Assembly (NCBI GenBank): GCA_032358255.1 | Contig: JAULBX010028160.1 | Coordinates: forward strand, 124,001-188,000 | Length of the DNA: 64,000 nt | DNA from: Heterotrichella gracilis | Lineage: Eukaryota > Sar > Xanthophyceae > Tribonematales > Xanthonemataceae | Direction of reading: 5' to 3' | Shown: in pieces, positions 1 through 64,000 of the stretch | How the letters are laid out: every line of letters starts with the position of its first letter | Numbering within the stretch: position 1 is the stretch's first letter | Position numbers and translations under genes: made by a program | Notes under the pieces: generated by a model | Database searches by the model: none | What the model was told of the DNA's origin: nothing | What the model saw: only the letters and a program-made list of their open reading frames with translations

Positions 1-282
1 GTTTTGGTGATGGCTTTGGCGATGGCTTTGGCGATGGCTTTGGTGAGGGTTTCGGCGAGGGTTTTGGTGATGGCTTGGGCGATTGCTTTGGTGATGGCTT
101 TGGCGATGGCTTTGGTGAAGCCTTGGGCGATGGCTTTGGCGATGGCTTTGGTGAGGGTTTCGGCGAGGGTTTTGGTGATGGCTTGGGCGTTGGCTTTGGT
201 GATGGCTTGGGCGATGGCTTGGGCGATGGCTTGGGTGAGGGTTTCGGCGATGGTTTTGGTGAAATCTTGGGCGATGGCTTGG
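1..282 (-). repeat. coding hexa/dodecanucleotide array encoding (PKPS)n
   Basis: Near-perfect repeats of a 6-base unit (GGCTTT/GGCGAT/GGTGAT on the plus strand) read on the minus strand as PKPS, PKPT and PKAS units. The array is open in several frames because the unit length is a multiple of three. Only the minus frame joins in phase to a signal-peptide exon. Confidence 0.8.
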
Positions 283-1124
283 GTGTTGCCTTGAGCGATC
301 GTTTGGAGGTGGTTGTCACAGGGGTTGAGCCATATGGGTCATAGCCGTTGTCTCGTGAGTAGCCATCTTCAGGCCCATGCTGCTTCAGCTTGCGGTTGTG
401 CACCCTGCAATAGCGCGTCAGCACTCGCAAAGTACATATATAAACCAACGAAATCGAGGTCAATACAACATGCCCTGCCCTTGCACACCTTGGTTGGCTC
501 GGCAGGGTCCGCATATGGGTCAAAGGGCTTAGGGATTAGGGTTCAACTAGGGGTCGCCAGGTGCTGCGCCTGGTGTGTACTATGGTTAGTAGCCACCATT
601 GTGGGTCGTAGGGTTTAGGGTTCAGCTTCTCCTTCAGCACGGCCAGTGTGGGGGTCGCCGGGTGCTGCACCTGGTGTGCAACGTGGTGAGACCCTAAACC
701 CTGAATTAGCCATCATGTGGGTCATGCTGCGCCCGGTGTGTAAAATGGTGAAACCCTACATCCTAAACTAGCCCACCACATGGGTTATACTACTTCACCT
801 TGCGGCTGTGCACCCTGCCAGGTGAGTGGTTGTTAAACCCTAAACCCTAAAGCAGCCACCATATGGGCCATACTGCTTCAGCTTACGGCTGTGCACCCTG
901 CCCAGGTGGGGACTAATAGTCCTGCTCGAAATGGAACCCTATACCCTAAAGCGTGTAGGTTGCGACAGAACAGGGCAGTTGCAGCATGCTCTAGGGTTGC
1001 TTTCCTAGCCTTTCCAGCCTTAGATTTCTAGAGCCTACCTGGTGGGTTCGACTGCGCCCTGGAGCTCCACCCCGGAAGCCAGGGCTGCAAACCCAACCAG
1101 CAACAGCAAAGCTCGCGTCGCCAT
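1..1124 (-). CDS. secreted PKPS-repeat (hydroxyproline-rich type) protein, 5' part
   Basis: This is a two-exon reconstruction. Exon 1 (1124-1039) starts with a signal peptide, [18 protein letters not shown], and ends in phase 2 at a CAG|GTAGGC donor. Exon 2 begins at 404 after a TTGCAG acceptor. The phases match, joining EPTR to [10 protein letters not shown]. Exon 2 then reads through a Gly/Tyr/Asp linker (YDPYGSTP) into an uninterrupted array of Pro-Lys-Pro-Ser/Thr units that runs off the left edge, so the 3' end is missing. Such SP/PK-rich blocks are typical of hydroxyproline-rich cell-wall or extracellular-matrix glycoproteins of green algae (pherophorin and related linkers), so secretion and a wall or matrix role are inferred. 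The C-terminal domain that would name the family is not visible. Intron 1 (1038-405) holds decayed copies of the exon 2 start. About 163 codons lie in the window. Confidence 0.72.
786..905 (-). repeat. decayed copies of PKPS-gene exon 2 start in intron 1
   Basis: Two minus-strand segments (about 827-786 and 905-866) repeat the acceptor CAG followed by GGTGCACAGCCGCAAG and the next ~25 bases of exon 2. The first copy has an in-frame TAG (AAG GTG AAG TAG). The second reads on as [14 protein letters not shown] before a CCCTAAA-type stretch. Further fragments of the same block lie at about 535-600, 640-690 and 710-760. They are unlikely to be used as exons because the copy at 404 joins directly into the long PKPS frame. 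Confidence 0.65.
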
Positions 1125-2886
1125 CGGAGGGTGGTGGCGGGGCTCTAGGTGTAGGAGGTAGAGTGGGTGGTCTGGGGGTTACGACGCAGACTTCGCCTGA
1201 TATTCAGGACCTCTGCCTGTGGCAAGAGGGCAAGGGGAGTGTAAGCAAGTGAGCACAAGTTGGCGGTTGGTCTCGTAAAGGGGTGGTGGCGTTGAGTGTA
1301 AGGAGGGCATTTTGCCACTACTACGACTTTGCCAAGCACGAGTACTCATGAATACAGTCCATGTGCGCATGCCAAACTGGCAGTACGTGCACTGCAGACC
1401 GTGGCAAGCTGTTAGCAGCGCCATCCCACCGTCACGAAAGTTTCTCACCTGTTAACGGGTTGCCTGCGTTTGCAAGACCGCAGATGGATCAAACGCAGAT
1501 ATCGAGTGGGGCGGGACAGCTGGCAGCATGCCACAGCCCAAACGGCAACCTTTCTTGTCCAGTCTCTGTGGGTTGTCCAGAAAGTGGAAATGGAGTGGCT
1601 GCCAAAGGACCAAACTGCATGGGTTCCCTTTGCACCCCAACCCGCCACCTACTGACGCCACCACAAGGGTGAATGCAGCCGCTAGCGAATATTCCCCGAC
1701 GGTTTAGCGCTCAGCCCAAGTTGGGGCCTTAAAAAACCCTAGAAACCCTATCAGGCCAAAGGATGCGCCGCAGTGCAACCGTTGCAGTGCACTGTGGGGA
1801 GCAGCAGTGCTAAGCACGGGTGTAGTGTACCGTACCTGCTGATAATTTGCTAGACAGCGTCGAATCTCAAGGGCTTTTTTTTGCCTCTGAGGGGTGTAAC
1901 TAAGTTAACTTAATTACAACTTGGCCCCCCAACTACGCCTCTGTGCGTTCCCTTTCTTTCTTTCTTTCTTTCTTAAATTCCACCAGCTGCCAGCCGTGAC
2001 AGACACACGCTGACTTGGCTGTTGCAGGTTGTGGTGCCTAGAGATGCCTAAAACCCTTGCCAGACTCTGCCAGTGGGGCAAAAAATCACAAGTTCGAAGT
2101 GATGACCGTCCCCACGGTGGGGAAAAGGTTACAGTTATCGCAGTTAAAAGGTCAATGGACAAAGCTGGCTTTGGGTGGCTGCTGACCGGTGCTGGAACCC
2201 TTACCCCAATCTGTGACACAATCATCCACTGACCTTTAACAAATGCATGGCTGCAAGAAGAATACAACCTTCTTGGTGGTCCCCTTGGTCCCTGGGACTT
2301 GGGAAAGTTTCTTGGTGGTCCCCTTGGCGCCATGGAATGGCATGCGCGGAGCGTTTGGATCCTGCAATAATGCCCTAAGTGGGCCACTGGCCAGTGCTAG
2401 TTGAGTGAAGATGTTGGTAAGCTTGCACAACAGAACATAAGATGCTGTATTCTTCATCCAAAGCTCAGGTTGTTGTTTTATGCAGAGTAGATTTTGGTCA
2501 ATTCCCATGCCACCCCCGTTCGCAATTCCTAAAGTGCCCCCCTTCTTACAAGTTGACTAAAAACTTTGCAAGCGACAAGTTTCCTGGGACTGACAGAAAG
2601 AGCCAGCCGGCACGCATCCTTGTGATAGAACACTGCAATCCTGCTTCTCCTTCGCCGTCTGTACAGCTGGATACCTGCTGCGCGTTCAACCCTTGACCAA
2701 ACCCCCGGCATCACCGTCTATACTTTCAATCTTGGTCGTCACACGGCGGGAAAGGCTTTCAACCGCTGTGCATACATATGCAATAGCAACGCTTTCTATT
2801 CATGGGGCAGAATGACGTGTTTTGGTCTGAATGTGGCGCCCTAGCGGTACCATCGCGCAACCGGTGATTCAGCACTGGCAGCAACC
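1125..2886. other. intergenic region between divergent genes
   Basis: This interval separates the PKPS gene (leftward) from CDC27 (rightward) and must contain both promoters. I found no ORF with recognisable protein content. It holds a CTTT microsatellite at 1951-1974 and a short direct repeat of TTGGTGGTCCCCTTGG near 2271-2290 and 2312-2327. No TATA box or operator could be assigned with confidence. Confidence 0.6.
1951..1974. repeat. CTTT microsatellite
   Basis: About six perfect tandem CTTT units lie between the two divergent genes. This is a simple sequence repeat with no evident function. Confidence 0.9.
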
Positions 2887-5800
2887 ATGGAGAGCCACTT
2901 GACCGCGTGCATACACGAGTCGCTCTCTCTCTACCTCTACGACAATGCAAAGTTCCTGGCGGAGAGGCTGTACGCGGAAAACCCCTCAGAGGTGCGGTGC
3001 CATACCCCACAGGCACTCTGCACCTTGCATTCCATTCCAGGTTCAGCCACGGTCCTTCACCTTTGCACCATTGGCCAGTGAACGACCGTTATTTTGCAGC
3101 TGTACATTACATGCTGTTGCTACTGGATGGCCCTTTTTCTAGCAGCTGCATGCTGCCAGGGTTCCCCACCAGATGCTGCAACTTATTGACAGCCAATCTG
3201 CAGCCATGTGTGCCTTTTGCCCCTGCATTTCACCCTCCCTAGCAATTGCATTTCGCTGCTGTTCCTACCCAGCTTCAGCCACGGTTCCACCCCAGTCCTA
3301 CAAACCCCGGTCACCAATTGTATTGCATGGTCTAGATGCAGCCACTAATTAGCAGCTACTGTCAACCATGCGGTAGTCCTTTTGCACGCCCTCTGCAGCC
3401 TGGTGGGCAACGTATCGCCTGTGCCTCTACCAGCTGCGTACATGAACCCATCCCTCAGTCCAATTCCCTACGATGCGATTCCATTGGTTTCAGTCATGGT
3501 CTCCAAGTCAGGGTGCAACCACCATACGGTAGCCACTCTTTACCCTGCGGCAGTCCATTTGCACGCCTTTTGCACCCGGATGGGCACTGGTTGTTGCAAG
3601 GTTTCGCCTGTGCCTCTGTGCCAGCTGCACGCATGACCCCTCTTCATGCCCATGCAGGCCAATGTCTACCTGCTTGCCACCTGCTACTACCGCGCCAACC
3701 AGTCGTATCGAGCACTGCATATACTCCAAGGTGGGTCATATGGATATCACAGAGTGGGGTTAGGTCAGCTGGTCTATCCCTCTGCAGGGTGCTCATCAGG
3801 CCGCTACCTGCTGGCGCTGTGCTGCATGCCTAGGGTTTAGGGTTCTCAGCTCATCCAACCATTTCACTGCAGGGTGCTCCTCAGCCCAGTGCCGCTACCT
3901 TTTGGCGCTGTGCTGCACTTTCAGGGTTTAGGGTTTAGGGTTTTTGGATTAGGGTATCAGCTCATGATTCCTCCCGTTGCAGGGTGTTCATCGGCGCAGT
4001 GCCGCTACCTGCTGGCGCTGTGCTGCATGCAATTGGGCAAGCTGAGCGATGCTGAGAAGGCGCTGGACTGCAAGCACGGGGAGGTGCGTGCTACACAAAC
4101 CCTTAACCCTAAATAGCGCTTCAGTGCCCCAACCCTATGCTGCATGCAACTGGGCAAGCTGAGTGACGCCGAGAAGGCGCTGAACTGCAAGCACTGGGAG
4201 GTGCGCCGCCACGCAAAACTTTAAACCCTAAGGGGTAAACAGTTAACATAACCTGCGTTGCAGCTGGACTGCAAGCAAGGGGGGGGGTGCGCTGCCTCAC
4301 AAACCAGTAACTCCTAGCCTGTGTTGCCAGCACCCTTCGGCTTACTTCTTCAACTGCATTCAGCGCTCCATATCCATTCGTGAGTGAGCCGCCTCCACCA
4401 AATCCCCAGGGGCAAATCCAAAAATCGCCTCAAATCTGCCAACCCTGCACAGGTCCCGCACGGCGGCGCTTGCCAGTCCCTGCTTGCGCATTTGCACGCT
4501 GCGCTTACAATAAACACAATCACCGTCAAAACCTATCAATCTTTCCCCCACCAAGCAACCGCATGGTCCAGCCGACCAGTGCCTCCTTGAACCGCATTCT
4601 TTTTTTTCGAAATGATGGTTCGAAATTGCCCGACACACCACAGGTCCCCCATGGTGCTGCTGCCCAATACCTGCTCGGCCGCATCTGCAAGATGTCCAGC
4701 TCCCAAATTCCACCAAATTTTTATTTATAAAAATCCCAATCTTCTTTTCCGGGAACTCGGTGCTGCAGATATCCCATCCATTTGGCGGTCAACCAACTCC
4801 TCCCTCTTCCTCCACAGGTGCCCCACAGCGCCGCGGGCCAGTAGCTGCTTGGCCGCATATCCACGCTGTGTAACTTAAACAATACCCCATAAAATGACAT
4901 TTATCCCTGCAATACATCCCCTTAGGAACTCGGTGCTGCAGGTATTTCCTACTTTTAGTGGTATATTTCTTCCCCCACCCTCCCTCTCGTCGCCACAGGT
5001 GCCCCATGGTGCCGCTGGCCAATACCTGCTCGGCCGCATCTGCACCCTGTCCAACCGCCACCAGTCTGCCAAGGAGCACTACTTCAACGCGCTCAAGCTG
5101 GACCCCACGCTGTGGAGCGCGTATGCGGAGCTGTGCAAGCATGGTGCGAACCGCAATCCGGCACCAAGTACCCTGCATCCCCACATATAAAGGTTGCATC
5201 CCAGCATGCTCGGGGTGTCCTTCTGTATCCCATTTGCACCCCCAGCAGACACTTGCGCATGCATCCCACCAGTCCGCTAAGGAGCACTACTTTAATGCCC
5301 TCAAGCTGGACCCTACGCTGTGGAGCGCGTACGCGGAGCTGTGCAAGCATGGTGGGGACCAGCAACACACCTGCATCCCAGCTTGCATCCCCAGCAATGC
5401 AGCTCCACAACAGCAGCGTACCATAACCCCAATGGCGCATTTGGACCCGAGTGCTGGGGGTTATTCGAGCATTGGAACCTGATGTTAACATTTAGTGTCC
5501 AATGCATTACAGAATGGAGATTGCATCTTATTTATGTGTCATTCCATCTTTGTTCAAGTCGAGCTTTTCATTTACCTTCTTGCGGTTTCCTCTGTTCTAC
5601 CAGGGGGCGAGGACCAAGCCAAGGTGATCTACGCACCCAGCCGATTCTCCTTCCCCCCCGAACACCCCCTCGACACAGCCGCCACCCCCTCCGTGGCCGC
5701 CACCCCCCCCTCCGGTGGGGGCACAGCCAGCCTGGCACCCCCCACGCGGCCCCAGGGGGCGCGGCACCACCACCACCACCACCACCCACCACTCCCCGAG

Positions 5801-8800
5801 GAGGCAACCCCAGTGAGCCAGGTGTCTGCCAACTCGGCGCCCAATACCCTACTAGGGTTGAGGCCGGGGGGCGAAGCCAGCCAGGTCGGGTTTCTGGCGG
5901 GGTTTGGGGTTGTTGGGGTGCGCTGGGGCCCATTGGTAGTCCGGGGAAAGGTGGGGTGGGGGCTGGGGAGTAGGTTGCTGCACAGGGCTGGTTGGTCCCT
6001 CGACATTTGGGACTGGGTGCTACTCTGGCGGTACTGCTGGGATGTGTGTTAGAAAACACAGAGCTTTGAGGAGAGAGTGTGTCCCCTTGACCTCTCTTGC
6101 AAAACCCTCAAACTGAAATTTTGCTCATTTACTATCATCCAATGATAAAAACAACCTACTAAAATAGGCTGGTTGGGGCAAGGCATTAGGGCTGGGTGCT
6201 GATCTGGCTGTAATGCTGGAACGCATGTTAGTAAGGAAGGTTTGTTACGCTGCGGCGATGGAGGGGCGCACACTGTGAGAGTGCTGTATCACGCTTCCCT
6301 GGCTGTGTGGCTGGAACACGTGTTGTCACACACTTCTCCTCCCCAGACCCACCCACCAGGATCTGAGCACCAGTGACAGCATGGGGTTTCTCACCCTTCC
6401 CCATTACGCACGCCTGAATTTGTCCTGATCTGAAATATCGACTGATGATATTTATTTGTTTTTTCCAAAACCAAACAGTAATCACCCTAATCAAGCTACC
6501 CTAAACCACCAAACCCCCCTTTACCTCCCCACCCACCCACCCACCCACAGGAGCCCAGCAGCAGCACCAGCACCGCCATGGGCACCCCCACCCAGGGACC
6601 ATTTGTGACCCCATCACCAGCCGCCGCACCCTCCGGTCCCCCACCCGCCCCCCGCCTCAACGGGCAGGCACCCCAGCGCCAGCACCACATGCAATCAACG
6701 GGAGGCACGGGGTCGCCCATGCCAGGTGCGGCCTAAAAGGGAAAAGAAATACAAAATGTGGTGAATTTCCGGGCCCGTGCTTTTGCCGGTATTGCTCGTA
6801 GCTGTCATTTCCGGTGCAGATGGAAGTTAAATTGGGTTGAGGAATTTCCAGCACCCTGCACCACATGCACAGCAAGGTTGCATGGAGGTAACCAACCACC
6901 AAAAAAAAAAGCTGTTTGCAAACCCACCCCTACCCCTACCTTACCCGCAAACCATCACCCTCCCTCACCACACGTACGTATAGGGTGCACCCCATAGGCG
7001 TCAACCACGCCACAGCCACGCCGCATATTCAACCCCCCACCCCCTACCCCTCACATTTTGCAGGCAACCAGCAGTGGAAGTTCATGGATGAGGGCAAGCT
7101 GCGCAAGGTGTCTGGGAGGCTGTTCCCAGACCCCGGGTCGCAGCAACCAGGGGGGAAAACGGGGCCGGTGGGGGGTGTGGGGACTTCGCACCCCCAACCA
7201 GACTCCGGCCCTGTCGAGATGCCTTCGCTGCTGGACCCTGTGCGACTGGGGGGAGGTGGGTGGTGGGGGTGCTGGTGGGGGGTTCTGGGTACGCAGGGGG
7301 AGGGGTGCATGCGTGGGTTGCGGGGGGTTGCGGGGGTGGTATGGCATTGGACTGTGGTGGCGGAGGCCTACCAGCATTTGTGATGCATGTCTTTGATTCA
7401 CGTGCCGCTGCCGCGATGCGTTGAATGTACTTTCCATACCACCCCCGCCACATGATGTCCTCTACCTAACCTCCACCTGCGCATTTACCAGCCGCAGAAG
7501 AGGCTTCCTACCCCCGCTGCGTAACTGAATCCGCTCCCCCCCCTCCGCAGGCGCCTCCGGCAAGACCCCCCAGGGCCTGGCGGCGGTGCTATCGCTGCTG
7601 CGGGTGCTTGCGGAAGGCTACCTGCATCTGTGCATGTACCGGTGCAGGGAGGCGCTGGATGCGTTTGCCAGGCTGCCCTCGCGCCATGCGGCTACCGGCT
7701 GGGTGCTCTGCCAGGTAAGGGATTGTACAGGGGTCACCCTTCACTTTGACACAAATTAAGGAAAGAAACAGTAAAGGAATCTCGTGAAGATGGATGTATG
7801 TATCTCCGTCCTATTGCAATTGAGCGCAATTCCGATGGTAGGATCTAAGGTCATGAAAGGGTGCAGATGGGGTGTTTGCCAGGCTGCCCTCGCGCCATGC
7901 GGCAACCGGCTGGGTGCTGTGCCAGGTAAGGATGCTACCATTAGACAGATTAAATGGCTAATATTTGAAAGGAAGTAACACAAAGGTATTGAACATTGAT
8001 AGAGTTGCATGTTAGTCCAAGGGGGGTGTATCCTTGCATGAAACTATCCAGGGGAGGCGACAGTCGCCACTGGCGAGGCACACCTTGCTGCGTCTTGAGC
8101 AGCGTTGATAGCTCGTACTCGATAACAACGACTAGGCTTAACGGAAACGTTGCCCAATGGAAGCAAAAGATGCCGAGAGAGTGCCTGGACGTTTTGCCTG
8201 CAACCCTTGTTCCTTGATGTTTGACGATTTCGAAATCGACGCCAATGGCCTGTCCTAGTGAGGGTAAATGTTTTTATTGCACTGGCCGTTTCAGAGCGCT
8301 TTATGCTGCTTTTCTCTGCGAACCTACGGCCCCAATGGTATAAGGGATGCGTGTGCGAGGCTATTGGATGTGTGCCGCTTTGGGCGTCTTCGAAACCAAT
8401 GCGTCGAATTGGGTATAAATGTTCGCATGGCCGTGTGGGTGGCGCAACTGGCGTTGTGTTCGAATCCTACAGCAGAAACGTATACTCGATCCAGTAACGA
8501 CCCCGGGCCTTGCTGCTGCAAGTCTTTAACGTTTGAGTGGCTTCAAACCCACTCGTCCATCGCCAAACGAGCCTCGCCTGGGCGCGCCCAGCGGGGCTCG
8601 AGCGACTCTCGCCGAAGGGCGACATGCGCCAAAAAAATAAGTAGAAAAATGATACATCAGAGTAAGTTGTGCATTAAAAATCTATTCATTCTTGGACAAC
8701 ATACCTTTGATTTGCTTTCCTGCCAAATTTCTACTGTTTTCTGACCACTGAGCCGCTGCGCTGTGGCAGGTGGGGCGGTGCCACTTTGAGGCTGTTGACT

Positions 8801-11800
8801 ACGCGCGGGCGCTGCGCTACTTTGGAATGGCAAGGGAGGTGGACGCGCGCAGGCTGGAGGTGAGTGGAGTGTGTGGTGGTGGTGCGTGTGTGGTGGTGGT
8901 GGTGGGGGGAGGGCGGCGGCGAGTTGGAATCGTGGGGTGATGGTGATGGTGGGGTGTGGGTGGGTGTATTTCCGGTGCTGTGGACGGCGTTGGGCTGCGT
9001 TGGCTAGGAGAGCGCGCAGGCTGGAGGTGGTTGTTGTTGTTGGTGGTGGTGCAGCTTACTAACCATACCCTAAACCCTGACCCTAAACCCCCACCCACCC
9101 CCGCAGGACCTTGACACCACCTCCACCTGCCTGTGGCACCTTCGGAGGGAGGTTGACCTGTCCTCACTGGCCCAGGAGGCGCTGGCGCTGGACAGGCTTG
9201 CGCCCCAGGCCTGGTGCGCCATGGGCAACTGCTTCAGCCTCCAAAAGGTGGGTGGGTGGTGGTGGTGGCGGTGGGGATTACGGTTTTGCACCAGGCCATG
9301 AGGGGGGTGGAGCGTATTGTGGCGGTGGTGGTGGGTGATGCGGGTGGGCAGGGCCTTCCTTAGCTCCACGAGGCGCCTGCACTCGACTGCCTGGTGCGCC
9401 ATGGGCAACTGCTTCAACCTGCAAAAGGTGGGCGGGTGGGGTGGGGGACTGCGGGTATGAACAAGCTCAACATCAAGGCGGTGGGGGGTTGGAGCATGTG
9501 TTGGCGGTGGTGATGCCAGGACCCCTGCTATACCAAGGCATCCACGCCCTCCCCTGCATCACCACCGGTGGAACCCCTGCTATACCAACGCATCCACGCT
9601 GTACGGCCCTAATGTTCACACCCCTGAAACCCTTCCACCCCAGAACCTCAATTACCAAGCTCCCTAGAAATCGTATATAATACCCTACCTAGAAACCTTG
9701 CGTAATGCCCTACGCTATCCGCAGGAGCACGAGCATGCGCTGCGGTTCTTCCAGCGCGCGCTCCAGCTTGACCCCTGCTACACATACGCGTACACACTGT
9801 GCGGCCACGAGTACCTGGCGGCGGACGACTTCGACAAGGCGATCGCATGCTACCGCAATGCGATCCGGGTGGATCCTAGGCACTACAATGCATGGTGCGG
9901 GTTGGTGGTGGCGGGGGGCGTGTGCTGTGGGTGGGGCGCCTTTTGCATCTAAATTTCCTCTGTGTGCATTTGAAGTTAACGTGGTAAAAGTTGAAGTCTT
10001 AAGGAAGGATGAAGGGTAAAGCGTGTATGGGGAGTTGATGGTGGTGTCGTGCATGCCATACAAGCAGCCATGGTATATGTACTCTCAAGGACGCCATGGT
10101 ATCGTGGTCGGGGCTGCAAAACTCTTGTCAAGGGTTTCCATTCTCGACTGTAAACCCTGAACCCCGTGCTCTGCAGGTATGGCATGGGCCTGGTGGTGTA
10201 CCGCCAAGAAAAGTACGTGGCTGCTGAAAAGTACTTCCGCAAGAGCCTGGAGCTGAATGAGCGCTCCTCGGTGCTGCGCTGCTATCTGGGCATGGCGCTG
10301 GCTAAGCAGGGGAGGGCAGGGGAGGCATTGGAAGCGCTGGAGCTGGCGATACAGGTGGGGGGCGGCGGTGGTGCCTGCGGCGGTGGTGGTGGGATGGTGG
10401 TTGCCGCGGTGGTGGTGGTGGTGGGCATGGCGCTGGCCAAGCAGGGGAGGCTCTGGAGGCTCTGGAGCTGGCGATGCAGGTGTGGTGGTGGTGGTGGAGC
10501 GCAGTGGACAGGGATGGTGATAGTTATGGCAGCCAGCTGTCGAGGACGGGCATGGATTGTGTGGCGAGTGCGTAGCCTGAACCTTTACCATGATCAGCAT
10601 AAGCTTATGATTGAACCTTGCCATCGTTGCAAATATACCATTTTTTTATTGTAAGTGGAGGGCAGGTGAGGCGCTGGAAACACTGGAGCTTGCAATGGAG
10701 GCGGGTAGCAATACAGGCACAGGCAATTCAATGCAGAATCATGCTGACCCCTAATCTACCCCTTACCCCCGGTCCTTGGCCCTGCTTGGAACCCCCTCCC
10801 CCTCCCCCTTTTTGCAGGCCGATGCGCGCAACCCCCTTGCCAAGTTTGAGAAGGCGCAGGTGCTGCTGGGCCAGGACCGCCACCTGGATGCGTTGCAGCA
10901 GCTGCAGCAACTACGGGTGGGTGTGGGCAGTGGAGGAAAGGGGGGAAGGGGGGTGCTCACTTGGCTGTTATGGGGTTTGGGGATTAGGGTTAGGATTTAC
11001 AATTAGGGTTTAGGGTAGGTGCTGCTGCGGTAGGACCGCCACCTGGAGGCGCTGCAGCAGCTGCAGCAACTACGGGTGGGTGTGGGCAGTGGGGGAAGGG
11101 GGGGAAAGGGGGAAAGGGGGGTGCAGCACGTGGCTGTTATGGGGTTCAGGGATTAGGGTTAGAATTTACAATTAGGGTTTGGGGTAACAACGGGTGGATG
11201 TGGGGGGTGGGGGGAAGGGGCGGAGGGGAGGGTGCATCATTTGGGTGTTTTGTGGGGTAAAGGTAGGGTGTAGGGTAGGTGCGCTGCAGCAGCTACCAGT
11301 GGTGGGTGGTGGTGGGGTGGGCTGGCCAGCACAGCCACCCACATTTGCACCCCACCCAACTCAGCCAACACAGGCCAACCTGATTCCCCCCACAAACATA
11401 ATCACCCCGCTCCTTTTCTCGAGGACATCGCCCCCAAGGAGGCCAGCGTGTACCTGCGCATGGGCCGTACCAGCAAGATGCTGCACTGGCTTACCCTGTG
11501 CACACCACCACCACCACCACCACCCACAGGCCAACCTGATTCCCCCCACCCACCTACTCACTCCGATCTTGACTCCCCCAGGACATCGCGCCCAAGGAGG
11601 CCAGCATGTACCTGCTCATGGGACGCACCAGCAAGATGCTGCACACCCCGTGAACACCCCCAACCACCCCCGTCACCAGGCATCTCCCAATCCAATGCCC
11701 GTGCTTGACGACAGTACCCCCCATTCCCCCCAGGACATCGCGCCCAAGGAAGCCAGCGTGTACCTGCTCATGGGGCGCATCAGCAAGAAGCTGCACATGA

Positions 11801-11928
11801 CAGATGACGCAATGACATACCTGTGCGCCGCCCTGGACCTCCAGCCGCCATCCGCCGACACCAACCTCATCAAAGGAGCCATCGACAAGGTCAGGCAGGC
11901 CGATGACTCGGACGAGGAGCAGATTTGA
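2887..11928 (+). CDS. CDC27: anaphase-promoting complex subunit 3 (CDC27), TPR protein
   Basis: CDC27 is a TPR scaffold of the APC/C ubiquitin ligase that docks the IR tails of CDC20/CDH1 and APC10. Fourteen exons splice in phase: 2887-2991, 3658-3730, 3983-4083, 4999-5143, 5604-5812 (or -5821), 6551-6725, 7064-7255, 7551-7714, 8770-8859, 9107-9247, 9725-9894, 10177-10354, 10818-10916, 11734-11928, giving about 678 residues (plant homologues ~720-740). The N-terminal TPR block (~1-140) includes YLLATCYYRANQSYRALHIL and GAAGQYLLGRIC. A low-complexity Pro/Ser/His linker follows (~145-300), then the family motif RKVSGRLF and the C-terminal TPR superhelix (~335-655) with WCAMGNCFSLQ, TYAYTLCGHEY and HYNAWYGMG. 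The tail is acidic (DDSDEEQI). The start has good context (GCAACCATGG). Introns contain many partial exon copies, listed separately. Family assignment is secure; the exon 5 donor is uncertain. Confidence 0.93.
3788..4292 (+). repeat. partial copies of CDC27 exon 3 on both sides of the exon
   Basis: Two upstream copies (3788-3830, 3873-3918) repeat the acceptor plus the first ~45 bases of exon 3 (LLALCCM). Two downstream copies (4138-4205 and the shorter 4256-4292) repeat the exon 3' half plus the donor. The true exon (3983-4083) is the only one carrying both ends. TTTAGGG/CCCTAA motifs lie between the copies. Confidence 0.88.
4451..5354 (+). repeat. partial copies of CDC27 exon 4
   Basis: Upstream, three copies (4451-4503, 4644-4695, 4818-4870) repeat the acceptor and the start of exon 4 (GAAGQYLLGRIC); the third has a TAG. 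The true exon is 4999-5143. Downstream, 5269-5354 repeats the 3' two-thirds (AKEHYFNALKLDPTLWSAY) plus a GTGGGG donor but lacks an acceptor. Confidence 0.88.
7866..11646 (+). repeat. partial copies of CDC27 exons 8-14 in their flanking introns
   Basis: Downstream (donor-side) copies: exon 8 at 7866-7929, exon 9 at about 9009-9030, exon 10 at 9371-9430, exon 12 at 10424-10484 and 10661-10700, exon 13 at 11017-11082 and 11276-11305. Fragments of exon 11 (CCCCTGCTATACCAA) lie upstream of it at about 9530-9606. Two acceptor-side copies of the last exon lie at 11424-11486 and 11580-11646, and the second reaches an in-frame TGA. Each copy is diverged by point changes or truncated. Confidence 0.85.
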
Positions 11929-14595
11929 GGGGGGTTCTGGTGGGATGCTGGCGGCGCTCCTTGCATGGAGGTGGCATGACCCACCTTCGAGCATGCGGGG
12001 GGGTGCCATGACCCACCAGGATTTCCTGCACCCGCAAGGTCTATGGTCTTGGGGTTGATAGCGTGCAAAGGCGGTGGTGGCGTGCACTTGGGTTGCGGGG
12101 TCGGTGGCTGCAAAGCTGAATGGCAGACGGGATGTGTGGAGGCAGGGTGTGCTGCATGGCATGCGGGTGGTGCGGAGTTGGCGTCTGCACTCCGTTGCCT
12201 GTGCGGGGGGCAGGCGGTGAGGGGGTGAGTGGGGAGTTTGCCTTGCCTTGGCTGAGCCAATAATTGTAGGGGCATTTTTCAATGGACAGCAGGGCAAGCG
12301 CGCCCCTCTTCGCTTACTCTGAGCCAACCTGCTTGCTCATGGACAGGTCATGCTTGTTGATGCGTCTTTTCTTGTGGTTTCTTACTGCCTGGCTGCGTGC
12401 GCCCCGCGGGTAGGGTAGTCAAGTGTGCCGAGCTTAGGTAGGGGTTGGGTTGCTGGGGCGCACACCCTTGAATAGGGTTCTTGGCCAGCAAGCTACTGGG
12501 ACAGTTGTCGGAAGTTGACGCGCCAAGGCAGCCTTGCATGCGCTGGCAGTTGAACCAGTGGGAGGTGTGGTGTGGTGTGGTGGGTAATTGGCAGCTCTAG
12601 GCATGGCTGTGGTGGAGGCGCAAGGGTGGGAGCCTGCGTCACCACGCACAAGAGGAAGTGTTGGCGGCGGGTGGGGGCCCATGCGGCCCGCCACTGTGCA
12701 CTGGTTGCGCCTGGGAGCCTATCTACGACTTGTAAATGCATCATCAATGTGCCTGGTCCTCGACTAGCTATCAACCCTGGTTCAGCCTGCCGGGCATATT
12801 ACTAGTCTGGACACAGCAAATGAAGTGGTTATGATAAGTGTTGAAGGCTTGTTTGCAATCGTGCACAGGTCATGGAGCTTTGCAAGGCGTGGGGGTGCAA
12901 TGCTTGCCATGCCAACTGGTCACCGGCTGGTACAATAAACGTGCCATTTGAATGCATGTATTTAGAGTTATAAATTATATGCAACGTTAAAACGGTTACC
13001 CCGGAAATGGCCATGTAAAAATGTTCCACTGGCAGACAGAGTGCTATTTTAATTACAGAGCCGCAGCCCCAATCATTGCATACCATTATGGCACGTGTGT
13101 GGCAGACTGGGCTGTGTGTGACGCCAGTACTGACAAAAAGCCTAGTTCACTTCAAGTCAGGTCTGAATGGTAATGATCGTTCACAATGTAATGTGCAATA
13201 TATTATTCAAGTGGGTGAAATGGAAGTGTCCCGACTTGTCATGTCAAAAAAGCACAACCTAGCTGCAACTAGTCCGACCAACACCAATGGGGCGCTGCCA
13301 AATAAAGCAAGTTGAACTGGCAACCCTCTAGTTGCTACGCACACCATAAAAGCTTACTAAGGGTTTTGAACCCAAATAAAACCCAAATAAGGTTTTTGAA
13401 CCCAAATAAAATGCCTACTCCCAACTAGTATTTGCAAACGCAAGGAGCATAGCAACCCGCTCAAACTTCTCAAGACCATTGTCTCGTCAACTCAATGAAG
13501 ACAATAGCTCCACACTGTCAGTGGGGTGTGTTGGCACCCCAGGAAAAAAAGGGTCTGACTGCTTCCAGCGCGCCGCACGTCGTGCGACAAACAGCAGTAA
13601 AGAGAAACAGCAGACTAGTTTGTGGTTTGCGATTTGTGTCAAATTGAATACATACAGTCCTAATCGCAGCAATACTTGAACCGCGGACCAAAAAACTAGC
13701 GCCCCGAAGCAGTGCCTCAGTCACAACAAAACAAAGCGGCAAAAGTACTGGCAGGGGACAGGCATGCAAGCGCAAAACAGCTCAAACAAATGCACGTCGG
13801 TTGCCCCAACTCAGCATCTGTGCACCTCAAGTGAACTAAGCCCTTGTTGCAAACTCGGTTATGGTCAGGTCAGTAAATTGTTGCTCTGTCTGGTGTAGGG
13901 GTTGTTGCTGCTACCGCTGCGTAGATTGTGCTCTGCTGACCACACCAAAGGGCAATTTGCCAAAAAGAGCTGGACTACCTCGCTAGCTACGTGCCAAAGA
14001 TGGACTAGCTAAAGGTTGCCAAACGAGAACTGCACAGGCGCGGGTGCGCCACCAGTACACTGGATAAGCCCTCCCCTGCCTGCGCTAAAAAACTACTTTG
14101 AAAATGCACAACCACCCGCTCGGGTGTCACCAAATTGGCATACATTGGTAAAAAGGACGCTGCCCTCAGTCTGAAAGCGCGCCGCAGCAAGCAAGCTCGC
14201 TGCCTCAGTAAATGAATCCGTTGATTGAAAAAAGGGCCATGCGCATCGCTGCTTTCCCTCTCCCCCCCCCACCCCCACCCCCCCCCTGGCAGTGCACCAC
14301 TGCTGTACCAAACCCTATACCCCAAAATTCCGTTCAAGGCAGGGAAGCTACCCTGCGCCCTGCCACACGCATGCGCCCCCATAATGCGCCCCATAATGCA
14401 CCGTGCGTGCGCGCGAGCATCGTGCGCCAGGCTTGCACCCCGCTCGCATGTGGCTCTCCCAAGCCGATGCACCTCAAGTGGCAAAGGCGGCTCTCCAACA
14501 ATGCCGAGACGATATGTCCATGCCGCAGCTCTGCCTCCCATACAAGAACCCCTTGAAGTCGCCCTAGATTGTGAACCCTAGACCATAAATCCTTC
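11929..14595. other. intergenic region between convergent genes
   Basis: The region lies between the CDC27 stop and the stop of the next, leftward gene, so it should hold both 3' UTRs and terminators. The algal poly(A) motif TGTAA occurs at 12731-12735, but I cannot show it is used. A C-rich tract lies near 14260-14286. A short copy of the leftward gene's 3' end (CCCTTGAAGTCGCC) lies near 14551-14564. No other coding signal was recognised. Confidence 0.55.
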
Positions 14596-16589
14596 TTACA
14601 GGAGGCCCTTGAAGTCGCCTGGCGAGCCGTGCAGCTTGCGAGCGATGTCGTCTAGAAAGGCCTGCAGGAATAACGAATTAAGCGCAACGCCAATAGTGCC
14701 ACACTGATTTAAATTTTAGGGTTAAGAATTTAAACAGTGTCGATACCGTCAGGTGGAGCACCACAAAGGAAGCAAAGGCCAGGTGCACAAAACCAAAAAA
14801 TTCCAATAAATAAGGTTGATATTTTTAGGTCTGTAGAGTCAATTTATCGGGAAAACAGTTATTTAAAGTATTTCTACTTCAAGAATAAACAAAGACATGA
14901 ACAAAACGCCCCCACACAAGGCTTCTACTTTGAAGCAAGGCTTCTACTTTGAAGCATAGGTAGAAAAATGAACCGAAATAAAAACAACCACAGATAGAAA
15001 ATGGCCCCACCTTTCTGACAGACACCATGGGGTAGGACACGAGCGCCATGCGCACGCCCACCGCGCCCGCCATCAGAGCCGTGCTCTCAAACTCGATGAT
15101 GGTCACCAGCATGTTGCGGTTGGGGTCCTGCTGCGCCCCCAGCTCGCGCTCCAGCACCGCATACTCCCAGCTGTCGTGGGTGGCCACCAGGCGGAATTGG
15201 GTGCGGCTGACGCCCACCGGGAGGGACATGAACTCCTCACAAGGGGTGAAATGGTAAAAGTCCTCGGAGGTGAGGTACTCGGGGGTTTCGTCCGGGAAGG
15301 CGCGCATGACCAGGCTCTTGCACAGGCCCTGCGGGGTGTGGGTGGTGGTGGGTGGTGGGAGGGGTGGTGGGGAATGGTGTGGTGGGAGGGGCGTGGGAGG
15401 GGCATGGTGTGGTGGGAGGGGCATGGGAGGGGAATGGTGTGGTGGGAGGGGCGCGGGAGGGGAATGGTGGTGGGAGGGGCGTGGGAGGGGTTTGGTGTGG
15501 GTTGTGCACGCCTGGGAGGGCAGACACTGGGGCCCCAGGGAAGCAGTTGCCTGCAATTTTGCAGCAAAGAGAAACAAAACTCATTTTCAAGGCAGTTGGA
15601 ATGGTGCCGGGTTGCAAGGCGATGCCTTGACAAGGGTACAGTACCCCAAAACCAGGGTCAACATCCCAGCTGCCCACCTGTAACGAGTGTAAACTTGCTA
15701 TGGGTTTCAAGCCCAGGTGGCTGACTTTGGTCTTCCCAGACGCCGCGTGCCAGCGGACAAACAAGCTGACCTGTAGTGTGTCATCAACCCACTTGCAGGC
15801 GGTACCAGTATCAGTGACAGCAGTCCCCTGCAGCCCAACACAGGCATCAAAGTCAAGTTTAGGTCAGAGCTGAAGGACTGACACAAAATCCATATAAGCA
15901 TAGCCCCAACTTTGAAAAGGACCGGACTTAGTAAATTCAGGTTTTAAAAGTGTTTGCAGCCACTCAGGTTTAAAAAATCTCGCCCTGAGGCCATGATGCA
16001 CAGTCTGCTCACTGCTGCACGAGCACTAGCAGCAGCAGTGCCCCAGGTTGTGTAATCTCGCAACCTTTTCAACACCCATATGACTGGTCAGGCGCCGTTT
16101 GAACACCACCCACCGTACCTGCCCATTGTTCTCCAGTGTCATGTCCGAGACGTCGGACCCAGAGGGGGTGTCGAACGTGAACGGCAGCGCAGCAGGGGGA
16201 AAGCTGGACGTCTCCTGCATCTCCGTGACCAAGCCCATCGTAGGAGAGTCCATGCTGGGTCCCTTGCCTGCCTGATGGGTCGGTGGTGGTCGAAGGGTGA
16301 ATTATGGGACGCTGCTCAGCCTCGCCCGTAGCCCAGAAGGTTCAAATATGTGTGAGCCTGATGGCGCAACACAGGGCGCTGGTCGCCAAAGGATTACTGT
16401 TCCTGCGTCCGTCGACTGGGGCAGAGGTTGCACGGTTGCTGCCAGGATCGAGCGCTGCACCTGCTCCGCCTCCTCGCATAACCTGTAGGCCGCGGCAAGG
16501 AGATACAGGTTGGCACATGGGGCAATTGTGGGCGCCATGAGGTGCACGAGCACTCGGGAAAACAGATCAAGGCGCATCTCGCCTCCCAT
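14596..16589 (-). CDS. uncharacterised conserved-looking protein (~230 residues)
   Basis: Four exons join in phase 0: 16589-16434, 16271-16119, 15328-15011 and 14661-14596 (stop TAA at 14598-14596). Exon 1 opens with MGGEMRLDLFSRVLVHLMAP and is helix-rich (NLYLLAAAYRLCEEAEQVQR). Exon 2 carries a polar segment (FTFDTPSGSDVSDMTLENN). Exon 3 contains TPEYLTSEDFYHFTPCEEF and a probable hydrophobic stretch (ALMAGAVGVRMALVSYP). The tail is AFLDDIARKLHGSPGDFKGL. Splice sites are strong: AACC|GTGCAA, CAG|GTACGG, AAAG|GTGGGG. The ATG directly follows CAG, so an upstream exon is possible. I do not recognise the family; no signal peptide is evident. The gene diverges from the TBC gene. Confidence 0.6.
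14919..14957. repeat. 20-bp tandem direct repeat
   Basis: AAGGCTTCTACTTTGAAGC occurs twice head to tail in the last intron of the leftward gene. The unit is itself partly palindromic (GCTTCTACTTTGAAGC). Confidence 0.85.
15340..15495. repeat. G-rich minisatellite in an intron
   Basis: Tandem variants of GGGAATGGTGTGGTGGGAGG and GGCGTGGGAGGGG (roughly 15-32 base periods) form an imperfect array immediately 5' of exon 3 (minus strand) of the unrecognised gene. The array lies within its intron. Confidence 0.8.
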
Positions 16590-18043
16590 CTGCCCCGGCG
16601 GTGGTGCAATCCAAGGGCAGGAGGGGGGAATTGTGTGAGGTGAAATGTTTGGCAGAGGGCGGTGGCGAAAAGAACCCACGCCCATGTGCAAAAGTGGTGT
16701 TGATATTATGCGACGATTGCCCGTTCGTAACCCACAGGCAAAGTGGCGAACGACGCCGACGGGCGACCAACGAAACTGTGGCGGACAACGCCCAATGGGC
16801 GAACAACGCCTGGTGATGCAAGCCAGCGCCCAACGCAAGATATGTGGCTTGTTCGCCACGACCACACCACGTACCTCCTCTGAAAAGACGCCTGGGCAGC
16901 TTCTCTTGTTAACAGCTTCCTCCGACAAAACCAAAAAAGAAGGGTAGAGCCGGTGATCAGGCGTCAGACGCCAGTGGCGACAAGCGTTGGCTCCTATCGC
17001 ACCAGGCAGCAAATAGCTTCGACGGCCCTCAAGGCAGCCAACCTCCCACAACCCACGCAGAAAAACCAGCCTTCCATTACGGCAACAGAGAGCCTGGGAA
17101 TGGCAGCCACGGTGGACGAAGGGTGTGGGCTGCTCAACCGCGGATACACTTCACGGGTTTTGCAGGTGCAATCGGTGGTTCTCGCCCATGCCCTTCTGTC
17201 ACTGCAGTCTCAGACGGCCAGCGGAAGCGCTGCTACCCAATAAGCCTGGTGACAAGGCGTGGCACGTAAGGGATTTCAGGTGCAATCAGCTTTGGGGTGT
17301 GTAAGGAACTGCCGTTGAAGGCTGGCGGCAAACGCCCAACAACTCCTTGCACCACAGTTTCGAAAACGTCGCGCACACGTACATATTCTGGCCTTTTCGA
17401 AGGCCCTCCTGTGGTGCACGCTGACAAGACTGGGGTTAGGTAATGACAAGTCGACCAGGCTTTCCAGCCTGGAGGTCCGTTTTCTGACCCCACGCAGCCT
17501 ATTCGGCAAGGCGCCACGACAGCTAATGACGTCAGAATGTTCCGCCGTCCGTCGGGCGGCAAAGATCGTCCCATCAGCGGTCGAAAATCACGTCATATCG
17601 CTGATGGGTGGCGGACGGCGCTCCGCGCGGAGAGATGTATGACGTGATGTGGCTTGACTGCGTCAGTCGCTCGCTCTTTTTCAAACTTTGGACCTTTTCA
17701 CCCTGCACCCCTGCAGCTGCAGTTGCATGCATCGTCGCGCTGCTACACAGGTTTTACTTTAGTTGCAGTCCTTTATGATGCCCGGTGGCGCAAGTATGCT
17801 GAACGTGCACAGATTTCCCTGCTCGGGTCTCGCTGGCGAGCCTTGCCACCCACATGTGAAAACTATTTGCACTCATTTTTTTGCTAGCAGCCCTCTTCTT
17901 GCACCTGGTGGGCATTTCACACTCAACTGGTCACAGTAGCAAGTGGCTCACCACACTGCGCGCGACATATACCTTCGCATGGGGAGGGATTGTGAGTGCC
18001 TCCTGGCGATCCCTGCACCTGGCTGAAAAAAACAGAGGACCCG
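16590..18043. other. divergent intergenic region with GC-rich inverted repeat
   Basis: This interval separates the unrecognised leftward gene from the rightward TBC gene and should carry both promoters. It contains repeated CGACG/GGGCGA motifs (16730-16810), a TGACGT-type palindrome (TGACGTCA at 17527-17534) that resembles a bZIP/CRE site, and an inverted repeat at 17543-17620. No protein was recognised. Confidence 0.5.
17543..17620. repeat. imperfect inverted repeat
   Basis: The left arm CGCCGTCC...CCCATCAGCG (17543-17579) is matched by the right arm CGCTGATGGG...CGGACGGCG (17599-17620). The right arm lacks an internal ~15-base segment. The repeat could be a cruciform, a MITE fragment or a regulatory hairpin; the sequence alone does not decide. 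Confidence 0.6.
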
Positions 18044-21000
18044 ATGGGCAGGAGAAAGCACCCGAAGAGGGTGAAGAAAGGGGTTGCCGCCAAACCCACC
18101 CAGCCATCCGAGGAGGAACGGCGGGATCTGGACACGCTCCACCTCATCAACGACCTGCTCGACGCGCAGCCTGTGAGTCATGGCATGGCAATATCATATG
18201 CATGCATGCATGCATTGAACAGCCCTTTATAGTCACTCCCTTTGGGAATAACTATATGTATGCATTGGACATTGGACGCCACCTTTTACACCGGCCTTTG
18301 GTATAGGTAAAACCTGAGGCCTGGCTTGGACCAGGCACTTGCCTAGGCATGTCCCGTATGCCAAACACGAGCGCATTGCAAGATGGCCTGGGAAGGCCAC
18401 GCATAATGACTGGCGCGCGCCTGGGAGAACAGGCATTGGGTCCCCCACGGCGGCATCAGGCTGTCCACAGTTAAGGTGTCTTCAGTTTAGCTGTTTGCAA
18501 TGTGCAAATATGCTGGCGAGTGTCGTCAGCTTGTATTCCTTAGGCGTTGTTCGCCCTTTGGTGGTATCCGCCAGAGGCCGACCAGCGCGCTGTGTGTGAA
18601 GCGCTGCCTGTGGGTGCGAGACACATGCGGACTGACTACAAGTACACCGACTTTCAACCAAGGGCCAGGTTCCTGGGTGTGCACCCAGGCACACTAAAAC
18701 GCTGGTTTAGGGTTTGGGGTTGACAGTGTTATGTTGTGTTTGCGCTACGTATGTCTCGTCTGCCTGTGGGTTCTTGCATAGGGGACCACTGAGGGCACGC
18801 GTGATCAGAAGCGTGCACAGCACTGGGGATGGATAACCAATGCGAGCCTTGCATACTGCTGACCACAGCATGCATGGGTACTCACACGTGCATGGGTAAG
18901 GGTGTACACACCCGGTGTCCAGTTGGGCGAAATAGGCTGTTAGAGCACCAGCACCCACACCCAGCACCAGCACCCCTGTTGGAGCCAATACGCCACATTA
19001 AGGGCCTCGGTTGGTAATATACCAGGCGGTGCACTGCACTGGTGGCCCCACAGGTCCCTTGGTGCATACGAAGGCATCCCCGCTTCATAGTTTTCTTAGT
19101 AGGATTTGTTCTATAAATACTCAATCCCATTGTGACCCAGCTTGCTACCGCCACCGTCCCAACCCCTACTTGTGAACAAACAGACAAATCCTCATTCCTC
19201 ACTCAGCGACTGAAAACGTCCCCTTTCACATGATTTCCAGGTTGACACCGCTCAGCTGCGCAAGATAGCAACCGTCAGAGGGCTGGTCAACAATGAGGTG
19301 GGGGTGGGGTGGAGGGTGGGGGGGAATTGGAACGAGAGGGGGGCGTGAGGGGGTGGAAGCCGGCTTCAGGAGTGCGCAAACGAGCCATTTCTAGGGCCGT
19401 GAACAGTGTAACGTGAGGCAACGCGTGTGTAGAAGGTTGTAAACAGTGTAATTTGGGGTAATTTCAGGGCGCTGAGTGACTTGCCACCCGGCGGCATCGA
19501 CTTGAACGCAAGTATGTCGTGGAGGGCGCAATTGCATGGCTGGGTTTGGTGGCCCCTAGCAGCCTCCCTAGTTCTTGGCTACTCACCCGAGGCTGGCTGC
19601 CACAAAGTTGGCCCCAAACCCCACACCCTAAACCCAAAGTTGCTGGGGACGCTTGTACCGTAACAGTCTAGTATGCACCACCCAAAAACCTACAGCCCAA
19701 ACCCTAAACCCTCAACATGAACCCTGTGTGGTGCAGCGGCGGACGCGGGTGTGGCCCCTGCTGCTGGGCATAGATGGCGCCAAGGGTTTAGGGTATGAGG
19801 AGGCGAGCCAAGGGGAGCACAGGGATAGCAGTACTGTGGAGTGCGATGTGGCAAGGTCGCTCTGGGCGTTCACGCAAGGTAAGCCACATGGTTTAGGGTG
19901 TGGGGTGTACGGTTTAGGGCATCCTAAGCTGGCAAGACAATGGGATGAAAACCTTGCTTTTGTTGAGAAATTACTTACCCTAAACCCTGCATTATAATTC
20001 CTGGAACTTCCTTTAAATGCACGCAGGGTGGTCAGGGGAGAAACTCTAAACCCTGAACCGTACCCCCTAAACCTTGCATTTATTTCACGCAGGGTGGTCA
20101 GATGAGAAGCGGGACGCGCAGCGGCAAGCACTCCAGCGCCTGCTGACAGCCGTGGTGTGCGCCAACCAGCCGCACGTGCATTACTACCAGGTGGGTGCAG
20201 GGTTGGAGTACCTGGCCTGCTGTTTCAAGCAATGGAGGGCCTCGGGACTGGTCGGGCTTTCGGTTTTCTGGTGGGTGTTTCTAGCGTTTTTTTGGAGCAT
20301 TGGCGGGGTTGGGTGAGGCTTGCCATGCACTCCAGCGCCTGCAGACAGCGGTGGTGTGTGCCAACCAGCCGCACGTGCACTACTACCAGGTGGGTGCGGG
20401 GCCCAGGGTATCTCAGGCAAACAAAGGGCCTAGGGTCTGTAGGGCTTTGGGTTTTGGTCTCCTTGCAGCTATAGCGTTTTTGGAGCGTCGTCTGGGTGTC
20501 GCTTGGCCAGCGCCAGGCACTCCAGCGCCTGCTGACAGCTGTGGTGTGTGCCAACCAGCCGCACGTGCACTACTACCAGGTGGGTGCGAGGGCGGGGTAT
20601 CTGGCAACAAAGGGCCTAGGGTCTGTAGGGCTTTGGGTTTTGGTGTCTTTGCAGATAATTATGTGCAGAGATGGTAATTGCGTTTTTGGAGCGTCGTCTG
20701 GGTGTCGCTTGGCCAGTGCCGGGCACTCCAGCGCCTGCCGCCAGCCGTGGTGTGGGTGTACCACCCGCACATGCACAATTACCAGGCGGGTGCAGGAGGC
20801 CAGCTTAGACTTATTCATTTGCTGTTTCCCCAGTGTTTCCCCAGTGGTTTTGGGGCTGGTTTTCGCCAGCGGCATGGACTCCAACGCCTGCTGGCAGCAG
20901 GAAGTAGCGGTTTAGCCACATTGCCACATGCCACCTGCAGGACTGCACCTTGTAATTCCCTGAAATAAACCCTAACCCCTCCTAGAAAAGCTGAAGATAT

Positions 21001-23416
21001 TCTCTCAAATCTACTCACCACCTCTTACATCCACAGGGCCTGCATGATGTTGCCAGCGTGCTGCTCTTGTCGGTGGGCGAGGCGCGCGCCTACCCCCTGC
21101 TCAGCTACATGGCCACATGCCACCTGCGGGATTGCCCCCTGAACAAAATACTCTGGAAAAATCCCACCCCTCTCCCAGAAAACGTCAAAGAATTCTCCTG
21201 AAATCTGCTCACTATTCCTTTCATGCCCAGGGCCTGCATGATGTGGCGAGCGTGCTGCTCTTGTCGGTGGGCGAGGCCAGGGCCTATCCCCTGCTCAGTC
21301 ATATGGCTACATGCCACCTGCGGGACTGCACCCGCCCCGACCTGGATGCTGTGCTGCAGCTGCTGGGGCTGATCATGCCCATACTGGAGGAGGTGCGGGG
21401 TGTGGTGGTGGTGGGAAAGGGAAGGGGAGTGTGTGTGTACTTTTGTGTAATGGGTAATGATGGCGGCGGCAGCGGCGACGGCGGTGTGGGTGTGTGTGTG
21501 GGGGTGTTCATTCCATGTTGCATGGATGCTGTGCTGCAGCCGCTGGGGCTGATCATGCCCATACTGGAGGAGGTGAGTGGGGATGGGTGGGTGGTGTGGG
21601 TGGTGGTAGTAGGTGGGTGGGTGGGTGGGTGCATACCATGTCGCATGCATGCGGTGCTATCACACGATTTGCATGCAATCCTCCAAAATTTCGGAAAAAA
21701 GAGACAACAGTACAATAAAAGCCCAAGTGCAAAAATAGCAGCAAAATGAGTGCCAAAAATGAACAGCAACATGCAAAACAGAGTAAAACTTGATTTGATT
21801 GCCCCATCCCCCCGCAGTGGGACCTGGAGCTGCACGCCTGCATCGACGCCAGCAGCATCCCCCCCACTTTGCGCTGAGCTGGTACAATATTACTCCTAAA
21901 ATGTCCTTATAAAAGTAAGAAAAAGCGCCAACAGTCCACCAAAAATAAACAGCAAAATGAGCACCAAAATAAATACAACATATGAGCAATTGATGAATAC
22001 CTGATTGTGTTTCCTCCCCCCCTTGCAGTGCGATCCACAACTCCATGCCTGCATCGACGCCAGCGGCATCCCCCCCTACTTTGCGCTCAGCTGGTACATC
22101 ACCTGGTTTGCACACAACGAGGCCAGCCTGCCCTGCCTGGCGCGCCTCTTTGACTTCTTCATGGCTTCGCACCCCCTCATGCCGCTGTACGCAGCGGCGG
22201 TGGTCATGCGGGTATGGGAATCAGTGTTGCAACCACGGCTATCTGCAGCACAGTAAGATCCATTGTTTGCAATTCTGAGCTGGCAATCACAGTTAAGCTT
22301 AGTATAGCAATTGCAAGATGTGCCTGGTTTAACTTCTTCTGGCGTCGCACCCGCTCATGCCGCTGTATGCAGCTGCCGTGGTCGTGCGGGTAAGGCGTTC
22401 ACCAAGGGGTGACAGTTGCAGTCTTGAGTTGCAATTTGGGGCACATGACCCTCATCCTTACCACCACCACCACCCACCGCACACCACCCACTCACCCCAC
22501 CCAACACCATCCGCAGGCCTCCCGCGAGACTGTGCTTGCTTGCGATCAGGATCCCTCAGAGATCCACCGCACCCTCAACAACCTGGCTATTCTGGCAAAC
22601 ATACCGGGGGGAGCGGACCAGCTGGCACTGGAGTCGGCTATGCTGTTCAGGCGGCGCCAGCCGCAGGCGCTGCTGGGCCTGCCCAGGAGTTTGAGCCCCT
22701 GGTGTGTGGTTTGGTGGACATGGGGAAATGCAGATAATGTTAGTGGGACAACACCAAATGCTGAAAAATGTTGCTTTTTGTGGGCGCCCGCCTCAGTTCA
22801 GGCATTGGCAGCCACGGACATTGAGGGGGCCATGCGAAGCACACAGACATGCAGAAAAATTAAAGTAATGTTGTACCTCCAACCCATGAAATAAATTTGG
22901 AAGGGGTTGCCCCTATGGCTAGTGGTTCCAGTAGCACATACCTCTTGCTGCCCAGCGCTGCATTATTGCATCACTACTGACACCCAGCATGTGCGCACGT
23001 GCTCAGCACCTTTCGAGCAACCATCAAGGGATGGCCATTGGCATATGCCATGACAGTGCCAGTGCTGCCAACTAGCTTGCTGGCCAGTGCTTGCTGCAAT
23101 GCTGACACCCAACCCTAAACCTTGAACCTAAACGTATCACCTCTGTGTGTGCAGCACCTCTCGAGCCACCATCAAGGATGGCCACTGGCATGTGCCGGAC
23201 GACGACCCGCCTTGCCCGGGGCCTAGGGACCGCGCCACACACCACCCCCTGCCGCACCACAAACAGCTGCTCTTCAGAAAGGGCAGGCAACGGCCGCTGG
23301 CGCGCATCACCGCAGTGGCTTCCCTTGTGTCGCTGGGTGCCATCACACTTGCTGCCATGATGTACAGCCAGAGCCACCGCATGGGCGCGGAGTGGCAGGT
23401 GGGGCTGTGGCCTTAG
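18044..23416 (+). CDS. TBC1D20: TBC1D20/Gyp8-type Rab GTPase-activating protein
   Basis: Eight exons join in phase: 18044-18172, 19241-19297, 19737-19878, 20093-20190, 21231-21392, 22029-22211, 22517-22701, 23155-23416 (405 residues; human TBC1D20 is 403). The family stimulates GTP hydrolysis by Rab1/Rab18-type GTPases at the ER-Golgi. TBC hallmarks are present: RVWPLLLG, the arginine finger in ECDVAR (about R102) and the glutamine finger in HYYQG (about Q142). FALSWYITWFAHN and LFDFFMASHPLMPLYAA match the family. The C terminus has the expected single membrane helix (ARITAVASLVSLGAITLAA) followed by a short tail (GAEWQVGLWP), indicating a tail-anchored ER protein. An upstream in-frame ATG at 17996 is possible, but 18044 gives a compact basic start (MGRRKHPKRVKK). 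Exon 3 contains a TTTAGGG motif in coding sequence (19787-19793). Confidence 0.92.
20020..20905 (+). repeat. serial partial copies of TBC exon 4
   Basis: An acceptor-side fragment (about 20020-20040) precedes the true exon (20093-20190). Downstream copies carry the 3' part ALQRLLTAVVCANQPHVHYYQ and mostly the GTGGGT donor: 20324-20395, 20515-20586, 20722-20790 (donor mutated to GCGGGT) and the short 20868-20905. Decay increases with distance from the exon. Confidence 0.92.
20918..22394 (+). repeat. partial copies of TBC exons 5 and 6
   Basis: Exon 5 (true 21231-21392) has acceptor-side copies at 21030-21135 (nearly intact, GLHDVASVLLLSVGEARAYP, but no donor) and a fragment near 20918-20952. 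It has a donor-side copy at 21520-21575 (LLGLIMPILEE-like plus GTGAGT). Exon 6 (true 22029-22211) has an acceptor-side copy at 21818-21880, which stops at TGA, and a donor-side copy at 22333-22394. Confidence 0.88.
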
Positions 23417-23800
23417 GGAGGGTGGGGGATGGCGCCGCACGCCACCTGCTGCTTTTCCAACGCCAGCAGCAGCCTCCGGGAGAGGGAGCTTCAGGACCGG
23501 TCGCTGGCGCGCATCACTGCAGTGGCTTCCCTGGTATCGCTGGGTGCAATCACGTTTTCAGCCATGATGTACAGCCAGAGCCACCGCATGGGCGCGGAGT
23601 GGCAGGTGGGACTGTGGCCCTAACCTAGGGCCTAGGGGGAAGGGTGGATGCCTGAGACGCCACCTGATGCGGTACCAACGCCAGCAGCACCCCTTGGGAT
23701 GGGGAGCTTGCAAGCAGGGCAACAGCCGCTGGCGCGCATTGCTGAACAGCAAAGTGGATGCGCTGGTGTGGCTGGGTGCGATCACACTGGCAGCCAGTCG
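22984..23800 (+). repeat. copies of the last TBC exon, one carrying its own stop
   Basis: A 5' fragment at 22984-23035 precedes the true exon. After the stop, 23480-23623 repeats the entire membrane anchor and tail (LARITAVASLVSLGAIT... GAEWQVGLWP) and ends in a stop codon in the same frame. A third, decayed copy lies at about 23720-23800. Confidence 0.88.
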
Positions 23801-25973
23801 CACTGGGTAGGCCTGGCGTGGCCAGTTGGGCTTGGCCTCAAGAATGTACATGGCACATTCCCAGTCCAACTGGCCCAGTGTGAGTGCGGTGTCTTGGAAC
23901 GGTGTGTGAACGAGTTTGGAGGCACTAAGACACTGCCTTGCTGGCGGTGTTCTAGGGATGTGTGCGCCCAAAGGCACTGTTGCTCCAGAGTGGACTACTT
24001 TTCCTGTTCATGTAGTTACACGCAGTTGCACAGTGAATGCAAGTGTACAATAGGTTTCAACTTCTTACTTCGTCAAGAGTGTGGCTTAGTTAGGGCAAAT
24101 TAATGTCACAATAGACCTTCTCTTCTGCAAATTACTGAACCGTCAGCGGAAACAAAACATAATCGTACAAGGATCAATCAATGTGACATTGACAGGAAAC
24201 ATACCACAGAACCACAACCACAGAACCACAACCCTTGAATCTTCTCGGACCCAAATTTCTCAAGTTTACGAACTTCAGTGTTATCAAGTTGCAGGTGGAA
24301 ACCTAGCGTTCTCTCCTCGTTGTGTTATCAAGTTCTTGCAAAAAGAAAGCTAAAATAGTCTAGTTGCCAGACCAGAGCAGCCTCTGGCAAACAGTATTGT
24401 GCTATTGGCCAACATCCCATCCAGCTAATGTACAAAAAGTGCTCAGCGAAAGATCAGCAGCAAAACAGAGACTCCCAAGTCCATATCATACATCCGCCCA
24501 GCAACTAGCTTTGAAGCTGTCTCAGAAGCCATCACCTCGTAGAGTCCAGCATCATGAGGGCCAGAGTCATCTCCCCATGGCTGAAAGGGATGGAGGAGGC
24601 TGTCTGCACACAGTCCTTGGTTGAGGCTGTCATGGGCTTCCTGACTTCGACAGGTAAAGTTGTTGCACAGCCTTTGGAGGGCTGTGAGGACTTCATTCCG
24701 TCAAACACTGCGGGCAAGAACAGGTTTAGGACTGGTGTTTCAAAGTTGAGCCCTGCAGAGTCGAAGCCCTGCCCACCTCTAATAGGATGGTTGGGCCCCA
24801 CACGTCCTTGCCACACACAGTTTTACTACGAACCGTGCAAATTATGACCAGCTCAACACACAACAAAAGCGGGGCACGGGTGTGTGAGCGTTGGCAGGCC
24901 AAATCGCAAGTGTGGCCGCGTCCCAGCCTAGTCAACAGCACATGTGGACTGGGGTGCACATTCTCGACAAACTGCGTGACAACGTGCGAACAGAGGAGCT
25001 CCACGAGTTCGCTACTAACGTGCAGGAGCAGATGTCAGCTTGGTGGTAAACGTATTCCGTGCTCAAGCCACTACAAGGGACCCGACTTGCCTTGCAAAGG
25101 GGACAAAAATGCTAGGGCACCCAGGGTCTACACTGCACAGACCGGTTTCGAAAGCAAGGCTGCAGCTCACGCACCTTTCCCAAAGTTCTCCAGGAAGCCT
25201 CCCAGAAAGCTCGGCGAGCCACAGTTCGTTGTGGAGTCAGAAATCGGCATTTTGAACTCGATGTCAATTGTGGAGTGAGGGGCTGAAATTGCAACTCCGA
25301 CGGAAGAGGCGCTCGTGAGTGCGTGGTTGCACGTAAATGCATGAGCAGGGAGGCAAGTGGCGAAGGAGAGGCAGCTGCAGTGGCGTCACAGCTGTTCAAG
25401 GGACCCTTTCGAACGCCTGATCAGCTGGCGGACTTGCGGGATGCTGTGTGTGTCTGGGGCACACTGGTGTAGCGGCTAACCACAGGAGGCTCAAGTCGCA
25501 GCAATTATCACTAGTGGGACGAGAGTTGAGTGAACGAGGAACTGGATCCACCAATTGGCCACCACCTGTTTGCTTTTTGTAGTCTCGTGAATTTTGTTCC
25601 GACTGTTTTTGTGCAGCTCAAGCCTTGACTCAACGTGTTTGAGTCACGACTCTGGCTGAGTCAGCTGAGTTGAGTACAGGCTGAGTACTGGTTTTTGGGC
25701 GGCATGATTTAAAGTTTTATTTAAAACTTTTAAAGAAAGTCGAGCTCGTGAGCTGGCCAGCTTTCTGTTTCCTGTTTCATATCAATCACGTTCTGAATCT
25801 ACTGCCAGCTGCAGCCCTTGTCTGAACCTTGCCTGAGCCCATCCTTGCAAAGTGGTTGCCTGGGTGTGCCTCTGGGTGTGCCTACCAGTTTCCCTCGCCC
25901 TCTTGACCACCACCACAATGCCTGAAACGTAGCTTCCTTAGCTCCTTAAAGGGTGTGCAAACAGCCAGCCACC
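23801..25973. other. intergenic region, no gene recognised
   Basis: This is the spacer between two rightward genes: the TBC 3' UTR and the DMAP1 promoter. ORFs of 60-160 codons occur on both strands but show no family motif or splice-consistent structure. A cluster of GAGTCA/TGAGT motifs lies at 25620-25690, and a short palindrome (AAAGTTTTATTTAAAACTTT) lies near 25711-25730. Confidence 0.5.
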
Positions 25974-28900
25974 ATGGGAGACGTCAAGGACATCTTGGGC
26001 ATCCAGTCTGGTCCCCCATCGGAGAGGGAGCTGCCCAAGCAAAAGGAAAAGATGGAACGACCCAAGGGGATGAGCAGGGAAGCCTTTGCCCTCCTGGGCT
26101 CTTCCCACCCCCTCCTCCCCACCCATTTAGCTGGGGATATGAAGAAGAAGGGGGACGTGCTGGGCCTGAAGGACAAGCGAAAGCACGGGGTGGCAGGCAA
26201 GATAACCTACCAGGTGATGCCCTTTGAAAACCCAGGACGCAAGGACGGGCTGCAGCTCAAGCACTGGACCAAGTGCTTCAAAGACGCCAACGGGCGGGTG
26301 CGGGCAGCGGACGACGCGCCCTACCACTTTTCCAAGTTCAACAAAAAGGTGGGTGGTGCATGCCATATGCATGCATATACACATTGCATCTGCATTACGT
26401 TATTTATTTATATGCATACATTTAGAGCTCTTAACCAGGTTGGCAGACACCGTTGCACATAATAGGGCACATAACGCTGTCTTGGCAGGTCTTAACGATC
26501 AGGGCAGCCCATGGTGCAATATTTCTTGTAAGGGCCGTGCATGCATATTGCGTAATTGTGCATCAAATAGAAACATGCTGACTGCTGACTGCTCTCCATT
26601 TTGGCATGCCCCAGGTATTTGTGTACCGCTATGACAGTGAGGAGTGGCAGAATGTGATAGAGCCAGACCCCATATGGACGCGGGAGGAAACCGACTACCT
26701 GCTGGATCTGTGCGAGCTATATGACCTGAGGTTCATGATCATATCGGACAGATACGACGTACGTACCACAGCAGCGCCCAGAACCATAAACTGTGAACCG
26801 CAACCCTGAACCTTGCACTGCGAAATTCAAAACCCTAATTCCGTAGAACGCACACCCTAAACGCACGAGAGCCGTATCCGATATGGCTGCGGGAGGAGAC
26901 AGACTATGTGCTGAGCCTGTGTGAGCTATATGACCTGAGATTCATGATACTATCGGAGAGATAGGCTGAAGTTACAACGTTGTACAACCAAACACAGTGA
27001 CAGAGGCACACTGACTGGGGTTGGGTGCCTGCTACTGCCTGCAGTACGGCACCTGTGTGCCCTCAACACCATGCACAAATGCACTCCAGAGCGCGATGCT
27101 ACACTGTCGCACGCCGGCTACCGGTGGCTCATGAGGGCATCCCGCTACCCTACACCTTAGCAATCTCTGATAAACCTTCAACCCTACCTTGAAAAGATTG
27201 AGTAATTAACCACCCCACCGCTTGCCTTACAGTGGCCCAATGGGCTTGCGAGATCCACTGAAGGCCTCAAGGCGCGCTACTACTCCATCGCCCACCAGCT
27301 GCTGGTGGTTATCCTAAACCCTAACCAGCGCCTGTTAAATCCACATCCTAAGCATACTGAAAGCTATCCTCCTGACTTGCCCCATACCAAAATCACCCAA
27401 TATCTTGCCCCGCAGTGGCCCAATGGCCTTGCCCGATCCACTGAGGACCTCAAGGCGCGCTACTACTCCATTGCCCGCCAGCTGCTGATCGCAAGGGAGG
27501 GAGGGCCCGACCACGCCGGCAACCACCTGCTTGTGAAGCAGCCCTTCAACCCCGAGCACGAGAAGCAGCGCAAGCGGGCGCTGGCCATTCTGCTGTCGCG
27601 CACGCCGCAGCAGGTGCGGGAATGCAGACGCCTTTTCGTTATGTATTTTTGTAAATTCTGCTTTATTGCAATTTAGTGAAATCTACTCTTCGAAATAGAG
27701 TACGCGGCAGCAGGTGCATAGGCGGGGCCGGGTTGTCAACCTAGCAATAAAGTGGGGCTGGTGCGATGAAAGGGATTTTGCACTAGCTGCAGCATCATTG
27801 TCAAATTTTATGTGAAACGCATTGCAAAAACATGTTGACAAGGACGCTCTGTCATGTTTTTTGGCATTGCTTTGGGCTGATCGCCCCACCCCGCTTTGCC
27901 CCTCCTCGTGCAGGAAGCGGAGGGCCAGGCTGTTCTTGAGGAGGCCAAGGAAATTGAGTTCAGGCGCAAGCTGGAGGAGCTGAAGCAGCAACAGGCAAAG
28001 GCAGCGGGGCAGAGCAAAGGTGGGGTACTTGTAGGTAGCATACTGTAGCATAGGGTAACCAACTTCTGGCATTATTGGAGTCCAGGCAAATGCGGCGAGG
28101 CAGAGGAAAAGTGGGGTGCCTTGGCGTAACCCTACCGTAACCTTCGCATGTACACAGGCAGCAGCCCACCTCCTTGCCACCAGCAGCCCCCTCCGCACCC
28201 ACCATCCACCACCACCACCCACCCCTGAACCCCCTCACCACACCCGCAGGCACCTCCGCACCCACCACCACCTCCGTCGGCGGCGTGCAAGTCCCCACCG
28301 TGCGCTTCGAAATGCCTGACGGTCCCGGGGAGCTGTTTGGGGCCGACCTGTCCCCACTCCCTCCCCGCATGGGGGTGTTCAGGCGCGCCGAAGCCACAAG
28401 GGAGGAAGCAGCGAAGCAGGCGGCAAAGCTCAGCAGCCAAGGGACGAGGTGAGACTCTAAGCCTACACAGTGCTTAGTCCCAACATCCTAAATACGTACT
28501 GTGAACCATAGGCCTAAGTCCTGCAAGCTGGTGACCAAGCCGCGCCGCCTGGCAACGCTCTACAGAAACCCTACAGAAAACCCCAATAGAACCCCCTGCC
28601 GCAATCCCCTTGAAAGTACACTACTCCCCACCATATGTCTACTGAGCCAACGCCTGAAACTCCCCCTTGAAAACCCTTCCGCAGGGTCCAGAAGCTGCTG
28701 GACCAGACCCTCCAGGAGGTCGGCATGCCTGCGCTGCCTCGCCTGGCAACGCGGGAGGTGTGCTACGCCTACCTGGCACTGCGCGCAGACACAATCGCCT
28801 ACCTGGACCACAAAAAGAAGCTGCAGAGCCGCACCGTGGCCGAGGGGGCGGCGCTGCTGGAGGGGAGGACGAAACGCGCGCCAAAAAAGGTGGGAATTTG

Positions 28901-29268
28901 GGGTTCCTGGGGCATATTTTGGTTGGGGGACGGGGATAGAGGTGTAGGTTGTAGGGTTTAGGCTTTGACTTGACCGGAAGCAGCAGCTGGGCAACCGCAT
29001 TGCCGCGTGAGAGGCAGTGCTGGATGGGAGCAAATGTGCCCCAAAGGGTGTGCGTCTTTCCACCCCTAGGGAGCCCTCAATCCTGAAGTCCATGCATGTT
29101 TCATTTGAATATGTACTTAGTATACAAAATCCACCCTGTCCCTGTTCTCCCCTCCATATCATGATCCCCTTCCAGTGCATTCCTAGATCCCCTCCCTGTC
29201 CATGTGTGGTGTGCAAGCAGCGACATGTTGATCATTGTCCCACTTCCCCCTTGCAGGCCAGACACTAA
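25974..29268 (+). CDS. SWC4: DNMT1-associated protein 1 / SWR1-complex subunit SWC4
   Basis: This is a subunit shared by the SWR1/SRCAP chromatin remodeller (H2A.Z exchange) and the NuA4/TIP60 acetyltransferase. Exons: 25974-26348, 26615-26758, 27416-27613, 27914-28019, 28250-28448, 28685-28889, then a proposed 12-base terminal exon 29257-29268 (ALA-ARG-HIS-stop), giving about 412 residues. The start MGDVKDILGIQ in ACCATGG context is typical of the family. The SANT/Myb-like segment includes WTREETDYLLDLCELYDLRF and ISDRYD, continuing into STEDLKARYYSIARQLL. The DMAP1 C-terminal region is in exons 4-6, with a helical EEAKEIEFRRKLEELKQQQ. If intron 6 is retained, the frame continues to a stop at 28961 (~432 residues), so the 3' end is uncertain. 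Splice phases agree at every other junction. Confidence 0.9.
26866..29080 (+). repeat. partial copies of SWC4 exons 2, 3 and 6
   Basis: Exon 2 has a donor-side copy at 26866-26964 (LCELYDLRFMI) ending in TAG. Exon 3 has an acceptor-side copy at 27229-27305. A fragment of the exon 3 end (CGGCAGCAGGTGC) lies at about 27702-27717. Decayed pieces of exon 6 lie upstream at about 28508-28560 and downstream at about 28976-29050. Exon 5 is preceded by a diverged copy at about 28155-28225 that hits TGA. Confidence 0.75.
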
Positions 29269-30473
29269 CATGCGGGGGTGGTGGGGAGTGGGGAGTGGGA
29301 GGGGTGCCAGCAGCACCTCTGCTGCGTATGTGGGAGGGTGGGAGGGGAGCGCGGACGGGGGCCGTGCTTCCTACGGCGTAGCAAAATTATATATGTCACC
29401 ATGTGTACACCACAGCGGGGTTTGGGGAGGGGAGGCGGGGGGTGGAGGGGCCGGGGGAAGGGGAGTGGCTATGGGATTGCATTGCTGCTGTTGCAATGGG
29501 GCTAGCCTAAGGCAGGGCATGCCAAGGGGTGGGACGGGGGCTCAGAACTTTTTCAATGGATATGGCCTTGCATGTGGGTACAACTGAGGTCCAGCCATCG
29601 TGGCGGCCAGTCAGCTTGCACGCATGGTTTATGGCTGATTTTGAACCTGAATGCATTCCAGCCATCGTGTGACACCACTGGTAGGGCTTGCTGCCTGGGG
29701 CAAAGCAGTGAAGGCTACGACTCACTGTACCATGTACTAGTATCATTTTGCAGAATGCATCAGGCGAATCAGTGAGACATCAACAGTCGCAGTGATACTT
29801 TGGCGGCAAGCTTGAAGGTGCACCATGCATGCCCCATGCTCTGCCATGAATGTATTTTGTGTTTACGTGCACGGCCGTGCACGGCTTGTACTGGGCACGG
29901 CTTGCCAACTTGGCAATTGGGATTCAGTCCCAATTGGGAAATTCCAATTGGGACTAAGTGCCACGTGCCCAGTACGAGTCTCTTCCTGCAGGCATGCCAT
30001 GGAAGCTTTCGAGCGTTTGACAATGTTACACGATGTAGTAATGATTACAATGTATTGCTACAAATTGCAGTTAATTAAGCACCTGCATGCATCGATGTGC
30101 ATTTAATTTAGTCCAGACTCTGAGTTAGCTTGAAGGTTGCAATCGAGTATTACTAAGCCCTAGTTGGTGGCATTCAGTCCGTCCAAGGGCCCAATCCTTC
30201 CACATATAGCACAAATCCCAGTTGGATTGAGGAGATTCGTTAACACCAGTCCATTGTATGGACTCCTATTCACTCACACCACCACAAGCGGCTGCATGCT
30301 CCTCCCCAGCCACTACGGCACAAGCGCATTGCCTTCCAGCCTTGGTCCCAGCACCGCCAACACAACCGAGCGCAACCAGGCATATCCCCCAACATATTCT
30401 GTTGGCGGTGTGGGCCCTCACATGTGACGTAAATTCCATAAACACTGCGGAAAGCGCACTTTCCCATGCCCCA
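29269..30473. other. intergenic region between convergent genes
   Basis: This interval holds the 3' flanks of SWC4 and the aminopeptidase gene. It includes a G-rich stretch (29270-29470) and a strong inverted repeat at 29888-29975. No coding signal was recognised. Confidence 0.55.
29888..29975. repeat. inverted repeat / potential long hairpin
   Basis: The outer arms GTACTGGGCACG (29888-29899) and CGTGCCCAGTAC (29964-29975) are perfect reverse complements. Between them lie CCCAATTGGG and CCAATTGG palindromes. Immediately upstream is a GTGCACGGCCGTGCAC palindrome. The repeat could be a small MITE or a transcription-terminating hairpin between convergent genes. Confidence 0.75.
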
Positions 30474-33400
30474 TCACGCCACCGCAAGCGGCTCTGTGCT
30501 CTTCACCAGCCACTCCAGCACGTGCGCATTGCCCTCCATTCGTGGGGCAAGCACTGCGCGCACGTCTGCGTGGTATGCGTCCACCCACGCCACCTCGTCC
30601 TTGCTGAGCAGTGCTGTGTCAATCATCTTGGTTTGGATGGGGCACACCGTGAGGTGCTTGAAGGTCAGGAAGGACTGGCCGCCAAACCTGAAAACGCATT
30701 TAATTTTAACTATTTTAGAACACAGAAAATTGCAGAAAAGGAGTGCCTTGGGTGAAGGTGGTGTTTAAAATAGTGGGTGGGGAAGGTGGAGATGAGGGGT
30801 ATGAAGTTTAAAAAAAAGGTAATCCTGAATAAAAGTGCACAGGAATTGAGAAAATCCCCACTCCATCTCCCCACCCACCACACCCACACACCCACCTGAA
30901 TGCGGTGTCTGCCTCCTCAATGGCCACCAGGTTCTCAATGCGGATGCCAAAGGCGCCATCCTCGTAGTACCCAGGCTCGTTGCTCACAACCATGCCTGCG
31001 GACATTAGGGTTTGGGTTAGGGTTTAGGGTTGGAAAGCTCTATCCTCATAGTACCCGGGCTCGTTGCTCACCACCATGCCAGCGGGTGAGGGTTATGGTT
31101 AGGGTCTGGGTTAGGGTTTAGGGTTAAAAACCTCCATCCTCGTAGTACCCAGGCTCGTTGCTCACCACCATGCCTGCTGACATTAGGGTTATGGTTAGGG
31201 TCTGGGTTAGGGTATATGGTTGGTAAGCATCATCCTCGTAGTACCCAGGCTCGTTGCTCACAACCATGCCTACGGGAAAGGGTTATTGTTAGGGTTTTGG
31301 GTAAAGTTTAGGGGTTGGGCAGGGTCCACCATGCCTGCGGGAGAGGGTTCACAGAACTCACAGGGTTCACAGGGTGGGGGTTAGGGTTTGGTAGGGTTGC
31401 TCTAGGCTCCATCCTCAAAAATATCCCTGGCTCCATGCTCACAACCATTTGCCTGCGGGAAAGTGTTATTGCTGCCCTGTTGGGTAGAGTCTGGGATTGT
31501 TAGGGCTTAGGAAAACATCCCCTTGTGCACCGCTGAAACCTTGTAAAGTGCCCAATAAACCCACCTTGCGCCAGGCCTGTAGTGATGTGCCATCTGCTGC
31601 TGATGCTCATGGGGCCCTCATGCACATTCAGCGCACCATTACCACCATGTCAAACCCCCAAAACCCTACACCCAAAACACCGCAAAAAACACTACAAAAC
31701 CGCTGAAACACACTGAACACCATTATAAAAGCGGTAAACAGCCCCACCTTGCGCCAGCCCCGTGGTGATGTGCCACCTGCTGCTGATGCTCATGGGGCCC
31801 TCATGCACATTCAGCGCGGCGCCAACGCCGTGGCCGGTCCCGTGGCGGTAGTTGAGTCCCAGGGACCACAGGGGGGCGCGTGCAAAAGCGTCCAGCGCAC
31901 AACCGGGGGTGCCCTCGGGGAACACCGCGCGGTCAAGCGCGATGTGGCCCTGCGTGGAAGGGCGAGGGAGGAAATTCAGGGCTTTGCCAGGGGTTTGGGG
32001 GTGAATTTCCAGGGTAGTTTTGGCAGCGTGGCGGTAGTTGAGCTGCTGGAGGCACAGGGGTGCACGCGCAGGTGTGGGGCCAAGGTATACATAGGGTGTG
32101 TGTTACAGACAGTGCAGGCCAGAAGTGTATGGCGCAACCTCGCAAACAGTTGTTTTCAGGGGTCGTAGGGGGATATAGGGGTTCGCGAGCATGCACCTGC
32201 AGCGCTCGCGTGAAGCAATCCTTGTTGTGCTGGGAGGGGGTCCCCAGGTGCATGGTGCATGTATCCTGACTCCCCTCCGAATGCCAGGAGGGGTCACGTC
32301 GGTGGTGCCAACCTGAAACCCTACCGAACCCACACCGCTCACCGCCTTACCTACCAAACAATACACCTAAAGCCCACCAAACCTTGCAGCAACAAAAATC
32401 CTACAACCACCCACCTGCAGCACGCGCGTGAAGCAATCCTTGTGGTGCTAGGAGGGAGACCCCAGGTGCATGGTCCGGGTGACGTCGGTGGTGCCAACCC
32501 CAAAACCCTACCAAAACCCCACCAAAAACCTACCAAAAGACACCCAAAAGACACCCACACTTCAACCAGCTTCACAGGCGTGACCCCACCTGCAGCACGC
32601 GCGTGAAGCAGTCCTTGTGGTGCTGCGAGGGGGTCCCCAGGTGCATGGTGCGGGTCACATCAGTGGTGCCACAGGCATACTGCCCCCCGCTGTCAATGAG
32701 CAGCAGGGTGGATCCATCCACTGCCCTGCATGTGGCTGGCTCTGCGCGGTAGTGGATCACTGCGCCATTGGGGCCGGCGCCTGGGGAGAGCGGAGAAAAT
32801 GATTCAATCGCAAGTTGATGGGTTCACGATTTTGGGGAGGGTTGGCTCGAGGTATGGTGGTTGCATTACAAGGGAGGGTTTCCACTAGTGAGCTCAGCAG
32901 CAAAGCTGGCTCTGTCACCTGCTCTGCATTTGGGAGTGAATCACTGCGCCACTGGGGCCAGCGCCTGGGAAAAGTATTTCTTTGTAAGGATATGTCATTT
33001 TCCTGGGAGGCACGGGGCGGTCACGCTATTTGTATTATCTATAAAATATTTATTTTTACACACAGGTGACAGGGCCTGCCCCATACATCACGACCTCATG
33101 GGTGACCTCCCCACACACCACCACCACCACCACCACCACCACGCACCTGCGATGGTCGGGAAGCTGCACTCTATGAACCCCTCCTGGGCAGCCCTGCGTG
33201 CCGTGAGGTGGGTATCCACATCCACCTCAGTCAGGGGGCGACCAGAGGCGATCTGCACACAGGGGGGGGGTGGGGGGCGTGAAAGAGGGTAGGGAGGTTG
33301 CGGAGAGTGTGAAGGGTGCGGTGGATGTCGGTTTGGAAATGCGCTGCCAAGTGTTGCAGCAACAGCTTCGGTATAACTGGCTGAGCCATCCTGAACCTAC

Positions 33401-36400
33401 ACCGCACCTCAACCTCCAGCCAGAATACAAATTGAAAAATACACAGGGATTTCATATTTTTACAAACCACTTCACATTTCTTGTCTCTGGTTTTTAAATC
33501 GTGATTTTCGAGCAGGTTTGCATCCCCGCACCTCCTCCTCCAGCCAGCACAGGAACTCGCACAGCGCCACCCCATCCCGAACATGCGCCTCTTTCATCCC
33601 CGCCATCTCCTGATCGTTTTTGATCGCCTTGGACCAGGCGGCAGGCGAGGGCTTTTCCACCAGGTGCATGCGGGGTGGCGGGGCGGTGGCGGCGGTGGCG
33701 GTGGTTGGGCTCCCGTCCTCTGACTTCGCGCGTTTCTTCCCCCTTGCATTGGGGGAGGATGGGGTTTTCCCCGCCTCGAATGCCTCCTTGGCTGCCTGGT
33801 AGACCGCGTAGCTGACCTGGCAGGCACAAAAATATATATATAAAAAGACAATAAGAAAAGGCAATAAAAAAGAGGTCAACATGGTGACCCGCCACTTGTT
33901 GCTCCGCATCTTTAGCCCAGCAGCCAATGAGTGTACTTGCTCAACTTCATCCTACCCTCGTAGAAACTTCTAAGCCACTGCATTTATCCGCAATAGTTTA
34001 TATATAAATTTAACACCCAGATTTTCCTCACCTTGGCCGGATCCAGCCACAGCGTTACCCCCGCAGCCGCCATCCGCGGCACGCCACCATGCATCCACCC
34101 ATTTCATCCACAGTGTAATATAGACAATTCTTTATTTCCCATACAGATGTTGAGGGTAACATTGCTATCCCCTCCCCACACACCCACTCCACCCCCCACC
34201 TTGGCCGGATACAACCACAGGGTCACTCCCCGCAGCCGCCATCCGCCCCTCGAGTGAAAAATAGCCGTAGCCGCAGTGGTGATTTTGCGCCCAAAATTGA
34301 CTTTTCATCGACTCTGCTAATTGCGCTAATTCGCCGCTCGACGTCCGAATTAGCGGAATTAGCAAAATTAAGCCTATCCAAAGCCAAATCCATAGGGGAC
34401 TGTTTACGACTATGTTCGCGCTAATTTTAAGTCTTCGTACGACGCTCATATCCCACTACGGCTAGGGCTATGTCTCATGCCTCTCAAAATTTTACAATGC
34501 ATTTTCTATTTCTAGATGGGGAAAAAGCCTTGATTTGTTCACCCCCTTACCTTGGCCGGATCCAGCCACAGCGTTACCCCCGCAGCCGCCATCCGCCGCA
34601 CGTCACCAAGCACTGCATCATAGGGTTGGACAGCCACCCCGGCCGCCCCCAAATGCGCCGAAATTTCGGATGTGATTTTCGAGGGGTCCACGTAGAGGGT
34701 TGCAGTATCTGGGGTGATGAGGACGTAGGAGACGAAGACTGGGTTGTAGGCCACGTCTGAGCCGCGCAGGTTCAGTACCCAGGCCACCTCGTCTGCACAA
34801 ATGGTATGGGGTATCTGGTCAGGTTTTGTGGACTTTGGTCCACTCTTGTCAGGCTGTGTTGTAGGCGTAACTCGAGGGGCTTTTAGGGTAATTCAGTGGT
34901 TGTGCACAACTCACCCAGTGCGGTGATGAGTATTGCCCCCGCCTTTGCCCCTGCCAGGTCAGCGCGCAGGCGAGTCAGCTTGCTGGCCACGTCCTCCCCT
35001 GCCCACTCCAAGGGGTGCACACGCATGGGGCCCTGCAGGGATGGGGTGTGTACACGGTTTCACTAGGGTTTCAAGAGGGTTTCATGACAGCTTCGAGAAG
35101 TGTGCATGCCAGGACAGGATGGCATGTATCGCACAATCATACAGCATTCGTGGGGCAAATTCCAAGGTGCACTTTGCACAAATGCACCGTTGGTAGAGGT
35201 GGGCGCTGGTCCCTGAAAATTCCACAACCTCCCCCATATTTTCAGGAGGACTTCGTGTATCACCCAGTGTCCTCCTGATATTTTCAGAAGTCCCCACAAA
35301 TTCCCACAACCACTCACCGTTGGTAGTGCTGGGCGCTGCTCCCCCCACACCTGGTCCACCAGGTTGCCCCCCCCCAGGGGCACCACCTCCAGCCCCCCCC
35401 CCCCAGTTGGCTGATCAGCTTGCGCACCCCCTCTAGGGTGTGGACCAGGGGATCTAGGCCCACGCGGGAACCCTCCGGAAGGGTTTGGATCAGCCACTCG
35501 TGGATCTGCACACGGGTCCACATTCAGTGTGTATTTCACAGCGCAGATGGAAAATTCGTAGATTTGATTGCTTACATAGATGCTGCAAAAAATTCTAGGG
35601 TTGTGAGATTTGAGGGTCAAGGGTGTGCATCGAGGGGCCTTGGCCCGCACGGCAACCCTCCAGAAGGGTTTAAATCAGCCGCTAGTGGATCTCAGATGCA
35701 CGTAGCACGTCTCAATTAACCCAGCAATGACTCCAAACATCACAATCCACTCCTTTATATACCACGTTGACACAATAAAAACCAAGAGTATTTCAGAAGA
35801 AGATTATTTCATCACAGAATATATCTGCGGTTGCCTACCTCTGGGCACGATGGCGTCCCCGCGCGCATGACTGTCCACTCCTTCCCTAGCTGCTTGTCAG
35901 CCTGGGGCACACAGGGATGTGGACTTAGGGTTAAGGGTTTAGGGACAACACGGATGCTGGGGGTGTTACCACCACCATGTGACACAGCCATGCAAGGTAC
36001 CTCAGGGTTTTCCACGACAGTGCTGCATCCGCCGCCACCACCGCAATCCCAGCTGAGCTTGTGAACCCGAAACCCAAAACTCATGCCCCAAACACCCATA
36101 AACACTCCAGAAATACCATTGCCCTATTCCATGGCAAAACCCTAGCCATGGTACCCGAGCCAGGGTAATTACCTGCAAAAAATAGCGCCCGTCTGTCCAC
36201 AATAGTGCAGCATCAGCAGTGACCACCACGGTCCCCGCTGAGCCCGTAAATCCCGAGATGTAGCGGCGCCGGTCAAAGCAGTCGGCAGGGTACTCAGACT
36301 GCAGCCAGGGAGGTTAGGGTTTAGATGGATGCTAGGGTTTAGGTGGAGATGAAGGTTCTGCTAGGGTGCGGGGTATTCCGACTGCAGCCATGGTTGCGAT

Positions 36401-37272
36401 GGGGAATTAAAGTAACGATGGATTTAGGGTTTCTCACTGCAGTCAGATTCCCAGTGGGTGGGCTGGGCGCACCAAGGGTGTGGTTGGAAAGGTGGGTACG
36501 CACACAACCGAGATGGCAGTGCAGCACAGTACGATGCCGTGGAATGATGTCTCCACGCGATGCTGACAAAGGTGGAAGTCACTGATAAGCGGCAGGGTTA
36601 GGCAGGTGGGCGGTGTCGGCATGGGCCATGTTGGGTGATGGAAAAATTGAATAGGGTGTACCCCGAGTGCTCCATGCTTTCCGATGAAAATCCACCCGTT
36701 GGCCCTCGCCTGGGTGGTAGGTAGCGGGTACTACATTTTTGACTTTGGTGGTGGGTAAGTGGTGGGTGCTGAGCGGTAGGGTTTAGGGTTTGTGGGGGTG
36801 AGTGTACCTTGTGGGGGCCCTCCAAGGGTTTAGGGTTTAGGGTTTAGGCTTTGTGGAGGGGTGGTACCATGTGGGGCTCCTCCAAGGGGACGGTGTAGGG
36901 TTACGGGTTTAGGTTTTAGGGTATGTGGGGGGGATGTACCATGTGGGGGTCCTCCGATGGGACGATGTAGGCATCCACCCCTTGGCCCCCATCTGCTGCT
37001 TTCATTATCTCCCTCAGCTTGGCCAGGGATCCCGACACGGAAGATTGCACCGCAGTAGCCGCCCCGTTCTCTGCGGATACCGCCGTTGCTGCCATGGTGG
37101 TGGTGGTGGTAGTTCGACGGGTGGGGGTTAGAGGCTGGGAGTGCCTGTAGGTGGTTCTGGGCACCGTTGCCTGCGGTGCGTTGGACGGCGTTGACGATAT
37201 AGGACCGATACGAAGCAAATTTGCCGTCGAGTCTGCTGGGGTTTGCGCTTGCAGCTGGTGTGTTGTGGCCAT
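30474..37272 (-). CDS. APP1: Xaa-Pro aminopeptidase P (peptidase family M24B)
   Basis: This metallo-aminopeptidase removes the N-terminal residue before proline. Twelve exons (minus): 37272-36940, 36298-36173, 35901-35839, 35505-35318, 35032-34915, 34792-34551, 33816-33532, 33252-33147, 32780-32590, 31949-31748, 30995-30896, 30687-30474; about 722 residues versus ~640 for Arabidopsis APP1. The N-domain has [29 protein letters not shown] and [13 protein letters not shown]. All five M24B metal ligands are visible: Asp in LLIDSGG, Asp in GTTDVTRT, His in GTGHGVGAA, Glu in [10 protein letters not shown] and Glu in GIRIENL. The Ser/Thr-rich ~75-residue N-terminal extension could be a plastid transit peptide; an ATG 15 codons upstream (37317) and one at about 37095 are alternatives. 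Exon 4 needs a frame correction at a 12-base C tract. Phases otherwise match throughout. Confidence 0.93.
31041..31462 (-). repeat. five serial copies of the start of APP1 exon 11
   Basis: Upstream (on the minus strand) of exon 11 (30995-30896) are copies of its acceptor and first ~45 bases, encoding [11 protein letters not shown], which contains a metal-ligand glutamate. They lie at 31041-31088, 31133-31180, 31231-31275, 31325-31341 (very short) and 31408-31460 (decayed). Each is separated from the next by GGGTTAGGGTTTAGGG-type spacers, giving a unit of roughly 90-100 bases. Confidence 0.92.
31563..32975 (-). repeat. partial copies of APP1 exons 9 and 10
   Basis: Exon 10 (31949-31748) has a donor-side copy at 31642-31563 and an acceptor-side internal copy at about 32075-32022. 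Exon 9 (32780-32590) has donor-side copies at 32495-32413 and 32315-32200, and an acceptor-side copy of its first ~90 bases at 32975-32880. Copies keep DNA similarity but lose frame. Confidence 0.87.
34261..34471. mobile_element. possible MITE-like insertion with imperfect terminal inverted repeats
   Basis: A ~210-base AT-richer segment lies between copies of APP1 exon 6. Its left end ATAGCCGTAGCCGCAGTGG is imperfectly inverted at the right end, which on the minus strand reads ATAGCCCTAGCCGTAGTGG. Composition differs from the flanking GC-rich exon copies. No clear target-site duplication was found and it has no coding capacity. Confidence 0.45.
35393..35404. other. 12-base C tract causing a frameshift in APP1 exon 4
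   Basis: On the minus strand the frame entering the G tract (KLISQLGG) and the frame leaving it ([17 protein letters not shown]) differ. Both sides match the APP1 family. A tract of 10 or 13 bases would restore the frame and also the phase needed for the next exon. A homopolymer miscall is the simplest explanation; a real length polymorphism is possible. Confidence 0.8.
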
Positions 37273-38048
37273 GCCACTGCATTCGAGGGTAAATGGGGCC
37301 ACATATGCATGCATCACACAGTCACTTCAGCTATCGTTAGAGTGAAACCTGACCAAACTTCGGATAAGCTGATATGATACTACCCAAAACACAGGGTTCG
37401 GTGTGCAGGCACCGAGACGCCCTACCTGGGACAAGGATCGACCCGCCGCCCACGCAACTCTGCTGCGCGGAGCGAGGCTGTGCTGAACACGGGAGGATAC
37501 TTGGATAGTACTAAGGCCCTTTGCTGCGTGCGCTGTGTAACGCATGGCAGTCAGAGCAGCACCCCGGTTAAGCGACGCACAGCACTGCATCGCACTGCAT
37601 CTCCTTTCGGTTGGTGCAGCCCACAATAAACAGGTGGTGAGGGAATAACACCACAGTATAACAGCAGCGTGCTTGTGAGGGCAAACGTACATATCCGTTG
37701 TGTCGAAACTTGCTTTTCCGGGTTTGAGTGGCTCACAACGGTGTGACCTGGTTTCAGAGCCTTGTTTTGGTTAATTCTTTTTGTTTTCTTACCTTTATTT
37801 TGGTGGGCGCATCGCCTCAACTTAAAGCTCCCACCTCCTCGACAAGCGCGCCGTTTCCTTGCGCAACCCACTTCATCGACACTTGTCCCCGTCGCCTGCT
37901 GCTGCCAAAGCGTCCACCACCCGCACTGCCACGGGTGATCGCAAAACAACTGATGCACAAACGCATGCATACACGGTAGCTTGGCCCAAGTGGGGTGTGC
38001 AACCGTTGTAACAAAGCAAGCTGAATACGGCTAGTCAATCAGTTCCCG
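37273..38048. promoter_or_regulatory. divergent promoter region between APP1 and uS15 genes
   Basis: About 0.78 kb lies between the two divergent starts, so both promoters must be here unless transcripts start further away. No TATA box was assigned. The stretch contains no recognisable coding sequence. Confidence 0.5.
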
Positions 38049-39677
38049 ATGCTCCGACATATCCAGCTCCTGAGGCAAGCTGCTTCGGAAGTGTGTAGCA
38101 GTAGCCAGGCATGGGGTGCAGCAGGGGTCAGCCAAGCCTTCCACAGCTGTTCTGTTCTACAACGGTTCACGCCGCTTCCAGACCCGCCTATGCGACCCAA
38201 GAATGGTACGTGTCTCAGCTAAAGATGGTTACTCAGTGCATCGGACTGTTTGGACTGGTTACAGCCCCTGACCTGATGTGGGCTGTACACACAGAATACT
38301 GAGCTGCACTACTGCCCTGGTCTAACCTCACTCTTTTAAACTGCAGCTGCCAACGATGAACCCAAGCCTGACTTGGTAGAACAGGTAAGAAGAAAACCCT
38401 ATCCCTTACTCTACCCCTTTACAAAAGGATTGCACCTTTAGTATCGGCCATGCGAATAACAGCCCATGTCACGCAGTACTAAGGCATTACAGCAATACAC
38501 CCAGCCAGGTGGCAGTCAGGCTTGCAAGCTCCAGCGTAGCAGTTGTGATCTGCCTTCAACCATTTATATCCTGAGCTTGTAACGTTTTTACCACTTGATG
38601 GGTTACTGCTGCAAATGGCATGGACACTAGAGGATTGACCAGCCTCCGAGGCGTACTCTGTCTCTTCTTCAACCAACGCCCATGTACTTGATGAGATGAT
38701 GCACACAGTTATCTGCTTTAATAACTCGCATTTTTATGTGCAGATGGGTGGCAAGGAATTGATGTCATCCAAGGAGCGCCTACAGCTGCGGTTGGATGCA
38801 GCGGCACAGGAGTTCAGGCGGTTTCCGGGGGACACTGGCTCAACTGAGGTGCAAGGTGAGTTTAGGGTTTAGGGTTTTCAGGGGACACTGGCTCAACTGA
38901 GGTTCAAGGTGAGCCTGGGTACTGGGTATGGGGGGTTTAGGGTTTAGGGTTTATTCGGTCACAAGTGCACTGCAAGGACCAGGCACGGCAATCGCCATGT
39001 CCAAAAACAACCACCCTTTCATGTACGGGGGAAATGTGGTGTGCCGTGGGGGGTGGCGCAACTGGGTCACCAAACCATTTGGTTGGAATTACATTCCAGG
39101 CAGGCGGGGTGTGGTGCAAGGTGACGGTCAATGCTGACTGGGACCTTCGTGGTGCAGCTGAGCTCACATACACCATGCACATGGCCAAGCACATAGAGGT
39201 GCATCCAAACCCTACATGAGGTTCATACGGAGCTCCATAATGTGCCACCCATGCATCCCCAAGCACACTATCTGCGCTGACATCCCCTCCATGGGTGCAG
39301 TTGCCCTCTTGACGGAGCACATCACGCGCATGGCACAGCACAGAGTGGTGCATCCAAAACCCTAGATGTGGTGCATAGGGTGCAGCTTCCCATGCATGTT
39401 ATGTGCTGACATCTCCTCCCTTGGTGCAGTTGCGCTGCTGACGGAGCACATTACGCACATGGCGCAGCACATGACGGTGCACCGGAAGGACTTCCACTCG
39501 CGGCGGGGGCTGGAGGGCATGCTCAACAAACGCCGCAAGCTGCTCCAGTACCTGCGCCGCACCGACTTTGACAAGTACGCCAACTTGATCACCAGGCTGG
39601 GTCTGAAGGACAACTATGCGAAAATGGACCGGCTCACGCTGCGCTACTCTGGGCCCAAGTCGGGCATCAAGCGGTGA
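38049..39677 (+). CDS. RPS15: organellar ribosomal protein uS15 (bacterial type)
   Basis: Four exons join in phase: 38049-38205, 38347-38384, 38744-38855, 39430-39677 (184 residues). The C-terminal ~100 residues are a bacterial-type S15 domain: FPGDTGSTEVQ joined across the last intron to VALLTEHITHM, then HRKDFHSRRGL, NKRRKLLQYLRR and YANLITRLGLKDNY. This protein binds the central domain of small-subunit rRNA. The ~65-residue N terminus starts MLRHIQLLRQAASEV, an amphipathic, Arg-containing presequence that favours a mitochondrial location; a plastid location is not excluded. The start at 38049 was chosen because only this frame gives the phase needed for exon 2 (an ATG at 38111 does not). 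Confidence 0.9.
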
Positions 39678-39857
39678 GGCGCCAGCTGGGCAGCAGGTCG
39701 GCGGGAGATGGTGGGAGGTACACCTGCGCCGCACACACTTTGGCATGTACGCCGAATTTGATCACCAGGCTGGGGTTGAAGGACAATTGTGCAAAGATGG
39801 ATCGGCTCACACTGCGCTATTCCGGGCCCAAGTCGGGCATTAAGCGGTGAGGCGCTG
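38881..39857 (+). repeat. partial copies of uS15 exons 3 and 4
   Basis: A donor-side copy of exon 3 (GACACTGGCTCAACTGAGG) lies at 38881-38914. Acceptor-side copies of exon 4 lie at 39153-39206 and 39294-39354. Past the stop, 39719-39857 repeats the 3' end of exon 4, including the terminal stop, with a frameshift. Confidence 0.9.
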
Positions 39858-41090
39858 TGGCGCCAGCTGGCGTGGGGCCGCATGCTGGTTCTGGCACAAC
39901 TGTTGGCAAGCTGGCCTGCATGGTGGTCTGGGTGCATCACGGGGTCAACAGCCGGGGCAGGATTTGGAGGAACGCTGGGTTGGCGCAGCGGCGTGTGGTT
40001 GCGGCAAAGTACAGCACGATTTGCAGTTCAATTTGAGCTTTGGGCTTTCAGTGCGTCGCAGCACCTGTGGGGTGTGGGATGACCTGTGCGTTGTTCATTT
40101 GAAGAGGGCATGTACCTCGTGGTGCATTGGGGTAATTTGCCGTGGTGCGGCGAAGCTGAACAGAGCTTACCATGAAGACTTACTAGGGACGCTACTAGCC
40201 TAAAGTTTGGAAGTCACCAGTGCTGCAGCATGCTGCCTGACGAATGGTGGTTACATACACTGTTTGGCAAAATCACCCTACGAATGATGACTCAATGATT
40301 GGATGCAGCTGGGGACCCGGTCCAGGGATAATCATTGCTGCATGCTCGTGCCACAGGTGCCACAGGTACCGGGTACCATAATGACATCAGGTGATGATGT
40401 GGCATGATGCCGGGCAGTTACTAGGATGTAGGCGTTCAAACTGGATCCACCTGGATATAGTTAGGTGGCCACATTGTGCAGCACATGCAGCTTGTCTGAC
40501 AATGAATGAGTCTCATTGACAAGTGTAAATCCATGGGTCACCCATACATGCGTGCACGGTGCACTCAGTCCCAGACTGGTAATAGTACGCTAGCAAGATC
40601 GAGTGCTGAGCCGGACAGCAGGAGCCGTGTGCGTTCAACGCAAAATCTATGGCAAATTTGAAATACTGAAACTATTAGGTAAATAATAATTGACTATGCA
40701 GGCAGGGTGTAAATGTTCTTATAACGAGTCGTGTCATATGCTTGATACAAAACTGGGCAAATTGCCATTGACAGAATGGCAACTCAGGTGCCCTGTCTGC
40801 GCAGTGGTACTGCTGAGTATCTGCACAACTTTTATCCACTGGTGGTGCCATAAAGTCTAACATGGAGTTGGAAACAATTCAAGTGGCCAACTGGCTGAAA
40901 GACCACGCCATAATGGTTTATGCGTGCGCAGTACTGGCATGTCTGATGTCTGGCAACAAGGAGCTGCCGTGCTCAGCCAATATGGGTACCAATGGGGCAA
41001 TGGCCGGCGGGAGGCGTGCTGTTGCCTACCTCAGCTTGTGGAGATGGTATACAAGTGCAGAATGCTTGCCTGGCCCAGTCGTTGCAGCGC
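39858..41090. other. intergenic region between convergent genes
   Basis: These are the 3' flanks of the uS15 gene and the small membrane-protein gene. No coding signal or named repeat was recognised. The right side passes into decayed copies of the membrane-protein 3' exon. Confidence 0.5.
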
Positions 41091-41094
41091 CCAG

Positions 41095-41530
41095 GGTCTC
41101 TAGAACGTGCCATACATGCGCGCATCGTCCTCGTCTCGTGGCTATCTAGAAAGGAGCGCATCGCCCTCCGTGCTCACCATGCTGGATACCACATTGGGCG
41201 ATGGGGGGCCTGTTCCTTGCGCGAAAAAGTGTGCTGCTGACTAGAACATGCCAGACATGCGAGCACAGTCTCGGCTGAGAAAGAGCTCGCTACCGCGCCC
41301 AGGCAAACCCATAATCGCAAAACCCAGTCTGGCAATGGGCGACGATGCAGATGCGCTTCTCCGCACCATAAATGGGATGACTACGCTGCAATTCAAGGGT
41401 GCCAGGATAGCTCTGAATGGTTGGGGCTGCGCCAGAGTAGCCCAACCTGGCTCTAATACATGCCATACATGCGCGCGTAGTCCTCGGGTGAGAAGGAGCG
41501 CCCGTGCTGGGCCATGATGGGTACCCGGTA
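41095..41530 (-). repeat. three copies of the membrane-protein last exon beyond its stop
   Basis: On the minus strand the 3' end of the last exon (family-free motif EDYARMYGM plus stop) recurs at about 41530-41450, 41300-41235 and 41170-41095, progressively decayed. All lie downstream of the true stop at 41647, so they are outside any intron of the reconstructed gene. Confidence 0.85.
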
Positions 41531-41646
41531 CGTTATTCCTGCAGTTGACCAATGGGTGGCGAAGAGGAGTGCTGCCAACTGCCTCAGCGGGTGGAGATGA
41601 TGTACATTTGCAGATTGCTTGGCAGCCGTTGCAGCACCCAGGGTGC

Positions 41647-43426
41647 CTAGAACATGCCGTACATGCGCGCGTAGTCCTCGGGTGAGAAGGAGCGCCCGTG
41701 TTCAGCCATGATGGCGGTTTGCAGCTTGCGCTTCACCTCCTGGAACCTGGCAGCAGCACAGCAATGTTACATATAAAACCCATTATTGAAATGAGCAGAA
41801 ACTCCTCCTTGAGGGCATTCAACGTGGTCTGAAATGGATATACACGTGACGTGTCCTGGTGTACCTTGCATCCATTACTGCATCTATCAATGCATCTATT
41901 ACTTGCTAGTGGCGGCATTTGGGCACCTGCTTTCTAGAGACTACGTGTGGTGTCATGCTGATCGTGATGGCAGCTGTTGGTTGTGCAGGTTGTTCTGGGG
42001 TGTGGTTGTCAAAGTGGTGATGATGGACGTTGTGGTAAATGTGATTGCCGTGGTGTAATAGCTTGCAATGACTGTGCATTATACTAGGCGTGTATACCTC
42101 AATACACACCGCTGCGCGGGCCTCCAACTCAGCCACAGTGCAGCAAGGCCTGCACAGGTAGGATGCAAAACCCCGATGCAGGTCAACCACAGTGCGCATG
42201 CCCACCAGCACTCTTAGGTGGAGCGCACCCACCACTGCAGTGCGTGCCCCATCACAGCGTGCGTGCCCCTAAAACCCTATACTAGGGTTTATAGTCACTC
42301 ACTTCTGGGTGGATCTCCAGGTCAGCCACAGTGCAGCAAAGCCCACCAGCATGAAGATATACACGAACATGACCTGCAGCACAGTGCACCTGCGTCAGGT
42401 TGGAGACTTCTGCTAGCACCCTGCACCTATAATAACGCCCTTGTAGAGTATACACGGAGCACCAATAATGACACCCTGGTGCACCCTGCTGTGGTCAGCA
42501 ATGTGAGCTTGTGGCTAGCCAAGCACTTGCATCTTGACCAGGATCCCCAGGCTGGCATTTGGCAGACAGGTTTGTCAGAACAGACGTGTGCGTTCACTGC
42601 CATGAAATTTAGGGTACAGGTGCAGTCTGTGGCTGTCAAAATTGGAATTTTGTATAAGCGATAGTGCCCTGGCTGTAAAGGTGGCGCGTGGCGGGCGTTG
42701 CTCTTTTAGTTTTAGGGCTTAGGGTTTACCGGCGTACCTGGTGTAGTGAGCGCTTTGCCGCCTCGCCATAGCGCTCGCCGAGCCACTGCAGCAAAAAGCC
42801 TGTCCCTTCCCCGGGGGTGAGCGTATGGTGGAACAAGCGGTCGGCGTCCCAGTTGTGGTGCTCCATGGCGAAGGGGTGCTTGCCTCAGGAGCAGATGTCT
42901 TGTGGACTCGTGCGATTCCGACTACCGCTCATGCTAAACTTGCCACAACCAAGTGCCTGGGACCATGAGGGAGGCTAGTCAACACAAGAAAATGGGGTGC
43001 TTGCCACCGTTAGCATGCACTGCCAGGGAGCGCGTGTGAAACAGTCGGTGAGATCCTAAGTTTGCCCACAGGCCAGTCAACACGAGTTGGTGTGCATGCC
43101 AACTTTGATAATGCATGCATATGTACAATGCATGCATATAATGATGCGTGCACCCAAACACGTTGCGACAAGCATACGCAGGTAGGAGCACGGTAGCCTT
43201 GATACGGCACCGATTCGCGTGCTATGAGTACACCCTCCACACATCTGCAGTGCAAGCCTGGCTTGTTCGGGGTTGCCGATAAGCGCATGCCAAGCCTGCC
43301 AGCGTTGGCGACCATACCTGAAGATGACGTCACGATGCCCACCACAGTACGCCTGAAGTATGGCTGGCGTTGGCTAGAGGGCGCATGCCGTGAGGGGGGC
43401 AGTGGGTGCCGGGCGAGAGGAGGCAA
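41647..43426 (-). CDS. small single-pass membrane protein, unrecognised
   Basis: Four exons in phase: 43426-43318 (least certain), 42883-42738, 42373-42303, 41746-41647 (about 141 residues). Exon 2 gives GKHPFAMEHHNWDADRLFHH and GFLLQWLGERYGEAAKRSL. Exon 3 encodes one transmembrane helix (VMFVYIFMLVGFAALWLTW). The tail is basic then polar (KFQEVKRKLQTAIMAEHGR, ending ARMYGMF). Topology looks like a membrane-anchored protein with a charged C terminus. If exon 1 is wrong, the ATG at 42866 gives a 99-residue protein; the exon 2 start is duplicated upstream with ~12 bases 5' of that ATG, which favours the longer form. No family could be named. Confidence 0.55.
42100..42235 (-). repeat. copies of the membrane-protein exon 3 end
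   Basis: Two decayed donor-side copies of the exon 3 3' half (TTTGCTGCACTGTGGCTGACC region) lie on the minus strand at about 42235-42160 and 42160-42105, in the last intron. Confidence 0.7.
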
Positions 43427-43837
43427 GAGGGGATGGAAACCAGTACCCTTAGCGAAACGTTGTGGACAGGTTTTGGAACGTTTTGATAGTCACAACCGCC
43501 CATGTCCGACTCCCGATAACCTACCAGCATGCAGAAAAGCCTGTCGTGCACCTCTGGGTGTCTGTTTTGTAGAATGTGGTGTGCAATTAGAGAGGTAATA
43601 TTGTTATAATATTCCTAAGGCCCTTAGTAAGGGTCACAAGAAAGTCACCAGCCAGAAAGTCACTCAATTGGACGAAATCTAGAAGGTGTGAAGCTTACAG
43701 ACGGGAGTCTCATGTGTAGCATCACTCAAAAAATTGTTGCAGGCTTTCAAGCGGTGTATGCGGTCAATACAAAAAGCCCAGCTTCTCAGAGCGCAAGCCG
43801 CAAACGATTTCTAGCGCCACGCGACGCACAACTGCAG

Positions 43838-44125
43838 TGCCCTCCAGCACCCTGCCATACACCACGCAGCGCCCATTGATCCTTGGTAAAAATGAACCAG
43901 CTGGTCTGCGGGTTGATGTACTTACAGGCACCGAGCAGCACTCCCAACGTCACAAAATGCTCAAAATTTCAGTCGATGCCTAGGCTGTTTGGTTTGTAGG
44001 AGTACAGACTTCCAACTGGGGAAAGGCACGCTGACTGCGGGTGATTTCTACAAAATTGCCCAACATCCCCCTTGCACCATCCCCAAGCTCTTAAGACAGC
44101 AATCCGCATTCGCCCATCGCCGCCC
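43838..44125 (-). repeat. decayed copies of the cyclophilin last exon beyond the stop
   Basis: On the minus strand 43930-43838 still reads TSWFIFTKDQWALRG and YGRVLEGT, aligning with [15 protein letters not shown] and FGKVLEGF of the true exon. A second copy of the extreme 3' end (AAGCTCTTAAGACAGCAATCC) lies at 44125-44083. Both are 3' of the real stop at 44156. Confidence 0.8.
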
Positions 44126-44155
44126 TCAACCTTGAACCCCTAAACCCTAAGCAGC

Positions 44156-45541
44156 TTAAGGCAGCAAGCCGCAGTCGTCGATCGCCACCCGCTGCGCGGG
44201 GCGGCCCCCAGACCCCACCGGCAGATTCTCCAGCTTGATCACGACGTCAAAGCCCTCCAGCACCTTGCCGAACACCACGTGGCGCCCGTTGAGCCATGGT
44301 GTGTCAGCTGTGGTGATGAAGAATTGGCTCCCATTCGTGTTTGGCCCAGCGTTGGCCATGGACAGGACACCGGGGGCGTGTGGGATGGCAAAGGACTCGT
44401 CAGGGAACCTCCTTCCGTAGATGCTGTAGCCACCAGTGCCATTGCCGCGCTCAAAGTCTCCGCCCTGCACGCAGCCAACCATGTAGCGTTCGTTATTGCC
44501 ATCGTGGGTGCAGTTATTAAGGCCTGATGATGGCATCATGCCACTGGTGGGGGAAGCGGCAGTAGCTTTTACCTGGATGACGAAGCTCTTGATGATGCGG
44601 TGGAACGTGGTGTTCTTGTACCCGAAGCCCTTTTCGCTGGTTGCTGCAAAAACACAGAAGGACCAGTTGGTGCACTGGGGACCCAACTGCCACTCGGGGT
44701 GCAATGTGTGAGGACAAGTATCAACACAAGTGCGGCTGCAGACTTTCACCAATTGTGCGCGCCCTCCAAAAGGAACAAAATTAGGAACTTCCCGCCACAG
44801 GTTTCCTACCTAGCGCTTTGAAGTTGGCAACTGTGTTTGGGACGTCCTTTCCAAACAGCCCCATGACGATGCGCCCGGCTGGTTGGCCGCCAACCGACAC
44901 ATCAAAGAACACCTTCTCGGTGATTTCTGTATCGGCATCAGCAGCCAAAGCCCTGCAACATAACAGCAGGTCTCAGGGTCAGGCTACCAGTATAAAATGT
45001 GCTGGGATCAGCTGAACATATTGTAGATGCATTAACGCCGACACCCCGCCGCCAGGCCCGTGGTGAAGTAACGTGTAAAGAGCACCATGGGCGCAGGCAA
45101 GGGGTGGGTACATAGTGTGACAATACCCAGCGCAGCTACTTTTAATATTTTTGGTTCAGATTATGCCATCCGAATGGCACCTACTGCCTGCCCCGCTGCA
45201 TGCATGTGCCATGCATGTGTATGGTTGCCATACCTTGGCGCAAACGACAGGGGCACTGCAAACCCAACAGCCGATGCCGCTGCAAGCTTCAGGATGTCCC
45301 GTTTGCTGGCAGAGGAGGCACCGCTGCTGCCCTGCTGGGCTTGGCAAGTGGTGAACCTTGGGTGGGCATGCCTGGCCACATGCCTAGGTGCCAAGGTCAC
45401 GCACCGCTTGCTTGAAGCAAATGTGGTGCTGGTCACACGCTTAGCACGCACAGACAGAGGCGCTTGTGCGACCGTGCTGGCCCGATGGGACGTGCATTGT
45501 GGAGCTGATGCGCTGTGCATTGTGGGTTGTTCAAATGCCAC
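44156..45541 (-). CDS. thylakoid-lumen cyclophilin-type peptidyl-prolyl isomerase
   Basis: Four exons: 45541-45234, 44952-44810, 44643-44573, 44464-44156 (276 residues). The ~100-residue N terminus is Ser/Thr/Arg-rich (plastid transit peptide), followed by a lumenal signal [19 protein letters not shown] and an Ala-Leu-Ala cleavage site before [10 protein letters not shown]. The signal has Lys-Arg where the Tat pathway usually has Arg-Arg. The cyclophilin fold is complete: [19 protein letters not shown], catalytic Arg in [10 protein letters not shown] (about R166), [27 protein letters not shown] and [14 protein letters not shown]. The closest recalled relatives are plant chloroplast CYP20-2-like lumen proteins, so a role in thylakoid protein folding is inferred. 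Confidence 0.92.
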
Positions 45542-46036
45542 TGCCCACTTTTGGGGTGTAGGGATACACTGGTTGGGTGTGCGACAGGTTGTAGGTGCGC
45601 AGATGGTACCGAAAGACCAAGTTGATGCCTCGTAAGCCCACGACGTCAGCTCATGTAGACAGAGAGAGCATAATTATTGAATGCATGCATGCATTGGGTG
45701 GGAGTTTCCTCCCCGCTTCTGTTGGAGTTACTCCCCAGGAGACAGACGTGTCAGCCAAGGTGAGTGTGGTGTGTAGGCTCTTGCACTTGTAGGCTTTCCC
45801 TCGCTGCTGTGAGGCTGTTGTGACCGCTTAGTTTGTTCTCGGGGTACAAACCGTACGATCTACTTCGCGTAAACTCTTTGCGCCGTTGCACAGCTATTCC
45901 CTCTTGCTACCGAACGCTCTGGCAAAGGCCCTCGAGACCTAAAAGTTGGAAGGATATTCGCCTTGATACCACTCGGCGCTGCTTCTCCCCAGTTTCGATG
46001 TTGTAAAGCGAGCAGGTTTCCAGAACCCAAGCAGCC
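45542..46036. promoter_or_regulatory. divergent promoter region, cyclophilin and DUF2358 genes
   Basis: Only about 0.5 kb separates the two starts, and both encode proteins expected in the plastid. A shared bidirectional promoter is possible. No specific element was identified apart from an ATGCATGCATGCAT run near 45681-45694. Confidence 0.5.
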
Positions 46037-47715
46037 ATGCTTTCCCAAGCCGCAGAGCGGCTGCTGTCAGAGTGCTCTACCTCCACACCCTACACAGAAA
46101 CGAGGCAGAGGCGCAGGCCGGTAGCGCCAAGGATTGGCCAACGAAGCTCTCGCAGTGGCGCTCCTGAACGCAGGGAGCGAGCACAAATACCTCCACCCAG
46201 CCGTTTGACTCGCCAGCTCACGGACCCCGCCCTCCAGCTCTCCGTCCCTCCGCATTGGCCAGCATCGCTGAGTGAGAAGGAGTGCATTCGCCTGCAGCTC
46301 GAGGGGCTGTTTGGAGCTCCTGGCAGCCCCTTGACCTTCCTCGGCACTCCGCAGCTGCAGAGGGTGCAACTCTACGCCGCTGAGGACCCGGTTTCGAGCA
46401 GTTTCTTTGTGCAAACGGACGACCTGCCCAAAGCCAGCAACGATGACGAGAAGGACTTCCATGCCAACGTGGGCAGGGCAATCAGGACGCTGAGGGAGGA
46501 GATCCCACTCCTGTTTGTGGAAGACTTCACCTGTAAGTGGCCTCCTGGGCACAGCTTTGCAGCAGAAACAAAGAACGGACACACGGACGGTGTAACTGTT
46601 TAAACAAGCTGTTGTTGAATGCTTGGCCTGTGTTTTAACCTTACAATTGTATCAACATTTTTGCAAGAGGTAGCTCAGCACTGGCTTGCACACTGCTGAA
46701 CAAAACTCTTGGTTTGTGCAGACGACATCTACAGGGACGACATAGTCTTCAGGGACCCCAAGAACTGCTTCAAGGGGATGAAGAACTACAAAACCATTTT
46801 CTGGTCGCTAAGGTTTCACGGCAGACTCTTCTTCAAGTCGCTGTATGTGGAGGTGAAGCGCATCTGGCAGATTGACGACACATGCATCAGGTAGGGAGCT
46901 CCAGGAACCAATAGGAGAGCTTCACTTTCACTCTTCCCACCCTTTTTGCTACAAGGCGGATCTACAAGTTCTGCTGTTACAGGAGGGGATTATGGGTACA
47001 CTGGGTATCCCATCGTTCTTATGAAGTTGTAGGCCCCACCACCCCCATCCCAAGAGTTCTAATTGCTTTATTACTGCGGCAGCCACAAAACCCTGCTCAC
47101 TTGAAACCACTTGGTTGCAGGATGCGCTGGCAGGTCCATGGCATCCCCAGGGTGCCTTGGGAAGCTGAGGGCATATTCGACGGGGTGTCTACTTTTAAAC
47201 TGGACAGGTGTGCGCTTGTACTTAAAATACCAACCTTGAAACCCGTAGTGCACAGTGGGAAGTACTGTCAGTTGTAGCCATTTGCGGGGTATGTGCTGCC
47301 AGTACTAGGGTACCCCATTGTGGCTTTGCACCAGTGTTTGTCTAACGTGCACATAGTCCCCTTGACACCACCCTCTCTCCCCTTTCCCCTCTCTCCTCGT
47401 CTTTTGTTGACCTATCTGCCCTGTTGGTGACATGCGGCTGGCTCTGGTGTGTGCAGGAAGGGCCTCATCTACGAACACGCCGTGGACAACGTCATTCTGC
47501 GCGACCCTCCAATGCTGACCAACCCGCTGTTTGCGCGCCTGAACCTCATCCCCTCAGCGCCAGCCTCCCAGCCCTACCCGGGCGCGTGGTTTGAGGATGC
47601 ACCCCAGGATGCAGTGCGCCAGCCAAGCATGGTGGAGATTGCTGTTTCCACCACCCAGGCGCTGGTCACGAGCAACGGGAGCAGCTACGATCGCCAGCCA
47701 GCCAGCCAGTGCTGA
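46037..47715 (+). CDS. DUF2358 (SnoaL/NTF2-like fold) protein
   Basis: Four exons: 46037-46532, 46722-46890, 47121-47207, 47457-47715 (336 residues). The DUF2358 core runs from about residue 145 to 275: GRAIRTLREEIPLLFVEDFT, then YDDIYRDDIVFRDP, KNYKTIFWSLRFHGRLFF, VHGIPRVPWEAEGIFDG and KGLIYEHAVDN across exon joins. Members of this plant and algal family are predicted to adopt an NTF2-like fold; their biochemical role is not established to my knowledge. The N-terminal ~60 residues are rich in Ser, Arg and Pro with few acids, consistent with a plastid transit peptide. The C-terminal ~60 residues are low complexity. Confidence 0.88.
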
Positions 47716-47785
47716 AACCAATGCTGCATTGGTGGTTTACCACGTGGCACGAGCTGGGTATCAAGCATACCCCGTGTAAGGATCT

Positions 47786-47880
47786 GTCCCAGGATGCGGT
47801 GGGCATGGTGGGTGTGGCTGTTTCCACAATTCAGGCGCTTGTTGCCACCAGCAGGAGCGCCAGCCAGCCAGCCAGTGCCG
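47786..47880 (+). repeat. copy of the DUF2358 gene 3' end past the stop
   Basis: The segment repeats CCCAGGATGCAGTG... through the GCCAGCCAGCCAGTGC terminus of the last exon, 70 bases beyond the stop codon and diverged by several changes. Confidence 0.85.
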
Positions 47881-49413
47881 ACATCTCAGACCAATGCTGC
47901 ATTGGTGGTTTGTTAGTGGCGCAGCCTGTCAGGCTTACCCCAGGATGCTGCACGCCTAGGTAAAACGGACTGCTGTTTATCCACCCAGGCGCCTGGTTGA
48001 AACCGCCCCTTGGCGCCTGGGTTTATGCCAGCCTAGGGAGTGGGTGTTGAGGGTGGGTGTTGGGGGTTTTGTTAACAGCAGCATTGCCAGCAAGGCCCTT
48101 TTTGCAGTGCCGGGCACTGTTTGTTTTGGCGGTTTTGTACAATAGTAGAGAAAGCACGTTTGAGTTGTTCAACAAGCATCAACTCCGTAAGCTAGTTTGG
48201 TTCACGAGTTCATGTTGCAAGTGACAATACATTTACCCGGGTAGGACTATGGTGGTGCCTGCTGGCAGTTCACCACTCAGCGTCGGAGGGAATGGGTTTT
48301 GCCTGCACTTATATTGAGGTTTGGAGTTTAGCGGGCAAGTGATAGTGGGCAAGCGAGGGCACAACAGTAACCTAAGACGAGGGTAATCTGCTGAGTATGC
48401 ATGTGGCAGGATTAAACGGCGGCACTGCTTATTTTCTTAACATAACACGGTTTTGTTGGTCTAAAACTGTACTCTGGACTCTGCACCAGGCGACATTGCT
48501 GGCTTGGAGTCGCTGTTTTTGCCCGGGGTGCTATATACAGCCAACTGTTTTCGAGAGCTGTTTAGGAAAGCTGAGTTGAACTGTCCGGTAGTGTAGCTAT
48601 GCACTTGGATACTGTGTGCCACTGCGTTGTAATCCAAAAACACTACAGCAAGCCCATTTTTGGGAGGGTTGGCTTACGAATAGTCAGCACTAATTTTCTG
48701 CAGTCAGAGAGAACCTCTGCACTGTGTACAACGTCTGCCATTCTTGTCAAAGGCAACGGTGCCTGGAAACCATTGGGCACAACAGCCATTTGCTATTGCC
48801 ATGCCATTGGCATGTCATACCGCTGGTTGGCCTTGCACAAACAACCCTGCCTGAGCAAAGGCACTCTAAACGCTTCAAGCCCAGCAGGCGACACTCAGTG
48901 CCCTTCTTAATGCTCGGTTTGTTGCTGCAAACAGTCATAGCAGTGGCTAGGGCCAGGCCAAAGCTGTATAGCCAACTGGCACGCCTGCAGCCACCAGTGA
49001 GGCAGGTACCGGGTATCTGTAACTGTAACCCACCCACATAAGGTGCATGCAGGACTCGACACGCGCATTGGTTACCAACGAAACATTGGTGTTATCTTTT
49101 GCAAGAGCCACAGCCCTAAACGTCGACCGTTTGTCGATAATTTGTCGAGAAACACCTGGGTTTGGGTCCACCAGAACAGCAGCCACCTCGGATTCCTTCA
49201 CACCGTCCATCAGAGCTGCCACAGTATAACGTTTCGGCGTTCGTCCATTCTTTCGGTATTGTTTCGGACGGGCACCTGCCTATGTGGTAAAGGCTGTCAC
49301 AAGTTAGCAATGTGTAGCATTGTAGTGTCTGGATTCTGCAGCCCTTCCAGGCAACCATGGCTCCTGACAAGACCTGCGCTCTGAGGTTTCTGGTGTGTTG
49401 AAGTTATAGAGCA
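47881..49413. other. intergenic region, nothing recognised
   Basis: This is the spacer between two rightward genes. ORFs up to ~110 codons on both strands lack recognisable motifs. No repeat of note was seen beyond short simple-sequence stretches. Confidence 0.5.
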
Positions 49414-52400
49414 ATGGGAGTCCGGGAGTATGCCAACTATCTCTTGGTGGTGGCTGTGGGCACAGTCCTCACTATCTGGCTGAGTGAGATCACAAGGTGA
49501 GGAACCTGCTGAAGCTTCTGCTCACACAGTGACTGTGTGGCAACACCTGAACCCATGTAGCCTGTCAATTGATAGCAGTTGCACGTCCACAGACTAAAGT
49601 TCATTGCGTGGGGCACTATTGGTGGCTACAGCCCTCTGGGACCCACGCGCCATGCAGTGCATGCTGCGTACACTTGCTTGCTTACCACACAGGCTGTGTG
49701 GACACTCCTGTACTGTCTAGTCTTCCTTTGATAGGTACCACTTGCAGTTACGCAGACAGCACTGCACTGCGTGTGGCCATTATATAACGTGCTTTGAGTG
49801 AAGCCACTATTGGTGCTGCAGCCACCTGGGCATGCGCCATACTGCTGGTACTTTTGCTTGTAGTATATCTATGTTTCTGAGCTGCAGTTGTGTCCCTGTT
49901 GCAGACCCGTGCTGCTGCTCGTGGGCAATGTCACGGTGGACACATTCCCACACACTGGCAAGAACGCAACTGTAAGTGAAGGCACACTTCCCGCTCCTGT
50001 AAATCGACCGCCCCCCTGCATAACCATGTTACAGCTGTGAGCTGTGCTGGTCTGGACTAGGCAATTGTGGCTCAGTGCATTGTACACTGTTCGGTGGTGT
50101 AGCACTTGAGCCTGTTACGTTCACTCTGTTGGCGCAGGGTGGCGCAATCTCCTATGCGGCAGCTGTTGCAAAGGCGTATGGGGTGCATGCGTGCGTTGTC
50201 ACAGGTATGGTGGCGAGCTTTTATCTTTTGCCTGTGAATGGACGTGCCACTGTTCAGGGCTTCTACCACAGCCAATTCCCTGTTGTAGTCCAGCATTACC
50301 AGTTGATTGTCTACAATGCAAGTACACTGTGACTGGTCCATAATATGAAATGAGAACCTCCCCATGCGCTTGCCGCAGCCAACCACTGTTGTGTGTGTGT
50401 GTGCAGCGGTCGCGCAGGATGCAGACTTGTCGGTATTCCAGGGCCACGACCTGATTGTGGTGCCATCCAACTCCACGCTCACCTTTGAGCACACATACAC
50501 ATGGTGGGGTAAGTGCAGTACTGGCGCCGGCGCTGGACAAACTTAGGGTTTAGAAGCTAGGGTTGAGGGGCAAAACGCTCCGTCTGCTCCTTCCCGGCAC
50601 GCATTGTCCAAAATGGCCCATGGTCGTTGGTTCACTGTGGCCGCACACCACCCGCACCACCCACACCATCCGCACCCATACCCACGCTCACACCCACCCA
50701 CCCAACCACCTCAGGCAACAAGCGGAAGCTGCGCATCACCGCCCGGCCCAACGTGACCCTCACCATGGACCACGTGCCCCACCGGTGCCGGAGAGCGCAC
50801 ATCGTGCTGCTGGGGCCCCTGGCACCCACCGACATGGACTGCGCCTCCTTTGCAACATACAAGCCAAGTGAGTGTGGCCCCCTCTGCGTACACATCCACA
50901 GTGCTTCGCCTTTCTTACCGGGTTGGTATATAACGCCAAATGGGGTTTCTTAATGCATGAGAAAATGCATTTGTCCGCATGACCCAACCAGCCTTGCACA
51001 TGTGTAAGAATTTTGCAGCCTTATATCTAACCGTGCTAACCCCTGGCTCCTTGTGGATTTCCCAGATTGGCTTGAGCGCGTGCTTGGCTTCCACCAGCAC
51101 ATTGGCCTCATGGCCCAGGGGCTGCAGCGGGACGGGGATGCGGCCACGGGCAGGGTGTACTTCTTCCCAGACCCGTCACAGGCAAGCGGCTGGGGTGGCG
51201 GGGGGGGGGGGGGGGGGGGGTTGGCNNNNNNNNNNCCCCCCACATTTGCACTAACGGAAGGAATAATCACGGGAAGGCATAATAAATGAGACAATACAAA
51301 AACAATAAATGGCGGACGTTCCCAAATAAATGCGTAAAAAAGTCCAATCCAGCTGTGTGTTCTGCAAGCGCCAAATAAGTTTGTACTAATTGTCAACCCC
51401 GCTCGTCTGTTGCTTCCAGGCTCTGATGAGCTCCCTGGGCCCCAGCACCACCGTGTTCCTGTCTGATGTGGAGACAGACGCGTGGGCCAAGGGGAGGGAG
51501 GAGGAGGTGGGGGCACGGTCGGCGCGGCTGCTCATCACGCGGGGGGAGATGGGGGCGCAAGAGCGGAAAGGGAACTGGACAGCCATGCACTCGCCAGTGA
51601 AGGTGAGGCGCCATGAGCTGCCCTTGGCGAAAAACCAAGAAAATTAGACAGCATTGAAATAAAGGGGCGACACCTGGCAACACCTTTGTCACCGCGGATG
51701 TGCTGCAAATCCTATGTACTGATACCTAAACCGTATATCCTGCTGCATTGGTGAAGGTGAAGGCCATCGACACCAATGGCGCAGGGGCGACAGCCTAAAC
51801 CCTCAAGTCCTAGCGCTACACCCTAGCTTCAAAAGGTTATCCCTGCCTTGCAGGTGAAGGTCATTAACACCGAACTGCGCTGGGACACCTTCGCGCACCA
51901 CATCATGCTGTAAACCCTACACCCTGATTTAGAACTCCTGCCCTAAAACCCTAAATCCCACTTTGCAGGTGAAGGCCACTGATACCAATGGCGCGGGCGA
52001 CACCTTCGCCACCGCTTACATGCTGGCGCTGGCAAGGGGGGAGCGGGACCCTGCGGCGGTGGCCAACTGGGCGGGCAGCAGGGCGGTCATGCAGCCGCAG
52101 GTGGGGGTGGGGGTGAAGGCTGGGGTGGTGGTGGTTTGCATGTGCATGCGGGTGTGGGACGCGGCTGGGGTGCTGTGGCAATGACAGATGAGATGGGGAC
52201 TGGGGCGGTGGGTAGCAAATGCTGCCAGTCGTGGCTGTAGCATAGGTATGAGCTGGCAAGGGGGGAGCGGGGTCCTGGGTGGTGGTCAACTGGGCAGGCA
52301 GCAGGGCGGTCATGCAGCCGCAGGTGGGGGTGGGGGGTGAAGGGTACAATGGCGCACACGTGTGTGAAAGTCGGCTGGGGTGCCCCCGCAGGGTACAGAG

Positions 52401-53038
52401 ACTGAGGGTGCACGTGGCATGCGTATCGTTGCCTGTCCATTGCGTCTGTGTCCAGGTTTTGGATGCCGCATCTCAATGATACCAGCATGGAAGCTGGTAT
52501 GCTTCTCAAAGCCATCCCATCGGTGACCTCATCCACTGTGCCCTCCAACCCACGCTCCTGCTTGCCACTAGAATTGCAAAACACCCCCCATCGCACCCCA
52601 CCTCCTGCTAGCTGTCAAGATTGCGCTTTCTCACCGAACCAATCTCCCGCCTCGCAGGACTGCAAGCCGCAGTGCGCCGCCGATGGCATCAAGCAACACC
52701 TGGAAGAGCTCCACCGCGCCCACCACCCCCTCCCCCTCCTAGCCACCACCCTCCACACAGCCGCCAACACCACCATGGCAGCCGCCCACCGGTGGGGGGC
52801 CGCCGCAGCCGCCGCCACCACCCGCCAGCTGGCGGCTGCGGGGCGGGTGGTGGAGTGCATGGGCGGCCCGCTGGGGGTGGGGGTGGGGGGCGTAGGGCAG
52901 CTTGTGCGGTGTGTGCGGCAGGAGTGGGAGCCTGTGGTTGTGGCTGCAGCACCACAGGTGAAGGGGGCTGTGGAGAAGGTGGCCAAGTCGCTGCTGCCAG
53001 CCCGACTGGCCCCAACCCCACCCAACAGCTCTCAATGA
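49414..53038 (+). CDS. PfkB-family carbohydrate/nucleoside kinase, membrane-anchored
   Basis: Nine exons: 49414-49496, 49905-49971, 50138-50204, 50407-50508, 50715-50867, 51066-51181, 51420-51602, 51969-52100, 52658-53038 (427 residues). The N terminus is a hydrophobic segment (ANYLLVVAVGTVLTIWL), a signal anchor or signal peptide. Ribokinase-like features follow: LLLVGNVTVDTF, GGAISYAAAVAKAYG, LTFEHTYTWWG, IVLLGPLAPTD, IGLMAQGLQR, VFLSDVETD, LLITRGEMGA, and PfkB signature 2 DTNGAGDTFATAYMLAL with the catalytic base Asp at about residue 268. The substrate cannot be read from the sequence. The C-terminal ~115 residues are Ala-rich and outside the kinase fold. Intron 6 begins with GC rather than GT (CAG|GCAAGC) and holds an assembly gap. 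Confidence 0.9.
51200..51240. other. poly-G tract, assembly gap and C tract
   Basis: A 21-base G run (51200-51220) is followed by ten N (51226-51235) and then CCCCC, inside intron 6 of the PfkB gene. The G-run/N/C-run layout suggests an unresolved hairpin or G-quadruplex-prone stretch; the true gap length is unknown. Confidence 0.95.
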
Positions 53039-53238
53039 GGCGCGGCCACGTCACGGCAGCTGGATGCAGGCGGCAAGCACGCCCAGTAGCTCCCAATGAG
53101 ATGCGGCCATGCCATGCCATGCCATGCCATGCCAGGTACAGGTGGCGCCGGGGTCGTGCGTGCTGGGCTCCAGCTGGGTGTGCGGCTGGAAGGCGGGTGG
53201 AGGTGGTGGAGGAGGTGGCTAAGCAGCTGCCGCCCGCC
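51756..53238 (+). repeat. partial copies of PfkB exons 8 and 9
   Basis: Acceptor-side copies of exon 8 lie at 51756-51798 (GACACCAATGGCGCAGGGGC, then TAA) and 51852-51914 (also ends in TAA). A donor-side copy lies at 52248-52330. Past the gene stop, pieces of the exon 9 3' end recur at about 53040-53098 and 53188-53238. Confidence 0.87.
53107..53136. repeat. GCCAT microsatellite
   Basis: About five tandem GCCAT units lie just downstream of the PfkB gene. This is simple sequence. Confidence 0.85.
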
Positions 53239-55870
53239 CAACTGGCTGCGGCCAGGCCTGGTGCCGCCGGTGAAGATGTGGCCACACCATGGCGCACATG
53301 TGTTCCGGTGGCGCCACCACTGCTGCCTCGATTCACCAGGTGGCGCCTGTGCAGCTTGGGAGTAGGAGGCCATGCGATGCAAGTAGCATTGGCTCTTTCT
53401 GGGATCGGTTGACATTCGTCATTCGGCGCCGATGGATGGTGGGGGACCAATGGAGCAAGGGCCCATTCTGGTTGAGTTTAGGGTTCAGGGTTTAGGGCCA
53501 TTCAGCTCAAATCAAGGGGTGTGAACCTAGATTAGGGGTCAGTCCACATTTACCAAATCCCGTTTCAATTTCACTTTGCCGGTGAGGGATACAACCAGTG
53601 TAGCGCCGTGAACGCCTAGACCAACAGGTTCTAGGCATGAAGGGGGCTGGCAGATTGGTTGTTCGTCATGTAGGAAGTCGATGCTCCCTCATTGTCACAG
53701 CACCGGCCAACAGCAGTCCAAGGTGTAGGGTTTAGGGTGTGGAGGGCACGCAGCGGTTGGGAGGGGGGTGGCAGTGGCACCCAATGGCAGGGGTGCATTA
53801 CTGCCGAATAGCAGGAACCAAACCATATTGCATTGCCTCGATGCGATTGGCTCAGTACAGCATTGCCAGGCTTTTCAGCACTTTTCAGCATTCACATTGC
53901 CGTTAGACTGAATTGTGGCAGCAGAACTAGATTTCAGTTTATCATTATCAGGAGTACGGTACCAGTGCCGCATGTCATTGTATCTGTGTACTGATGCATA
54001 GCTGTCAGTCTAGTCCATGGTGGCTGCAGTCTAGACCATGGTGGGTACTAGTGGTTGCGGCCTGCCAGTTGAGACGGTTGATCAGAGCCAACAATTGTAC
54101 CGGCGTACAAGGGAAGGGATCCAACAGACTCTAGATATCTGCCTCCAGGACTGTGGGGAGGTAGGGTTAAAAGCTTGCAAATATTTGGTGTTTTTTACCT
54201 GTGCCAAGCTCATCATGTTGGCGCGCAAGCAGATCGGCCCAGATTTTTTGGTAGATAACTTAGCTGCCCAGCTTTGGTGTATGTGTGCTACAAAAATGCG
54301 TCGCAATTGTACCTTTTTTCCATGTCACAGTTGAGGCCCTCATGTTATTTTTGACAATGTCATGCCAGTTCCCTTCACTTATTCTGAGCCGGCGGGCCAT
54401 GTACCAGTATCGAAGGCCCGGTGCCACGGCGTTGTTGAACCATTCTCCATATAATGGCCACTGGCAGTACTATTTGTTGACCCAACGGCGGTGCTGGCAC
54501 CTAGCACCTGAACTTCCCTTTTGTGTTATACCAGGTGTCAGCAGAGTAAGGGTCTAATTGGGGACCATTTGTCAAAGTCGCTTTGTTAAATTCGTAAGAA
54601 CATGTTTTTTTACAAGTGGTACCAGTAATGTAACATGGCCCAGGCCAGCCTATGTGACCCTGAAAGCCAAAGTCTCTTTGAGATTCTGAAGCAACACTGA
54701 AGCTGAAATATTTATCTCACAAAGTGGTGGGCATAGCAACTGTGCAGAGCCCCTACAAACCTCGTGAAAAAGCACACATTTTTATGTATATGCGGGCAGG
54801 CCAACTTCACCATTATTCCCCGTGGCCACCCTTCCACTAGAGGTTCCAAGTAAAACTGTTTGCACTACACAACTGGATACAGGTAGTTGCCTGATACCAT
54901 GCATGGACCTAGGCTAGCACGCGTAATACCACGTACACTCACACTGTTATTACAATGCTTGTTGAAAAGAGGAGCTTGAAGGGGGGAAACCAACAGAAGG
55001 TCCAAGCAGCTCTATTCCACACTGTGACGTTGAATCAACCACCTTGCTGCCCACAGCGCACCGGCAGACCGACATGCAGTGGTAAGCAGGGCAGCAAAGC
55101 GTGGGCAGCGCACTTTTGAGTGGGGCATGACTGCACATCTGAAAAGGATGCACGTCATACACTAAAAAGGATGTGGACACTGTGTGGTGTGCGCATATGG
55201 CCTTTCCAACAGGAAAAACTCCAACAGTTGATCAGTTCTTGTGAAACGCAACCAGTAGCAGCAAAGTACAAGCTGCCAACAGGACTAAAAGTATACCGGG
55301 TCGCTTGACCCACGTGGTTCAAAGAAATTCCTCACGAGTCATTGTATGGTATTACCAACAAGTGGAGAAACTATCACTCCTAGCACACCTCTCTGCCAAG
55401 AAAACAGCTGGGACCCAGGCAAAGCACAGAGGCTACTTTCACAACCACTTCTACACACTGTTGTTGGTGCAGCAAATTGTGCAAACCTGTATGACTACGT
55501 AGTATACCACAGCAACAACCATTTAATCTGCAACTAGAACACACCCCACCCTACGAGGAAAACTAAGTGACAAAAACGTGGCAGATGCCCTTGCTGCGTC
55601 ACAACCCAGCTTGGGCTGTTAGACGTGGCTGTAGGACTAGTCACCCTATGCAGTAAAAAGCTTGAACAACTCAACCCGCAGCCCCAAAATAAGGTTACGT
55701 ATTTCTATTGTTTATGTACTGTTATTACACGGTGTATTATCACCAGGATGTCACCCAGCAACAGCTTGGTTCATGTGTTGTCCTACACCCAAAACCCTTC
55801 CAGTTGGCACTGTTGGTACCACTATCGGTGGCAGTCGCGCTTGCAACTGCACAACACCCCAGCATATGCA
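53239..55870. other. intergenic region between convergent genes, nothing recognised
   Basis: These are the 3' flanks of the PfkB gene and of the next leftward gene. A few isolated CCCTAAA/TTTAGGG motifs occur (53478-53496, 53724-53735). ORFs up to ~100 codons have no recognisable content. No RNA gene was seen. Confidence 0.5.
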
Positions 55871-55881
55871 TGCCTATACAC

Positions 55882-55952
55882 ACTCACTCCTCCAGCGCCT
55901 CCATGAACCCTAAACCCTAAACCCACTCCTCCATCAACCCTAAACCCTAGAT
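55882..55952 (-). repeat. tandem copies of the 3' terminus of the 272-residue gene
   Basis: On the minus strand the terminal codons plus stop (MEALEE then TGA) recur two or three times after the true stop (GGAGGAGTGA and GGAGGCGCTGGAGGAGTGA). The copies are spaced by CCCTAAACCCTAAA motifs at ~30-40 base intervals. Confidence 0.85.
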
Positions 55953-57520
55953 TCACTCCTCCAATGCCTCCATAAACCTTGCAAACTGCAAGGCGCTGTG
56001 GGCGGCGGGGTCTGTGATGTCTGGCAGGGCAGCCAGGCCCAGCCTGCTTGGCTGCCTGGGTGCCCCCGACCCTGCCCTGTTGGCCTTGTGCATCGCTAGG
56101 AGGTCGCACTTCTCCACCGCCTTGGGGACAAAGGGAGTTGTCGGGCTTGCTTCGCCCACCTCATCCTCCCCTTCCACCGAGACGTAGCGCTCCTCCCCCT
56201 CGGCCATCAGCGCGCGGTTGCCGCCCAGCGGCGCCCGCTTGTCGCCATTGCCATTGGCGCCCGCCCCCTGGGATGCGGCTTCCTCACGCTCGGTGCTGTA
56301 CTCGGTGCGCTCGAGGGGCAGGGAGGAGAACTGCCTTTGGTTTTCCAGGGCATTCCTGCACAGTTGCGTGATTAGGGTTTAGGGGTTTTTTCGAGGTGGC
56401 GTGTTTAGGGTTCAAGGTTTAGGGTGTCTGTAGGGGTCAGGCTTCAGGGCTACGTGTGCAGGGTTTCATACAAGCAACAACCCATGGAATGACTGGTGGC
56501 ACAGCGTCAGAAGTGGGATTGGTGTGTAGGGTTTTGGACGTGCCTGCGCCTGGACTTTTGCACAAAGGGCTTTGCGACCTCGCTCCACCGCTGCCACGCG
56601 TGCTGGGGGCTAAAGCTCTCTGCCTCCATCCCCTCGCGCTGCTGGGCGGTCAAGCCTGCGGACTTGATGCTGGCGCACTTGGGTGGCGTAGCTGGCGCGG
56701 GCTGGCTGGAACCCCTGGGTGTGGTGCTCTCGGTGGGGATGTATTTGCTGGCCACCTGTAAAGGGGGGGAACACCTGGTTAGGGGGTAGAGTTTGGGTTT
56801 TGGACTATGGGTTCAAGGTGATGGGTGTGGTGCTTTTCAAGCGGTTGTACTTGCCTGGCCACCAGGCCTGCGATGGCGCCACTTTAGAATTTGGGTTGAG
56901 GGTTGGGGCTGGTGGGCACGGCTAGCATGGCGGGCAGTCAAACAGGGTTGTACCAGGAGGTCAAAAGACAACTCGAATCAGGTTTGAGGCTTCTCACCCT
57001 TCAACCTCGTTCCATGCAGCGGTCAGCATCTACCACCCAGGTTGCTACGATAGCCAAACCCTACACCCCACACCTACACCCTAACCCCCAGGTTGCTACG
57101 ATAGCCAAACCCTACACCCCACACCTACACCCTAACCCCCAGGTTGCTACGATAGCCAAACCCTACACCCCACACCTACACCCTAACCCCCAGGTTGCTA
57201 CGACAGCCAAACCCTACACCCCACACCTACACCCTAACCCCCAGGTTGCTACGACAGCCACACCCTACACCCCACACCTACACCCTAACCCCACTGGGGC
57301 GTACCTTGAGCCACTTGTTCCATGCGCCCCGGCCATCCCTGGGGCTCTCTCCCGCCCTGGCCTGCTCCAGGGCCCTCTCCAGGGCGCCTGCATACTCCCA
57401 GCACGTGTCTGACTCCCCCGCAACGTCCATGGACAGCTGCGAGTTGGCCCTCTGGAGGGGAGGTGCTGTCCAGGGCTTGGCGATGTTCAGCGATTGCGGG
57501 TGGCGCACTGAAGCAGTCAT
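55953..57520 (-). CDS. unrecognised hydrophilic protein (272 residues)
   Basis: Three exons in phase: 57520-57305, 56755-56556, 56355-55953. The start is MTASVRHPQSLNIAKPWTAP. Exon 1 is acidic/helical (WEYAGALERALEQARAGES) and ends GAWNKWLK. Exon 2 is VASKYIPTESTTPR..., with QHAWQRWSEVAKPFVQK. Exon 3 contains NALENQRQFSSLPLERTEYS, ERYVSVEGEDEVGEA and the end LQFARFMEALEE. The exon 2 donor (AA|GTCCAG) is weak but is the only site found giving the phase exon 3 needs. The upstream frame stays open for 190 codons, so an N-terminal extension is possible. No signal peptide, membrane helix or known domain was recognised. Confidence 0.55.
57041..57295. repeat. 51-bp minisatellite, five units, CCCTAA-rich
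   Basis: Five near-identical 51-base units start at 57041, 57092, 57143, 57194 and 57245. Each contains AACCCTACACCCCACACC and CACCCTAACCCCC. The unit is a multiple of three, so plus-strand frames stay open (17 residues per unit), but the array sits in intron 1 of the minus-strand gene, directly behind the exon 1 donor. Confidence 0.95.
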
Positions 57521-59765
57521 GATGTTACTCCACGACGATGTCTTTGACGTGTGTTGGGTGGTGGTGTTGGGCGGGTGGCCTGGTGCGTGTTTTGACTTGA
57601 GAGGTGGTGGGCCTGTGCTCTGGCTCTGGGCGGGTGGTTCAGACTTGCAATTCGCCACTAGCAGGGCTTGACTCCGACTTGTTCGGCTGGCGAAAGGAGG
57701 TGATAGAACCTGTTCCAAGGAACACGTGGACGTCAGAGGTGGTTTTAGGCGATATGGGCCGAAGAGAGGGGGTAGAGACCAGGAGGCGTGGCATGGACCC
57801 CAGATGGGTGCAAGGGGCGCTAGTGCTGCCAGTACCGCCCCGCACCTGTTTTGACGAAGCGGATACTTGACAACGTGAGGACGTGAGTGGGTAGAGGATA
57901 AGGGGGTAGCAGGGCTGTTGCGCTGAGCTTTCGGATGGAGGCACGAGTGGGGAACGAAGGTTCCACCAGCTAGCAGATCGAAGCAATTCAATTCAAGCGG
58001 CGAACAGACAACTTGCGCTGGGAAAGACGTGGCTGTAATTAGCAAGCAGTCGAGCAATACTCCTGTCACACGCCGTGTGGGTGTCTACACCGGGGTCGGG
58101 GGAGGCAGAGTGTGGAAACTGTGGTTGCAACGAATTCGAAGTCCAAGGCAGCTTGCCTGTGTACCTTTGTACCTCGTTTGGGCCTGACCAGCGTGAATGA
58201 ACAAACACACGTGCGGGCTTGGTAAAAAGACTCCAACGGATAGCTTCACGGTGGGCGAAGGGCGAAGCTAACAAGTCAATGGGCAGACTAAATATCACCG
58301 CCACGACTACAGTCGCTTGGAGCGCCTGTGTGCCAGCTTGTCTAGCAAGTGACCCGTGGCGTTAGAAGCTTTGTCTAGATCTAACTGGGCAAACTTTGCG
58401 TCGTAAGCCGGCTAACACCCAAGTAAGTCCCCTGCTTACCGTGGCAACATCTGCCGTTGGAGCGTCAGTCTCTTGATCTGGATGGGAAGCGGTTCCCTTC
58501 ACCTACAACCTCCCTTGAGCAGCAACCTGGATCCAGGCAGAGAGAGCCACCAGCGTTGAGTTGCTTTGGGTTTTAAGGTAGAACAAAGCAGGGAAGGACA
58601 CGCAGGGATGCACACGCGCGGTTGAAAGGCAGCAAGGAAGGTGGGGTGTTCACGCGGAGAGGTGGGGGGCATGACAGGCACAGGAGCTGGGGGCTGTTGG
58701 GCAGTGGCCACGCGGGCGCTTACTGAACCAAAACTGCTGCAATAGGCGCATATCTGACTCACTCATGGCTGGATGCCTTGGAATGGACGGGAAGGGACAA
58801 GGCAGAGGGTAACACCTGGCCTGAGGCAAGCTAGCTGCGTGGCATGCGTGCCCGAATGCACTGTCTAGCTTCGTGGCGTACCTGTGGGGTCTTCAAAGTG
58901 TAGGTAGTAGCTGGATAGCGACACGCACAAAGACCCAAGAAAGGAAGACGCAGGAGAAGCAAGCTAGAAGTAGATAAGCTCTGAATGATGCCTGCGGAAA
59001 CCTTTCGAAGGTTTGGCAATAGGAGGGTGGCGACGCGACTGGATCGGTTTTCCACAGCACTACGCGAAGCAGTACCGCGTGCCAGCGGTAATTGTGTACT
59101 TGTACCAACCGAGGGGACTCGCCAGCGTACCGCCACAGTACCAGATTGCACGTGCCAAGGTACCAGAGCGCACATGTCAGTCACGAAGTACTTTTCAGGG
59201 CAAAAAGCCGCATGTAAACGTACCAGCATTTGGATGTAATATGGGACAGTTTCTGTACCGCTTTGCATGTGCGCACTGCCAATTGCCCCCGGCCGCGGGC
59301 GGCAGAATCTGATCGCGTGGCAAAGATACCCTATTTCCTAGCCTAGCCCCGAGGGAACAGTGGTCATGCCAACGCTGAGTACAAGCTGTGATGGCCTGGC
59401 AGCAAGCTCAAAAGTGTCATGGACACCCGTATGCGGACACTGCACCCCAGGATCAACCCCCCAGGATCAACAGTACAGAACAGCCAACTGGTTGCAAAGT
59501 TCAGTGTCACAGCGCGCTGCAGCGTTGAGTATCAGTGGTCACAGTCTCCAGAGTGCAAACTGCGCATGTGTGTGTGTTCATCAACAGACCAGGGTCCCTC
59601 AATACAAGTGCCCAAAGACTTTCAGTAAAGCATATATCAATACATATGTCGAGCAGCGGATCACCGAGTCACCCTGAGGCTAGCCACCTAAGGCGCAGGT
59701 GACACATGTGTGCCCCGCACGTGTGTGCCAAGCCGCTGTGAAAGTGTGCACCTTAACCACACAGA
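57521..59765. other. intergenic region between two leftward genes
   Basis: This contains the promoter side of the 272-residue gene and the 3' flank of the transporter gene. A plus-strand frame at 59013-59312 looks compositionally protein-like but carries no motif I recognise. No repeats of note. Confidence 0.5.
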
Positions 59766-62700
59766 TCAGGCGAAATTTGAGCTATCTAACGTGATGACGT
59801 TGAGCGAGTCTGCTTCCCGCCCCTTGAGCGCTCGTTGCAGCACCCACCGCAGCAAGTTGATGACCACCCAACCCCCAAGCATCACATATGCGGTACACGT
59901 GAACAGCGCCTTGGGCCCATGTGTACCGTAGATCAGCCCGCCTGCAAGCCCGCCCAGCCCATACCCCAGCCCGCTGTACATGGTCGTGAACATCCCCTGG
60001 GAGGTGGCCTCCATACCTGTAGGGGGGGAAAGCACTGCCAGCTATGCGCTCTGACTTCGAGAAGCCCTGGGTGCAGGGTTTCCCTCTTTGCACAACTACC
60101 GCCACCCACCACCACACTAGGGACGCACATGTATGCATGCAGCGTGTGCACATGCATCTATCCTGGAATTGTACGGTCCACTGCGCATGCAGCAAGCATG
60201 CCACTGACCACCAGGGGTTAAGGGTTTAGGGTTTTGACTCACTTGGTGCTGCGCTTCCAGCTTCATTGACCCAGCAGAGGAGCATGTGTGCCACCTTTTA
60301 CCATTTGCAGTTAGAAATTGAAAGTTTGGGCTCACCTGGAGGGGTGATGCGGCTGCTTTTCACCGTCCCAGCCGCCCACGCGCATGCAAATGTCTGCCCA
60401 TGCAGCAGCTCCACCCGCAACACCAGCCAGACATTTCCCCCGTGGGGCAGCGTGGCATGTTCGCACTTTCTACCACTGGCCTAACGCTTTTGTTTGGGCT
60501 CACCTGGCGGGGCGATGCGGCTGCTTTTCACCGTCCCAGCCGCCCACGCGCACGCAAACGTCAGCCCATGTAATAGCTCCACCGGCAGCACAAACCACAC
60601 GTTCCCCCATGACGACAGCGTGGCATAGCAGGCGCATCGCGCCACGTAGGCCAGCAGCACCAGGTTGAGTATGGCGTTGATGCCAAACATGTTGATGAGG
60701 CGGCCGCTGAGGGCAAACAGGGGCACCTCTGAGGAGCATGCGATGAAGATGGTCATGCCCATCAGCGCCTCGGAACCGCCTGCGGTGGGACGGTGGGGGG
60801 CTGGAGTCAGTGATTCTGCTATTTATTGTAATCTAGTATGGTTAAGGTACTGTCCGTTTGCTCAGTGGCCAAGAAAGGGAACCTGAGATGGTGGCAGGTT
60901 GCCCTAAACCCTGAGGGCAAACAGGGGCACCTCTGAGGAGCATGCGATGAAGATGGTCATGCCCTCAGAGCCGCCTGCGGAGGGACGGTGGGGTGTAGAG
61001 TGGCAGAGTAAGAGAGGTGGGAACGGCGGCAGGTTGATGAGGTCTGTGCATGTGGTCATGCCCCTGAGCAACTCGGCCAGCCTGCCATGCCATGTGGTGC
61101 TGGCATTGGCATCGCATGGCGCGACCATGAGGGCCCTCCTTGGCATGTCGTTCTCCTTCATTTCCCCCCCAATTCACTCAATGCAGTGCAAGCACATTGA
61201 GGAGGAGAGGCCGAAAAGAGAAGCTTCTCCTTTCCATTACCTAGCTGGTCCAGGTACAGAAACAGGTAGCCCTCAATGACCCCAATGCCGTATCCCATGA
61301 GGATTGCCGTCAGGAAGAAAGGCGCCGCCTCCGGGTTGGAGAACAGCAGCCTCAACCCCTGAATGATGTTGGGGTGGACCGAGTCGTCGGCAGCCGGGGG
61401 CTGCTGCTGGCCACCTGTTGGAACACAACCACAGTGAATAATAACACTAATCAATGTAAATCTAGTTGACGCACTGGGATTGAGATCATGATTTTGATTG
61501 CGTGATGTTGGGGTGGACCAAGTTGTCCGCAGGCGGGGGCTGCTGCTGGGCACCTGTTGAAACACAGCCACGACCACGGTTGATGATACACTACCTAAGT
61601 GTCCACTGTTAATGTACTGCAATTATCAACTGCACTGGGATCGTGATAACAATTGCAGCCCACATTTGCGCCTGCAATTGCACATGCATGTAAAGCAGTG
61701 CTCACAATCCCTCTAAAGTCAAGGGGTACTAGACAAGTCAACCCCTTAAATATTGACCACCAATCACCTGCTGAAAGGCCGGCTTGCGGCTTTGCTACCC
61801 CATTGGCCTGCGGTTGACTACCATGCTCCCCAGCCAGCAGTGGCGTGGTGAGCGCCTGCTGTGATTCCCGTGCAGGCCCACTATGGTTCGCCACCGCCAA
61901 GTCTGCATGGCCATTGGCGGGCGAACTATGGCCCACTACTGCCAGGTCAGCATGGCCGTTGGTGTGCGCATCAGCAGCAGGATCGGCGTCGGCGGCGGCG
62001 GTTTGCCCCGCCAGTTTCTGTTGCAGCCGTGCCGCGTGGCGCTCATACAGCGGCTGGAAGCTGATCATGAGCGAGGGTATGAAGGTGAGGAGGCAGAAAA
62101 CAAAGTAGCACACGAACGCGTAGTAGATGTTGTAGCGGTCGATGACGCCCCCCACCAGCGCGCTGCAGATGCCCCACCCGGCCGCGCCCCACAGCCGCTG
62201 CTGGCCGTAGTCCGAGTCCTGGAGGTGGGGGGGATGTAGGCGTCACAGCCAGACTCCTGACATGTTGTAACTGGCGCCTTGTGACTGACAGGGTGTAAAT
62301 GACTAGCACCCAACATGCAATGCTGTCTGATGCGATGCTATTATGGCTGTGTAGCTGAATGCATGAATGATATAACTTGTTAACTTCCAGGTTGCAAGTA
62401 GTGGACATGCAAGGCTGTCTGCTATTTTGGTCACATCGCTGGGATGTAGTCGTTGAAGTGCATTTCATGTTGCATGCATGGCATGGCTGTTGCGTGCATG
62501 TCAAGGCATGAACCACATTCAAACCACCTGTAACTGTCTGGCTCACAACCCTCCTGAGGCAGATGCAGGGTGTATCAGCACAACACGATTCCCGCCGACA
62601 GGCCACCAAACATGCCGTCCCCACCTCCCACCCTTTTCCACCGCAGCACTGCTCCTTGGTATCAGCCATCACATCGTAGCCACCGCAAACCCTAACCCCA

Positions 62701-63920
62701 AACCCTAGCCTCCTACCTTTTTTATTGACGCGAGAACGGCGGTGTCAGCCATGATCATGGTAGGCTCCAGCATCGTAGTCACCCCAAACCCTAACCCTAA
62801 GCCCTAAGCCCTAACCCCAAACCCTAATCTCCTATATTCTTTATTGACGCGAGCACTGCAGTGTCAGCCATGATCACGGCGGGCACCGATATCATAGCCA
62901 CCGCAAACCCTAACCCTAAATCCTAGCCTCCTACCTTTTTTATTGAAGCCAGCACGGCAGTGTCAGCCATGAACATGGCGGGCACCAGCATCGTAGTCAC
63001 CCCAAACCCTAACCCTAAGCCCTAAGCCCTAACCCCAAACCCTAATCTCCCACCTTCTTTATTGAAGCCAGCACGGCAGTGTCAGCCATAATCATGGTTG
63101 GCACCGACACCACATCGCAGAACAGAATTATCCCCAGCAGCGCGCCAAAGGCCCGCGCCATAGGCAACGTGAGTGCGAGGCGCGCAAAGGTGGATATGAA
63201 AAGGGTGGTCAGGAAAATGATCCGGTAGGCCTGGAACCGATCGGCCACCATGCTCCATACGCTTCCTGCAGGGACGGGGGAGTAATTGGTATGACGAGAG
63301 GTTATACTTGCAGGCCAGGATTTAGAGTTTAGGGTTTAGGGTTAAACAGCCTTGCAGTGCACGTCTAGGTTGTACAGTGCAGGCCAACACCAACAGCAGT
63401 GCAGTGCAGTGCATGTCCGAAACATCATTCAGCAAGACGTGCAAGCTGGAGGGGGAGTGAATATTGTGATGAGGTTTTCCTGGCAGTGCACGCCAGCAGC
63501 ATCACCCAGTAAGTCACCAGACCGCAGGCGACTTAGTAAGTCTTGACAGTATGTGTCAAGTGGGCCCAGGTGGGGATGAGGGGCGGGTTGGGCTGTGTAG
63601 GCGTTGCATGTAACAGGGGTATTGTGCACCCCCCCAGTTTCCAAGCAGCGACACTGCAGGCTGACACCTGTCCAAAGAGGGCAGGTGTGTGCGGGGTGCG
63701 GGGGTGGCGCGAGTCAACACGGCATCAACCTAGGACCGGAGGGAACAGCCACGTTTAGGGTAAAACCCTAAACCCTACACCCACCTGCCCCAGCTGACAC
63801 CATGGGCCTGATGGCCCCTATAATCCCGATCTGCTCCTTGCTGATCCCCAGGCGAGTGAAGAACAGGTTGGTGTATGGACTCACGCTGGCCTGGGCGCCC
63901 AGGTAGATGAAGTACCATAG
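59766..63920 (-). CDS. MFSD6-like major facilitator superfamily transporter, C-terminal ~499 residues
   Basis: Six exons in phase on the minus strand: 63920-63785, 63265-63054, 62218-61768, 61414-61241, 60779-60504, 60016-59766 (stop). The 5' end lies beyond the right edge. The order of segments fits the MFS_1-like/MFSD6 family: YFIYLGAQASVSPYTNLFF, GIIGAIRPMVSAGAG, GSVWSMVADRFQAYRIIF, a long helix pair ending in IMADTAVLASIKK, the hallmark DSDYGQQRLWGAAGWGI, then about six more helices (FFLTAILMGYGIGVIEGYLF, GMTIFIACSSEVPLFALSG, YVMLGGWVVINLLRWVL). A ~90-residue Ala/His/Gly-rich loop (ADAHTNGHADLA) separates the halves. The substrate is unknown. Introns carry numerous exon copies. Confidence 0.88.
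60333..61560 (-). repeat. partial copies of transporter exons
   Basis: A donor-side copy of the 60779-60504 exon lies at 60455-60333. An acceptor-side copy of its first ~60 bases lies at 60990-60908. An acceptor-side copy of the start of the 61414-61241 exon lies at 61560-61499. Confidence 0.87.
62716..62992 (-). repeat. three donor-side copies of the 63265-63054 transporter exon end
   Basis: Copies of the last ~50 bases of the exon (encoding MADTAVLASIKK) plus its donor lie at 62992-62934, 62890-62829 and 62770-62716. Each is followed by a CACCCCAAACCCTAACCC or CACCGCAAACCCTAACCC spacer, giving a ~105-base higher-order unit. Confidence 0.92.
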
Positions 63921-64000
63921 CTGCACAGGGAGGGCAGGGTTCGGTCCACAAAACACACCCTTTGGCTTGGGTACAGGGAAACATGCGGTACCACACACAA

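Follow-up and report, generated by a model that had tools for sequence, protein, structure and literature searches.

This work asks why genes within one 64-kb stretch of the Heterotrichella gracilis genome (the whole of which is referred to here as the window) contain partial copies of their own exon ends, and what process placed them there. The reading that we favor, with a probability of roughly 60%, is frequent local tandem duplication of 60- to 240-bp units with one intact exon kept, presumably through fill-in of staggered breaks with occasional telomeric addition.

Direct local copies at exon edges

Self-BLAST of the window (E ≤ 1e-4) returned 66 direct HSPs. With a fixed search space, 79 direct self-matches were retrieved, all 79 at offsets of ≤600 bp, and there were 0 inverted self-matches in the window; the same method does detect inverted matches elsewhere, such as the light-harvesting paralogues in stretch L027. 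Light-harvesting proteins mark the genome as algal; for the RuBisCO large-subunit family there was no match. Composition-matched controls, generated by dinucleotide shuffling within 500-bp blocks, gave 0 matches in 5 of 5 shuffles. The 79 self-matches, set against none in the shuffles, confirm the pervasive partial exon copies that a sequence-only reading of this DNA had described. After self-matches at offsets of 60 to 260 were merged, the window contained 43 blocks.

Downstream copies comprise the 3′ end of an exon plus its donor, and upstream copies comprise the acceptor plus the 5′ end of the exon. This polarity, which had been claimed beforehand, is borne out where the homology covers the presumed real copy, as in the TBC1D20, DMAP1, ribosomal S15, M24 peptidase, and PfkB exons. 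The earlier count of 11 of 13 genes was not reproduced; by reading rather than by script, we place exon-end copies in about 8 of 11 gene regions. Likewise, the 40 to 150 bp first given as the duplicated size approximates the exon part that is still recognizable, while the duplicated unit (the offset) is mostly 60 to 240 bp. The features are as follows, the first gene being a presumed CDC27, judged by its sequence (Pfam detects TPR only).

4018-4112 / 4135-4231, plus strand: CDC27-like, exon end and donor with copy downstream (offset 117)
5058..5365, plus strand: CDC27-like, exon end (5058-5156) copied downstream at 5266-5365 (offset 208; differences: 7 synonymous, 0 nonsynonymous)
7663..7931, plus strand: CDC27-like, exon end and donor 7663-7720, copy 7874-7931 (offset 211)
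9209..9515, plus strand: CDC27-like, exon end, donor, and intron (unit 180; the intron part can still be aligned)
10858..11186, plus strand: CDC27-like, plain tandem unit of 159 bp (exon 54/59, intron 65/70 identical; unit 1 ends in TTAGGGTTTAGGGTA)
11369..11797, plus strand: CDC27-like, acceptor and exon start copied twice upstream (real exon start near 11732, by reading)
20119..20796, plus strand: TBC1D20-like, array of four ~195-bp units, each with exon end, donor, and intron (breakpoint flank common to copies 2-4)
22149..22395, plus strand: TBC1D20-like, exon end and donor, downstream copy with 1-base deletion (offset 179)
26659..26963, plus strand: DMAP1, exon 3′ part with diverged copy downstream (offset 209; CCCTAAA lies a few bases ahead of the copy)
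27208..27487, plus strand: DMAP1, upstream copy of acceptor and exon start 27208-27304, real exon 27391-27487 (CCTAAACCCTAACC 8 bases past the breakpoint)
30950..31500, minus strand: M24 aminopeptidase, array of acceptor and exon-start copies with CCCTAA-rich sequence between
31560..31817, minus strand: M24 aminopeptidase, exon end and donor with copy (offset 183; differences: 4 synonymous, 0 nonsynonymous)
32194..32671, minus strand: M24 aminopeptidase, exon end and donor with two intronic copies
34026..34612, minus strand: M24 aminopeptidase, exon end copied twice in intron sequence
39550..39855, plus strand: ribosomal S15, exon end and donor, frameshifted copy downstream (offset 172)
41458..41714, minus strand: coding end with stop codon, copy downstream, no splice site by reading (offset 194)
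52028..52343, plus strand: PfkB kinase, exon end and donor with copy (offset 224)
60324..60626, minus strand: MFS_1-like transporter, exon end and donor with copy (offset 168)
60707..60993, minus strand: MFS_1-like, upstream copy of acceptor and exon start (breakpoint passes directly into GGTTTAGGG)
61364..61571, minus strand: MFS_1-like, upstream copy of acceptor and exon start (offset 139)
62673..63107, minus strand: MFS_1-like, array of exon end and donor (degenerate TTAGGG repeats inside units)

The breakpoint flank shared by copies 2-4 of the TBC1D20 array was counted for the tandem-duplication reading. At least 25 nt of coding segments are overlapped by 34 of the 43 window blocks, compared with 19.8 ± 3.2 by rotation, a 1.7-fold enrichment that uses gene regions of our own assignment. 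Targeting of junctions, as had been proposed, is not supported by this figure, since it could result if exon pairs, being half constrained, decay more slowly, and since copies of coding ends that lack a splice site occur too. By reading, two copies without a splice site carry a coding 3′ end with its stop (30274/30474 and 41458/41652), and one copy is exon-interior (43839/44252).

Many pairs are laid out as copy, unique filler, copy, as if mobile introns (introners) had inserted with long target-site duplications. We regard this as very improbable: of 66 fillers, 51 match nothing non-local in the sequence sampled, and for the other 15 the matches listed are TTTAGGG/AAACCCT-like. The one filler searched against the whole genome, the 153 bp between the CDC27-like copies 7663-7720 and 7874-7931, had itself as its sole match. 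As no repeated element shared between introns was found among the 66 fillers, an introner family was rejected. Introners resemble the present case in involving algal intron growth or gain, and some known families leave target duplications of 3 to 9 bp (PMC9860276); the copies here are far longer, and no shared element was found among their fillers.

It is also quite improbable that the copies represent new introns arising through tandem duplication of AGGT-containing exon segments (the Rogers model). The kind of event is the same, and in the one potato case, an RdRp gene (PMC4974935), the tandem duplication crosses an intron-exon boundary and the new intron is RNA-confirmed. As here, the potato unit joins the 3′ side of an intron to the 5′ side of an exon, and the copy inherits splice signals. 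Unlike that case, the window holds dozens of copies in 64 kb, on donor and acceptor sides, known from DNA alone. In the pairs whose flanks were read, moreover, the copies adjoin an exon edge that is already there, with its splice site, and the offset does not mark out a new intron splitting one exon in two.

Tandem duplication of short units also describes sequence outside the window. Of the lag segments, 70 of 94 from the window and 67 of 73 from 164.6 kb elsewhere have unit sizes of 60 to 240 bp; one segment lies at 240 to 300. A nucleosome-length unit was rejected as the main claim: segments peak at 180 to 220 bp in the window and at 60 to 120 in the other stretches. In 180.6 kb of other algal sequence there are 45 blocks, 8 of 20 stretches being without any, and block density ranges among stretches from 0 to 15.5 per 10 kb, a range that does not support the even spread over genes first suggested. 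Near inverted copies number 0 in the window and 1 in the 180.6 kb elsewhere. Thus, the pattern looked for under staggered-break fill-in, direct copies only and of bounded unit size, was found in the window and in the other stretches.

Intron homology and the preservation of exon parts

Pairs for the tests of intron homology (31), dN/dS (26), and alternative sites (24) were chosen for a readable junction, which favors well-kept copies, and they are a part of the pairs available, many others being present in the 43 blocks of the window and the 45 elsewhere. Residual intron homology at the same offset was detected in 14 of the 31 junction pairs (P<0.05 each; Fisher combined P of 2e-15) and was missing below P<0.05 in the other 17. 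Whole units including intron were therefore duplicated in at least these 14 pairs, which supports the view that short segments duplicate locally in tandem while one exon stays intact; such duplications would lengthen introns, in keeping with the intron growth that had been suggested. Among 14 pairs of known type, residual homology was present on the intron side in 8 and below P 0.05 on the exon side in none (lowest, 0.06); 4 pairs of unclear type had residual homology on neither side. A first pass of the residual-homology test, which used a random-window null, had a mixed outcome.

Exon and intron parts have diverged similarly in some units (10858/11017 and 20324/20516). Across the 31 junction pairs, conservation is higher in the exon parts than in the intron parts, and in 11 of the pairs the exon part is at least 94% identical while intron homology falls short of P<0.05 (two at 0.054). 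At 1108/1323 of stretch L018, for example, 62 of 62 exon bases are identical beside unrelated introns; judged by sequence, the gene in L018 is a putative isopropylmalate synthase and that in L020 is probably SNF2-like. The dN/dS between exon and copy is 0.18 (0.13 to 0.27) over 26 pairs, computed without transition-bias correction (our guess with correction is ~0.3), and 0.21 without CpG sites. By our own reckoning, ~0.5 is expected for one free copy. Exon parts are conserved beyond what a freely decaying copy allows, and the best explanation leaves this unexplained. The 11 of 31 exon-only pairs, the dN/dS of 0.18, and the order of the M24 copies were counted against simple duplication with neutral decay.

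Some of these observations give weight to a competing reading that we place somewhat under even odds, in which old tandem duplications had their exon parts refreshed by gene conversion or re-copying, or in which exon ends were freshly inserted, as templated copies, into nearby introns. Under conversion, the copied tract would stop where intron homology has been lost, so that copies would hug splice sites. The 11 pairs with near-identical exon parts and no detectable intron homology fit such refreshing, as does the M24 gene, in which the real exon is followed by a more diverged and then a less diverged copy, the farther one (34026) being nearer to the exon in sequence (56/58) than the nearer one (46/52). 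By our reasoning, however, conversion alone does not lower dN/dS to 0.18, and the 14 pairs with residual intron homology began as whole-unit duplications.

An unlikely alternative is that the copies are functional and under selection, either as alternative ends for exons or as decoy splice sites that are regulated. The low dN/dS would be consistent with this, and donor GT is kept in 16 of 17 copies and acceptor AG in 7 of 7, in pairs that were located by these motifs. However, with reading frames chosen by a codon score trained on the window, splicing at the alternative site would cause a frameshift or introduce a stop codon in 21 of 24 pairs and would be frame-preserving and stop-free in 3 of 24. 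The useful alternative splice forms that had been envisaged are thus unsupported. In addition, 8 of 26 copies contain alignment gaps, and their dN/dS (0.17) is close to that of the rest (0.19); coding selection on all copies was rejected on this basis.

The synonymous-rich differences and diverged introns also resemble two functional alleles, as would be seen if diverged haplotypes or strains had been set in succession by the assembler, such that conserved exons look duplicated and introns do not. The assembly does include bacterial-looking contigs and a 10-N gap. We nevertheless consider an artefact improbable. The 64 kb contain a single N run (51226-51235) against 43 blocks, with none at the copies, and an artefact is at odds with the shared-flank array, with the frameshifted copies, and with exon parts that are identical where the adjoining introns are unrelated. 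Separate haplotigs were rejected for the three exons tested, which have no second genome copy except for cyclophilin matches of 77% and 71%. False (heterotype) duplications can similarly appear as adjacent partial exon copies; they are mostly gap-separated and sometimes joined by wrong gap filling (PMC9516828), unlike the gap-free copies, absence of haplotigs (three exons), and shared breakpoint flank found here.

Telomere-like motifs and the proposed mechanism

The organism's own telomere unit is CCCTAAA, present as five-unit arrays at contig ends. Over 27 stretches, the density of CCCTAA/TTAGGG tracks that of duplications (Spearman rho of 0.81, P of 2e-7); the correlation is 0.61 (P of 8e-4) for hexamers outside blocks and 0.65 (P of 0.002) for the 20 stretches without the window. 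Permuted control motifs gave 0.24, which is not significant. This link between local duplication density and the organism's own telomere unit is new here, and it may have another cause, namely that telomere-like motifs and duplications are both commoner in intron-rich regions. Counting against the link, hexamers outside blocks are few (4.0 per 10 kb) in L018, the stretch where blocks are densest (15.5 per 10 kb). At the level of single breakpoints, 17 of 45 have a telomere-like hexamer within 40 nt, compared with 14% of random window 40-mers, a control that includes coding sequence; hexamers were counted in any register. Several of these junctions come from one array, and 10858, which has no intervening base, was scored as without. 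The best control, the splice-side (distal) ends, gave 3 of 21, a weak contrast with 17 of 45.

Under the tandem-duplication reading, short segments of 60 to 240 bp would duplicate repeatedly in place, head to tail. Where a unit lies across a splice junction, the outer, intact exon edge would still be spliced, leaving the protein unchanged and turning the inner copy into intron. Units that break an exon would be lost, and intron-only units would blur faster, so that junction copies dominate those seen. Keeping one intact exon would thus yield both the polarity and the intron growth, making special junction targeting unnecessary. As to how units arise, we infer that both overhangs of staggered breaks are filled in and then joined, a route by which only direct duplications are possible. 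Some break ends would gain a few telomere repeats before joining, with probable involvement of telomerase and CST, and some later exon-to-copy homogenization may account for the unusually well-kept exon parts.

Two known systems bear on this route. Engineered breaks in mouse and human cells give small tandem duplications when CST guides Pol alpha-primase to fill in the 3′ overhangs (43 bp; PMC8355091); these are direct, short, and local, as here, and arise at staggered breaks that are end-joined after fill-in by telomere machinery. Units here reach 240 bp, in contrast, and the mechanism is a proposed one. Interstitial telomeric sequences inserted at double-strand breaks place an organism's own telomere unit at break sites, a feature that the window may share, and duplications accompany them at 6 of 130 loci in rodents and 4 of 25 in primates (PMC2246262). 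Those loci are defined by the telomeric insertion, with duplication the minor outcome, whereas here duplication is what defines a locus and telomere-like sequence lies near 17 of 45 breakpoints.

A bolder version, which we advance as a doubtful conjecture, is that telomerase and fill-in serve everyday repair of staggered breaks, enlarging genes by 60- to 240-bp units with telomere crumbs, and that exon-end copies are kept unusually intact by ongoing homogenization or a splice-site role. The local duplications would constitute a directly countable record of intron growth, in which a bounded, direct-only process is visible at many ages with coding sequence acting as the filter, and the regional link between telomere unit and duplication gives a way to test how break repair, telomere enzymes, and gene structure are connected. 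For annotators, near-perfect decoy splice sites lie ~94 to 224 bp from many real ones.

Local direct duplications at exon ends

Comparison of the window with itself confirmed the partial exon duplications proposed in the sequence-only reading: 66 direct matches were obtained (79 with a fixed search space), all with offsets between the two copies of ≤600 bp. Inverted self-matches, which the same method reports where present, numbered zero in the window, and composition-matched shuffles gave no matches in five of five cases. After merging, there are 43 blocks; 34 of these share positions with coding segments, compared to 19.8 ± 3.2 by rotation. Twenty single exons were queried against Pfam (E ≤ 0.01); 11 were assigned a family, and 9 had none at this cutoff. 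Gene regions lacking a named exon were delimited by our own assignment. DMAP1 and TBC1D20 also matched solved structures.

Pfam assignments of exons in the window
TPR protein, one exon; we take this gene to be CDC27-like
RabGAP-TBC, two exons, one under the curated cutoff
DMAP1 SANT domain
M24 peptidase
Ribosomal S15
Cyclophilin
DUF2358
PfkB
MFS_1-like, two exons

The polarity already noted for the copies was likewise upheld in pairs whose intact exon is covered by homology. In donor-type pairs, the exon extends upstream and the copy lies downstream, as in TBC1D20 (copies starting at 22149/22328), where the structure alignment spans the upstream copy; acceptor-type pairs have the reverse layout, with an upstream copy preceding an exon that extends downstream, as in DMAP1 (27208/27391, again from the structure alignment). 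A filter retaining one intact exon would suffice for this polarity, and nothing more is needed. Edges of coding segments fall inside blocks in 48 of 132 cases, versus 27.9 ± 5.2 by rotation (P = 0.003). By our reading, two pairs (30274/30474 and 41458/41652) duplicate the 3' end of a coding sequence, stop codon included, and another (43839/44252) lies within an exon; the duplication process is therefore not bound to splice sites.

Such copies could also be false duplications introduced by assembly, which, according to PMC9516828, are most often separated by gaps. The window, however, contains one run of 10 N (51226-51235) against 43 blocks, three exons tested revealed no haplotigs, and in one array a breakpoint flank is common to diverged copies.

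Duplicated units and their divergence

For 31 junction pairs, the intron beyond the splice consensus was compared at the same offset, with unrelated pairs as the null. Intron homology was detected at P < 0.05 in 14 of the 31 (combined P = 2e-15). An earlier test of pairs of known type had found excess homology on the intron side in 8/14 and on the exon side in 0/14; four pairs of unclear type showed no excess in that test. Divergence is comparable across the junction in 10858/11017 (exon, 54/59 bases matching; intron, 65/70) and 20324/20516 (61/63 and 67/71), and in a four-unit TBC1D20 array the breakpoint flank is common to copies 2 to 4. On sequence grounds, these units and the array are best read as real, multistep tandem duplications. 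Potato provides one demonstrated case whose geometry is similar (PMC4974935).

In a lag scan, the unit size was 60 to 240 bp in 70 of 94 window segments and in 67 of 73 segments from 164.6 kb of other algal sequence, peaking at 180 to 220 bp in the window versus 60 to 120 bp elsewhere. The 240- to 300-bp class held one segment in total across both sets; the 18 window segments at 300 to 600 bp look like multiples of at least two units.

Several observations depart from simple decay. By hand count, 11 of the 31 pairs have an exon part ≥94% identical without intron homology at P < 0.05 (two lie at 0.054); in 1108/1323 of L018, another sampled stretch of the assembly, 62 of 62 bases are identical and the flanks are unalignable (intron P = 0.11). 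Exon-copy comparison of 26 pairs gave a dN/dS of 0.18 (bootstrap, 0.13 to 0.27), with 0.19 in 18 ungapped versus 0.17 in 8 gapped pairs and 0.21 after removal of CpG sites; by our own reckoning, a value near 0.5, or somewhat lower if transition bias is considered, would be expected between a constrained exon and a free copy. Of two intronic copies in the M24 gene (34026-34612), the farther is closer in sequence to the exon than the nearer one, an order that contradicts simple stepwise duplication. Continuing exon-to-copy homogenization or some copy function would be needed to account for the well-kept exon parts. The alternative splice forms suggested earlier are unsupported: the copied splice site preserves the frame without a stop in 3 of 24 pairs, and in-frame stops are encountered via the other site in 19 of 24. 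Copies retain GT in 16/17 and AG in 7/7 cases, these being the very motifs by which the pairs had been located.

Comparison across the assembly

The assembly holding the window (positions 124001-188000 of contig C564) comprises 68.5 Mb in 903 contigs, and 43 genomic matches to the chlorophyll a/b-binding family identify an alga. Of 21 stretches sampled initially, three (L008, L009, and L026; GC 35 to 37%, no CpG depletion, long ORFs, contigs of about 94 to 109 kb) are probably bacterial companions and were excluded from algal counts; two nonrandom picks around light-harvesting genes were added. Algal stretches examined for composition have 52 to 60% GC and a CpG observed/expected ratio of 0.46 to 0.66; this depletion (about 0.5), accompanied by a TG/CA excess, suggests CpG methylation. 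Duplication blocks were absent from eight algal stretches (L006, L011, L012, L014, L016, L017, L025, and L028), of which L012 and L025 contain many coding-like ORFs despite this.

Telomeric repeats and a possible mechanism

The telomere unit is CCCTAAA. Among the matches listed, perfect five-unit arrays stand in the correct orientation at contig ends (e.g., the starts of C70, C140, and C609 and the end of C460), and some are contig internal, e.g., at 149 kb in the 195-kb C640. The window contains 115 CCCTAA/TTAGGG hexamers in 72 scattered clusters, 36 of them inside blocks versus 15.1 by rotation (P = 0.0015). When the window was divided into 7 pieces and compared along with 20 other algal stretches (27 in total), block density correlated with hexamer density (rho = 0.81, P = 2e-7), also when hexamers outside blocks alone are counted (rho = 0.61, P = 8e-4; 20 nonwindow stretches, rho = 0.65, P = 0.002); six permuted control motifs gave a nonsignificant rho of 0.24. 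L018 has the densest blocks yet few hexamers outside them, and the regional correlation may be confounded by intron density. A telomere-like hexamer in any register lies within 40 nt of 17 of 45 breakpoints (several of the 45 are from one array, and one without an intervening base was scored as hexamer free). The corresponding frequency was 14% for random 40-mers drawn from the window, coding sequence among them, and 3 of 21 for the splice-side ends of the same intervals.

Two staggered overhangs, filled in and then joined, would yield direct-only, size-limited units of this kind. PMC8355091 describes small tandem duplications created by CST-guided Pol alpha-primase fill-in in mouse and human cells, and PMC2246262 describes telomeric repeats added at mammalian breaks, with duplications at some of the loci. 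We infer that this alga may combine fill-in duplication with telomeric addition at breaks. Among the titles and abstracts listed from the open-licence literature (on intron gain by tandem duplication and introners, interstitial telomeric sequences in connection with introns or algae, splice-site duplication with nucleosomes, and patch-mediated or single-strand-break duplication), no earlier report of a density of this order or of the telomere link was found.

Other features of the region include the 10-N run, which adjoins none of the listed duplications; an 84-bp tandem array at 1-312, away from recognized exon ends, with a 12-base periodic repeat (TTTGGCGATGGC); and a 51-bp minisatellite at 57030-57292 (5 copies, 99% matches) with degenerate CCCTAA sequence inside. 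Upstream of the window, at 108872-125500 of the same contig (C564), copies 72 to 81% identical to window positions 1000-1500 are spaced about 5 kb apart.
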